64,000 nt of DNA. It comes from Asterochloris sp. CNOR1 (taxonomy: Eukaryota > Chlorophyta > Trebouxiophyceae > Trebouxiales > Trebouxiaceae). The stretch spans positions 2,418,001 to 2,482,000 of the forward strand of contig OZ017757.1 in the NCBI GenBank assembly GCA_963969365.1, read 5' to 3'. The position numbers and the translations under genes were made by a program. Shown piece after piece: positions 1-64,000 of this stretch. The notes beneath the pieces were generated by a model. The model was not told the origin of the DNA. It did no database searches and saw only the letters and a program-made list of their open reading frames with translations. Position 1 is the stretch's first letter. Each line of letters opens with the position of its first letter.

Positions 1-305
1 AGCAGGACGGCGCAGCCGACAGCAATCCGGGTTCACCTAGGGTTCACGAATGGGCAGCCGCAGGCTCAGAGGATGTCAGCCACCTGCTTCTGCAGGCCAC
101 ACCTGCCTGCAAGCACGCCTGCGTGGCGGTCACGAGCATGCCCTGCCAGCACAGTAGTCTGCCTGCCCAACTCCAACACCACCTGTCCGCATTATTCCCC
201 AAGGCACACTGGCCTGCCAGCAAGTCTGCATGCCTGCCAGTAAAACAAATGCAGGACATACTTTGCCAGCCACAGCTTCACTGAGACCCAGCCCACGGAA
301 CCCAC

Positions 306-987
306 CTGCCTGCCAGGCGTCGCCCACGACCTTGCTGCTCCCCCCTGGCTTGCTCCTTAGAGCGGCCTGCGCCTGCCCCGAGGGCCGGGCGCCACCGCCA
401 GACCCACTGCCCTGCACAGGCAGGGTGGCGCTGCGGCGGAGGGGCTGGGGTGCAGGGCTGAAGAGGTCCTCAGTGATGCGGTCCAGCTGGAAGGAGGGGT
501 GGCGGATCACTGTGCGCCCTGCAGGCAACACCGGTCCCTTGCAAGCGGTGATACTGCTGCTGGAGCTACGACGTGGCTGGGAGGAGGAGTGGTGAATTGC
601 CCTGCACCCAACGCTGCACAGTGCGAGAGGTGGTGCTGCTGGATGGTCCTTGGTGTTGTGGTCCAGCTGACTGGAGGGGTGGAGGATCACTGTACGCGCC
701 TGCGGCCAGCACTGCTCCAACACGAGAGGTTGTGCTGCAGGGCCACTTGGCTGGTGAGAGAGGCCGCAGTCATGCTGTGCCCAGGAGCAGCACTGGCAGA
801 CTGTGAGACATGGTGCGCCACAGTGCGCCCCAAATAGCACAGCTGCAGGCAGCTGCCAGTGCGACAAATGGAGGCAAGTGGCCACGCCATTTGGTATAGC
901 GGGAGACTTGAGCACTTCCTCGACTGGCCCCCCCTTGGCACGCGGCGGACTTGTAAAGCCAGCAAGCTCACTGCTGGACAAGGTCAT
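306..987 (-). CDS. Probable downstream exon(s) of the left-edge minus-strand gene
   Basis: The exon at 306-518 (minus) sits between a ctgcag acceptor and a gtgggt donor. It reads RTVIRHPSFQLDRITEDLF followed by a Ser/Gly/Ala/Gln-rich tail. A second coding-like stretch near 900-987 reads AGFTSPPRAKGGPVEEVLKS. Both look like cytosolic loop or tail sequence and lie on the same strand, downstream of the ENT-like exons. They may be its central loop or belong to a second gene cut by the window edge. Phase continuity with the exon at 1191-1335 was not established. Bases 634-715 hold a degenerate second copy of the 306-518 exon start (see repeats). Confidence 0.35.
470..710. repeat. 180-bp-offset duplication of an exon start
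   Basis: Bases 481-520 and 661-700 align without gaps at an offset of exactly 180 bp and differ at only a few positions. Read on the minus strand both say acceptor-like sequence, then R-T-V-I-(R/L)-H-P-S. One copy is the probable exon 306-518. The other lies in flanking non-coding sequence. Confidence 0.8.
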
Positions 988-1087
988 GGCGCCCTAGGAG
1001 ATGGTGTCTCCCTGTATTATGGTGCCCTTTAGCTCTCCCACAACACAAACCCCAAAATTCAACAGATAAGCCCCTTGTGTGTTGACC

Positions 1088-1112
1088 GGGGGGGGGGGGG
1101 CGCGGGGGGGGG
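1088..1112. repeat. Poly-G tract
   Basis: Two runs of G (1088-1100 and 1104-1112) are separated by a single cgc interruption, in a non-coding stretch of the left-edge gene. This is a candidate G-quadruplex former and a likely place for sequencing or assembly error. Confidence 0.85.
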
Positions 1113-1190
1113 AGTCGTGGCCCTGTCAATCACACTGACTCACTCTGAAATGGTGCCCTCACCCCTTACACACAACAAACAGTGCCTCAC

Positions 1191-4100
1191 CACTGGGCAG
1201 GGTCATGGCGCCCTCTATCATGGTGTCCCCCTCTGAGATGGTGTCGAAGAAGCCCAGAGGAGTAAAGCCCAGCATACGGTACGATGCATGCTTCTCCAGG
1301 CCACGCTCGGGCTCAGCTCCCAGCCTGCCTTCTTCCTGCAAGCAGTTGCAGTGATGATGATTCTATGTGCCGTTTTCAGCATGTTCATCAGATCAGCTAG
1401 CTGCATGCATATGCACACACACACACACACACACACTTATCGAGGGCTGCAGCGAGCATGGGCAACTGCACTCATTCAGCTTGAGTGTGTTGCGGCCAGC
1501 CTGCCTGAGTTGTGACATAAGATACATAGGCTCCACGGGACAAAGGTGGGTGTTGGGCCATACAGCTTCGACGCGAGCCTGATGCTGCTGCAGAAGTGGT
1601 TGCGTCATGCTGGCTGGTTTGGGTTTGTCCCCTCCTCCAAACCCACTTTCCTTTATGTTTCACGAAATGACAAGGAAACCATGATGTTTGGATCACAACC
1701 AATCTGACCTGCTGTTGCAGAAGTGGTTGGGTCACGCTGGCTGGCTGGTTGTACCTCTCGATGGACTGCCAGTGCCGAAGCAGCAGGCTGATGGCAGCCA
1801 CAAAGCCCAGGACAACAACACCTGCACCATAGGCCGGACTGGAACAGATCAGCACGGCTGAATCACTTGGGGAGGAACAAACACATTGTGATCACATGCG
1901 GAGCATGTGACTCAGACGGCTGGATTTGCTTAGCAGAAAGCAGCGCTTCCCATTTTGACCTTACAAGAGGCCTCTTGTGCAGGTCTACACATGGGCTGCT
2001 GAAGCACTGCCCATCTGAGATCACCTTGCACAAGAACATGCATGAGCTGCCACTCCAGGCGTAATGGGACTGGTGCTGCTGCAACGGCTCGCACATCGGC
2101 TGTCTGGGACTGCCCACCTGCCACTGTCTCAAACAGGATGATGCTGGCTGTCCGCGAGGGCTTGGGTCCCAGTTGCATGGCCACCTCAATAAACAGCACC
2201 AGGAGGCCACTGCCTACGCAGCCAAGGCCCAGGGAAATAGTGTTCTTGTTGGCGAATCGGGACACCATCTGGTAGGAGGCGCTGAAGGCCACGCCATGCA
2301 CCAGGCCCAGCACAACGATGGACCCCAACAGCCACCTGGAAATGTGCAGTGGGCACTTCAAGCCAAGGGCTGTGGGGCACAGTGCGGCATCAGGCACCAG
2401 GCCCCGGGCTCAATGAAACAACCAGAAGCCACCTGCAGCACTTGCAGCAGGCGTCCTGGGTCATGAGTGCACCGATGAACCCCAGCAGCCACATGCACTC
2501 ACACGCCTCGGACACTGTGAGCTGTGCGCGGTAGGCAGCGTGCGCAGCCACGCACCAGACCCAGCAGGCTGATGCACTCCAGAAGCCTCCTGCATCCCCA
2601 CATGCAGCAGGGGCTGTGAGCTGGGGCTGAGGGCGAGGTGCAGCGTCAGGCAGCAGCATGATGCATCCCAGCAGCTACCCTCATACACATGCAGCGGGCG
2701 CCTGATGCCATGGACTGTGGAGCAGAGTGCAGTATCAGGCACCAGGTGGGCTGGAGGACAAACCCAGAAGCCATCTGCATCGACATGCAGCGGGTGCTGT
2801 TAGCCAGAAGCCTCAACGAGCACTGCCAGGCAGCAGGCCGCCTGCCTCTCCATGCTCACAGAAGGCTGACCAGTGGGGTGTGGGGCAGGATGCAGTGCCA
2901 GGCAGCAAGCCAAGCAACCTACAGAAGCTCACCAGCCACCGGCAGCCATGGCTTCAGGAAGCACACAAGAGAGGCGCCTGATGCATGGACGATGTGTGCA
3001 GGCCATCCAACGGCTCTTGTGCCTGGCAGAGCCTGACGGCCAGCTGTGTGACACGGCTTCTGTGTGCCAGCCACGTAAATGCCTGCCTGTGTTGGCAAGT
3101 CAACGGCAGCATCCAATGAGACCATTGACTTACTTTGGGTTCTGAGGCGTGAAGGGGAAGACAGCGCAGACCAGAGCACAGCCTCCCAAGCCCACCAGCA
3201 GCCTCCCCAGAATGGTCTTGGCCACCCCTGCAGCCACCGCATGGCGTTGGAGGGGTCCTGCGTCTCCCTGCGGCAGGCAACAATTAGCCGCCCCAGCATG
3301 CTGCAATGCTGCTTGGCACTGCTACAGCCACACATGGCACCTTGAGCAAATGCGTGGCCACTGCAGCTGGCTGCACAGCTGCTTCATGCCCCTGCAGCAC
3401 CACATGTCCCCCTGTAGAGGTCTTCTCTGGGGCTTTGGCTTATTCATTACTGACATAGCAAGGTGTGCTCTGCTCCTCAGCACGCAGGCAAACATGGTTG
3501 GCATGCAACGAGTGAGCGCTGCAGCATACTGCCGTGCTGCTCCTTACTGCTGCACGCAACTTTTGCTGCTTGGCAAGCACGCCCCTGAGTGTTCAATCTG
3601 CTGAGGCTGCCAGCAGCAGGGTTCCCATGGCGCATAGGGCATGACAGGCTGCTTCAACATCTGATGACGCTGCCGAGCACACATGCCCTCAGCTCACTAC
3701 AGCGACAGACCACTCACTGCACAGGCTGGAGATGGCTAGCAGGAGGGTGCTAGCGATCACAGAGGGGTTGATACACTGACTGCCCACGACACAGCAGCTG
3801 CCAACAGGGTGCGACTGGTCCAGTCGACCAACAAACCCGGCCAAGCCACGTCCTGCATGGCAGCCCCACCCAAGGCCCCAGCTCACCAAAGTGTTGATCC
3901 AGCCAGTCGTCGCACAGGCTGGAGATGGCCAGCAGGGGGATGCTGGGCAGGAAGTAGGCGATGTTCATCTGCAGCAGCACCTGGGGCCCATACAGGATCT
4001 TGTAGTACCCCAGCTCCGAGCTCAGGGTCATCCACCCCACCGTGTAGGCCAGCTGCACGCAGGAGCAGGTCTGGAGCGTGGAGGATTTGTGGCAGCCAGC

Positions 4101-4517
4101 TGCAGTCAGTGCGGGCCAGCTGCAGCAGGAGCAGGCCTTGGGCGTGGAGGGTTTGTGGCAGCCAGCTGCAGTCAGTGCAGGCCAGCTGCAGCAGGAGCAG
4201 GTCAGATGTCAAGTCAGCCACACCACTGCCAAGGCCAGCTGCAGGCCTGAACAGCTCGGCCTTTCAAGCAGTGCAAGGCGGGCACCGGTGGGAACGGGCC
4301 ACCGTATCTGGTGCTGCGCAAGATCCTCAACGCATGGCAGCCATGGTGCGAGGTGCGTCACGACAACTTGGGGATTGCTTCGGGCTGCATACAAGTATTC
4401 GTCATCAGATGCCCTTGGGGTGCTCACTGAGATGCAGAAGAATTTGGCCACTGTCCAACGACCGCCCTTGATCTTGTTGGGATTGCTGCTGGGCCCCACA
4501 GGCCCAGGACCTGACAT
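1191..4517 (-). CDS. Equilibrative nucleoside transporter-like (ENT/SLC29) membrane protein, 5' part
   Basis: A multi-pass membrane protein read right to left. The first exon (4428-4517) begins MSGPGPVGPSSNPNK and ends at a gtgagc donor. Later exons are 3887-4052 (TLSSELGYYKILYGPQ, then MNIAYFLPSIPLLAISSLCD), 3134-3227 (AKTILGRLLVGLGGCALV), 2118-2335 (VHGVAFSASYQMVSRFANKN, then GLGCVGSG), 1755-1821 (VVVLGFVAAISLLLRHWQ) and a hydrophilic loop at 1191-1335. The helix pattern and the MNIAYFLPSIP and VSRFANKN stretches resemble the ENT family, which moves nucleosides across membranes. That is a family resemblance from memory, not a search. Only about six helices lie here, so the C-terminal half is expected beyond base 1. 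Not all exon phases were closed, so internal exons may be missing. The introns hold many decayed copies of the exon edges. Another multi-pass carrier family remains possible. Confidence 0.55.
1414..1436. repeat. (CA)n microsatellite
   Basis: About eleven CA dinucleotides lie in the intron between the exons at 1191-1335 and 1755-1821 of the ENT-like gene. The His-Thr and Val-Cys peptides read through it are artefacts. Confidence 0.95.
4051..4250. repeat. Tandem copies (66-67 bp) of a splice acceptor plus exon start
   Basis: Units at 4051-4117 and 4118-4183, and a partial third from 4184, are nearly identical. Each contains (minus strand) the string tgctcctgctgcag followed by ctggcc, the same bases that form the acceptor and first codons of the real exon 3887-4052. 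The intron upstream of that exon is therefore built largely of repeated acceptors. Confidence 0.9.
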
Positions 4518-4957
4518 GCTGGTGCTTTAAGCCTTTGTCTCCTCTGGAAGATGAGCTGAGGTGAGCGCAGGCCGTCACGATGGCAGCTGACGCTGTGATT
4601 GTCTCAATCTATGCATCTGGCTGGCAGATGCTGCCGGAACTGAGTCTGCCGGCAATCATGTGTGTGAAGCGGTGGCTTGACTGCATACTTCATGCATCAC
4701 ATCAGATCCGAGATTGCGGAATAGCGCTCCCCTGAGGCCCTGCAGGGTCTGAAAACAGCAAGAAAGTGGAGGTCACCCCAGCCTTCTTGAGTCACAACCT
4801 CATTGCTCATGCGAGCGGGGGTTCTGTGCTCTGGGATTGGGGCAAAGTCTGTTGAAAGCGGTTCCTTCCGCCTCTGAGCTGCCTAGTGCCAGTGCACCCA
4901 TAGCACTCCATTCAATCACTTTTCAGTATTCACTGACTTTGGGGGTTTCAGAGCGCC
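4518..4957. promoter_or_regulatory. Divergent intergenic region between the ENT-like gene and the ArfGAP
   Basis: This 440-bp stretch separates two start codons pointing away from each other (4517 minus, 4958 plus). It must hold both promoters and 5' leaders. I see no clear TATA box, repeat or open frame that would mark the exact start sites. Confidence 0.5.
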
Positions 4958-7900
4958 ATGAGCTCGAACAGCAAGACGTCTGTGAGCAAGGCACAGAATG
5001 AGCTGCACAAGCGGGTGCTGGGTGGCCTGCTGAAGCAGGATGACAATCGAAAATGCTGTGACTGCCTCTCACGAGGGCCAACCTGGGCCAGTGTGAACAT
5101 GGGCATGTTCATGTGCCTGAACTGCTCAGGCATCCACCGCAGCCTGGGCGTGCACCTCTCCAAGGTGAGGCCCCTTTGCTCCCTCATCCACCAGCCTCAA
5201 GCTGACTAGTGACACCAGCTGCAGGGTGCCCAAGCATGGCAGTCAAGCCACCAGTTCACCCCTGCTGCTACAGGTGCGCTCCACAAACCTGGACACCTGG
5301 CTGCCAGAGCAGGTGGACTTTGTTTCCAGGATGGGGAATCGTAGGGGCAACCTGTTCTGGGAGGCTCGCCTGCCCTCAGGTGCGCCATAGGCTGCCAGGA
5401 TTTTGAGGTCACCCACTGCGCTGCAGCTCTGTGGTCCAGAGAGGGATTCGCTCCGTGCACCAGCAGCTGACTGGGCCCGACACATGGGTAGCACCTGCAC
5501 TGCTGAGCCAGAGCGCTCCCAAGCAGCAGAGTCTCTCAGTGCGTCACCGCTTCACCAATGCAATCCTCGCAGCTGCCCCCTGCTTCTGCAACCCTGCCTG
5601 GCGCAGGTGGTGGGTGTGGCCAGGGAATGGTGGGCATCGTGCCTCAGTGAGCTACAACAAGGCAATCCTCGCACATGATACATCCCCTGCCCCTTATCTG
5701 TTGGCCACAGTCTCAAGTTAGCTCAATCAACTATCAGCCATGCCAGCATTCGCCTCCCCTTAACCAGACCTGTCATGTATCCACCTGTAGGGTTCAGGCG
5801 CCCAGCAGAGGGGGACATGATGGCACTGAAGACCTTCATCACAGAAAAGTACCAGAACCAGGTGGGGCGCCCACTGTCATCCTAGACTCATACTGCTGTG
5901 CGTGCGTGCAGCTTGCAGAGAATGGTCCTGTGTCCGGCATGGGGCGGTGCTGCCTTACTGTGGGGGCCATGGCTGCACAGCAATTAGCTGCACAGTTGGC
6001 AGGACCCTGTCCCCAGCCTCAGGTATGGCTGTATGAATGTGTGGCATATCTGCACAGCAGGAGGCTTATTGGCCCGTTGGTCGCTGCATCATGGTTGTGA
6101 TCAGGGTTGGAGCTTCCAGGCTTTGCAACAGCTGCACAACTCTGCGCAGGGTCGTCTTGCTGTGGCTGCGGTGCAGCGTGATGTAGGTGTTGAAAATTTG
6201 GTGGTGGTTTGGCCTGCCAGCAGCCCTGTAGGTCAAGCGCTGTAGCAGCTCTGCACGGCAAGTACTCTGCCTGTCCCTTGACGCTGCTGCCCTGCAAGCA
6301 GCCTGAGGCCCCGCCTCTGTTGACTCCCATGCTTCCGCTGAGAAGGTGCCTGTGTTGGTGCTGCAGACATATGTTGACCCCAGCTTCCGGGAGGCGCCCA
6401 CCATGGACAACTGGCCCAGCCACCCTTTCATGAAGCAGTTTGAGGAGGGCGCTGATGCAGGTAGGCTTCAGAGGGATTTGCCTGTGTGCGCCAGTGTGCC
6501 CTCAGAGGCAGCTTGAACACGACATGCGCAAGCTCAGGACTGTCACACTTTGGAATAGGTGAGGCAGTGCTGAGATTGCCGGCAGCCTCGGGTTCAGCAT
6601 TGCTGAGCTTGTCAGTGTTCTTGCTGCTCACATGCCTCACCCAAGACCAGCCGCACCTTACACTGGCAGCAGCATCAGCAACGCCAGGCAGAAGCTGTCT
6701 GCCACTGCTGCAGGTGCCACGCCAGTGGCAGGAGGCGCTGACAGGGCCGCAGACGCTGCAAATGCGGGCAGCCAGACCCCTGCGGCAGCTAAGGCCCCCG
6801 CTGCGAGAAGCGGGGCCGCAACTCCGGTGCCTACCCTGGCGGCTCCCGCTGGGAGTAAGCCGGTGGCCCCTGCGGTCCCTGCACCAGCTTTGATGGACCT
6901 GCTGAGCCTGGAGGATGGGCCACCCACAGCTGCACCCACAGCTGCAGTGCAGGGAGGGATGCAGGCGCCTGCAGCCACTGATGATGGTGAGCAGCTCTTC
7001 TACAATGTCCCAGGCTCTGCTGCACTGCACACGAGGCCAGCTGGGCACTGGCAGCTGCAGCAGATGATGACTGTGAGCATTAACTGTAAGCATTTACTGG
7101 GTGGTGTAGCTCCCACAGCAATAGCCCAGGGAGAGGCACAGTTTTCTGCTGCCACTGATGATGGTAACTCGATTAGCAGGCTGCGCTGCCCAGCACCAGG
7201 TGCCAGCTGTGCAATGCATCTGCAGCAGTTGACGCCAGGAGCAGCTCTGCATGTGTCGTGCTTTCAGAATCATCTTGCACCCAAAACTGGGTGCAGGGAG
7301 GCGCGCCGGTCTCTGCATCGTATGGTGGCGCTGAGGCAACCTCTGCACCAGTTCCTAGATGCAGTCAGGGTCATCAGCGTCTGCTGCCTTCCTGGCAATG
7401 GCCAGCAAACTCTGTTGCTTCCAGAGCGCAGCAGCAGGTCGCTGACAAGCAACTTTCTGCATGAGGAGAAGTTGTTGCAGAGCCTGGTTGGATCCCCTGA
7501 CGCTCAAAATCTGCACGCAGGTGACTGGGCAGCCTGGGGTGACGCGCAGCACAGCGCGCCCGCTGTCACTGCCCCCTCGCCAGCTACAGCGGCAGCCCCA
7601 CCCGCAGCCCAGGAGGAGGACGGAGGCTGGGACGCCTTCCAGGGCGGGGACGCAGCCCCCACAGCTGCAGCCACAGCTGGGCCGCCGGTGTCCAGCCCTG
7701 GGCCGTCCGCAGACGACCCCTTTGCGGCCTGGACCTCTGCCCCAGCAGCAGCAGCCGCACCAGCGTCTGCGGCCTCTGCTGCTGCAGCTGCAGGGGACAA
7801 GGAGTTCTCCAGCGCGGGGCTGGGCAGCGCGCCGGCTGTGGGGGCCAAGCACTCGCAGAAGAGGTCGGCAGAGGACATCATGAAGATGTTTGACAGGCCC

Positions 7901-8500
7901 CAGCAGGGGCTTGGGCCCCTGCCAGGGCAGCAGGCGCAGGGCCAGCAGCAGGTGGGCTCATTTGGGGACAGTGGCGTGGCACAGCCGGGAGGCATGGCGG
8001 GCATGACGCCGCAGCAGATGATGCAGGTCAGCCTCATCTGTGGGGCATGCAGCCCAGCTTGAGGCATAGCAGATCCTGAGTTCTTGGGCCTCTGTTTGCT
8101 GTTGCTGGCCATCCTGCCAATTGCCTTTGCCCAATGGTCATGCGCATGGCTGGAGGACTCATCTGCGTGGGGCTTCTGAAAGCTTGTGCATACCTGAGCA
8201 GGGCTGTCATGCTGCTGTGCATGCGACTGTGCGAGATCGCCAAGGCTTGTTGACGGGACATTCACTGCTACCTTGCAGGCACAGCAGATGTATGCCGCCC
8301 AGATGCAGCAGATGGCTGCCAACATGACGCCCCAGCAGCGGCAGCAGATGGCAGCCTGGGTGCACCAGCAGCAGCAGCAGCAACAGCAGCAGTCGCCAAT
8401 GGGTGGAGCAGGCTTCCAGGCTGAGTGGGGAGCCCCTGGCTTCCAGCCATTCCCTGCTGCCACTGTACCGGGCTTCGGTGGCATGCCAGGCAGGTTGTGA
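4958..8500 (+). CDS. ArfGAP-domain protein (AGD5/SMAP-like)
   Basis: A GTPase-activating protein for Arf small GTPases in vesicle coat dynamics. Exons: 4958-5164, 5274-5379, 5791-5861, 6367-6460, 6651-6986, 7521-8026 and 8279-8500. All phases are consistent, giving about 510 residues. The N-terminus carries the ArfGAP zinc finger CCDCLSRGPTWASVN...CLNCSGIHRSLG with the invariant Arg. It is followed by STNLDTWLPEQV, RRGNLFWEA and FRRPAEGDMMALKTFI, which complete the domain by about residue 135. The rest is low complexity: Ala/Pro-rich, with short DWAAWG, GWDAFQG and DPFAAW motifs of the W-x-x-F/W kind that bind coat adaptors, then Met/Gln-rich repeats including nine straight Gln. This layout matches plant AGD5 and animal SMAP proteins. 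The intron 6987-7520 carries two decayed copies of the preceding exon end. Confidence 0.93.
6971..7170 (+). repeat. Echoes of an ArfGAP exon end and donor inside the next intron
   Basis: The exon end at 6971-6986 plus its donor (gcagccactgatgatg/gtgag) recurs with changes at about 7057-7080 and 7147-7165. Each copy keeps the gatgatg core and a gt-like donor. Confidence 0.7.
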
Positions 8501-8805
8501 CATTGCTGTACGTTGGGCAGCCCCTTTTTATTGATGTCTCTGTATGAAGCCCCAGCTATTGCAGGGCACTTCAAATGAGTTACATGTTTGACAACAATAA
8601 GTAACCCATTGCTTGCACAGGCAGCCTGTAGACGCCTGCAACACACACAATGAAGTTCCATGAACAAGCTGGCTGTTTGCAGCAAAGAGGCATTCTTTTG
8701 CATGTCAGCCGGCCAGGGGGTTGTCAAACTCGCCAACATCTGCCTGAACTTCCCTGACAGCTGAATGAGAGAGCCTATCAGAGTGCTAGTCATTAGCTCA
8801 GCCAT

Positions 8806-9602
8806 TCAAGCGCTCTCCAATCTCCCTTTCGGTGAGTCTTCAAGGTTGTCCACTGTGAGTGAATTTGACCGTACAGCGCCGGCTGTTGGTAGGTTCTGGC
8901 GCATCACAATGAGGCAGAGTCTGATGAAGGCATGCTCATCAAGCAGGGGTTTGACACTCTTCCAATGCAAGGCTGCCATGCCACCTCAGCAGCAAGGCAC
9001 GCCAGCCTCTCAGGCCATACATAGCCTCAACAGCAAGAAGCATCATTCCAAAGGAGACTAGAGGTGCCGCCATGCCATACAAATGACCAGAAATCTTGTG
9101 CCACATGGCATTGTCAGGGCAGCCAGTACAAAGTGGACCCTCCAGCTAGACTTAGAGCGCAGAAGGTGACATGCAGGACGATTGTCTCCAGGACAGATTG
9201 TGCTGTTGCCACCACAAGCCAATCTAGCGCTGCTAGACGGCAGAGGGTCTCGCGCCGCGGCACCAGGCAGACAGTCAGCAGCAGGGGGCTGCTGAGTCTC
9301 TTCCGCAGCACTGCGGCAGCAGCCCAAGAGCTTTGAGCTGAGGGTTTGCTGCTACCAGCTGTGCACAGCGTTCTGGCCATCAAGCTCAGGCTGGTCAGCT
9401 GCCGCTGATGCGGCATGGCCTGCTGGGGGCTGTCTTGCAGCTCATCCATATCGAGCGCATCCAGTGTCAGGGAATGCCTCCTCGTAGCGACAGGAGGTGC
9501 AGTTGCCAGGGCTTGCAGAGCTGACCAGCACATGCCCAGGGGGCGGTGTATGGCCGCCTTGTGCAGGCCAGGCGCCAGCAGCCTGAGCAGGCAGGCAAAC
9601 AC
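8806..9602 (-). CDS. Unknown predicted membrane protein
   Basis: Three exons join in phase: 9171-9602, 8985-9094 and 8806-8920, with the stop at 8806-8808. Together they give about 218 residues; the start may lie in a further upstream exon because 9603 follows a good acceptor. The first part is Leu/Ala-rich with Arg and His. The middle (DWLVVATAQSVLETIVLH, then ISGHLYGMAAPLVSFGMMLL and AVEAMYGLRGW) reads as two or three membrane helices. The tail is hydrophilic and ends LEDSPKGRLESA. I do not recognise the family. It lies between, and antisense to, the ArfGAP and SUMO protease genes. The phase-perfect joins argue that it is real; the second join uses a less usual cacaag acceptor. Confidence 0.5.
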
Positions 9603-10642
9603 CTGTGCAGGTTAGCCAGCAGACTGCTGGAGCAGGTGTGCCTCCCCGGCTGTGCCCGCCTGCTGCAGCTGCAGCAGCCGCTTTGCGTGCTAATGTCAGC
9701 GAGCTTGTGTGAATTGCTGATATGAAAAGTTATGCAGCACCCCGCAGACTGAGGGCTGACCAGCATGTCCAGGCAAGGCTGAAGCTGGAATGCAGGTCTG
9801 AATATGCACCCAGGCCGGGGCATCTGCGGCGCAGTCACACCAGTTCACGCAACTCGCTGGCCTTGCAGGCTGTCATGAGCCCTGCTGTGGCGCACACAGG
9901 GCCTGGAAGGAGACAGATGCCGGCTGCAGCACATTGTGCCATGCTGGCAGACAAGCCTGCAGTTCACTGAAAATTCCTGGAAGAGCAAGATTGTGTGCTA
10001 GAGGGCCTGTTGGCAGATACTGCAGTGCAAGTAAGAGAGCTGACCAGGCGCTATGCTCATCAGGCAGCATGTGGACAAGTCACTCAGAATTCACAGAGGC
10101 TTAATGCTGCCTCCGCCTGCATAGCCCTGTGGCACGCTAGAGCAGGGCCAAGGCAACCTGCGCGCCAGAACGGGAGCAGGATGTGGAAATCTTTAGCAGA
10201 AGACACATTGAGCGGTCGACTTGTTGCCACTTTTCCCACAGGCAGCAAGGACCAGGGATGGGCAGAGTGACATGGAGGGCTTGGGGGATCCATCTTTCAG
10301 ACGTCTTGTTTTGTGCAGGTGAGTGCCTGTCTCCATTCCTATAGCAATCTACAACAGTGGGATCCTTTGCACCCCTGCCGATGGGACTATGTTACCAATT
10401 GCCAGGGTGAGACTTGCCACTCAAAGACAGCCTGCAAGGCAATCCACTCCAGCTCACAGCATGTGCCTGCTACCGATTGCCTCATCTAGACTCTCTGCAG
10501 GCCCTCTGTGCCTGGGCAAGTGTTTTCAGAGCTGTGCACAGGAGAGTGCTGTGCCATACATGCTAGCTCTCACAAGGTGGCCTTCAGTGTCCGCACTGTG
10601 CTTGGATTCACTAGTTTGCTCTGCTTCCTCACCTGCAGGAAG
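9603..10642. other. Stretch without a resolved gene
   Basis: This region probably holds the 5' exons and promoter of the minus-strand membrane protein gene and the promoter of the plus-strand genes to the right. Several open frames exist on both strands, but none has a family signature or a set of phase-matched splice sites that I could defend. Confidence 0.4.
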
Positions 10643-10885
10643 ATGACTCAAATGAATATGTTGGACACAGCCAATGAGGAGCTGAATGCAGATGACCAGC
10701 CAGATAAGGACTGGCTGCATCTTGACATGCAGCAGCTGGAGGAGAAGCTGCGGGGCCTGCAGCGCACGCTGCGTGCGTGCGTGGCTAGGCTGGAGGACAG
10801 CAGCAAGCTCAGACTTCTCATTGCACGCCTGGAGGGATTCATTGAGCAGCGGAGGGAGTTGGGGAGCAAACAGTGGCTCAGTCAG
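10643..10885 (+). CDS. Coiled-coil exon, gene not assigned
   Basis: An open exon follows a ctgcag acceptor and ends with a gtgagg donor in phase 0. It begins MTQMNMLDTANEELNADDQP and continues as an amphipathic, charged helix (DMQQLEEKLRGLQRTLR, LIARLEGFIEQRRELG), a likely coiled coil. It lies just upstream of the SUMO protease, but its donor phase does not match the next good exon (11267). It is therefore either a separate small gene or joined through an exon I did not find. Confidence 0.4.
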
Positions 10886-11266
10886 GTGAGGGTTGCAGCC
10901 ACCTGGGGCTGGAGGCTGCACAGACTGCTACTTGCATGGACCTGGCTGGGGATGCCACTGCAAGCTACTGCCGTGAAGCATCTGACGCAGCGCAGCTAGT
11001 GATGCTTGTGCAGCAGTGCTGTGGTCTTGCACAATGCACCTCTGGTCAGCTGGCATGTATGTATGTGAAGCTAGCTTTGACTTGCAGAACTTGACGCAGT
11101 GAGGCAAAGGGTAAGGCAGCAAGGCCAGCTGGCACAGCAGGCTGTGGTCCCCAGAGCATCCAGAGTGAAGCGAGTATGGCCCCTGGTGTAGACCAGGCAG
11201 GACAGAACATGGGCATGCTGTGCTGCCCCAGCATCAATGTGACCATCTGAGCTGTCCCTGCTGCAG

Positions 11267-14200
11267 ATTAGGCAGAGCCAGCAGCAAGGGCCCGCAGGCT
11301 GATGCTCCATCGTTCAGGAAGCCATCTGTGGTGCCCATGCTGCAGGCCATACAGAACCAAATGGAGAACCAAATGGAGGGGCCAGCAGGCTGGGAAGCTC
11401 ATGGGATTGATGTTGTCGATCACATAGACATGGACGATGAGTATGCTCGTAGAAATGAAAAGCTGAAGCGGCAGCGGGACTTCAGCATCACAGAGCCAGA
11501 GAAGAAGCGGCAGCAGGTGGGCATCGCGAGCTGGCCAATGCCAGCTCAAGGCAACAGCAACCTGTTGGCATTAGCCTGGCTCGACGCGCAGCTGGTGGGA
11601 ACTGCGCACTGTACCAGACAGAGCAGGTTGTGCCATGCTGAGGCAGCATCAGGTGGCATGGTGACCTGCACCGGGTGAGAGGTGGGGAAGCGTCTTCCCC
11701 AGCAAGCGGCACTAGTTGTGGTGCATGACCTGTGCTGGGATGCCTGCAAGCACAATGAAGCAACACAGCGAGCCGTCCCAAGGTGACTGTGCTGTCTTTG
11801 TTAATTTTACCTGGAGCCAGTTGATCTACAGCCAGGGCGCAAGCAGGTTGCAGGGGTTGACTAAGCACTTCAACCCAAAGAGCTTCAGTCCAGTACTGTG
11901 TTGAGGTGTCAAGACATTGCTGCCGGAGGCAAGCGCCCCTGGTGCAGCCTCTTCCAATCATCATCTGTCTTTGCAGGCTGGCAGGGCAAACTTCAACATG
12001 GTCGGCAAGAATGGAGAGGGGCGTGGGGCCGCTGCCGTGCAGACAGCACAGAGGCCAAATGGGAGGCGGCCCGGTGAGCAACTCACTCTCCTGGGTGTGC
12101 AGCAGAAGTCCCCACAGCATCGCAGTCATGCAGGCAGCAGGCAATGTCAGTGGCGCCCTGTCATCGGGTAGTTACGGGCTGCCGGTGCAGCTTGAGTGGC
12201 TGGCAAAGCTCTTGTTCCTCCTCATCACAGAAACCTCATGGTGATTACTGGCAAAGTTGTGGCAGGAGGCTGAGGCTCACACAGGTGTCTTGTGCTTTGT
12301 TGCCTACAGAGACTGCTTACCCCCTAAGATGGGCCCTTCCCCTGTACAAAGGCATCAAGCTACTGTAGGTGTGACTGCTCAGGCAGGCAGGACTCATATG
12401 CTGCTGCCAAAGATTCTGCAGAATTGGGCAGCAGACGGATGGGACTTGTGATCCAGAAGACAGCCTCTCCTGCCTCAGCTACAAGGCCAAAGGCTGCTCC
12501 CGCACAGAAGCGGCCACTCACCCTGAACGTAGGCCAGGCCCCAGGCAAGCCCCCTGCCTGCCGCGAGCAGCATTGCATCAACTCAGTTCCCTGTTTGGCT
12601 TCCCTTGCTGACTGCCGCCCTTCTGGGATGTGGTCTGCCTGAGGGCTCTGCATGAGCTCAGCTTCCATGCTGGCCAGCTGTAGGTGCAGCATGATATGCT
12701 GCCCTCTGACTGTCAAATCTTTGGACAACAGCTCGATGTGATCTTCCTTGAGAACCTCCTAGCATTGCATGCACTTAGATTCCACCCCTGCCATACGCAC
12801 GCGCCCTTCTGCAGGGCACAGCTCTGCGTGCTGCACAGTGCGACTGGTACAGGGCTTGGCTGACTTGGCAAATGCTGACAGGAGCCACCCAGGTGTTGCT
12901 GAGCGTTGCAGCTAGGCAGGAATGACCCAATGTTGGCCAGTTTTGCTGCTGTCCTTGAGCCAGATGGTGACGTTTGATGCACACCTGTCACTTTGTCAGA
13001 GCGCTGGCAGTGGCTGAATTGTCTTGCTGCGCTGCGTGCAGTAACTGGCCATACCAGGGGCTCAGAGCCCAGGTGAGATATATCAGTGCTACAGTCTGAG
13101 CTGCACTGAGGCCAGACATGCACTGCTGTGCCGCTGGTACTAAGCATGTTCATCGACATCCCTTGCACTGTCGATTGGCTGCTTGCGTCTCCTGCTGCTG
13201 CCATCTCCATGCCATCGACTGCACTGCTGGCTTTGAGGCTGCCCGCTGATGTTTGCGGGGTGTTGCGGAGGGTGCCATGAGGCCTTGTAGGCAGCTCTGC
13301 CACTCTATTGCACCTGCGGCTGCAGGCAGAGCAGGCCTGCGCCTGTCAAGTCTGGCAGCGCCTACGGCAGCTGTCAGACTGCAAGTCAGGGGGCTGGCAG
13401 CAGCGCCCAGGACGCAGCCACTGGGCAGGGAGTCGTCACCCGCAGGCGTGGTGCAGCTTCTCAGGCGGCCTCACAGCAGCAGGCAAGCTTGGGCAAGGTC
13501 TGGCATACTTAATGGCTGACAGCGGTTGGGGTGCACATCTGCCAGGGTCTGCCTTTGGGGCTTTGTAACCACAGCCCAGATTGCGTGTTGGGTCATGTGG
13601 GGGATGAGGTCAGCCCACAGACTCAACACCAAAAGCAACTGCATTGTTGCAGCAGTGGGGAGTGCCTCTGCCCTGCACTCATCAGTGCCCCATCCTGCCT
13701 GCCCCTGCAAGAGCCTGCTGCCATGCTTGTGACAGTACAGCAGCCCCAGCACAGCTTCATTACCATACCATGCTGCCAGAAATGAGTTGTCAAACGTTGT
13801 GTGCCATCAGAAACATGCCAAGGTGCTCATGCAGGCCTTCAAATGCCTGCAGATGGACACGGAGGCAGCCTGACCCATTCTGTATTGCTGCATAGCATTC
13901 TCTGCCAAGCTGACAGGCACAAGCTTCTCACCTCTGTCTCCCTGCAGGAGTCCATCGACCTGCGGAGCGATGATGAGGCAGCCCTGGCCCCCGCTGCGGC
14001 TCAGGCGACCCAGGCTGCTCCACGCCGCTCAACGAGGCAAAATGCGGGCAACCTGCTGACCAAGTCGAGGTTTGCGGTGAGCTCTGCTGCCCCTCATTGA
14101 TCCTGCCGCCTAGTCCACGTGCAGCCCCATGAGCTTGTGCACGTTGTGTGCGCAGCCCAGTCTGCATGCCAGGGATTGACAGGCCCTGCTGCAGCTGAGG

Positions 14201-17200
14201 CACTCCAGGCTGCCCTGCGCCGCACACTCAGGCGCAAGGAGGGCTCCCTGCAGACCACGTTGGGGTTGCGTGAGTCATTGCTGCATCATACTGCTCCTGC
14301 CAGCCTGAGTTTGGTGCGTCTGCTGCGCATGGAGGGTTGCGCACTCTGAGGTCACAACACTGTCTGCACACCAGGCATCCACATTCCCTGGGGCTGAATC
14401 CTTCTCTCGCCCCGTCATGCAACAGGCCGCAGAGTTTTGCAGGGAAGCTGTGGCAGCCTGGTGAAGGACACTGTGTGTTGTGATGCACATGCAGGCCAGC
14501 CTGAACGTCTGGCATTGAGGTCCTTGGCTGCCCATGTTGGGCCTATCCTCTTGCAGAGCCTCAAGTGGCGCCTGCTTGATGGACTCCATCAGGCCCAGCC
14601 CTGCTTACTCGTTGCCCCCATCCTGCTGATGCCTGAAGACATGCACTCATGTCTAATAAATCACGGAGACAGCAGGCTGAGTTGTCAACCCATGTGTGCC
14701 CTTCTGACTGCTGCAGGGCCTGAAGTGTGTGTACCCCAGGGATGCTGGCCTAGATGCAGTGGAGGTCAATGCCCACGACCTCAGTCGCCTGGACAGGGAC
14801 GAGTTCCTGAATGACACCATCATTGACTTCTGCATCAAGTGAGCACTTCTCTGCCCCTGGATTCGGAGACAACCTGCATGCTGAGCCCTCTTCATGCTCA
14901 TGTCTTGCTTGGGCAGCTTTGTGCTTAGGCCTTGATGTCATGCAATGAGCAATGTCCTTTCCAGCGGCTTTCATCAGCGTCAGGGAGACTGCATCAGTGT
15001 GTAGATCATGCTCGCAACGACGACAAGAATCAACATGAGTCCCTCTGTACCGTTTCAGGCACTGCCGGTTTTGCACTTGGCTTATGCAGCTGCGAGCTTG
15101 GGCAGGCGCTGCATGCTGAATGCCTGGCAGGAAAGGGGATACATGTTATGTAGTGTTGGTGCTGATATTGCACCACATGCATCTGCATGTGTTCATCACA
15201 GTTGCTGTGCCTCGGCTTTGAGGAGTGCTGCCAGTCAAATGAGTCAACCTTTGCAGGCGCATTCAGGTGGAGATGCCTCCCCACCAGCTGCGGCGCTTCC
15301 ACTTCTTCAACACCTTTTTCTTCAAAAAACTGACAGAGAAACCAAGCGAGGCTGCACGGGAGCGGGAGCTGCGGCGCCTGGCGACCAGCCTTGGCGTGGC
15401 GGAGTGTGATGACCCCCTCAGTGACTGCAAGACCTTGGAGGAGAGGCACGCGCGTATGAACTACCAGCGCGTGCGCAAGTGGACCAAGGTGGGCTTCCTT
15501 ACATGTGACTTGAGAGGGTCTGCCAGTGGGTCCAAATTCACATGTGAATCAGATGGCACTCTTGCACATGGTGACCTTCACCTTGACAGCAGCTGGCATG
15601 TTGCCTCTAGAGGGAGGACAAGCATCCGAGCTCCAAATCACCAGGCCCACTCTCGCTTTCTTGCAAGGCAGAATTGCCCACTCTGCACGATCATTGACCC
15701 AACTTCGACTGGGCTGTCAAGTTCTTCACAGGTCCATGACTACCCTGCTCACTTCAGCATCATGTGCCAACAGCTGAGGAGCCAAGTTGAAACTTGACAT
15801 GAACAGAGAAGCCCGCCAAGCAACTTCTCACCAGCCACGTTCCCTCAATGCAAGGACAAAGGCCTCTCCCAATGTTGTGCCCTCGAGCCTGATTGGCCCT
15901 GCAGGCTGTCCTGACTGCACATGACCAGCTGGACCCCCTCAAACATGCAGCATGGAGAACTTCTTTGTAAAGGAGTGCAGCCTGCAGGGTGTGAACATCC
16001 TTGTCCCACCCAGTTCTGTGTCCTACCCTGCAGATATGCTGCTGCAGTGGCCCACAAGGTTGAGGCTTGACTACCCGGACATGTCCTGCAGGGTGTTGAC
16101 ATATTTAGCAAGGACTTCCTGTTCATCCCCATCCACGAGGCCCTGCATTGGAGCCTCGTGATCGTCTGTTATCCAGGCAGGGTGGTGAACGGGAAGCTGA
16201 AAAAGCCCAGCGTGATCCACTTGGACTCCATGGCAGGTGGGTCTGCTGGCTGCTCAATGCTGCATTGCCTTGTGGACAGCATGGCTCATGTGCAGCAATG
16301 GCCGCTCAAGAGGGGTGACTGAGTTCTGTTTGGCTTTGTGCGCACCTCAGTCAGTGCACATGTCGCTTACAGGGCGAAGTGAGCACAACACTGCTCCGTG
16401 CTATGATCTAACTGCCGTTGGATCAGCGCTGATCAAACTTTCAGGCTGGTCTCTGCAGACAGGGCTGCTATCCAACAGGGGGATTGACACATTTCAAGGG
16501 CTTGGGTGCCACTGAACTTACATGTCTTCTGCTTATTTGCAGGTGGCTGCCACCCCTCAGACAAGATCCTGAAGGCGGTGGCTCAGTACCTGGAGCAGGA
16601 GTGGCGGCAGAAGGTGCTGGATGCGGGCAAGGGTGCGGCCTGGGACATGCCTGAAGAGTTCTGCCAGGTCAGTGCTGTGCCTGATTGATTGCACCATCCA
16701 GACTCAGGACAGTGCATGTCCAACAATCGAGGGTGATCTGGCCCACTCTGTGCACAGGCACCTGCACCGTTCAAAGCTTCATTGCTGTTCCTTCGCATGT
16801 TCCACCTTGATGGGCAGCAATCACCTACCTGGAAAATCCAAAACTTACGGTGCAGTGTGGCTCAGGACCTGGTCAAAAACACTGCAGCACCTATAGGGCA
16901 GCAGATGCAGCTGACTGTCAATAGGCCAGCCATTGTTGCAGTTTGCCAGGCTGCCAACCAGCTTATCAATGCCAGCGTAGCCCCCACATGACCTTCTACA
17001 GAAGGATCAGCCTGGGCATAAGCACTGCAATGACTCTGTTTGGCCATATGTGTCAGCAGAAGCCAATGGAGACTGGCTCATTGCGCTGCAGGAGCTTCGC
17101 AAGTTTGGCAAGAGGGACATGACCCACCTCAAGTGAGCCTTGCCTCCTGGCTGGTCCAGGATGTCAGACTGCATGCTGACTGTTGTCGTCCTGCAAACCG

Positions 17201-20200
17201 GTGCTGTGCTTGCTGTGTGCTCAGGCCTCCCAACGGCCGACTGACAGCCCCTACACAGTAGCCCATGTGCCTTCAGTGCCCCTGCAACTGGCCCACAACT
17301 CAGCTGGCTGCTGCCGGGCCAGCACATTGCAAGTGTCCTGATGCTTTCCTACTACCTTCCTGCCTGCAGGGTGCAGGACCTGCCCCATCAGGACAATCAC
17401 TGCGATTGTGGCTTGTTCGTGCTGGCCTACCTTCACTTTTTCACAGCCTACCCGCCCTCTGACGTGGACGGAGACAAGAAGGACCCCAAGGCTGCCATCA
17501 GTGAGTTCGCAACCATGCTTCTTGCAGGCAAGGTCACAGATAGGCTATTGACCAGCATGGGTTGCATATGTGGCAGAAGGCGGCTTAGGGGGCCCTGAAA
17601 GGAGCCACCAACTGATCCCACCCTAGCTCTCCTCTGCGCCTGGACCCTCAGCGGCTCGTTCCTGCTAAGCTGCAGCCGTCAGGTGGCCTGTATGGCTGTC
17701 GTGACATCAGGAGCATGACAAGTTTGCCATTGGCCTGGACCTTGAGCTGGCTATCCCCCGCTGCCTGAATGGCACTTGATGACCAATTTCTGCTTTCCCT
17801 GCATGCTGTCAAGCAGTGCAGCTGTCTCAGCCACCCACCCAACAGTTGGTCGTGCAGATATGCTGCCCACTGGCAGTGTTGCCCTGCAGTCACAGGACCC
17901 TACTAATAAGTCCGCAACTGAGCACTGATGGCCCCCACCGTCATCTGTACCGAATGCCTCAGGGCCTTTTGTTCCTGCTGTCTTGCAGTCCCAGGGCTGG
18001 ACCAGACCATTATGACCAAGGCGTGGTTCCCCCATGCCAACGCCTCAGCCCTGCGCACTAATTTGCGCCTGGCCCTGTTGGATCAGTTTGTGGAGCAGAA
18101 TGAAGGGGGCTTAGGAGAGGAGGGAGAAGACTTGAGTGATTCTCTGCAGAATGCTCTGGTGGAGGCTACAGTAATTCGGAAGGATATTGAAGAGGGCTCT
18201 GAGAAGGAGTGAGTGCTGTTGTGTGGGGTTCACTGGTGCATCCCTGGGTCTGTCGTTGGGGGCAAATCAGGCAAGAACGTGTGTCTACTTCCTGGTCTGC
18301 TGAGGTGCTGCATGACGCACAGCAAGAGGCTGCACAAATTAGGGAAACATCAAGCAGGACCTCAATGTCAAGTCGACCCTGGAGCATGGCCTCAGTGAGG
18401 ATGACAGAGCCCTTAGCTCTGCTGAGGCGCGGCAGGCTGTGCAGGAAGAGGCACAAGCCCCATAGGAAGGCACTTAGCAGGACAGCAAGAATATGTGGGC
18501 ACAGCTTGGGAACTTGAAGTGTGCAATTGACAGCTGAGGGAGTTCATGACGAAGTGCAGTGAGGCATGCTGCCACCATGCAGCAGGGAGGCCAGATAATA
18601 GCTGTGGATGCTTCTGGTGTGGAAAGCTAGCAGGGACTGGCCACCGCAAAGTAGCAGCCCCTGTCATGAGGGGTGGAGCACTGCCTGCTCCAAGCAGGCA
18701 CTGCAGCGTACATGCCCATTGTGCTTGCATGTCCCGGGCCCACCTTGCCAGAACAGCTCCAGATGGTTGCTCTCTGCATGTGAACTTCATGGCAGCAGCC
18801 TGCACACTGTCATGCTCATGACTAAGTGCTGAGCAGCATTCCTTCTTGTTGTGCCCGGCCTACAAATGGCAGCACCCACTTCAACTGCTGTGCCCTGCCC
18901 TCTTGGGTGCAGGTACAAGTATCCTAAGTACTTCCACCAGAAAGAGGTGGAACGCCAGCGGAAAGAGTTGGTGAGTGACCAGCACACTGCGACATCAGCT
19001 CGTCGCGACTCATATGCAGTGCTTGTGAGAAGCCTGCTCTCTGCACAGCATGCGTTGGCGTGCTTTGACTCCCCGCCCTTGAGGCGTACTTTACATGTGG
19101 GTCGGGGGTCAATCTGTTCAGCCCAGGCTGCCTGATCTTTGTCAGCAGCAAGCTTGTGCTTGTATCGAATTCGAACCTGCACGCATGCAAGGAGGTCCCA
19201 CTGATAGGTGGCGAATTCTGTCAGTCAGAGGGTTACCCATCTTTGCAGGATGATTACAAAGCTGCGAATGAGGCAAAGCAGAGGGCAGGCGATGCAGCCC
19301 AACAGCGCGCAGCTGCGCAGGCGTCTCAGGTGAAAACAGCACTGTGACAGGGCATGCAGCACTGGCCAACTCAGGAAGCGCCAGACATGTGTGCATGTCA
19401 GTGGAGGCTGAGAAGGCCACCATGCTGCAGGATGTTGACGTGAAGGATGAGCAGAGCTGCCCCTGAGCACCCCAATCTTCGCGATGCTGCAGAGTGTAGG
19501 CAAAATTGCTGAGAGTAACTGTGAGCTGCCACCCTACAGGGGGATGATGTAGAGATTGTTGTGGATGGCTCCCCTCCTCGAGGTGCTCCTCCTGTCGCTG
19601 GCGCCTCGGCAACCCCTGCTTGCAGCCTGGACGAATCCGATGAGGAGCCCTTGCCGGGGCGGACAAGCACGCTTGGGAAGGGCCAGGCTCAGGTCCTGCA
19701 GTCGCCTGACAGCTCAGCGCTCCAGGCGCAGGCAGACAGCCCCAGGGCAGGGCCGTCCGGCAGGAAGCGCAAGGTCCGTGGGCGTGCATGCATCTGCCTT
19801 GCAGCATTGAGCTCGTACATCCGCCATGTCAGGGGCAGCAGGCGCTGGCATGCAGCTCTGGTGCAGGTCATCCATGCAGGTGAGGGGCAGCCGGGGAAAT
19901 GGCAACTGTGGGGTCAGGCCCAGCAGGTGCTGACAGGCAGCCCTGGCCATCCAGCATGAAGTGCAGGATGTGTAAGGGTGCTCATGCATTTCCTTGTTAC
20001 GTGCAACAGGCGCAGGCAGGCGGCCCAAGAGCAGCTTTATCTAGCTTGCTGGTGTACTTGATCTTCTAGGCCAAAACGCAAGGCAGGATCAGGGCAGATC
20101 ATTTCACATGCTGCCGTGTGGCAAAGCATGCCACCTCACAGCAAAGCACAGCTTGGAGTGCAGGGAGATACTGTGAATGCTCCCCACTACACATGTTGCT

Positions 20201-23200
20201 GGCGGCCCCCACCCACCCCCTTTGTCCTCCATTCCCCTACCTATATCCGGTTCCTGCAGGCTGCTGAGGTCATAGCTGATGTTGATCTGGCTTCCCCTGA
20301 TGCTGGTGACGACCTGAGGGAGCAGGATCCGCCCCTCACACGGCACTTGAACAGTGAACAAAAGATGAAAATCAGGCAGAGGCAGCTGAAGGAGGGGCAC
20401 AGGCCAGGTGTGGCTCTGCAGCCACACACTTCCCTGTGGTCTGATATGTGTGCCTGTGAGGGCATGCAACATTGCAAGCCAGCCTTGCAGCCTGTTAGGA
20501 AGTTGGGCTTTGCCACGCCATGTAAGTGGGTGGGTCCCACTTCCTGTCCAGGCTGCGCTCTTGGGCTGAATCCCCATCACAGATGAGCCTGCACAAGATT
20601 GTTCCTTGCCCCAACTCTGATTCGACCTGGATACTCTGGTGCCACCTTGAGTGGGCACTGCTCTGCTGTATAGCCTGGCATGCCTTGCAAGGCCATTGCA
20701 TCCATGCCATACGGACGCGGCATTGTGCTGTGGAGCACCAAGCCTGCCTGACTGTCTGCTGCAGGCTGGCACCAGAACGCTGCTGCCAAAGCCAACTTGA
20801 CTGAGGCCAGTTCCTGTGGAGGTCTAAGCCTGCCTGACTATCTGCTGCAGGCCAGCATCCAGTCGCTGCTGTTGATGAAGACTTGACTGCAGCCAGCCCC
20901 TCCCGGCTGGATGGCGGCACTCGAGCAGCAGCAGGGCCGGCAGGCAGCCTGCACAGCCCCTCCCCTAGCCACGAGCTGTGCTCCTGGGAGGGGCAACCTG
21001 AGGGTTTCCAGCAGCAGCCTGGGGCAGCAGACCTGGTGCACAGGCTTGGTGGAAGCAGGGAGCCACCTCCAGGAGCCAGCCATGCTGAGCTGGCAGCCCA
21101 CTATGGGGGAGCGCTGTCCTCCGCCAACGAGGCTGCCTCTCAGGCTCAGCAGCAGCTGCACCCCGCTGAGTCAGGTGCTGGCCGGGCTGCTGCTGCAGGG
21201 CCGGGCAGCAGCGGCAGGTGGGCAGACCCATCTCCACCTGGCAGTGCAGTGACTGAGCCAGGTGCCGATGGGAAGGGCACCTGGCAACAGGGCAGGCCGC
21301 CCAACAACTCTCACCTGCAGCAGCTGAGCCATGGCCTGCACCCTGGGCTTCAAGGGGCGTCATCCCTCCCCAAACAGCAGCAGCCTTCCCAGCAGCAGAG
21401 CCAGCCCCCCTCACCCCCCAACAGGGCTGCGCCCCTGGTGGGTGGGCTCCTCAAGGGCAAGCCCGTCTCAGTCAACAGTGGGTGGCACCATACAATGAAG
21501 CAGCCAGACCACATTACAGCCCTTCGCAAAATGCAAGAGAGTCCTTCCTCCCATCACCATCAGGTGGCGGGCAGCCCTCAGCAGGTGAGGGCTTGGCAAG
21601 GCTTGCACTGTCGAACCTGGGTGCGCAGAGGTTGCAGTGCCATGTGCCTGATGCACGACACTGGCGCGATTGCACGACATGCTGTGCTGCCTCTTTGCCC
21701 CTTTTGCAGTACATGATGTGTGGACTCTGGCACATCATTGCATGCTTGTCAGGTTTCTTGTGGAGGTCTTCTGCTGCCTGCTGATGTGGGCTTGCTGTGC
21801 CTGACTGTGCACAGGCGCGGCAGGGGAGAGCAGCTACAGAGCATGGCTCACAATTTGGCATGATTTGCGCACAGGCACCACTGGGCAGGGCTCACTGACT
21901 CCAGCTGTGCTGCAGACAGCCAGCAGCGCTGGGCATGGCTCGGCCTCAGTGCTGCACGTGCGACCTGGCCCCATGCAGCAGCAGCGCACCCAAGCCCCGT
22001 CAGCCTCGCCTCAGCAGAGCCTGAGGACGCTCTCGTCGTGCGGCCGTGCCCCTGCCCCTGCCTCTCTCTTCCCCTCTGCCAGCAGGCAAGGGGCGGGCTT
22101 GCAGCGCCAGCACAAGCGCTGGGGCAGTCCATCCAGCAGCGGCCGTCGGGGCAGCGCATCCACATCGAGCCCAGCCAGCCCCATAAGCAACGGGCGCCGC
22201 AGCGGGCCGCACAACAAGTGGGCTGCAGCCGACACCGTGGTGCTGGCGGATGGGCCTGAGGCCAGCAGCAGTCGGGCTGGCGCCCTGCAGCAGGTGGAGG
22301 CCTGCAGCGCATAGTGGTGCATGAGCAGCTGTGGACCCGGCGCACCTGCAGTCCGTTGTGGACCTCGTGTATCTAGGGAGCTCTCTGCGCCTGCAGTGCA
22401 TTGTCGGGGCACACAGGCGTGTTGAGTGGCAGCAGCAGCAAGGTCAGTGCCCTGCAGCAGCTGGGCCTGCACTTCATAGTGGGGTACAACCATGTTGGGC
22501 AGGTAGGCTGGCGCCCTGCAGCAAGGGGCCTGCGGGTGACACTGTGGTGCTGGATGGTCAGCCTGAGGCCAGCAGCAGCTAGACTGGTGCCCTGCAGCAG
22601 GTGGGGGACCTGCAGTTGTGGGGCCTGCCCAATTTGTATTCCTGCAGCAGCAGCAAGATTGGCACCCTTCAGGTGGAAGGCGTGCATTGTGCACTGTGTG
22701 AATCATGTACGCACAGGCTCCCAGCTGAAGCAGCAGCGCATTGTGTAGCAGGTGGGCGCTCTGGAGCAGGCCACCAGCCAGTGTGTAATGGGGACAGACC
22801 CACATGGAGGTCCCAGCAGCAGCAATGCAGCCTGCAGCAGGTCTAATGTCTGTGGTGATTGGCAGGACATGCTCCTATTGCAGCTGGCTACAGGCTACTC
22901 GGCAGAGAATTGTTGAGGCATTGGCTTGGGCTGGCTGCAGGCCGTCTACAGAGAGGTCAGGCAGGGGGCTTAGCAGCAGACAAGCCAGCAGGATTGAGGC
23001 CGCCTGCTGTCCCCTGCTGCAAAGAGAACTGAAAAGGAGAGCATTGTAGGATGTGCTTGGGCAGGCTGCAGGCCATCTGCGGAGAGACTGAGCCAATCAG
23101 AAGCTGCCTGCTGCATGGTGCTGCAGGCTGAAGGAGGCTGAATGGGGGCCATTGGTGCCAAACAGGCCAGCAAGCCTGTCACTGCCTGCCTGTTGCATGG

Positions 23201-25317
23201 TGCCAACTGGTGTTGTGACCCAGAATGCTTGGTCGCGGCAGGTAGATCAGCAGGGAGGCTGATCTGCAGGCTCATTTGCAGACAGTCTGAGAGGTACGAT
23301 GTTGCTCGGCAGCCTGGCACACAAGATGCAACAGAAAGAGCCGAAGTGGACCAGGCCGACCTCACACTTTCCCCATGACCGCAGCCGCCACGCTGGCCAA
23401 GCTGATCAAGTTGCTCTGAATGGTGCAGCTGGAGCCCACCGCTGAGGGCTCCATGGCCCTGCCACCCCTTTGTGTTTGCCTGCCTGCTACAGAGGGCTGA
23501 CTGTGTCTGTGCACATGCTACAGGTGGAGGAGGCGGCGGGGGCTGAAGCGCCTGGGTGGGCGCGCTCAGCAGGCAGCAGCGAGTCGCCGCCAGGGCCCCA
23601 GGGCGTGCCAATCTGCCCTGAGGCCCATGTGCCAGCTGGGCTAGGTGGCAGCTGCGTGTCTCAGCCAGGCTCCCATGGCCAGCTGCCAGCCCATGCCCAC
23701 TCTGGAGAACTGGCACCTGGAGCAGCCCACCCAGCAGGCAGCGGCGAATCGCAGCCCAAAACCATGTGGAAGATGGCGCAGGACATCGCCTCGCAACTGT
23801 TTGGCAGTCCCCGTGCGGTGGGCAGTGCTGACGCGGGGGAGCAGGCCCTGTTGCCCTCCCGGGTGGCGGATCTGTCCAAGAGCAGCCTGCAGCGCGCTGA
23901 GCAGGGTGAAAAGGCCTTGGTGCAGGAGTGCCAGGCGGTGAGGCATGGGCTGCTGCGACGTGCATCACCGGGCAGCTCCACTCTGCAAAGGGTGTTGGAC
24001 TGGTGCAGCACTGTAAGCCGTGGCTCAGAGCTGCAAAGCAACGGCTACAAAAGGACTTGGCAATGGTCAACTTAGGGTGTTCACTTAGCTTCAGGGGAGT
24101 CCTATTGGTGATGCATATGTGTGATGCTCAGCTGCTCGTGCACGCAGTCACCTGCAGCACTTTGTCCAAGGCTAGGCAGATGATCATCGGTGAGGCATGG
24201 GCAACACATCGACATGAGCTGTCTGGGAACATGGGTTGCATGCTGGGCAGCAATGGCGGCTCTTGTGGCAACCCAGCCAGGTGGCCAAGGCAGACTCAAA
24301 CCCCTGCTGCTTGGGGGTGCGGTGTGGCATTTCTTCTGCCGGACAGGCCATGGACCTCCCTACCTGAGAAGCCTGTCTGCCTGATGGCATGCAGCCTGCA
24401 TGTGGCCAGCTGATGGCGCATCTCTGATATTGCTTGTAGTACGTGAGCCTGCTGCAGAGCATGCACTCGCAGACCAGCCCTGAGCTGCTTGCAAGGCTTT
24501 ACTTGCTTGAGAGGCCTCACCACCCTGCAGTTCGACACATCCTCCTTGCAGTACATGCAAGCAGCCAGCAATCTTGAACGCTCTGGCATTGCAGGATGCC
24601 CAGCTGGGGAAACTTGACTCTGCAGCGGTCAAGGCAGCTTCCAGATGACAGATCTTGGACAGCTGCCTCACCTGAACCAAGTGCCTGCCGTGTACCTGCC
24701 GGTGCACTGCTTGCCTGTTGGCAGGGTCTGGCCCCAGTCTGCCTGCCACAGGTATGGCCTCAGTTATCTGCCATCTTGCTGAGCCCTTCCTTCCGGATCT
24801 CTGCAGGCAGCCAGCTTCCCAGCATTGTCTGATGACAGGCCCCCCCGCAGCGCAGATGAGTGGGAGGACAGGACAGAGGACAGCAGCACCGGCAGCGACG
24901 TTTTGGAAAGCCAGGCTGCACCCGTCGCAGTGCAGCAGGTGGGACATGCAGGCGCACCTCATGCAGCAAGCGGCCTGTGGCTGCCACCACCTATAAAATG
25001 TCAGAGTGCACACATAGCAGGCTGCTGTCCAAAAATGCAGCTGCTTGGGGAAAGCTGCTGGCTGAGAGCAATGCTGAGAGTAATCAGGTCTGCTGCAGGC
25101 TCCAGCCGGGGGGGGACCAGACACAATATGGTCTGAACCTGCAGCCAGCAGCAGGAGGGGTGAGCGGTGCAAGCCTGGCAATGCTCGGAATGCTCGCAAG
25201 AAACAGAAGAAGGCGCAGCGGCAGCTGGAGCGAAAGGCACAGGCGGACCATGAGGAGGCCATGGCAGATGGTGTGATACAGCAGCAACAGCAGGGCGAGG
25301 TCATCACCCTGGACTAA
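11267..25317 (+). CDS. Ulp2/SENP6-7-type SUMO-specific protease
   Basis: A cysteine protease that removes SUMO, mainly from poly-SUMO chains on nuclear proteins. Core exons: 14717-14838 ([17 protein letters not shown]), 15257-15488 ([16 protein letters not shown]), 16092-16236, 16543-16667, about 17060-17132, 17370-17500, 17989-18208, 18913-18970, 19249-19329 and 19540-19773. The catalytic set is complete: His in ALHWSLVIV, Asp in VIHLDSMA, Gln and Cys in [14 protein letters not shown]. The long linker between the two halves of the fold is typical of the Ulp2 branch. N-terminal exons at 11267-11516, 11977-12073, 12312-12368 and 13948-14076 are acidic or Ser-rich. The C-terminus (20260-20407, 20851-21584, about 21875-22298, 23524-23937, 24807-24938 and a basic last exon) is disordered. 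It contains SIM-like runs EIVVDG and EVIADVDL. The first exon and a few joins (13-14 kb, 17.06 kb, 21.9 kb) are unresolved. Confidence 0.85.
13993..14256 (+). repeat. Exon echo, about 194-bp offset (SUMO protease N-terminal region)
   Basis: The end of the exon 13948-14076 (reading [17 protein letters not shown]) recurs from about 14187 as a frame reading [17 protein letters not shown]. The DNA alignment runs about 70 bp. The second copy may be a second exon or a decayed duplicate. Confidence 0.75.
15982..16111 (+). repeat. Echo of acceptor plus GVDIFSKD exon start
   Basis: The real exon begins at 16092 after ctgcag with ggtgttgacatatt. About 100 bp upstream, ctgcagggtgtgaacatcctt repeats the acceptor and the first codons (GVNIL for GVDIF). 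Confidence 0.7.
20741..20908 (+). repeat. 86-bp tandem duplication across an intron-exon junction
   Basis: From 20741 and from 20827 the sequence runs agcctgcctgact(g/a)tctgctgcag and then continues into a recognisably similar exon start. The downstream copy is the one used by the exon at 20851-21584. The upstream copy has diverged. Confidence 0.8.
22224..22850 (+). repeat. Degenerate repeats of an exon end and donor
   Basis: The exon end at about 22224-22298 ([20 protein letters not shown] plus ctgcagcag/gtgg) reappears at about 22532-22605 with stops. Shorter pieces of the same unit (ccctgcagca, gcagcagcaag) continue to about 22850. Another pair, about 130 bp apart, follows at 22925 and 23055. 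Confidence 0.7.
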
Positions 25318-25455
25318 CACAATCTGGGTACCAGAAGCCCTCCACCCACAATCAGTAACTGGCAACCTCCCCATGCAGCCTGCTGAGCTTTACATGAAGC
25401 AGCTGTGTTCAATCAGTCCTGGGCCAGCACAGTGCAGACTGTAGCCTATTTCATT

Positions 25456-26976
25456 CTATCGTTTTGCAAAGCAGAAGCTTGGGTATGTCTTTGTCAAGTC
25501 TTTCAGCATAGGGAGCGTCATGTAATTTATGAGGGTTGGGTTTTTGTTGACCAGAATTTGCCACTCCTCAGGGCTGATGTGGCCATCGCCAGCCAAGTCT
25601 GCCTCTTTGAAGGTCTGCATCATGCAGGCTCTGGCTCCCTTAGAGCGCAAAGTAGGCAGAGTACTCAGCATGCAATGCAGTTAGACGCACTAATGCACCT
25701 ATACCGCTTGTGCCATGCATGAGCAGACACAGGCACACTTGAAACCAACTGTGTGTGGCGACCAGCAGGTAAGACAATCAGCATGCACTGCATTCGGCAG
25801 AAGCAGGCATGCACCTGGTCCATGATGGTTTCGAGTTGGTCATCGTCCAAGGCAATGGCAGGGTTGTCCTTGAGAAGGGCGGTCAGGAAGCGCTTGACCT
25901 CATCCCTCTCGATGTGGCCAGTATTGTCCAAGTCATATATGCGGAAGGCGACTGCAGGGCATCAAGCTGAGACTGCCGCTGGCGACCCAGCCCATGAGCT
26001 TGCTTGCATGCACCACACCATCAGATGTGAGGAAAGGTCTCATGCTGCAAGTGCAGTAACATGCAATGAGTTGGCCTTGGGCAGTCAGTCACGAGCTTCT
26101 TAGCTGGGGCATGACCTAGGGCATATGGCATTCTGCTTGTCACAGCTTGACATGGGGCGCTTGCGCAAAGCCAGTGCTGCAGCACATCAGGCTGCCAAAT
26201 GCCTCTCCTACTCACACGCAGCCTTCTCCTGAAGCGGTGCCTTGGGGTGGAACACACTCAAAGCCAGAGTGAACTCTGAAAAGTCAATGACATTGGTCTT
26301 TTTGCTGTCAAACAGTTCAAACACCTGCAGCATCAAGGCAGGCATGGCTGTGTGGGAAGGCAGTGTGCAGGAGCAGATACCTGCTGGTAAGCCTCATGCA
26401 GGACAACTGCAGGCATGACTGCTGTGCAAGCCCTGTGCAGGAGCAGAGCCCTGCAGGCAGCCTGTGAAGAAGCAGGGTACAGCAGACGCAGGCAGACCCC
26501 CCAGAGGTTTGCAGACCTGGAGTACTGCAGTCGATGGTGCCCAGCCCAGATAGACCATCGGGCAAGCATGAAGCACCTGCATGAGCGCACCTTTTCTACA
26601 AATATATTGCTCTGATTCAGGGTCTTAAACATAGCATAGTTGAACTCGTCTCTATTGATGACCCCATCCTGCACAGCATGGTTGGCCCATCTGAATGCAG
26701 CAGGCTGGAGGATGCATAGCCGCAGGCAGAGGCTTTGATGAGGCCAGCAGGCTGCTGCAGAAGTCGCAAGCAGAGCTGCAAATCACTGGTTCCGCGCTGC
26801 CACAGAATGGGCAAGCAGGCCAGCCTGTTTGAGCAGCAGGTGAGGTGGCATCCGACAGGCTAGCATCTGACACAGCAGGCGAGGATGTATCAGCTGTGCC
26901 TACACACCCACCTGATGCAGGCTGCTGCTTAAATTCTTGAACAGCTCCTCCAAGGCGTAAACCTCATCCACAGTGA
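25456..26976 (-). CDS. Calcineurin B-like (CBL) calcium sensor
   Basis: An EF-hand protein that in plants binds CIPK kinases and recruits them to membranes when calcium rises. Five exons (26912-26976, 26591-26668, 26216-26324, 25815-25951, 25456-25614) join in perfect phase and give about 182 residues. The order is typical: [90 protein letters not shown]. The ending, [18 protein letters not shown], carries the C-terminal Pro-Ser-Phe motif (FPSF in plant CBLs, here YPSF). EF4 ([12 protein letters not shown]) looks calcium-competent; EF1 is the usual degenerate type. The first exon, with any myristoylation signal (MGC...), must lie in 26977-27265 but was not fixed. The stop is 138 bp from the convergent SUMO protease stop. 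Confidence 0.93.
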
Positions 26977-27265
26977 CTGCATGTGCTGAGCAATAATCAG
27001 CCACACTGGTCCATCTGTGCAACGCTTGGAGTCATGGAAGCACACCCACAGTGTGTTTCCCCTGCAAGCTGCTCGTGATAGTCCTGTTCCTGGGGTGATG
27101 CTGGCTGCCCTGGGTGATTGGTCTTTGTCTTTGACTGTGATGCACAGCCACCCATTCACCCAAGGCTCATCTTTTCAGGGCTGAGCATGTGCCGCCCAGA
27201 AGGCAAACAGCCTCAACCTCACCTAGTCAGGCTGGCTTATGTGTAATCAGGGTTCATCAACCCAG
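26977..27265. promoter_or_regulatory. Head-to-head region between CBL and the DUF3128 gene
   Basis: This short divergent interval must contain the CBL first exon and 5' leader as well as the promoters of both genes. A candidate in-frame Met (MLSPEKMSLG, near 27187 minus) exists, but its donor phase does not fit the CBL second exon, so I do not call it. Confidence 0.4.
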
Positions 27266-27959
27266 ATGGGCGATCCGGACACGCTGCCTGCCTCTGCAGT
27301 GGAAAAGGTCTCATGCATCCCCCACTTCGACGCCCTGTGGTTCTGCTACTGTGAGGACAATGCAGCTGCAGATTGCACTGCTTCCGCTGCGCATGTCTGA
27401 GCACCTCTTGGACTGGTTTTTATAATGGTCCTGCAGAGTTTGAATCTGCCCCTCTGTTCCTGCAGCTCCTGCCTACCAGCTGCGATACTATTACATCTGG
27501 GGCAATGTGGATGATTGTCAGCAGCACTGGAGCTCCTTCTGTAAATGTTTGAAGCTGCGTACAAAGTTCAAGGAACAGGTGAGCCCTGGACCGTCGAAAA
27601 GAAGCTGCAAACAGCATCCAGCCATGACGGCCAAGGCAATGCATTGCAGCACATGCCAGCGTCAGTCCCTTGTCTGCAGCTGGGTGCTGCCACGAAACTA
27701 TCTTTAGGACAATAATCAGTTCAGCAAAACAGCCTGCTGGCATCCTCTGCCACCACCCCATCCTCCACGGCTGTCTTACATGCTGCAGGTGGCACAAGGA
27801 CCTGACAGGGCCACTCACCCTGTCTTTCAGAACCTGCGGTCCAAGGAGGCAGCTGAGACTTTTTGGCAGGGCGAGTTTGGGCACCTCAACTCTGAGCGGC
27901 CACCCCCTGCAGACCATGACGAGCAGCCAACTGTAGCTAGCAGCACATGGGGGGCATGA
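27266..27959 (+). CDS. Small DUF3128/Emi1-like CX9C protein
   Basis: Exons 27266-27350, 27466-27578 and 27831-27959 join in phase to 108 residues. The core PHFDALWFCYSPAYQLRYYY then DDCQQHWSSFCKCLKLRTK matches the DUF3128 family as I know it: an FCYSP box and a later C-x9-C (CQQHWSSFCKC). Yeast Emi1 and Emi5 belong to this group and are linked to mitochondria, where twin-cysteine proteins are oxidised in the intermembrane space; function in algae is unknown. The tail (SKEAAETFWQGEFGHLNSER) is charged. The start is the first ATG in frame, and the first donor (TACT/gtgagg) fits phase 1. Confidence 0.85.
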
Positions 27960-28684
27960 GCAGCAGGCTCTGGCCATGCAAGACGGCTCAGCGCTGCTGC
28001 CCAGCCGGCTGGTGGACATCTGTGGGAGGGAAGATGACAGCATATGGCACTACAGTTTGCCTGTGGCCATAGTGTGATGGATCCTGCGGCCAGGGCTGGC
28101 TCTTGGATGCAGCTGTGTACAACCTGATGCACCAGCTGCTCATTCTTGTCCGGTGCCATGACATTCATGTGAAGGTGACCACACTGACAAAGGGCCACCC
28201 TTTCATCAGTTCATCATCACCTTCATCCCCTGCTTGCTCTGACGTTGTAAGCCAGACAGAGCCCCAGTCTTAACAAACACTGGAGTACAGGGGAGATAGC
28301 TTTGACCTGAAGCTAGCAGCAGCAACGAAGATTTTATTCAGTGGCAGCTCTCCAGAGCGCTCCTGGGTGTCCTCTACACCCATCCAACTGCATTGAGGCA
28401 TTCGCCGTGCCCTGCCGTTGCTCAATTGAATTCAAGCGGAGGCCTAGTGCGAACACTGAGAGTCTGCCGACAGATCCCTGTCAGGAAAGAGCCCAGACAA
28501 CACCAGGGTCTGCAGCACAGCACTGGAGGTTCGACTGTGCCGAGGCAGGGCTGTCCTGCTGGTGTCAGGGCTGCATGCCAGCAGGCCTGGGCAGCCCTGT
28601 CCAGCTGCGGCGCCACTGATCCTGCGCCAGGGCCACCAGGCAGCTCCGACTGCATTTTGCTGACAGGAGGGTTGCCAGAGGGGC
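27960..28684. other. Intergenic region upstream of the MUT9-like kinase
   Basis: This region holds the 3' end of the DUF3128 transcript and the kinase promoter. Plus-strand open frames run through 28393-28806 but have no family signature and no matched splice sites. I see nothing else definite. Confidence 0.5.
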
Positions 28685-31600
28685 ATGGCGGCAGCAGCTG
28701 TGGCAGGCGATGCAGATGGGGAAGAGATCAACTACCCGCCCCCAGCCAAGGTAGGCACAGCCTGCCAGCCAGCAGTGTGGTCTTGTGCGCCGGTATCGCG
28801 TTCTAGGTTCTGCTCTTGAGAGGCAAGGGTGGAGTCCTCCTGCTGTGCTCCCTGCATCAGCGGCAGGAGGCTCCACATTCGCCAGCAGCACCCCTGCTGG
28901 CAATCGCCAGCCAGGGCATGCTGTACAGCCTGCAGGACCCTTGTAGGCTGCCACCCTGCACACTGTGCAAGGTGACCTGTCATGTTGTGGCTGCAGTCCT
29001 TGCCAGTCTGCTTTGCGCATTGCATGTGGTGGCTCCTGCCTGCACCCAACCGAAAGTGGACTTCATCCCGCCATGCAGATTCAGGTCGGCAACTCCCCGA
29101 TCTTTGCTGTGGAGCAGCAGCTGGGGAAGGGCGGGTTCGGCGCAGTGTACAAGGGACGGCGAATGCGGCGCAGCCCTGCCAGCGCCTCAAAGCCGTATGA
29201 GGTAAGCCATAAGCCTGTGCACGCTCATTACTCAGCCATCCGAGGGGACGCAGGCCTACAAAGTCACGCCAGTCAGCCCCTGCGGCCCCTGCTGCTGTAC
29301 ACGGTGCTCGCATGCCCTGCTGTCCATTCTTGGTGCACTTCTTGCCAGCATGCTGATGCACTGCACACCCCAGCACGGTCAAACCAAGACATGGCATGGT
29401 CCCTGGGAACATCCTCAATCATAAGCCCTGAGGTCAGGGGGCAAGAACAGCTGTGCAAGACACAGGGCAAGCAGTCAGCCGCACTGGCTGTGGAACCACT
29501 CTGACACAACCACCTTCTGGTGCTTGACAAGCTAGGCGGCGCCTGGACAGTGTACCCCTGCGTCACTCCTGCCAGCCTGGTATGGACTGTTTTCGCTTGG
29601 CCTTTCTGCTGGTGGCCTTGAAGCTGGAGTATGACCTAGACAGTCATGAGTTGTGCTGGCCTATGCCAGCACTGTCAGTGAGGGGTGCCGCCGCAGCTGG
29701 ACCTGGCTTGCCTGCAGGTGGCTATCAAGCTGAAGGGCAACACCATGTGCAGCGCACTCTCTATGGACAGTCCTGGCACAGCCAGCTTGCATGTTGGGTC
29801 CCTCCATCTGGCTGGAGTCCAGCTACGTCAGTATCACCTGCTGGCATGACCATCTGCCAGGCGGTATGATGGTCGAACTGCCAGCACCTGGCTGCTGTGC
29901 AGGTGGCCATCAAACTGGAGCACAAGACCAGCAAGGGCTGCGCCAGCGGCAGCCCTCCCCATGAGTGGAGCGTGTATGCGTGAGTCTGCTCTCGTCAGCC
30001 TTGCTTACCATCTGGCCTGCCTGCTGGGCGACAGCACGTGCTGCTCTGCATGCCTGACCAAGAGCCCCACAGCAGCTGTCTGGGAGGTGCACACCTGCTT
30101 TGCTCTGCTGCCTCCTTCCCAGCACCGCTCTGCTGGCCAGCCTGCCACGCAGTCTCTTACGCTGGCATGCCATTGATGAGCGCAGACCTGGCCTGTACAC
30201 CTGACGGCCTCCTACACTGCTGCCATGCTACCTGGAAGGCCATGGCAGCTGTTCCGGCACCTTTGCTTGTTGTCTGCCTTGCAGGCAGATGGGAGAGGTG
30301 TATGGCGTCCCAAAGCTATGGCACAAGGGGAAGAGCGGAGACTTTTACATCATGGTGAGGCTTGCAGAGCCTGCAGACCCGCCTGTGTGCAGTCAGCGCC
30401 CACTCACATTGGGCAGAGCATTACGGCTGCCGTGCCATGTCTTGCTGTGCTTGGCACACAGTGCGATGTACATTACGCTCCTGCCCCTGCATTCATGCCG
30501 GCTCTCTAGCCCTCAGCTGCCCTGGGCACACTGTCTCATCCAGAGAGGCTGCCTCGGCACCAGCAATGTCGTGAAGGTGTTGGTCTGGGAATGCACCAGC
30601 CGACTTCAGCCTGGCCCTGGCGCCTGCAGATAATGGATCTTCTGGGGCCCAGCCTGTTTGACATGCACAACGCCCACCCTTCGCAGTTCAACCCTGAGTT
30701 TGTTGCCTGCGTGGCGGTGGAGGGCATCACTATCCTGCAGGGACTCCATCAGAAAGGGTGAGTTACTGGGCAGCCCCCATGCTGGAGCGGCTGCTGCCAA
30801 AGTCAAGACATTCGAACTGTATGCTCTCGTCAGAGAGCCCATCAGCACTCAAAGCAGAATGTGTGACAGGATGCTGCTGCTTGCCACAAAGTTGCAGCCT
30901 TGACAGCATGCATACTGAGGCATAAGCTTCAAAGCTTCATCTCCCTGGTGCTTGCTACCTGCTCTGTGCTGCCCCTGTCACCAGCAGCTTTCAGTGCTGC
31001 ACAAAAGGAGTTCACATCGCCCCTTCAAGTAGCCCTGGGAGCAGTCGATTTTGGGAGCATGCAAGCCTTGACATGTGGGTCTTGCGCCCTGCAGGTGGGT
31101 TCACGGAGACGTGAAGCCCGAGAACTTCCTGATGGGCGCTGAATGCACCTCAAAGTCCAACAGGCTCTACCTGGTGGATCTTGGACTGGGTGAGGCATCC
31201 AGCCGCACCAGGGAATGTGTTCTGCTGCCTTATCACTGGAACCAACAGCCGTCCTGGCACTAGTGAGGCATGCAGCTGCATCAGGGAGCTGACCCTGCTG
31301 CCTTTCGACTACCACCACCAGCTCTGCTGGCATCGCCTCGCTGCCTGCGCATGTCAGCGAGCAGCCTGCATAGCTCACGTTGATCTTCAGCTTGACACGT
31401 CCAGGTGCAGCTGTAGTTCATACTGTTCATACTAGTGTTCATCAGTGAGGCTTCCTGCAGCCCTGGGTAGTGCCAGGGTTTCCTGTGCTCTTACTCCATA
31501 CGTTTCTCCTTGGCATACACTGCCTCCAAGCCCAGGCCCTTCTCTCTGCAGCAAGCAAATGGCGTGGCCCCGGCGGCTTCCATGTGCGATATGAGCAAAA

Positions 31601-34600
31601 GCCAGAGGACTTCCGCGGCACAGTGCGCTATGCCAGCATCCACCAGCATCTGGGGCGGCAAGCATCTCGGCGGGATGACCTTGAGATGCTGGCCTACAGC
31701 CTGATCTACCTGCTCATAGGCAGGCTACCCTGGCAGGGAACGCAGGTGGGCCAGTGCACTTGCCAAAGCATCTTCTGTGCAACCACATGCCTGCTTTTTG
31801 GCAGGCTGCCCTGGCAGTGACGCCATGGGTGCTGGCTGCACTTGCAGAAGGCATGAACTTCTGTCATTCTCACATTCTCTGCTCGCGATGACCTGCACAG
31901 CCTGTTTCACAATGCTCTTAGGCAGGCTGCCCTGGCTGGGAAGCGGTGTGGCTATGGCTGCACTGGCTGCAGGTCTGGCCTGCAAAGCCGCTTGCTCCTG
32001 TTCATGGGCAGGCTGCCTAGCAGTGCCAGCACGTGGGCCAGGCTGCACCTGCAGGCCTGGCTTGCAGAGCCATCTTGCAGACGCTTCACCTATCAGCACC
32101 AAAGGCCTGCAGGCCACAGCAGTGCAGCTGTGGCTTGCGTGCTTGAGCTGTGGCACTGGCTTGCTCTTATAGTCTATAGCTCTTGCATCTGCTGCCTGCA
32201 AGTGCAGACAGGCTGCGCAAGGCCTTTCTTCACTGCTTTGGACCCTTGATCGCTGTGCTGACAGAGTGACATCCTCCCATCCTGAGCAGGGCGACAACAG
32301 GACGCACCAGGTTGGCAGCAAGAAGTCTGTGACGACACCCAGCAGCCTATGCAACAGGGTGTACCCTTCCTCAGCCCGTGCTATCTATGAGCGCTTCACA
32401 GACGCTGTCCTCATGCTGAAGTTTGACGAGGAGCCCAAGTACTCTGCCCTGATTGCGCTCTTCGAGCCGCTGGTCACAGGGGCAGTTGGCAAGCCTCTGA
32501 TGCTGGAGCCTGCACACAAGGTGAACACCTGCTGTGTTCTTGTGATGACACCAAGAGGGCTGGGCTTCTTCCAGACTGTGCCAATTATTACCTGGTCAGA
32601 CCATGGGAGATCAGCAGGCGGTCAGGTGACTGTCTTAACTGCTATGTACATTGCGCGTACAGCCACATGTGTACCATTGTTATCAAGCAATTTGCTGCAT
32701 GACCAAAGGAAGACAGAAGCTGCCAAAAAGTACAAGGCAAGGCCTCACCACCAGCTTGCCCGGTAGATAAGGCCCTGGAGGTTGTCAAATGCCATGGACA
32801 GATGAGGCCACATCAAGTACTAAACAAGCAATGTGGTGTGTGGTTGCAGAAGACTTGTAAAAGACATGCGTCTTGGTTCAAACGCGGACAGTGACAGGCA
32901 GCATGCCTGCATCTTGGCCCCCCAGACATGCCAACACTAGACCCTGTCATCAAGCAGAATGCTTGATGCAGCTGGGGGGGATGGGAACCCTTCATGGGAG
33001 CCGCTTCGTCAGATGGGGAGCCACCATGCTGCAGGGTCCTTCAGCATGCATCTCTCTCACGCTCTCAAGCGCCTTCGTCCTGCAGCTCTTGCAGGAGTGC
33101 ACCCCCAAGCAGATAATGAGCCTCTCTCATGCTGTTGTACCAGGATGCTCAGGCCTCTATGAGGGTTCAATCTAGTACCTGAGGCAGAAGCATGGCCGCG
33201 AGGGGAATCAGTTTGCCTTCACCATGCTGAACTTGGAGCATGCAATTCCCCCAGGCCTTGCAAGGATGTTTGCCCTGCAGGTGGGGCAGACACAGCTGCA
33301 ACAAGAGCAGAATCTTCCACGACGTAGCGACAGCATGCATTACCCTCGGCCTTCTCAAGATGGCTGGTCATGCAGGTGGGGCAGAAGCGCGGCCGCGAGG
33401 AGGTGGATACACTTGACATCGGCGAGGATGGGCAGCCCAAGAAGCGCGTCCGCACAGGCTTCCCAGCCAGCCAGTGGATCACTGTCTACAACAAGGGCAT
33501 GCCCATGAAGCAGAGGTGAGGCTCCAGAAAGCAGACTGCTTGCTCTGAGGATGGTTGGGCACTCCCCGAGCCCCGTGAACACCATCCAGTGCGGGCTTCA
33601 GGTCAGGAAGAGCGCTGCAAGAGGAGTACAGTGCACCAGACCAGCGCAGAGGTATGCGTCTGAGACAGCGAGAAGGCTCTGGGGCGGGTAGCGCAAGGTT
33701 GTGAGCTTTGGGCAGTACACAGGTGCAGGGTCTGCATGGTCTGAGATGTGGTGAGCAGGCTGATGCCAGGGCGGCCAGGGTCTCAGGGTACGACGAGGAG
33801 CGCAGCTTTTCATTGTAAGGTTGATTGCATAAGGAGCGGCAGCGGCAGAATATGGTGGCATGATAAGGGAACAGGTGAGGGAACAAGCGCAGAGTCTGCA
33901 TGGTGTGAGGCTGTGCCAGAGGGGTCAAGGCAAAGGTGGGAAACTAGCGCTGGTAGGAGGGTGCAGCCGCAATGGGGTGGTTGTGCTCTGCAGAGGTGTT
34001 GAGGGGTCATGAGCTTTCCTCACTACTCTGGTCAACAGAGCGCTGCTGCCTGCAGGTATCACTACAACGTTGGCAGCACTCGCTTGGACGTGCATGTGAA
34101 GAAAGGCCTGCAAGACGGCCTGTACATCAGCAGGTGAGCAAACACTGGTCTGACCGTCATGTCTGCCCTCAACACCCCAATCTAGCTGGCTTGGCAAAGC
34201 CCAGGAACTTGCATCAACCCACATGTCACTGCATTGCTGACAATCTAGGGCCACTGTTTGCCTGCCTGCCTCCATCAGTGTGGACCGCGTCAGTGCTCAT
34301 GCTGACATTCATGTTGGCCGCTCACTGCAGAACGGGCTGCTGCAGCAGTTTATGCAGCCACGCTGTGCTATTGCCTGCCTGCCTCCAGCCCCTGAGTGCA
34401 GGCAGGTCAAGCATCGCGTCAATGATTGCTGCTGACTCTTGCCAGCCTTGTACCTGCTGCAGCTGGGTTGCCAGGCCAGTGGTAGGCTTGCGACCTTGCC
34501 ATGCTACAGCTGGGCAATGTCAGGTCACCTTGTTGCTACCTCCTGGCAGCAGTGAGGGCTGCCAGGCCACTCTAACGCTTCCGTTGCCGCCAAGCTGTCT

Positions 34601-37067
34601 GGCACATGGCAAGTTGTCTGTGCTGGGTGCTTGCTGCAGCATGGGGTGCCCTGCGTCGTGATTGCCAACCCTCCTGCCAACCACGCAACCCAACCTTTGT
34701 GTTGCCTGCCTGCTGCAGTGTGGGCTGCCAGGGCGACCTCTGGGCCATTGTCATGGATGCTGGGACGCCCTTCTCCTCGCAGCTTTACCAAGTGTCCCCT
34801 AACGCCTTCCTTCCGAAGGACTGGATCATGGACAAATGGGAGCACGGGTACTATATCACTGCTGTGGCAGGTGAAGGTGGACGTATGGTCATGCTGTGAA
34901 GGGCAGGTGGAAGCTGTCGTTGCAGGTGTAACATTGGCTGGGATGGAGTGCTTATCCCCCCCCTCCTTGTGCTTGGCGAGGCCCTTCAGCTGGCACGGAT
35001 GTGCACAGGCAGATCAATGGTCACCCCATGTCAGAGCTGCGCTGGCAGGGGCATGACAGACATTCTGGGCAGCAGGGGTCTGCCTCACTACCTGGGCAGG
35101 TCCACCTGGATGCATGTTTCTGGTTGATGCTGATGAGGGCACCCGGGAGCAGCACCAGCCCTTGTTGCGGAGCAGGGACAGCTTGGAGCCGCCCCTGCAG
35201 CTGGCAGTGGGGGACCAGCTGGGGCAGCAGGCTGCACAGGATGCTTGCGCATCGTCTCTGCTACGCAATCAGCTGAGACGCTCAGATCCTGAGCTGGTCA
35301 ACTTGGAAGCATAAAGACTGTTGGAAGGCTCTTGCTGTTTTCATTAGTGCTGATGGGGATGGCTGCTGTGGCTGATGACCTTTAGACGCCTGCACTGCAG
35401 TCATGCTTCCTCAGAAATTCAGTGTCCAGTGAGCAGCCTGCCGCTGCTCAGAGTCTTACATGCCATGCACAGACAAGATGTGCTCAATTTCAGTGAGGCT
35501 GATTGGCACCTGGCATTGTGGTGTCATAGAGCAACTGACTGGGGTTCATGTGGCCGCAGGTAGTACAAACATGCAGGCGCTGGTGGTCATGTCCAAGGGC
35601 ACCAAGTTCACCCAGCAGAGCTACAAAGTCAGCGACAGCTTCCCCTATGAGTGGATCAAGAAAAAGTGGAAGGAGAGCTTCTCAATCACAGCCATGGCCA
35701 CAGCAGGTGGGGTGCCAGGGAGCATTGGTGTTTGGCCTTGCCGCATCTGCCACCTGCATGTTGTGCTGCTTCTGCCATGACACCTATGTCTACTTTGTGG
35801 CAAGAGCCAACTTCAACATCCTGTGGGGCAGTGAAACCTCCACCTGCTCAGGGTCCTGCATGGCGCCTCCTGCAGCAGCCCTGCTGCTGCCAGCAGTTGT
35901 GCAGAGAGATTTTGCTGCTGCCTGCTGCAGGCAAGCAGTGGGCTGTCGTCATGAGCCGCTGCAATGAGTTCCGAGAGCAGGTTGTGGAGCTTGACTACAT
36001 GTACTCCTCAGAGGGCATTCACAGGCGGTGGGACGAAGGTGGGCAGGGCATGCAATTTGTCAGCAAATGCTGTGCGGGCCGGGACAGATGGCACTTCTTT
36101 TGTGGGTTGAGGGAGTCAGGGGCTCTGTGAAGGACGCCCTCTCATAGGCAGTGCAACAAAGATAGGCAGGCTGTGAAGTGTTGCGTGTCCCTGAGCTGTG
36201 TTCTCTCCTCTGAGGCATCCACCAGGAGGTACTGTGAGTCACTAAGACACTTCCATTTGTCGGGTGTTGCTCACTCAGGGCCATCCAAAGGCAGGGAGGT
36301 GAGGGCAGTCAGTTCAGACAATGCTGCGCTGGGTTCTCTCTGAGGGCATTGGTGAGCATGCTGCATTGCTGCATGGTGCGTGCCTGCTGGATGGGCTTCA
36401 GGAAGCTACACGTGCTGGCGCTCTTGCCTTGTTGAGGGTGTGCACAATGTGCTGCGCGCATAGATGTTGTGGGCCTGTTGATTCGAGGGTATGCACTGAC
36501 GTATGCACTAGCAGTGGCACCAGCAGTGGCACCAGCGTGCGATGTGTATTAGGGAAGGCGCGCTGCCTGAAGCTCTGCTTCATGGCTGGATTTGGCCTCA
36601 AAAAGCTGTCCAAAGGGTAAAAGCAAAACTTGGCCTATGTGTGGGCGCAATCTTCAAGCGTCATGCTGACTGTACCCCCAGGCTACTATGTGCTGAACAG
36701 CCACACTCCACCATGTCGTGCTGCAGGGTACCGCATCACAGCATGTGCAGCCACGCATGAGCAGGCTGCCTTCGTCCTGAGCCTGCCCAAGCAGACGCGG
36801 CTGCCTGATGAAACGCAAGAAACTCTGCGGACAACACAGTTCCCCTCCCAGCATGTCAAGGTGCGTGGCTGGTGTTGGGGTACAGCACAACTTTGCGGCA
36901 CCTTGCCACCCCTGCTCATGGCCACCACCATTCCAGAAGCATGTGCCTTGCTGGACAATTCCAGGCCACCTGTCACCACCCTGACTGATTGTGGTTCCCC
37001 TCTGCAGGAGAAATGGAGCAAAGACCTTTACCTCTCTGCCGCCTGTTTCGGCCGCACTGTGTGCTGA
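28685..37067 (+). CDS. MUT9-like / photoregulatory protein kinase (casein kinase 1 clade)
   Basis: A Ser/Thr kinase of the green-lineage MLK/PPK/AEL group (Chlamydomonas Mut9p; Arabidopsis MLK1-4), known to phosphorylate histones and photoreceptor-associated proteins in the nucleus. Fifteen exons (28685-28750, 29079-29201, 29903-29979, 30285-30354, 30630-30757, 31095-31189, 31552-31745, 32290-32520, 33376-33515, 34056-34133, 34719-34870, 35560-35706, 35931-36038, 36727-36860, 37008-37067) join in phase to 600 residues. Kinase marks: [12 protein letters not shown] loop, VAIKLE lysine, HGDVKPENF catalytic loop, VDLGLASKW in place of [18 protein letters not shown]. After the kinase come [15 protein letters not shown] (basic, nuclear-signal-like) and the conserved MLK C-terminal domain ([51 protein letters not shown]...CFGRTVC). 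Several introns contain echoes of adjacent exons. Confidence 0.95.
29711..29930 (+). repeat. Second copy of the VAIK exon start
   Basis: At 29711-29750 the string cctgcag then GTGGCTATCAAGCTGAAG repeats the acceptor and start of the true exon at 29903 (GTGGCCATCAAACTGGAG). It reads VAIKLKGNT against VAIKLEHKT, so the ATP-binding lysine is present in both. Confidence 0.8.
31188..31305 (+). repeat. Tandem copy of a kinase exon donor region
   Basis: The donor region at 31188-31235 (ggtgaggcatccagccgcac...) recurs at 31262-31305 (agtgaggcatgcagctgcat...), both followed by ctgctgcctt. It lies inside the intron after the VDLGL exon. Confidence 0.75.
31716..32030 (+). repeat. Four copies of an exon-end fragment (GRLPWQG)
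   Basis: The end of exon 31552-31745 contains ggcaggctaccctggcaggg. Near-copies lie at about 31800, 31920 and 32007 (ggcaggctgccctggcagtg, ggcaggctgccctggctggg, ggcaggctgcctagcagtgc), all within the following intron. Confidence 0.85.
33180..33410 (+). repeat. Echoes of the VGQKRGRE exon start
   Basis: The exon at 33376 starts gtggggcagaagcgcggccgcgag. About 95 bp upstream, tgcaggtggggcagacacag repeats its acceptor side. Near 33185, ggcagaagcatggccgcgagg repeats its QKRGRE part. Confidence 0.75.
34546..34745 (+). repeat. Echo of the VGCQGDLW exon start
   Basis: At about 34546-34575, ggcagcagtgagggctgccaggccactct mirrors ctgcagtgtgggctgccagggcgacctct at the real acceptor (34714-34742). Confidence 0.65.
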
Positions 37068-37449
37068 GCCCCTGTCAGCGTGCAGGAACTTGCAAAGAGA
37101 GTGAACCCTGATCTGCCCGCGACAATCCTGCCATTTCATTGGCCTGCCTCATGGCCGGCATTCAGATCAGAAACTGACCTTGCCATCTGAGAACCAGCTG
37201 AGCACTTTGACTGACAGCTACGGTGCATGCCTCCCTATGCCCTGCCTTCAGCCACCCACAGCCCTGAATGTATCCTATCAACGCCAGCAGTAGACCCGTG
37301 CAGCTTTAGACACCTGAGCCAAAAGGAGTTTTGGATCAGCTCCAGCATGGCCTTATCCACTTTCTCATGTAAGAAAACAAGCTGAAATTGCCCCAACAAG
37401 TCCAACTGTTTGTGGTTCACCGCTGACGGAAACAGCTAGTTCAGCCGGG
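37068..37449. other. Intergenic region between the kinase and thioredoxin genes
   Basis: This 382-bp interval separates a stop from a same-strand start. It should contain the kinase 3' UTR and the thioredoxin promoter. I see no conserved frame or obvious signal. Confidence 0.5.
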
Positions 37450-38952
37450 ATGACAGCGACCGGAGCCTTCCTGCCGCCACTCAAGGGCTCCAGGCCTTGT
37501 AGCCCTCATGCAGCCCGCCAAAGTCCATGCTGCCATACTGCCCCGTTCTCACAACGCACGACAGTCACCTCTTCCATCCGGACCCCAGCTAGGGCTGCTA
37601 CTGGCACGGATGCAGCTGAGCCTGCCAACCTGTCCATGCATCCAGATGCGCTCAGGAGGAGGCAGGAGGCTGCAGCAAGGTTTGCCACATGACCAGCAGC
37701 TGATAGAAACCGCTGGCACTTGCCGCGCGCATGACTCAGATCTGGCAGTGTGACTGGCGCAGAATTTCGTGTGTGAGTATGCTCAGCCATGAACATAGTG
37801 TGCCTCCTGGGTCTGCAGGCGAGCGGCCAACCAACAGGCGGCAAAGGCAGCTCGCACAACATCCTGGTAAGCCTCCATGGCAATCAGTGGCTCACAGGCA
37901 TGCACTTCAGCCACCCGCAGGGCAGTGGCCTGATGGCAGTCTGCGTGTGGCCTGGAGTCCATTGAGTGCTGTCCCATACAGACAGAGGCCTGATGGCATC
38001 ATGGTTGGCTGTAGGCGTCCGACATGAGCCTGCTTGAGTGCTGTCCAATCTCTCTGCAGGTGGGAGGGAGCTATGCCCGTCAACATGGTGCAAGTTGCCT
38101 CCAGCGATGACTTCATGGGGGTCATTGAAGCTCACAGGCACACTGGCAAGCTGCTGGTGTGCAGCTTCTTTGCTCCCTGGTGAGCAATGCTAGTGGCTCA
38201 CACCCCAGCTGAGCGTGCTGCTGTCTGTCCTGCTCAGACATTGGCTTGTGCCTGGCTGAGCCCCCTGCTGCCTGTGGCGCTGTTCCGGCTAGAGTTGCCG
38301 CCTGTGGTGCTGTCAGGGCCTCCATGCTGCCTTGGATCCAGTGACGTCACAAGCACTGGCTGGTAACAGCCAGAGACTTGCACTCAGGGCAATGGCTGAC
38401 ATGCGTTCCACCCCTGCAGGTGCCAGGCCTGCAAGGCCATGTACCCCAAGTTGAAACAGCTGGCAGAGCAGGATGCAGAAGTGTTGTGGATCAAGGTGGG
38501 AGCCCTCCCCGACTGGGGACTGCTGCAGCTGCTCATGCTGGTGACTGCAACTCTGACCGCTCGCTGCCATCAGTGCACCTTTGCACATGAGTGGCTGTGC
38601 CAGCCACTGCTTGCATGGCTGCCTGCCCAGCACCCCTTGCTCATGCTCAGCTGGGTGTGAGCTTCAAATGGCTGCCAGACATCCTCAGCCTCAGCCTCAG
38701 CTGCTGCTGCTGCAGATCAATGCTGGCGAGGAGCACCTCATGCCATTTGCCGAGCAGCTGGGGGTCAGCAAACTGCCGTTCTTCTTGATGTACAAGGCCG
38801 GCGAGTGTGTGTCCAAGTTCCCAGCAAACCTGCTCAAAATCAGCTACCTGCGCGCACAGATTGCAACTCAACACCCGGCCGTGGGGGCAGTCGTGGATGT
38901 CGCCAGCGCTGTGGGGGCAGTTGTGGATGTCGCTAGCGCTGTTGTGGCCTGA
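37450..38952 (+). CDS. Atypical (ACHT-like) thioredoxin with transit-like leader
   Basis: A thiol-disulfide oxidoreductase. Exons 37450-37679, 38060-38179, 38420-38495 and 38716-38952 join in phase to 220 residues. The first 60 or so residues are rich in Ser, Arg, Ala and Pro and poor in acidic residues, as in plastid transit peptides. The thioredoxin fold follows: MVQVASSDDFMGVIEAH, LLVCSFFAPWCQACKAMYPK with the CxxC active site WCQAC, VLWIKINAGEE, and the cis-Pro loop VSKLPFFLMYKAGE. The arrangement MYPKLKQLAEQ and LPFFLMY resembles plant ACHT/lilium-type thioredoxins, in which the site is often WCxSC. The C-terminus contains an exact ten-residue tandem (VGAVVDVASA twice) from a 30-bp duplication at 38881-38940. 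An alternative minor exon at about 37819-37866 is possible. Confidence 0.88.
38881..38940 (+). repeat. 30-bp in-frame tandem duplication in the thioredoxin last exon
   Basis: Two 30-bp units (gtgggggcagt(c/t)gtggatgtcgc(c/t)agcgct) differ only at synonymous positions and add ten residues to the C-terminal tail. Confidence 0.95.
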
Positions 38953-39699
38953 GCCTTCTCACTCTTGATGCTGTGCTTTGTAAAGCCTCGGCTGCTCACC
39001 GCTCAGTGGCTGAGCAGCCTTGCGAGGCAAACCCCTGCCACGACCCTGGTTCGCATATAGACAGCCATGAGCTGTGCAGTTGTTGTATCCCCCTGTCGCC
39101 TCCCAACATAATGTCTAGTTCTTCCTGATGCGCATGGACTACATTATGACCCAATGTGGCCTGTCCCCTGCTTCATTGCTTCCCCAGCATTCATATTGCA
39201 TGGCGCTTCTGTGCCTTGTTCAACACAAGCAGTGGTGGCCCAACAGAGCACCCCCTGCAGTGCAGCAGCACATGGTGTGCATTCCCAGCATCACTGGCAT
39301 CTTGCCAACAGAACCCAATCCGCAAACAAATGAACCTAGTTCATTGCTTGCAACCGTGCATTCTCAGTGTAAGTCATCCTGCAGTGCCAAGATGCCTGAG
39401 GCCCTGTTGTTGCTGAGAAGAGCAGATCTCAACAGACTGGCCCCACCAGCTTGTCCGAGATGTGATTTGATGCAGAGTGAAGTTCAATGCCATGGAGACT
39501 TGTAGGGTTTGCTAAACCCTGAAAGTCTCCCTCAACTTGCGGGTACATGCCAGCGTATAAGGTGTAGAGGAGGGCACGGCAGTGCAAAGTGGTCAGACAT
39601 CTGTGAGGGTGAGCTTGCCTACTCTCAATGGGCAGCTCATGATGTACTTCTCTGTGGTCCTGCAGCCCACAACTTTGTCTAGGCCGCTGCAGACCGGCC
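38953..39699. other. Intergenic region upstream of the NDUFS5-like gene
   Basis: This stretch of about 750 bp contains short open frames on both strands, none recognisable. It should hold the thioredoxin 3' end and the promoter of the NDUFS5-like gene. Confidence 0.5.
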
Positions 39700-40606
39700 A
39701 TGTCCAGTGGATTTGGTATCAGTGGCTCCACTGGCAGGTGCGCACCATAGCTTTGGTTTGGCAAGCTGCCAGCTGAAAAGCGTCCCTGTCCATCGCAAGT
39801 CTTGATTGGCCAGTCTGCCGGTGCGCTGGGCTCAAATGTTTGTGCTCTCTGCCGTTTAAGCTCTTACATCTAGTTGTGCCAGCTGCCACAGCTCACAGCC
39901 GCAGAGCAGCAGCTTCTGCCTGTCTGCCTACAGATGTTACCCTGTCTGGCAGGAGTTCTCTGGATGCATGGAGAAAACTGGCGACCCTCAGGATTGTCAG
40001 CCCCTGCGAGGTTAGCTGTATGCCTGCCAGTGCTGGCCTTTGAGCAGCAGCATTGCAAGACCTGCCCAGCTGCTTGTCTCATGGGGTGGTTAGCTGCCAT
40101 TGCTGCGCCCAGCAGCAGTGGTGCAGGACCTGCCAAACTGCCTGTCAGGGAGACTTAGCCCAGATTGCTGACGGGCAAAAGCTGACTCTGCTCTGTTCAA
40201 GCCAATTATACGTCCCAGCAGTATGCGCTGAGCTGCTTCTGGACTGTCCAGGCAGTAGCTGTGGCGGGGTAAACACGGCGCTGCTAGCGCATCGCACGGC
40301 AGGAGATGCAAGCCTTTCTTGCCACTTGTCTAGCCAGACTGCCATTTACGGGGCACAGCGTACTGCCCTGTGCCAGCCATGTGATGCCAAGGCTGCCGTT
40401 CAAGCAGGGCCCCCCCCCCACACCCAATCGCTGAGCTTGGGCTTACATGCATTCGGTCCAGCGACCAGGCTCTGGTGCCGCTGTCTGCAGATGACTACCT
40501 GGAGTGCTTGCACCACCGCAAAGAGTTTGGCAGACTGAATGCAATTCACAGAGAACGGGAGCGCAAGCGCAAACACCCAGGTGGCGAGCATGGCAAAGAG
40601 CACTAG
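39700..40606 (+). CDS. NDUFS5: NADH:ubiquinone oxidoreductase Fe-S protein 5 (15 kDa subunit) homologue
   Basis: A small accessory subunit of mitochondrial complex I on the intermembrane-space side. Three short exons (39700-39737, 39934-40010, 40491-40606) join in phase to only 76 residues, so it is easily missed. It opens MSSGFGISGSTGR, as plant homologues do. It then shows two exact C-x9-C motifs, CYPVWQEFSGC and CQPLRDDYLEC, the twin-cysteine pair oxidised by the Mia40 relay. The hallmark LECLHHRKEFGRLNAIHRE follows, then a basic tail. Length and motif order fit the plant 15-kDa subunit closely. No targeting presequence is expected for this import route. Confidence 0.93.
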
Positions 40607-40929
40607 CACATCACAAAAACAGAACTGAAGGAGCTGAGGCAAACACATAGCTCTGCCTTTCCTTGTTCAGCTGGACTGTGCAAATCAGGTGGCACATGCA
40701 ATACGATTCACTTAATGACACAATCCTGTTCAAGTGTCAGATAGCTTTTTGACCTATCTAGTGGACCGCACGCATGTTGAGAAGGCTGACTCAGATAGAA
40801 CTGCTGGTGATGAGCAGTCATGTCAGAAACAAGTGCCAAGGGTGCTTTCGAGACTGATTTGTTGGTGGCAGAATCCGAGAGCAGAGCATCTGCCAAGCCC
40901 CACAACTCTGGTGGGCAGATCGAGAACAC
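40607..40929. other. Intergenic region upstream of cytochrome b561
   Basis: This 323-bp interval between same-strand genes shows no defensible feature. Confidence 0.5.
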
Positions 40930-42539
40930 GTGAGGCTGATAGAAATGACTCACATGTTTAGTAGCCAGCACGCCAAAGCTGCTCTTTGGTGCAGAGGACT
41001 GAACATGCATGTGGCCACAGCTCTGCGCGCAACCTACATCTTCTCTGCCCTCACTCTGATGGTTTCCCAGGCCGACACAACCCTGTTTGCATGGCATCCC
41101 ATCTTCATGACGGCGGGCTTCCTCGCCTTCATGGTGGAGGGTGTGCTCACAGCGCTGGACTTCAGGGCTCGGGAGGGCATGCCGCGCGTGCGCGCCATCC
41201 AGAAGCATGCCACCCTGCAGATGGCAGCCAGCGCCTGCATCCTGCTGGGCTTCACAGCCATCGTGGCAAACAAGGTGCCTTGGACAGGACCCCTTGCCAT
41301 GCGGGGTACTTGCCTGGCGTGGCAGCTGCTCATTGTGCATCGCGCTTTTAGTGCAATGCTGCTCATACTGCAATGCTCTTCAGACAGAATTGTCTGCAAT
41401 GCTGGAGCTTTGGTCTACACAGGTCATTATCTGGCCATGCAGCTGTTCTTGGTGCTATGCAGTAACAGCAGTCTGGGACTGCTGCCGCTTTGGCTAGCTG
41501 GTGGCCATGCAGCCCTTTTGCGGTTGTCTTGGCTGGTTTGGTACAGTGCAGCCTAAACGGCTCGGGCGCAGTGAGCTTTGCCCTGCATGCACACCTGGCT
41601 CTGCAGCTGAGAGTGCACTGCATGCCTTCTCAGCCGTGGCCTGACTTGCCTGCAGGTCTTTAAGGGCAAGCATCATTTCCAGACCATTCACGCAAAGGTG
41701 GGCATGCTGCCTTTTGAGTGTTGGCAGCAAGAGTCTTTGCCCCAGCTGCTCCTTGCCACAGCTTCCACACGGCCAGAGCAACCCACCACCTGTGCTGTGT
41801 CTCTGCAGTTTGGCCTGGCCACAGTTGTACTGGCAGTGATAGCCCCACTGGGAGGAGCATTGAGCTTCAAGCAGTGGGGCTTCATCTCGCAGCTGCCCGA
41901 GCGGTGGCAACCCTGGGTGAAGGCAGCCCACAGGAGCATTGGCCGCATCACGCTTCTGTTGTCCTTTGTCACCATTCAGCTCATTTTGGGCCACCACTCT
42001 GCTTACACGGTGGGGTCCTACAGGTCATGCACAGCACGCAGAGTGTTGAAGCCTGCAAACCTTCTGCTCACATGCAGGTTGCATGGCTGTACTGCTGTAC
42101 TTACATTGCATCCATTGCTCACCATAACGATGGTGAGGGATTGCAGGCAGCAGTCGTGTGAGTCACATAGTGCAAATCTGCACACCCAGGAAGAAATTGG
42201 GCATGTGGAGCCGTGTATGTCTGAGTTTTGCAGCTATGCAGCATTCAAGCTGCCATTGCCTCGGCCTTTATCCCCAGCCAGGCCATTACCCGAAGAACTG
42301 GCATTGTCATGCTCTGCGCACTCCATCATGCTCAAGACAGGCAGCACAAGGCATTCCAATATGCATTCTTGGAGCCGGAATAGTGCTGTGTCAAGCTGAC
42401 ACACAAACACCTGCCAATGCAGCTTTACTGGACAGAGCTCTGGAGAGTAATAATAGCAGGTCTGGGGCTGGCCCTTACATGGCTTCTATTCAAGCCCCAA
42501 GGGGTGCCCACAATGAAACTTCCGGTCCAGCGAGGCTGA
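40930..42539 (+). CDS. Cytochrome b561-domain membrane protein (CYB561D2-like)
   Basis: A six-helix, two-haem protein that moves electrons across a membrane, typically from ascorbate. Exons 40930-41274, 41656-41697, 41809-42009 and 42423-42539 join in phase to 234 residues. Helices: ATYIFSALTLMVSQ; FAWHPIFMTAGFLAFMVEG; ATLQMAASACILLGFTAIV; GLATVVLAVIAPLGGAL; ITLLLSFVTIQLILGHHSAY; VIIAGLGLALTWLLF. The four haem-ligand positions are present: H in AWHPIF, H in QKHATLQ, H in KHHFQTIHAK and H in AAHRSIGR. The small size and lack of extra domains fit the CYB561D1/D2 group. Other in-frame ATGs (40945, 40954, 41008) could be the start. Bases 42010-42422 were considered for a further exon, but the helices are complete without one. 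Confidence 0.9.
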
Positions 42540-42771
42540 GGTGCCAGACAATGAACAGCACTGGCTAGCAGGCAAATGAACTTTAAATATGAACACTGAC
42601 CTGTTGCCCAATGAATTTTGCCAAATGAATTCTGAATACACAGCAGACTAGAGCAGGGCTGGTTATCACATGATTGGCACTGGGGGAGTTCAGAGGGCAG
42701 ATTGTTTGTCTTGGGCAGGTGGTTCCCCAAGTAAAGAATTTGGCACAGCCAGCAGAAATAGGGACCAGAAG

Positions 42772-43792
42772 CTACAGGGTGCTCGTCTTAGGGGCCGTCC
42801 CCTCATTGCTGGCAAAGGAAAGGTATGTGTTCCAAACAATACCACAGCAGTTCACACTGCAGGACACAGAGGCAGGCAGTTAGGTTGTGGACACAGCAGA
42901 CTGCTCCTGACAACAGGAGGTAAGTCCTCACTAAGGCAGTCGGAGGTGAGGTGGAATGAAGATGAAGTTGAAAATATTGGCCACCGGCCAGAATATCCAG
43001 CCTGCAGGGAAACACATTACGTGACTGTTGCCCTTCACCATGGTATCAGGCCCAGATGCAACTAGCACAGGCTCCTGCCTGAGGTGTAGATGGGGAGAAA
43101 GGAGTTCCTGAGTTTCTGTTCTGCGCCCTTGAACGATTTGTTCTCCAAGGCGTTCATGTAGACGAGGAGGGCAGACAGGTAGACGGGGAACACTGTGACC
43201 TGCCCTACAGCTGTCTTGATCACTGCCTGCACCAGGGTTCAAGGCTTCAGGAAGCAAGTCCTGCACTGCATGACTGCAAACCCACTGTTACACCCTTGAA
43301 TGCGCCCACCTTTTGGAGCGTGGCCTGAACGCCAAAAGACCTGTCTAGCCATGAGTATGCCCACTTGAAGAAGGGTCCCTGCGTGAAGAGATATAGAGAC
43401 AGGTTTTGCTCCTGATGGGCACCCTCAGCAAACTCAGCAGTGGAGCAGCCTCACATGGAGGGTGAAGCCCACAAGCCCAAATCTGGCAGTCCTTGCCCAG
43501 TCATGCCTGCAGGTGGCAAAAGGGGCCTCGCACAGGTCTGTAAAAGCTGCCTCGCAGCAGCTGATGTCAACAGCTTCATCTGCAAGACGTGCCCAGACTT
43601 GACGGTCTGCCGCCGCCTCTGAATGCCCTGGCAGAGGGAGTCGCCTACCATCATCAGACTGCAGGCAGCAGAGGTTGGGCAAGCTGGTGTGAGAAGACTG
43701 GACGAGGTGGTTGTGCAGAGGGCTGACCTGCAGGATGTGGCTGCTGCACGCAGCAGAGGCCTCATGCTAGTAGGTGTAGCTCTGTACATCAT
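42772..43792 (-). CDS. Mpv17/PMP22-family organelle membrane protein
   Basis: A four-helix membrane protein of mitochondria, peroxisomes or plastids; Mpv17 itself affects mitochondrial DNA maintenance. Exons from the C-terminal end: 42772-42856 (VNCCGIVWNTYLSFAS), 42932-43001 (GWIFWPVANIFNFIFIPPHL), 43079-43226 (TAVGQVTVFPVYLSALLVYM), 43310-43378 (GPFFKWAYSWLDRSFG) and 43455 upward (DWARTARFGLVGFTLH). These match the family order: RT.RF...G, GP..H.WY..L, DQ....P, W..WP....INF..VP, WN.YLS. The four last exons join in perfect phase; the join upstream of 43506 is open. The likely start is at 43792 (MMYRATPTSMRPLLRAA), a basic presequence-like leader. The intron between 43079 and 43001 begins with GC rather than GT. 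Confidence 0.88.
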
Positions 43793-43894
43793 GCCAACAG
43801 TAGAGATGGGAGGAGGCATGGGTGTGACTTGGTCACCGATCGGGCATTGACCAGCAGTTGCCAACATTTCATTGTTCCATCTCCTTAAGGGGAC
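43793..43894. promoter_or_regulatory. 102-bp divergent promoter (Mpv17-like / methyltransferase)
   Basis: The start codons of two opposite genes are only about 100 bp apart, so both promoters and leaders must overlap in a very short interval or extend into the genes. Confidence 0.5.
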
Positions 43895-45929
43895 ATGTGG
43901 CGGGTGCATCCTTTGCTTGGCACGCAGTCGTTTGTTTTTCAGCATGGCGTCCTCGCCAAGGCACTGCAGCGTGTGCAGCTGACTCAAAGTGCTCAGCGAC
44001 TGGCTTCGTTTAAACCTGCTGCCTCAGCAGCCTCTGCAGGTAAGCCCTGCTGCCTTGACTGAGGTGGCCAGCAGGGAGCACAGCGCATGGTGCCTTGCCC
44101 TGTCATGCCTTTGCAGAATCATCTGACTCTGATGAAGGCGGATCTCTTTACTCCAACCCCGAGCTGTATGACCGTGCCTTTGGCTTCAGGGACTACGACA
44201 AAGAGGTCAGCAAACAATGATCAAGCGTGCTGCGCTGTGTGGCAGCAGCTGCTGATCTGGCATGTCTGCAGCGCAGGTAGGCTTTCTCAGGAAGATATGG
44301 CAGAAGCACAGGCGGCGAAAGCTCTTGTCCTTCATAGAGCTAGGGTGAGCCACGCCTGGAGGGGTCCGCAGGGCACAGCTGACAGAGCCAAGTGGCCAGC
44401 ACCTGCAGCCGTGCCTGAGCCCTCGGGCTGCTGAAGCTCGAGGGGCCATGAGACTGCATACGCCGCAAAGAGGATGCGGCTCTGGGTGGTCTCTTCTGAT
44501 GCACTGTGTACAGGGCAGCTGTGCACCCTGCAGCCCATGCAAGGGCCGACTCCTTTGATGGGGCTGCACGCATGACACATATGCACTTTGCAGCCCTTGC
44601 AAGGGATTGCCAGGGAGTTGCCCAGGAAGTCACTTGCGCCTGCAGGTGTGGCCCTGCCCGGCACGCCATGGCCCTGCAGCAGCAGACAGGCGCCAAGGGG
44701 GCAGCCATGGACAATTCTGCAGCCATGCTGGCTTACGTGGAGCAGCTTGCTGGCAAGGCCGGCGCGCAGTTGCAGCTGGTGGATGGAGACATGCAGAGCT
44801 TTGGGCTTGAGGTGGGAAGAGGCCAACAACTACAGGCTGCTGGTTGCTTAGCTGACCTCACCGTTGCGGCAGGCCAATAGCCTGCTCTCTTGTTGCCAGC
44901 TTGAGATCAAAATGCTCGAAGTGCAGGCTGTACTCTGCATTGCTTTGCAGCCTCAAGCATTACAGACAGCTGCCAGTGTACTCAAGCTAGGCCACTGGTC
45001 TTTGATGTTGACTCACCCAGATCCTTCAGATGTTGGCTGCAGGAGCCGGTGGACCTCTCATTCATGCTGATGGGCACCTTCTACCATCTCATGGAGCAGG
45101 CTGGTGCCATGAGCTGCCTCAGGAGCATCGCAGCCGCACTGAAGCCAGATGGCCTGCTGGTTCTGGAGCTCGCACATGCGGCAGACTGCTTCGACGGCTC
45201 CTGTGAGTGCTGGTCTGCCTTGGCAGCTTGAAAGCACAGCTACCATGGTGCTGGCATGGGAAGCTGCTGCTCCAGCTTCACAGGGCCATAAAGGAGGCCA
45301 GGCAAGGCCGCTCATAACAGCTGTGGCCACCTCTCCAAACATCCTGATGGCCAGGATATGCCTGTACCTCATGCAGTGCTGGTCTGAAATAGCTGCTATC
45401 CTGCAGGGCTGCAGGAAGATGCCTGGGACATCCAGCCGGAGGCTGGGCAGCCTGGCCTGCTTGTCAGTTATGGCCGCGAAGATGACGACTTCCACTGCCT
45501 GTCACAGGTGGAACACGCACGCTGGCAGCTGTCAATTGGCCTGTGCTTCCACCATAGCATGTCGATGTTGTACCTCCTGCGCTTGGACACTTGCAGGCCA
45601 CCATGCATCAGATTGTGTATGCAGTGCACCTTCACCACCCTCTCCCAGCAAAGATCATTCAGTTGACATAGCTACACCTTCAGGTGCTTGAGCGCTCTGT
45701 GAGGATCAGCGAGATCAGTCCTGACAAGTCAGAGGAAAAGGTGCTGGTGGACACTGCACACTCCCAGCGGCTCTGGACATACCAGGAAATCAGTCTCCTC
45801 ACTCAAGTTTGTGGCCTAGAGATCCTTGATACGTATGGAGACCTGGACACGAAAGTTGACATGCATCACATTGAGGCCTATCGAACAGTGCTGGTCCTGC
45901 AGCATTCACAGCAGCAAAAACAGGAGTAG
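43895..45929 (+). CDS. Class I SAM-dependent methyltransferase, probably organellar
   Basis: Seven exons (43895-44039, 44117-44205, 44277-44344, 44646-44811, 45043-45202, 45407-45507, 45684-45929) join in perfect phase to 324 residues. The leader MWRVHPLLGTQSFVFQHGVL plus an Arg/Gln/Ala-rich stretch looks like an organelle presequence. The fold follows: LYDRAFGFRDYDKE, then motif I LLSFIELGCGPARHA (the SAM-binding glycine loop), QLVDGDMQSFGLE (the acidic residue and motif II), EPVDLSFMLMGTFYHLM, and the post-motif helix AALKPDGLLVLELAH. The C-terminus (VSYGREDDDFHCLSQ, LTQVCGLEILDTYGDLD) is of the type 11/25 group. The substrate cannot be read from sequence. The stop lies 29 bp before the start of the RsmH gene. 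Confidence 0.9.
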
Positions 45930-45958
45930 CCTTCACAGTCAGATGGGCTCAGGCATAC

Positions 45959-48712
<2,754 letters not shown>

Positions 48713-49869
48713 GTGAAGTACCACGCACAGGCATGAATGGAATCTCAAGCTTCCCTGCTTGTCAATAGATAAACATTAAGGGGAACGAACAGGGATACAT
48801 GTCCTAAGCATGGCTGCTGCCTGCACTCCAAGTGCATATGCAGTCAGAATATGGGCTTTGTTTGGTCCTGATGTAACCAGGATTCCTGTCATGCACATAC
48901 TGCATGTGTCTGCCAACATCTGGCCTATGTAACAGGAACATGGCCTGCACTCTTGCAAGAGTCAGTTGAATGATCCTGCAAGGCATGGCTTACCTTGTAG
49001 CCATGCTGTATACCTGTACTGATGACGAGCCCTGTCACACATACCAAGTGCAACACACCTGGACGGTGAGTGCACAGCATGCAGCTACTTTAGCTTTTTA
49101 GTGGCTATCAAGCACACCAGCCCTCTGGGATGCAGGCAGAGACATCTAGAGCAACATCATGTGGAGTGGCTGAGACCCACTCGAGAACGCTGCAATCATC
49201 ACAGGCCAACAGGCATGCGCACCATAACACTGCATGGCCACCAGCAGAAGATTTGAATAGGAGGCAGCTACATCATAGCTTGAACCTCAGAAGCTGCAAC
49301 ATCAGTCACAGCGGGCGTGGCACAGCAGCCTCGGCACAGCAGGCGCGGCACAGTAGGCGCGGCATAGCAGGCGAGGCATGCACAGCACAGAAGCACCGCC
49401 TACTTGCCCCCGCAGCTCACTCCAGCACCCAGCTGGGCACCAGCAGAGCAACCTGTTAAGCTGGTGTCAGTGCCGTCTTATCACAAGCCGCCGTTGACAG
49501 GTGTCAGATATAGAAGAGCTCATCAAGACCAGCACATAGAGCATCCAGCTGTGAAAGGACAGCACCTAGCTATGCAGTATGTGGTGTTGTCAATTGTCAT
49601 GGATTATGGCCGAGAGGAAAGTCTTGACAGGTCTCGCTTGGGAATCGCAGCAGCTACTGTAATGCTGGACTGCTTCATGTAAGCTCCTGAGTATTACCAG
49701 GCGACCTGCAGGGCAGTCTGGATCATCATAAGAGATCACACAAGCAGATCTCTGCTTCACAGTCACTACAATAGGCAGGGGATATAGCTGCTTCACAGGC
49801 AACTGTGACTGGCAGAGGCACACATGGCCAGCCTGTGAGGGCCACACTTCCCACCTGAGGGGCCAGCAT
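48713..49869. other. Intergenic stretch between convergent genes
   Basis: About 1.1 kb separates the RsmH stop from the last minus-strand exon of the next gene. Apart from the 14-bp tandem repeat described separately I see no gene, RNA or signal. Confidence 0.5.
49313..49383. repeat. 14-bp minisatellite, about five units
   Basis: Consecutive units of the form cgcggcacagcagg (with changes) run through this stretch of the intergenic region. Confidence 0.85.
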
Positions 49870-52800
49870 GGACAGGGCAGTCTTGGTGGTGGCGACCGCT
49901 GCTGACACTGGGTCATCGCTGGTCAAGAGGGCAGTCAAGGCTGCCAGGCCTCTCCCGCGCAGCACAGCCGGCATGAGCTGGGTGGACCCCTGCAGAGAGC
50001 AGTTGTGCCTCTTTTGACAGTGCCAACAGCGTAAACCCTGCAGATGAAGGTGGCAGGAAGACATCGGCAAAGTGTCTTTTTGCTGCAGCAGCGAGGCAGC
50101 TGACAAGCCACAGCAGCAAGGCGGTGGAGACTGCAGCAACAGCAGGCAGCTGATTGATATCCAAATGGCAGGTCGACCAGTTGCTCTGCTGGGGCAGCTT
50201 GGTCCATGGCAAGCCAGGCGCAGCAGGGGGCTGTGGTCACACAGCCAGTCCTTGAGCAGATATGACCTCGCACCTGTGAAACTGGCTGCTCGTAGCCATC
50301 CAGCATCACAACCTGCTTGATGCCAGCCAGGCAGGACAGGCAGCAGAAGGGTGGGGGTGACAGTGGGACTGCCCTCTTCAGGTTTTGCTGGCAGGCCATC
50401 TCGGCGTTGGAGCTTGTAAACTGTGACCACCATGTGGCAGCCGCCCGCCAGCAAGGCGTCACGCTGCAGCATGCAGGAAAGAACGCAATCACGCATGCCC
50501 TGGCGGAATCCACAACGAGGTCCCGCCCTGCAGCAGGCGATCTGAAAGCCCTCGTAAATGGCCCTTGCTGGGGATACACAGCACTGCCCCGCCCTGCAGC
50601 AGGCAATTGGAAGGCACTTACACAGGGCCCACGCGTGCGGGTCTAGAGTCCTTGTGGATTCTGGAGTCCTCACGGAGACTGTACGGTGGGATCCACAGCA
50701 GGCATGGCAGATATCACAGAACTCACTTGAGAACGATTGGCCATGGGGTAATTTCATGATATGCAGCCATCATCAGACCTTCATGCTTGCCCAAACCCCA
50801 GCCTTACCCATGCTTTGGTTCTGGCGGAACACCCTGTTCTGAATGTTGTCATGAGCTGCACTCCCACCTGACAGCAGGTGAGAGCCGCCAACCAAGTGAT
50901 TATGTCTGCAGTGATGCACAGGGGACACACAGCTGGCACCCGTGCTTCACATGGGCAGCAGCGGGCTCACCTTGTCCTGGATGCTGACCTGGCTGGCAGT
51001 CTCCACTAGCCAGTGGCTCTGAGCAGTGGGTGTCAGCGACACATGGACCCTGCACCAAGGATTTTAGGAGCATTTAGAACCCTGTATACAGCTGCAGGGT
51101 CTATGTGCAACGCCCTGCAGGGTCAAAGTGTAGAGCCAGTCAGCACATGGCATCCCATGACCTGAATTGCAGTCCAGTGTGGACTGGGGCCTGGCCCACA
51201 GCAGCAGCAATAGTCAGGAGTGCTCATGTGCATGCCGCAGCAGCTGGTTGAGAGCGGAGCTGGGTAACCTGGCCCAACACTCAAGTGCACGACCAGCAGC
51301 TGAGTTGAAGGCAGAGCTGGGTACCTGTTCACCACAGCATGGCGGTTCAGGTGCTTGAAGAGGCGCGCCGCCGTGTTATGGGGCGCCATGAAGGCATTGC
51401 TGGCGGTGCTTGGTGGCTTTGGGCCAGCTACCTGCAGGGCAAATCAGTGGCATGTCATCCCAAGCCCAAGCCAGTTGGCATGTCAACAAGGCTGACAAAA
51501 TTATAGACAGGGCACGCTTGTACACCAACAGTGCAGGGCCTCTAATAGACAATTTCTGAACTTCAGAGGTGCATTCCAGCAGAGCAGGCAGGGCTTCAGG
51601 GGTCGATCCAGCAGATGGCTTGTTGCCCACCTGCCTCTTGCAGCCGCACTGCATGCGCGCGTCATCAGTAAAGGGCAAGAAAGTCACCACAACAACAGGC
51701 GTGGCAGCGGCAGTGGTGCTGACTGCCTTCGTGGAGGGAAATCGCACAGCCTGCACCAGCACATGGCTGCCATGTGAAGCATAAGCAAACATTTTGGGCA
51801 GGTCAGAGCTGCCACAGCTGCAGGTGTTGCACAGGCTGTCAGGACCACCTGGCTTGCAAGTGACACAATGGCCAACTAGCCAGATTTAATGAAGTGAAGT
51901 CACAATTTTGAGGCACAATGTCAGCTCCTACCTGCTGACCTCCGGGCAGCACCTCCTTGGTGGCAGCCTTGAATGCAAAGGGCATGAACAAATTGCTGCA
52001 GATCATCATGGGGACCTCCATAGCTAGTGTTGGCGGCACGTCCCGCGGGGGCAGCACCGCAGGCCCGTGCAGGCAAGCATTGCAACAGTAACCCAGGGCA
52101 GCACACAGACATTCACATGACACACAAAACAGCCAAAGCGGCAACCTGCTTGAAGCAGTTACACCCATAGACACAAACAAGCAACAAGGCAGCAGATGCC
52201 CTGCACCAGCCTGCAGACCCCCGAGCACCTCACCTTCACAGCGCTGTGCAGGCGCAGGCTGGCCTTGACAGGTGACAGCGCAAGGGTCAGGCTGCAGGTT
52301 GTCACGGGGGCCACCATGAGTAGCAGGGAGGCCCAGACCAGACCCCAGCTGGTGCGACCAATGACCGCCAGCACAGCGTGTGCCCACCATACATCAAGGC
52401 CGCCCACCTGCACCATGCGCAGTGGCAGCATGAGCGCAGGCCTGACAGGGGGATCCCGTGCGGCTTTTGCAGCAGCCCAGAATGCTCTGTGCTCTGGGAA
52501 CACGGGATGGAAACCAGGCTGTGAGTGCAGACAGGCAGACAAACCTTGGTCGCAGTCCTTGGGCACATCAAGGAACCACTTGGTATGTCTCTCCCTGCAC
52601 TCATGGATGCTGAAGGCACAAGATGAGTGTTGAGACTGCGCACCTTGCACTTGTGGATGCTGCAGCGCAGCATGATGGACCCTGCAGGCACCGTCTCCTG
52701 CATCATGCTCCGCCTGGGGCGGCCACGATGGGTGCGACACTCCTACACACATGACAGAAGGCATGAAGGCTCGGACTGTGCGCTTCAATTACCTTGCCAG

Positions 52801-53780
52801 GGCCGGGCCAACTCAGCACGAGGGCACTGGGCCTGCAGGAGCAGCCCTCAGGCTGGCGCAGTGTTTGAGGGCTGCGGCCTCGTGCAGGGCCGGCTGCAGC
52901 GCATGGCAGCCAGGCAGAGTGCAGTTGGGTTGCTTCGCGTGCGTACTCAAGCAAGCATGGCAAGGGGAAAGTCATGCCAACCTAGGGACTTGAACCATGG
53001 AATGCTGAGGTGTGGCCCACCCCAGCACGGTGACTGAAGTGTTGGCCCACCTTGGTACGATGGCTGCACTGCAGCCTGGCTGGAAGGTTGTCAGGCTCAG
53101 ACCAGAAGCAAGCACAAGCTCCAGCAGTGCGGCCTTCAGGACGATGGGCATGTTGATGACGGGCACCTGCAGCAACCAACATGTGTAAGGTTGCAGTAGA
53201 GTCTTGGCACGTGGCGAAGGCTATATGCACCAGGCAGCCTGTCTGGGCAGTCCACAAGCAGACGCGTCCTCTGCAGAGGGCCAGCTCTGAGCACGGCTTG
53301 TGTCTGGTTTGGAGGCGGAGATTGCCATCAGACACAACAAGAATGGCGCTGCAGTCAGTCATGCACAGGGCAGGGGTTTGCAGGGCTCAGAAACGAGCAC
53401 GCCTCCGTTGAATCGACCCTGCTGATGACTTGGGGTACGCAATGATGCCCTCGCCCGCAGGGGACACCTGCTGCAGAAGCGCACCTCCTTGAGCCCTCCC
53501 ACACTGCAGAGCATGATGCCGGGCCTGCAGCCCGCCACCAGCAGCAGACTAGGCAGTGGGCAGCTCTGGCGCCCCAGGGTGACACAACCTGCAGCCGCTG
53601 CAATGGCCTGCGCAGCAGCTTGGGGTGGCCCATGGCCTGCACTGCTGAGCACATCCCCGGAGCCAACTGCAGCTGCAGGAGGCTGCCTGCTGCCCGCTGC
53701 ACCATCTGTGCCGCTGTCAGCTGCAGAGGCAGCAGAAGGGGCTGCACGGCGGCTGGCGCATGCTGAGTGTTGCACACCAG
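49870..53780 (-). CDS. Unidentified multi-exon gene
   Basis: A run of phase-matched minus-strand exons of no family that I recognise. The best chain is 53485 upward (LLLVAGCRPGIMLCSVGG), 53051-53166 (INMPIVLKAALLELVLAS, ending GCSAAIVPR), 52793-52832, 52644-52742 (CRTHRGRPRRSMMQE, then RCSIHKCK), 52545-52590 (RHTKWFLDVPKDCDQ) and 52408-52493 (EHRAFWAAAKAARD). The frame may continue unspliced through a hydrophobic stretch to about 52231. Further exons are likely: 51368-51430 (NTAARLFKHLNRHAVVNR, joined in phase to about 50990-51060, VHVSLTPTAQSHWLVETAS) and 49872-49990 (LMPAVLRGRGLAALTALL, then DDPVSAAVATTKTAL). The mix of buried hydrophobic segments, several Cys/His and helical repeats could mean a scaffold or trafficking protein. 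Ends and some joins are open; it may be two genes. Confidence 0.4.
52594..52666. repeat. Echo of the CSIHKC exon end
   Basis: On the minus strand the exon end (ctgcagcatccacaagtgcaag, 52644-52666) is followed about 50 bp later by ttcagcatccatgagtgcag (52594-52614), which lies at the next exon's acceptor. Confidence 0.7.
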
Positions 53781-54066
53781 GTGGTGGGCAGGGTTGGACG
53801 TGTCAGGTAGGGCACCTGGCGGCCCGCCGGCGTTCCCGCCATCTGACCCTGGAGCGGGAGGGAAGCCACCTGCAGCGAGTTGAGACGCTGATGCTTTGCA
53901 AGCTGCACAGGACAGCCATCGTGATTGTCAGGGACATTCGGACTTAGGGCAGGTGTGGAGCCAAACGCGATGCGATGTCGTTCGACATCTGGTTGCCACA
54001 AGAGCTGGTTGCAAAAGTGCCCAGCACGGTGAGAGCATCATAAGCACACAGGTTGCAGGCGCTCTG

Positions 54067-57000
54067 TCAAGCGCCCACCACCAGGCAGCAGTGCCTGATG
54101 AACTGCATGGCAGCACTGCAGGCAGCTACGCGTGGGAAGGCCCAGAGCCTGACCAAGCATAACGTCTTGTCCTCCACCCTGGCAGCTGCAGGCCATCTGC
54201 GCATGAACCAGAGGCTGGCCCTGGCCCTTGTGCAGTTCACTCCCAACATTCCACTATGCTGCTGCCTGCCCGTCCAGCAGCAGCAGCGCGCCTATGTCCA
54301 TAAATGGATAGAACCAAGCTATTCCTGTCAAGCAACCACAGTTGAGGTGCGCAGGACCTGTCCCTATTTGGGCTACTGCATCATTCTTCTGCTGCAGGGC
54401 AGCCTATGGCTGGGGCACTGCCTCAGGCGTGCACAAGGCGACAGGCCTCAGGCTGGCAACACGTGCAAAGCTGCAGTGGGCAGCTCACCTGTGTGGCCCT
54501 CTGAGCCTGACGCTCCGGGCCCCTCTCCCCCTGTTTGGTTTTCTGCCCCTGGTGACTCAAAGTAGTCGTTCTCGCTGTCTGAGTCATCATCTTCGTGAGA
54601 AGTTGTCAGGCACAGGCAGGGGATGCACAGAGCCATGCGGGCCACTGTGGCCAGACGGCTGCCGAGCTTGGTGGCCCACGTGTTGGGGGCTTCCCACTTT
54701 GCGCCCCTGGCGCGGCGGGGCTGCTGCTTCATGACAGCTGGCAGGCGCAGCACGAGCGTGCTGGGCGAGTCCTCAGGCACCCACTGCAGCAGCCGGCCAA
54801 CGAGCAGCTGTGAGCAATGAGGCGCTGACGTGCAAGCTGGCGATGTGATGGTGGCGATGTGCCTTCTGACAACATGGTGCTTGGCAGGGTCAGCAACAGC
54901 TCACAGGTCCAGCAGCAACAGGTGTGTCAAGCCAGGTTCACTCACCTGCAGACGCCCCACCTGGGCACCTAAGGTGGCACAGCGCCTGCTGGCAAGACGA
55001 GCTCTGGGCAAAGGCAGCGAGCAGCAACAGCTGACGGGTCCAGCAGCACATGCCCTCATCAAACGCTGTTTTCTTACCTTCAGTGTGACCGCCTGCCTGT
55101 GCATGTAGGGGTGGCACAGCGCCTGCTGGGGGGTGAGGCGCTTAGCGGGGTCGGGGTGCAGCAGCTGCCTGACCAGGTCCAGCAGCTCCACCCCATGGTA
55201 CTTGTAGACGTCGCGCAGCTGCCTCTGGCGGGGCAAAGTCACCCCGTCCTCTTCCACAAATTCCTCCCATTCAGATGCCTGCACAGCAGCAATGGAACAG
55301 GACATGCGGCAATACCTAACTGGCCCCGCCAAGGGCCTTGCAGAAAAGCTGCTGGGCCATATGCGGCACGCCGCTGACTTTGACTCTCACAGGGGGGCTG
55401 GTAGATGACTGAACATCCTCCGCACATGCAGAACACGACAAGCCTGTCTGCATGGGCAGCTCACTGGCATGGTGGTGGTGCCTGGGGACCAGCAGTGCAC
55501 CACAGCTCTGTCAGTCTGGAAGCAAGCTGCTTGAAGTCAAGCAACCCCCACTGTTTCACTCACTCATGGCTCAATCATCCTGGCTGAGAATGAGTGGCTG
55601 CATGCAGCATCCAACAGACCATGCCTGGGGACCTGTCCACGCTCTCAGGTAAGTTCAGCAGATGACAAACTGCCCAAGTCAAGCAGCGCACCCATTCCCT
55701 GGCAGCGTCGACTGCGTTTCCCACGATGGCATCGGGCCTCTCATCCTGAGGCCTCAGCAAGGGCCACCTCCCTGCAGCATGAGAGGGCATTATAGTGACC
55801 CTGGTGGCAACATCAGGGCAGGAGCAGTGAACGCCTCCCTGCGGTCAGGCTGGCCCAAGTTCAGGGTGCTCCGGTACAGGATGCAGAAGCAGAACCAAGC
55901 TTCTGCCTTGACTGACAACCAGCACCAGGTGTGAGAGCGGACTGGGGGTGTCAATTCTGCCACCCACTCCGGTTGGACAATGGCAGACACCTCAAACAGG
56001 ACGGGTAAGGCGGCATTCAGCAGCACTGCTGACCAACTCTGAATGAAGACACTGGGGTGCCAGCGCACTCTGCTGCCTGCGCTCTGCGGTGCATGTCATC
56101 GCAGCGCACCTGTGGCCATGCGAACGAGGTCAGCGCCCAGTTGCCACATGTCCTGCTGGGCTGGGCTGACGGCAGCCTGGCCCCTGCAGCTCTCCCCCTC
56201 AGCTTCATCTGAGCCATCTCCCTGCTGTGGGTGCAGCTCCAGAATCAGCTCGGGGCTCAATACTTGCAAGATGCCCCACTCGGGTGCGCTCCCTGCAGGG
56301 CCTGCGGGCAGGAGGGTAACCAGCTTGTGCTGATTGGCTGGTGCCATCACGGCGGACATAATGGGACGGTGAATGCATCCCTGGCCTGCAGGCAGGATGA
56401 GGGCTTGATGCCAATGGTGGGGGAGGTGTGGCTGAAGCAGGTCACCTGGTGTCAGGCTGGAACTGCGGCCCAGCCCAGCTAGTCTCAGCTGTGCGGGCAG
56501 CCCCTCCTCGTTCTCCTTGACCAGGAAGTGCTGTGGCTGCAGGTTGCGGTGGGCTACACCGGCTGCGTGTAGGGACCTCAAGGCCTGCAGCCGAGAGTGA
56601 TGTTGGAGTGGTGTTAATCACCTTGCTCATCTGCTGCGGCTGCAGGTTGCGGTGGGTGTAGCTGGCTGCGTGCATGGATCTTCTATGGCTGCAGATTGCA
56701 GTGCGTTGGGCCTGCCCCATGCATGACATCAGAGCCTGCAGCAGGGCAAGAGCATTTGTTGTGCCCCTAAAGAAAACCGGTGCGTCTGCACCAGTGCCCA
56801 GCAGGTCAAGGGACTCCAAAGCAGCAATCTGTACAGTGCAGGGATGCAGAGCCCATTCTCTGCCCATGCGCAGACCACTGACGGCAACCTGTACAGGGCT
56901 GGCCGCACTTGCCCTGCAGTGCACCAGGTCCCTCCATGTTGGGCTGGAGCAGCTGCCTGCGAGAGCCTGGACCTTCAGTCAGCAGCAAGCTTGAGGCCTC

Positions 57001-59178
57001 TCAGCTGCTGTCGGGGTGCAGTCGCAGAGGCATGCAGAGGCACCCACCGTACAGCAATCGGACAATCCCTACTGGCTCACCTTTGCACCGTGCAAGGCCA
57101 GCATGTTGACAAGGGGAGCAATGCTCTCAGTGGTGTCCGTGTAGTCTTTTTGCACCCAATCAACATCGCTGCTGGTCTGGCCGCCAGCTGCAGAGCTCTC
57201 AGAGGCCGAGCTCTGGCTGCCAGCAGAGGAGGCTGCTGTCCCGCAGCAATGCCAGTGGCCGTCCTGCCTGCTCCTGCCTTCCCCAGGGTCAGCAGCGCTG
57301 GCAGCGCTGCCACACTGAGAGGCTGCAGCCTGCCCAGCTGCTGCAGAGGGGCTGGCTCTGCTGCTAGCGCGACTGTGCTGACTTGCGGCTGTACCTGCAC
57401 TCCTGGCCTGACTGTGCTGGCTAGCAGTTCCATGAGCGCTGCCTGACCAGGTGCCACCCCTGTCGTCACCACAATCAGAGGCTGAATCGTGCAGCTGTGC
57501 GCCCACAGCCACACAAGAGCCGGCCGCCTGGTTGCTCACTGCACTGGCTGCCGGGCTAGCAGCGGCAGGAGCCTCTGAAGCATCTGCCCTGCCATCAGCC
57601 CCAGCAGCCGTGCTCAGGCCACCCTGGACACTGTCTGAGTCAGCGCCAACCAGGCCCTCAGCAGCAGCCCCTTGGTCAGTGCTGGACTGATCCCCAGCAG
57701 CAGAGCTGAGGGCAGGCACAGCAGAACCCCCTGCCATCATGGCATCAATGATGTCATCAAGCTCGCAATCTTCGTCAGAAAAGACACTGCTGTCGTTGTC
57801 CCCCTCATCATCGCTGGTGCTGGGGCTGGACAAGTCAAACACAGCCTCGTCCATGAAGGCCTCCAGCCGGTAGTGCTCCAGGGTGCGGTGGCTCTTGACC
57901 AGCCTGCAGGCGAGGCAACGAGTTTACAGGTTCCAGTGAACAGCATCAGACCAGCATGTTTGGGTGACCAGCTTGCAGTCAAGATGACCTGCAGACACCT
58001 AGGGTCATGGGACTCTTGCTCCTGATGATGCAGACATGCCCCACAGGGTGCAGAGGCAAGATCGAGGTGATCACAAGAGGACAGCAAGCGCCTGGACGCC
58101 CTGTGGCCGCTGCACGCATGCACCCAGGGTCACGCAGCTCTGCAACAGCCGTGAGGCACACACTTGGTTGAACGGCTCAGAGAAGGTCTGCTGCAGATGT
58201 ACATGTGACGTCATATGGTGCTGCCTCTCTGCCAGTCTGCAGGTGGGGGCAAAGCACAACATGGCTGAGGGCAGTTGGTGCCGCAGGCCCTCTGGGGTGC
58301 TCCTCGTGCGGCTCCAGCTTGCACGGAGGCTGGAGAGGCTTGCAGGGAGGTCAAAATTTGGTCGTCAGTGTGACAAGTGGTTGTGGCAGCCAACAGGCCC
58401 TGGAGGCTGCAGGGCACACAGGCGTTGGTGGCTGTGCACCAGCCTGCAGGAGGGCCAGACATGCTTGCTGCAGCACAGAGCGGAAGGGGACGCATGTTCC
58501 AGCAAGCCCCTCAGGCCCCTGCAGCGACACGGCATGCATGCCAGCGAGCAAGCACAGGCAAACAATGTGATGCCTCAGCGCAGCAAGCTCGCCCCAGGTG
58601 CAGGCAACATGGAGCGCCTGCCATGCTCCAAGGGTCAGTCTGACCCACAGCCCAGTGTTGCCACTGGCCAGTAAGCAGTGACAAGATGCTGCACGAGGGG
58701 TCCGCAGGACAGCAGAGTGCATGTCAGTACTCACGCTGTGACGATGTAATGCAGCTTTCCCACACGGTAGCTACCGACCAGGCGGGGCGTTGCCTTGCTG
58801 AGCCACGTAGCACGCAGCGCGTGCAGCTCCTGTGCCACATGCAACTCCGCTGCAACGCCAGACATCTCAACCACCTGCAAGCCGGTCATATGAGAGCCGA
58901 TTCTCCAGCCGCAGCGAGCGCGATCCTCAACTTGACGGTCCGCCTCAAGCAGGCCAATGCACCCCTCATGCAGTGCTCACCTTGACAGCCCGCGGCTTGC
59001 AGGGCGGGAAGTTCTCCCAGCCCTGGTAGACCAGGCCAGTGGTGCCGGCAGCAAAGGGCATGGGCTGGAGGCGCAACTTCTTGTTCCAGGCAATCGACAC
59101 CGTCAAGTTGGGTGCGGGAGCTGGCTTGTCGGCAATGGACCGCGCCTGCTGCCACGCTCTCGTCAGGGCAGAGGTCAC
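54067..59178 (-). CDS. Large protein pseudokinase with Ser/Ala/Asp-rich insert
   Basis: Nine exons join in perfect phase to about 719 residues: 58981-59178, 58735-58874, 57081-57903, 56446-56584, 56110-56292, 55991-56028, 55078-55278, 54489-54807 and 54067-54185. The N-lobe has a loop-like FAAGTTGLVYQGW and a VAIK-like KPRAVK lysine, then helix C (AAELHVAQELHALR). An insert of about 240 residues rich in Asp, Ser, Ala and Gly follows (DEAVFDLSSPSTSDDEGDND). The C-lobe shows AAGVAHRNLQPQHFLV, where HRD is HRN and the catalytic Lys and Asn are gone. LAGLGRS stands in place of DFG. SPELILEL, QDMWQLGADLVRMA and LVRQLLHPDPAKRLTPQQAL are intact. It therefore looks catalytically dead. After the kinase come a region of about 105 residues with an acidic patch (HEDDDSDSENDYFES) and a Cys-rich end. 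The start codon lies upstream, unresolved. Confidence 0.75.
54973..55129. repeat. Identical 20-bp echo of a pseudokinase exon
   Basis: ggtggcacagcgcctgctgg occurs at 54973-54992 in the intron and at 55110-55129 in the exon (coding QQALCH on the minus strand), with no difference. Confidence 0.9.
56533..56690. repeat. Echo of the pseudokinase catalytic-loop exon
   Basis: The real exon (56446-56584, minus: LHAAGVAHRNLQPQHF) has a second version at about 56639-56690 that reads MHAASYTHRNLQPQQM in an open frame, 106 bp upstream. Confidence 0.85.
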
Positions 59179-59770
59179 CTGCAACCAGCATGCAGCTGTC
59201 CAGTCTGGCAATCAGAGATTGAAGGCAGTCGCCTGGGTCCCAATGTCTGCAGCATGGGTTGACAGGTCAGGCCTATACATATGATGTGCAGTGTCAGAGG
59301 CTGTGGCTGGTGTGCAGCACTGGAGTGGTGGGCAACCGCGAAGGTGAGGTGGGCCCAGGCGTGGCCCGCCCAGGCGTGGCCTGCGGCGTGGCCTGCAGCA
59401 GGCACCCGACCGGTTGGGAGTGGGACAAACACTAGGGACTTGCTGCCTGTGAATCTGCAACGACAGGATTGTCAGGTGCAATCTTGGAGTCAGATCCTGG
59501 CTGAACAGATGGACCACTCTTGGTCGTCCCCTGGGTCTGTGTCGTACCTGATGTGGATCTGGGCAATGAATGCTCAGGACATGTCAGCCCATCTTTGCAG
59601 AGTCTGGCATACCGCAGCACGCCACTTGCGGAGCAGCACCACCCCACCTGCTCATTCACTTCACTGGAACCGACTTCCTGGAACATGAGAATATAGAGGC
59701 ACTCTGTCACAGATCAAGCCCGGTCCCGGCCTCAGCTGGTCCAGCTTGACAACAGGGCGCGCAAAAGGAT

Positions 59771-62400
59771 TCAGCTCACCTCCTCCCCAGCCAGTCTCTT
59801 CAAGAAGGGGGTTTCCAGCGCCTGAGCAGCTGTAGGGCGCTGGTGCTGGTCTGGGTGCAGCAGCTGCCTGACAAAGTGATACATCTCCTCCCCATACAGG
59901 CGTTCAAGCAGGGCCAGCGCAGGGTCCATGTCTGGCCCATTGTCACGGGCCCACACCTTGGCCTGCAGCAATGCGGAGCTCAGATTGATCAGATTGCTCC
60001 AGGTGCTGTCTGGAGGGCAGAGTGCCGCCCACCTTAGGCCTGCAGCAGCAGAGTATCAAATGCACGTGAGTCACAGCACCAGCTAGGTGCCCTGGACAGG
60101 GGCTGGAGGGACTGGCCGCGGCAGCATGCTGTGCAGAGGCGGCGGGGAGTGCATGTGCCTGCAGATGCCCCCACGCCTCTGCCTGCAGCAGCCAGGCTTT
60201 GGGATCACGCATCTGGAGTCCGCAGTGCCTCATAGCTGTGTAGCAGATGCTTGGCAGGGGAGCGGTGGCAGACGTCCGGAGAAGCTGTGCGCACAGGCAG
60301 AGTGTAAGGTGCTTGAATCAGACGTGCAGCAGGGCTGGCTGACAGCAGCAGCAAATTGCACTGGCCAGCACTGGAGTCATTTCTGCAAAGGCCTGGAGAG
60401 CTGCCGATGGTTGCAGGTCCTCCACACAGCACTCTGCAGCAGCCGTGGAACAGCAGGTGCTCACATCTGTGCTTTGCTGAGGCACTGCACGAGGCAGCTG
60501 GCTGCAGGCCAGGACATGCATAAGCAGACCAGGCAAACCTTGCAGCTCTGACATACGAGTGAGAGAATGCTGCCATGCAACTTCTGTACCAAACATAGAA
60601 GATGTCCAACTCTGTGCTGCGATGTGCTCGGACAGGCAAGCACGCCAGGCAGCCACTGGAAGGGGCCCTTGCTGTTACGCAGGGCAGAAGCACATGAGCT
60701 TGCTGGGCAAGTCCTCACCCACTGCTGTACTTTGCCATCTGCAGGAGGCTCCAGGTGCAGCCTGCTCAGAGGATAGTGGTCTGCAGGCGCACGGCAGCAG
60801 CTCGATGAAGTCATCTGTGGGAACACCTGAAGAGTGGTCACTGACATGTGCTGCGTCCCCCAGCAGCAGAAGTGGAGCCCACCTGGGCATCATGCAGTCC
60901 AGAGCGGCCTCAGCCTACGCTCTGGGAGAGTCTGCTCTGATCAGGCTCTCAAGCGACTGCAGGGGTTCAGTGGATACCTCAACAGCAGCAAGTCATGGCA
61001 AACAAGCTCACCCGTCAGCAGCTTGAGGAGACAGGCCCCCAATGCCCACATGTCCTGGGCTGGCAGGTTGGCAGTGTTGCCAGACTCGCACGTCATGCAT
61101 GGCAAATGCAACTCTGGCGCCCCATACGCCCTTTTGCCGTACATCCCTGACCACTCAGACTCTGAATGGCCTGCACCCAGGAGGCTCGTCAGGGTTGCAA
61201 TGACAATCTTAGACGCTGGACTGAAGCTCAAGTCTCTTGAAATTGGAGGATGCGTGGTGCAAAGAACACCGCAGAGCCAAGATAGAGCTTGCCTGCCAGC
61301 ACTTTGTGCACGCCGAAGTCAAGGAGCTTGACACGGTTGCCTGGCTGCAACTCATTGCAGGGGCCACAGCAGAAGAGGTTGTCAAGGGAGATGTCCCAGT
61401 GCACAAACCACAAACCCCTGGGCGTGACACTCTCTGAGGCCCTGCAGGGTCAATTTTTTGCACAGCGTCAGGGCCATGGCTGGGCTCATCAACACTGCTT
61501 CTGGACGCAGCTGCCGTGCATCGCCCACCCTTGCGCCGTGAAGCGCCAGCAGGTTGCCTAGGAGCTTGAGCTTGGCAAGGTCCCCAGGCCGTGGCTGCAG
61601 CCCCGGAGCATGCAGTGCTTCCTGCAGCGTCTGCAGCAGCCCAGGGCCACTCAGGTACCTGCAGGCCAGCGAGTTGGGTTGGCATCCAGCTGGCCTGCCA
61701 CGCTGCTGCTGATCCACTGTCGGGGCCAGCCTGAAGAGGTCGCCCATCAGTGCCAGCAGCAGGTGGCCTGCAGCAGCACTGGGACCAAGCAGAGGATTGC
61801 AGATGGGGGGTTGCCAGGACACCAGGGCAAAGAACCAGATGGCGAAGCCAGCAGAGAGCAGCATCTGTAAAGGTCTTGATGCTGAGAATGTGGTGGCATT
61901 GTACACAGCACCTTGCATTGAACTGCTACCGGTAGCACGCGTATACCCAGCCAGACAACCTCTCAACATGGTCGACCTAGGCTGGGCACTCAGCTGGTCA
62001 GCAGCATATGTATATCAAGCAGCAGACAGACCGCGATGCATAACAAGCTTGTCCTTAAGGACCCACTCTAGCACGATGTAGGAGCGCTCCTGCCCGTCCT
62101 GGTAGGCGAAGGAGGCCCACTCCATCTGCACAACGTGGCTGCTGCCAGACATGCGCCGCATGATCGCAGCCTCCTGCCGTGTATCAACAGTGGTGAAGGC
62201 ACTCTTGCGGGCGTCCCTGATGTCCTTCTGCAGGCACAAGTCAGAGATGGCTCGTTGCTGCCAGCAAACAGGCTGTTGTTATGCGGCTGTTCCCGGATCC
62301 AACCTCACCTTGACAGCGTAGAGTCGGCCTGAGGCATCGTAGCACCTATGCACCTCTGCATGACCTCCCAAGGCAAAGGGGGCTGACTGCATATGCAGTG
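59771..62400 (-). CDS. Protein kinase-like gene, paralogous neighbour of the pseudokinase
   Basis: A second kinase-fold gene on the same strand directly upstream. Fragments in order: 62309 upward (LGGHAEVHRCYDASGRLYAVK, with loop and VAIK-like lysine), 62063-62227 (TRQEAAIMRRMSGSSHVV, helix C Glu; hinge SYIVLEW), about 61665-61770 (GDLFRLAPTVDQQQ), about 61510-61656 (KLLGNLLALHGARV), about 61290-61445 (WFVHWDISLDNLF; VKLLDFGVHKVL), 61015-61160 (AYGAPELHLP; PAQDMWALGACLLKLLTG) and 59771-59965 (FVRQLLHPDQHQRPTAAQAL). HRD is HWD with the catalytic Asp and the later Asn kept, the usual catalytic Lys is Ser, and DFG is intact, so activity is possible. LALHGA(R/K)V and VRQLLHPD are shared with the neighbour, suggesting an old tandem duplication. 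An open frame at 62598-63026 may be an earlier exon. Not all joins were closed. Confidence 0.65.
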
Positions 62401-63290
62401 CACAACGTTGTTCACTCCTGCTGTGCTGCTGGGACGAGTCGGCACAACATCAAGGCTTGGACTGGGAGGCACCTGGGTGGGCGCATCGACTCCGGTAAGA
62501 ACATAAATGGGCCATGCCGTTGCACATATGTTGCCGTTGCAGATAATGCATGTTTGGTGGACGTGAGAGGCTCTCGAAGGTCTATCCAGCCTCTCACTCA
62601 GACCCCTGCTGGTGCTGCAGAGCCTGCCGATGCATCGCGGCTACGCGAGGCCGAGGCAGGATCCCCAGCATGATCGCCAGCAGCGGGCACAGCCTGCAGA
62701 GCCTGCGGGGCTACAGGTGAGCCAGCAGGAGGGGGCTTTGAGTACTGGCATCTCATGTCGCCACTAGTGATCTGAGGGCAGGCCATCCCAGCATTGCCAG
62801 CCCCTCCGTCAGCATCAGCAGTGTTTCCAGCTTGCCAGGCAGCTTGGCAGATGGCAGCTGGGGGTTGTAGCTGCAGTCTGGACCTCATGATCATGTAGTC
62901 ATTGCCAGCCGGTCTCAGCAACACATAGCCACTGTGGGCCACAGTCTTGCCTTTGTGCGGGACTGCCCTCCCTGCAGGGAGCCAGCTGGGCCGCAGCTGC
63001 TGCAGCCTTCGATCCCCGACATGCACAGCAGCTCTGCAACCAGGCCGCCTTCAGCATATTAGCCACACCATGGCAGCCTTGAATCAGCATTGATCACTGG
63101 TTGCAACCAATTGGCACACTGACTTACTGCCACCCACCTTTCAAAAGGCTGCAAATTGGCAGCCTTTTGGATAAGCTTATCTTAAGATGGCAAGCTGACC
63201 ACAGAGCTTGCTGGGCAGTCTGCCAGCAGGCACAGCAGTCTACGACATGGTGCCAATGGCTTGCCCTTCTTTCCTGACATGCATGCCATA
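62401..63290. other. Mixed stretch between the kinase-like gene and the right-edge gene
   Basis: This contains a minus-strand open frame at 62598-63026 (Pro/Ala/Ser-rich, possibly a 5' exon of the kinase-like gene) and presumably the promoters of both flanking transcripts. No firm splice chain was found. Confidence 0.35.
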
Positions 63291-63308
63291 TGGCATGACT
63301 CATGTGAT

Positions 63309-63438
63309 GCAGGATCTTGTCAAAAGATTTGTGGCTGGCTGGCTGCAGGGCGACCGCAAAGCCCAGAGGAGGGCACTTGTTGCCAGAGAAAAGGCTGTGA
63401 AAGCCTCCATCAAGCATGCTATGCAGAACGTGGACACG
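63309..63438 (+). CDS. Putative basic coiled-coil exon
   Basis: An open exon runs from a gatgcag acceptor to a gtgggt donor and reads DLVKRFVAGWLQGDRKAQ, then RRALVAREKAVKASIKHAMQ. It is amphipathic and basic, not recognised. It may be an upstream exon of the gene starting at 63704 or a separate small gene. Confidence 0.35.
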
Positions 63439-63703
63439 GTGGGTGCTCTTCTTGCTGGTCAGCATTGTCCAGGCTGGCTCTGCAGCTGCAGATGGCATCT
63501 GGAAACCGGTGCCTGCTGGGATCAACTCGTACGAGCACTGTGACTTTGCACCTGCATGAGGGTGGCATGCGTCGCTCATGCTATAGCTAGGTAGCCCTGT
63601 GCAGGTGGAGTCTCAACATTAATTGCTGACACCTCAGATAGAGTCTATGCTCCTGCTGCTGTAGCTGGTAGCTGACTTGCAACGCAACGCCGGCCGTACA
63701 ACA

Positions 63704-64000
63704 ATGGAGGATGAGCGAGAGGTCACTGTGGGGCTGCTGAGGAGTCTCGCAGAGAACTACAAGAAGGGGCAGCTAAGCGATCCTCAGCGTGGAAAGGTGG
63801 CCATTGACACCAGAATTCCTGCATTTCTTAGCCTCTGGTATGTCTGTGGCGGGCAACCACAGAAGCCTGTCCTGCTGCTCTGCAGATTCTGAAGAAGGTG
63901 GTGGCCCTGGAGAGCAAGGACGAGCTCTGCCACGAGATCCTCCATGATATACTGCCTGCTGATTTTGTCATTTCTTGCTGCCCCCAGGCAAGAGAGCTGG
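63704..64000 (+). CDS. 5' part of an unidentified gene cut by the right edge
   Basis: Exon 63704-63796 reads MEDEREVTVGLLRSLAENYK, then KGQLSDPQRGK, and ends at a gtggcc donor. An exon from 63886 after ctgcag continues ILKKVVALESKDELCHEILH in phase and runs towards the window end. The sequence is acidic and helical. I do not recognise the family, and the first ATG may not be the true start if the exon at 63309-63438 belongs to it. Confidence 0.45.

Follow-up and report, generated by a model that had tools for sequence, protein, structure and literature searches.

Why should the introns of a green alga contain what look like decayed copies of the edges of their own neighbouring exons, splice sites included? 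The original prediction had listed 21 such cases in the window, by which we mean the whole 64,000-nucleotide stretch of Asterochloris sp. CNOR1 DNA analysed here. From these cases we took 26 pairings, with the ladders at 4051-4250 and 31716-32030 represented by one pairing apiece, and aligned them against a null of at most 200 same-strand pairs drawn at random from the window. We found that 21 of the 26 pairings scored above all random pairs and that two reached p ~0.005, whereas 15982/16092 was a weak case (p ~0.03) and 33185/33275 and 47999/48122 had no direct similarity. The last two link rung to rung within a ladder, and each rung resembles the exon copy (33370 and 48265, respectively). 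Counted by case, 20 of the 21 contain a pairing above all random pairs, with 15982/16092 as the weak one, and the observation of exon-edge echoes in the window is confirmed. Exon sequence does not occur in all of the listed cases: in our gene models 46851/46915 is an intron-to-intron pair, and 31188/31262 runs from a donor and lies inside the intron. The echo sites are as follows.

465-587 / 645-763, minus strand: acceptor edge of exon 306-518 and intron copy, lag 180; 93/116 identical, AG kept
967-1024 / 1186-1243, minus strand: donor edge of exon 1191-1335 and copy, lag 219; 44/58 identical
1579..1759, minus strand: donor edge of exon 1709-1821 and copy, lag 125; 48/53 identical
2278..2996, minus strand: acceptor edge of exon 2118-2335 of an MFS-like gene, copied at 2547 and 2623; 127/168 and 35/46 identical
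within 2278..2996, minus strand: further intron-intron copies in the same MFS-like gene region; three pairs
3678..3944, minus strand: donor edge of exon 3887-4052 and copy, lag 189; 59/73 identical
4027..4257, minus strand: acceptor edge of exon 3887-4052, 66-bp tandem array; TRF period 66, 2.4 copies, 91% matches
6932..7243, plus strand: donor edge of exon 6714-6986 (ArfGAP gene), copies at lags 86 and 177; lag 177, 101/135 identical
13989..14310, plus strand: donor edge of exon 13948-14076, which precedes the Ulp1 protease domain, and copy, lag 195; 98/120, frame-breaking gaps
20728..20896, plus strand: acceptor edge of predicted exon 20851-21584, two-unit 86-bp tandem; TRF 86, 2.0 copies; 50/57
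22212..22842, plus strand: local duplications, six pairs, clustered about predicted donor 22293 and predicted acceptors 22457, 22600; 80/93 identical in the best pair
29701..29930, plus strand: exon 29903-29979 (VAIKLE, CK1-like kinase) and decayed upstream copy; 37/44 identical
31190..31322, plus strand: intron start past donor 31189 and copy, lag 73; 48/57 identical
31696..32078, plus strand: donor edge of exon 31552-31745, three copies; all six pairings, four rungs, 79-88% identical
33180..33400, plus strand: acceptor edge of exon 33376-33515 copied twice, lags 95 and 197; exon copy matched at 44/52 and 21/24
34527..34732, plus strand: acceptor edge of exon 34719-34870 (kinase/DUF7477 gene) and copy, lag 166; 33/39 identical
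46851..46960, plus strand: intron-intron tandem duplication, no predicted exon sequence, lag 64; 41/46 identical
47273..47680, plus strand: acceptor edge of exon 47643-47818 (MraW methylase gene) and copy, lag 364; 37/44 identical
48013..48309, plus strand: MraW gene, acceptor edge of exon 48265-48712, copied at lags 134 and 266; 34/42 and 28/30 to the exon copy
54883..55186, minus strand: donor edge of predicted exon 55078-55278 and copies, lags 130-137; 85/109 and 57/74 identical
56529..56694, minus strand: acceptor edge of predicted exon 56446-56584 and copy, lag 103; 51/61, frame-breaking gaps

The array at 4027..4257, with pairs 49/53, 49/50, 28/29 and 34/45 identical, is the youngest ladder by identity, and the ArfGAP-gene copy at lag 86 is weak (a 25-bp match, p ~0.005).

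Do such copies stand out without any gene models? In an annotation-free scan of the window, which compared adjoining 450-bp halves in 50-bp steps, 57 direct matches scored at least 32, as against 3 inverted ones and 1 distant direct match, the distant control being taken ~17 kb away on the circularised window. A blastn self-comparison gave, at a score of at least 35, 40 direct and 0 inverted matches at spacings of 50-400 bp and 12 direct and 8 inverted ones at all spacings >1 kb; below 50 bp it returned 5 inverted and 0 direct matches, direct ones being hidden there by the self-hit. The copies are nearby and in the same orientation, as had been predicted, with the excess at spacings below ~400 bp. 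As control DNA, 50 kb of E. coli yielded 3 direct matches and 1 inverted match at score 32, all 3 direct ones inside the annotated adhesin gene yeeJ.

All exon-based tests rest on a self-trained gene finder that uses length priors and raised intron costs, and whose models were selected partly on splice-site strength; one of them, g1, merges two or more genes, among them ArfGAP and Ulp1. The gene finder predicted two likely echoes as exons, 29718-29792 and 33188-33280. The first was exposed by homology, the best PDB alignment of the kinase model beginning at query residue 88 and leaving out the decoy residues; the second is presumably also a decoy, judging from the echo pattern and from plant kinase sequence. 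On these grounds both were taken out by hand before the edge, tile, pair-class, coding-constraint, splice-site-retention, identity and AGGT tests. Neither the ArfGAP part nor the part of the kinase model that was compared with viral contigs had a confirmed relative there. Excluding between-exon intervals >2500 bp left 119 introns, and excluding introns <90 bp left 102 introns with 204 tested edges.

When introns were compared with their own exons within the window, 23 of the 204 edges matched their own intron at a score of at least 30; swapped introns gave an expectation of 0.85 and reversed introns gave 0/204, so the control for intron-to-own-exon similarity came out in favour of the echoes. 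Models taken as homology-backed behaved alike (13/108 edges, 0.32 expected, 0 reversed). Matches were few in exon interiors (1/65) and in the intron at the exon's far side (2/168), and 22 of 24 edge partners lay on the intron side of their exon. At this score edge copies occur in five of ten predicted models (g0, g1, g4, g7 and g8), three of them homology-backed (g0, g4 and g7), which does not confirm the "at least eight genes" first reported.

How did the copies arise? The likeliest source of the echoes is short head-to-tail duplication after which a single copy remained in use, and we consider it probable that the pattern as a whole reflects decayed duplications of this kind in introns and across exon edges, with one edge copy kept by selection. 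Short tandem duplications, spaced mostly 60-350 bp, would recur in introns and over exon edges; one that covers a splice site would leave transcript and protein intact if the spliceosome takes the copy nearest the exon body. The exon-proximal copy would then be retained by selection, whereas the other would become intron, lengthening it, and decay as a neutral echo carrying a decoy splice site. Wholly intronic duplications would give intron-to-intron copies, and coding-only ones would mostly be purged. Tandem origin is favoured by ladders whose rungs lie at a given lag and at twice that lag, found in 11 rows at nine places against 4.0 rows with lags shuffled (p ~0.002), and, together with the TRF arrays at 4042 and 20728 and the four-rung ladder at 31.7-32.05 kb, these agree with the repeated echoes first noticed. 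In the four-rung ladder the spacings (about 81, 201 and 87) suggest what may be a duplicated duplication. For pair classes, coding constraint and identity we used 51 of the 57 direct pairs (lag <=450). Compared with random placement, coding/coding pairs numbered 1 vs 3.0, edge/coding pairs 1 vs 3.7 and noncoding/noncoding pairs 18 vs 21.3.

The echoes show no coding constraint. Mismatches by codon position were 73/372, 64/366 and 72/372, with no third-position excess (28/139, 21/132 and 25/138 for exons listed as homology-backed), and 10 of 23 edge rows contained frame-breaking gaps. Some observations sit less easily with decayed tandem duplications: third positions show no excess although the neutral exon branch should contribute some, 13 of the 23 edge rows lack a frame-breaking gap, young copies are few, the spacers between aligned copies keep no tandem homology on average, and at the stricter score the edge excess is larger than the roughly twofold one expected of one constrained copy at a steady rate.

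This last point bears on whether introns grow preferentially by border copying, as first proposed, for instance through breaks concentrated at splice junctions. Intron-interior copies were found in 22 of 332 tiles, drawn only from introns >=230 bp (reversed control, 4). With target size matched, edges exceeded interior tiles at score 30 (21/146 vs 22/332, p=0.009) and at score 34 (18/146 vs 12/332, p=0.0007), edge copies being 1.8 to 2.8 times as frequent as interior ones per kb of target, and the 22 edge-to-noncoding pairs, against 9.8 under random placement, lie above the highest of 2000 placements (21). However, the comparison over the full set of 204 edges gives only p=0.077 at score 30, intron-intron pairs are plentiful (18/51), and splice-site strength partly guided the choice of gene models. 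An edge copy held by selection also stays recognisable for longer, so that a special edge mechanism is not required, and selection on one copy may be the source of much of the excess. We infer that the higher edge rate reflects this selection and not a preferred target, and regard an edge-specific process as unlikely. A broader proposal is more doubtful still: that edge-preferring tandem duplication at or beside splice sites would be a main engine of intron length in the lineage, through a past burst or copying that introduces errors as the copies form, with decoys kept above neutral and still affecting splicing. Of the 33 pairs with >=40 aligned bases, only 3 were >=90% identical, two of them in one array, which lends no support to duplication described as "continuing"; the 22 pairs that are 80-90% identical are what would point to such a burst.

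Could the copies be non-tandem, that is, short patches copied from neighbouring DNA as breaks were repaired and placed 50-350 bp away, with unrelated spacer between? Among 28 pairs with spacers >=20 bp, residual tandem homology had a mean z of 0.16, with z >=1.7 in 7 of 28, and 0/28 spacers exceeded all 20 controls, some of which reached values of up to 53 and 67, suggesting that random draws had landed on true copies. Most spacers are hence as such patches would leave them, but head-to-tail units that were often shorter than the spacing, or loss of homology, would have the same result. Templated insertions may come from either strand, whereas the copies here are almost always on the same strand (57 to 3), and the ladders with doubled lags and the TRF arrays also speak against such patches. 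We consider this origin improbable.

That the echoes function as alternative or mutually exclusive exons, or serve as conserved alternative splice sites, is very improbable. They do carry splice-site-like decoys inside introns, as predicted, with the dinucleotides present in 22 of 23 rows where identity alone would give 15.8 (23/27 in a slightly different row set), and donors were retained in 7/9 cases vs 27/66 control GTs (p=0.04). Acceptor retention, at 16/18 vs 77/106 controls, was not significant (p=0.12), and constraint on the functional site together with alignment-end effects inflates such figures; since retention shrank under controls, we do not claim it above neutral. A duplicated alternative exon would show coding constraint on both copies, which neither third positions nor reading frame reveal, and kinase homology passes over the decoy exon.

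Even less credible is the Rogers model, in which an intron is gained by duplication of an exonic AGGT and equals the duplicated unit. It has superficial appeal at 33237/33332, where the lag of 95 equals the gap from predicted donor 33280 to acceptor 33375, but the predicted exon upstream of this donor had been discarded as a likely decoy before the AGGT test. In 119 introns, donor neighbourhoods matched those of their own acceptors at 22.50 of 80 positions and unrelated ones at 22.49, and the best own likeness was 31, with the 99.9% point of unrelated ones at 36, so that no intron bears the mark of AGGT intron gain, which was mentioned originally and is unsupported as an account of these introns. 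Introner elements consist of a single sequence family spread over many introns, and were set aside for the window given the one distant direct match and the 12 direct against 8 inverted matches beyond 1 kb. Chance or low-complexity (CTGCAG-rich) similarity is a negligible prospect and is excluded for the whole set, though not for every weak case: 15982/16092 is near chance level and the convergence at score >=24 (257 direct, 153 inverted and 133 distant) marks weak matches as largely chance, but at scores of at least 30-35 the same-composition inverted, distant, swapped and reversed controls give few or no matches.

What the window displays is a known mutational process at high density. A potato RdRp gene study (PMC4974935) describes a tandem duplication that likewise spans an intron-exon border and hands on splicing signals, and mentions an 83-bp tandem duplication within an intron; there the outcome is a recent new intron and exon segment, whereas here we see diverged copies, mostly by 10-25%, in existing introns and no gain. 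Earlier work, as cited there, also reports within-gene duplications with splice sites, which add or multiply introns, whereas here the copies are intron filler. Novel intron positions in Drosophila, as portrayed in PMC2891723, share short tandem duplication with splice motifs as raw material, but require an exonic AG/GY proto-splice site and an intron of duplication size, which we looked for in the window and did not see. In Chlamydomonas and Volvox, PMC3887541 reports tandem repetition in introns that is enriched near exon junctions; its units are 1-50 bp, so that our spacings of mostly 60-350 bp, many with exon sequence, escape a survey restricted to that range. Among the literature matches listed, no title dealt with ladders of decayed exon edges in introns; PMC12636532 and PMC7919458 are of marginal bearing.

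Median introns in six green algal species measure 198-343 bp, and whatever drives their length is likely to be evolutionarily ancient, according to PMC8226300. The density in the window makes tandem duplication a testable route to intron lengthening; if it held genome-wide, such duplication would contribute measurably to the lengthening of introns, and an edge-preferring engine, if true, would supply a mutational cause for long green-algal introns. Annotation would suffer too, since echoes can give rise to false exons. An edge copy occurs in 21 of the 102 introns tested, and detected copies cover 3854 of 45732 noncoding bp. Introns that hold an edge copy are the longer ones (median 544 bp, compared with 275 bp for those without), longer introns also being bigger targets.

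When the exon-edge copies of the original prediction were aligned pairwise, each against up to 200 random same-strand pairs from the window, the great majority stood up: 21 of 26 pairings outscored all random pairs, two lay at about 0.005 and one (15982/16092) at about 0.03. The other two lacked direct similarity, and both link copies that individually resemble the exon. An annotation-free scan of the whole window for local pairs returned 57 direct (same-strand), 3 inverted and 1 distant pair at a score of at least 32; at a score of 24 the counts were 257, 153 and 133, which indicates that weak matches arise mostly by chance. Self-comparison with blastn (score at least 35) gave 40 direct against 0 inverted pairs at spacings of 50-400 bp, and, summed over every spacing beyond 1 kb, 12 direct and 8 inverted pairs; at less than 50 bp there were 5 inverted pairs, direct pairs being masked there by the self-hit. 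For comparison, a closely similar script run on a 50-kb stretch of E. coli found 3 direct pairs, all within the annotated adhesin gene yeeJ, and 1 inverted pair.

The window is intron-rich eukaryotic DNA (G+C 53-64% per 2 kb), in which the gene finder predicted 131 exons in ten gene models, fusions included; the consensus splice sites are AG/GTGAG (donor) and CTGCAG/G (acceptor). Its base composition, splice sites and genes together suggest a green alga. Ten proteins or pieces were queried against Pfam (six or seven models' worth of short proteins, two pieces of g1 and one of g8; the remainder of g1 and g8, and g9, lay outside this set), and one of the ten had no match. Matches comprised ArfGAP, a Ulp1-type protease, EF hands, a PANTS-like protein, cytochrome b561, a further kinase, an MFS-like transporter under the Pfam curated cut-off, a kinase domain with DUF7477 and thioredoxin in probably fused models, and one model with both a Methyltransf_25-type domain and MraW methylase.

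Exon edges, taken as 60 exonic and 25 intronic bp, were then aligned one by one to the remainder of their own introns. At a score of at least 30, copies were found for 10/102 donor and 13/102 acceptor edges, against 0.30 and 0.55 expected from swapped introns; similarity to the own intron thus clearly exceeds that to others, as had been predicted. Reversed own introns gave none for the 102 donor and 102 acceptor edges, exon interiors matched in 1/65 cases and the intron on the exon's opposite side in 2/168. Overall, an edge copy is present in 21 of the 102 introns tested. In the models taken as homology-backed (g0, weakly, g2, g3, g4, g5, g7 and two parts of g1), 13/108 edges have a copy (0.32 expected), all of them in g0 (MFS-like), g4 (kinase/DUF7477) and g7 (MraW); at score 30 there were none in g2, g3, g5, the ArfGAP introns (up to 6.5 kb) or the Ulp1 introns (14.7-18.3 kb). 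The phenomenon is therefore uneven. Outside this set 10/96 edges have a copy, and pairs per kilobase are clustered (variance/mean 2.2).

Several introns hold ladders of copies at one and two times the same spacing (forward-strand positions):
4.05 kb, direct copies at 66 and 133 bp
6.97 kb, direct copies at 86 and 177 bp, the lag-86 match being weak
33.2 kb, direct copies at 95 and 197 bp
48.0 kb, direct copies at 134 and 266 bp
Eleven such rows at nine places compare with 4.0 expected from shuffled lags (p ~0.002), in a count that admitted one pair per row scoring as low as 26. Four copies at 31.7-32.05 kb are spaced as a duplication of 80-87 bp would be if it had in turn been copied about 200 bp further along; the identities of the copies (79-88%) give no sequence of events. 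Tandem Repeats Finder (TRF) reported arrays at 4042 and 20728, each about two units long. As a sequence pattern, these ladders and arrays favour repeated head-to-tail duplication. It is possible that part of the copies arose by non-adjacent copying, since residual homology was absent from most of 28 spacers (mean z 0.16; 7/28 with z of at least 1.7; none beat all 20 controls). Two other repeats were observed:
38881-38942, a 30-bp unit x2.1 (93% matches) in an exon predicted as coding, at the C-terminal end of the gene model that closes with a thioredoxin domain, apparently a duplication retained in coding sequence
49307-49378, a 14-bp unit x5.1 (CACAGCAGGCGCGG), which differs from the longer units elsewhere in the window

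Edges are truly enriched over intron interiors. Interior tiles carried copies in 22/332 cases (4 when reversed) against 23/204 for all edges at score 30 (p=0.077); with intron size matched (146 edges, 332 tiles), copies were found for 21 edges and 22 tiles at score 30 (p=0.009), for 18 and 12 at score 34 (p=0.0007), and for 13 and 8 at score 40 (p=0.003). Per kilobase of target, edges exceeded tiles 1.8-fold at the first of these scores and 2.8-fold at the second. Among the 51 pairs with lags up to 450, 22 edge-to-noncoding pairs were observed against 9.8 predicted by random placement, 18 noncoding-to-noncoding against 21.3, 6 coding-to-noncoding against 10.8 and 1 coding-to-coding against 3.0. 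The size-matched excess would favour a process by which introns preferentially copy their exon borders, but we regard this as unlikely: with one copy held by selection, edge pairs should remain identifiable for up to about double the time at a steady rate, and would outlast intron pairs by even more had most copies arisen in a single old period. We still think that special targeting of edges is unnecessary, and tandem duplication with one edge copy held by selection is probably the explanation. In 22/24 instances the partner lies to the intron side of the edge, a position that use of the exon-proximal copy would predict.

Intron gain of the AGGT type found no backing, as the donor neighbourhood of an intron shares on average 22.50/80 bases with its own acceptor neighbourhood and 22.49 with those of other introns (119 introns), and neither the local-pair scan nor blastn showed introner-like dispersal within the 64-kb window. 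Gao and Lynch reportedly treated tandem duplication across splice sites in 2009. Such duplication has been described (PMC4974935, PMC2891723), repeats of 1-50 bp are commoner near intron ends in two green algae (PMC3887541), and PMC8226300 leaves open which mechanism sets intron length in relatives of Chlamydomonas. Among the literature titles listed, none concerned dense exon-edge records of decayed copies; what seems new here is the copy density and exon-edge record in one window, the underlying process being known already.

The original prediction had called the process continuing, which the identities do not support. Among 33 pairs with at least 40 aligned bases, 1 fell below 0.75, 7 in 0.75-0.80, 14 in 0.80-0.85, 8 in 0.85-0.90, 2 in 0.90-0.95 and 1 above; only three are at least 90% identical, two of them in the 4.05 kb array. 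A steady process should yield young pairs, which are easier to detect, in at least equal numbers. Any one of the following would account for the shortage: a past burst, instability of young repeats, their collapse in the assembly, or copying prone to error.

Judged by their substitutions and gaps, the copies resemble noncoding DNA in decay: 30 coding-against-noncoding arms showed no third-position excess of mismatches (73/372, 64/366 and 72/372 by codon position; 28/139, 21/132 and 25/138 in 14 pairs from exons listed as homology-backed), gaps break the frame in 10/23 edge rows, and transitions to transversions (117 to 93 for exon against echo, that is, its decayed copy; 107 to 140 for noncoding against noncoding) exceed the 1:2 of random change in both classes. 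Splice dinucleotides are retained in 22/23 rows, and in 23/27 of another row set; relative to control dinucleotides, a possible excess had p=0.12 at acceptors and p=0.04 at donors, uncorrected, the functional site itself being constrained. The gene finder predicted as an exon the upstream copy of the kinase exon at 29903-29979, and the top-ranking alignment to a PDB structure, casein kinase I delta, starts at query residue 88, where this decoy ends. Such exon-like decoys would inflate protein models when this genome is annotated. Two echoes were exon-like enough to be called by the ab initio gene finder:
29718-29792, forward strand, echo of the kinase exon 29903-29979
33188-33280, forward strand, echo
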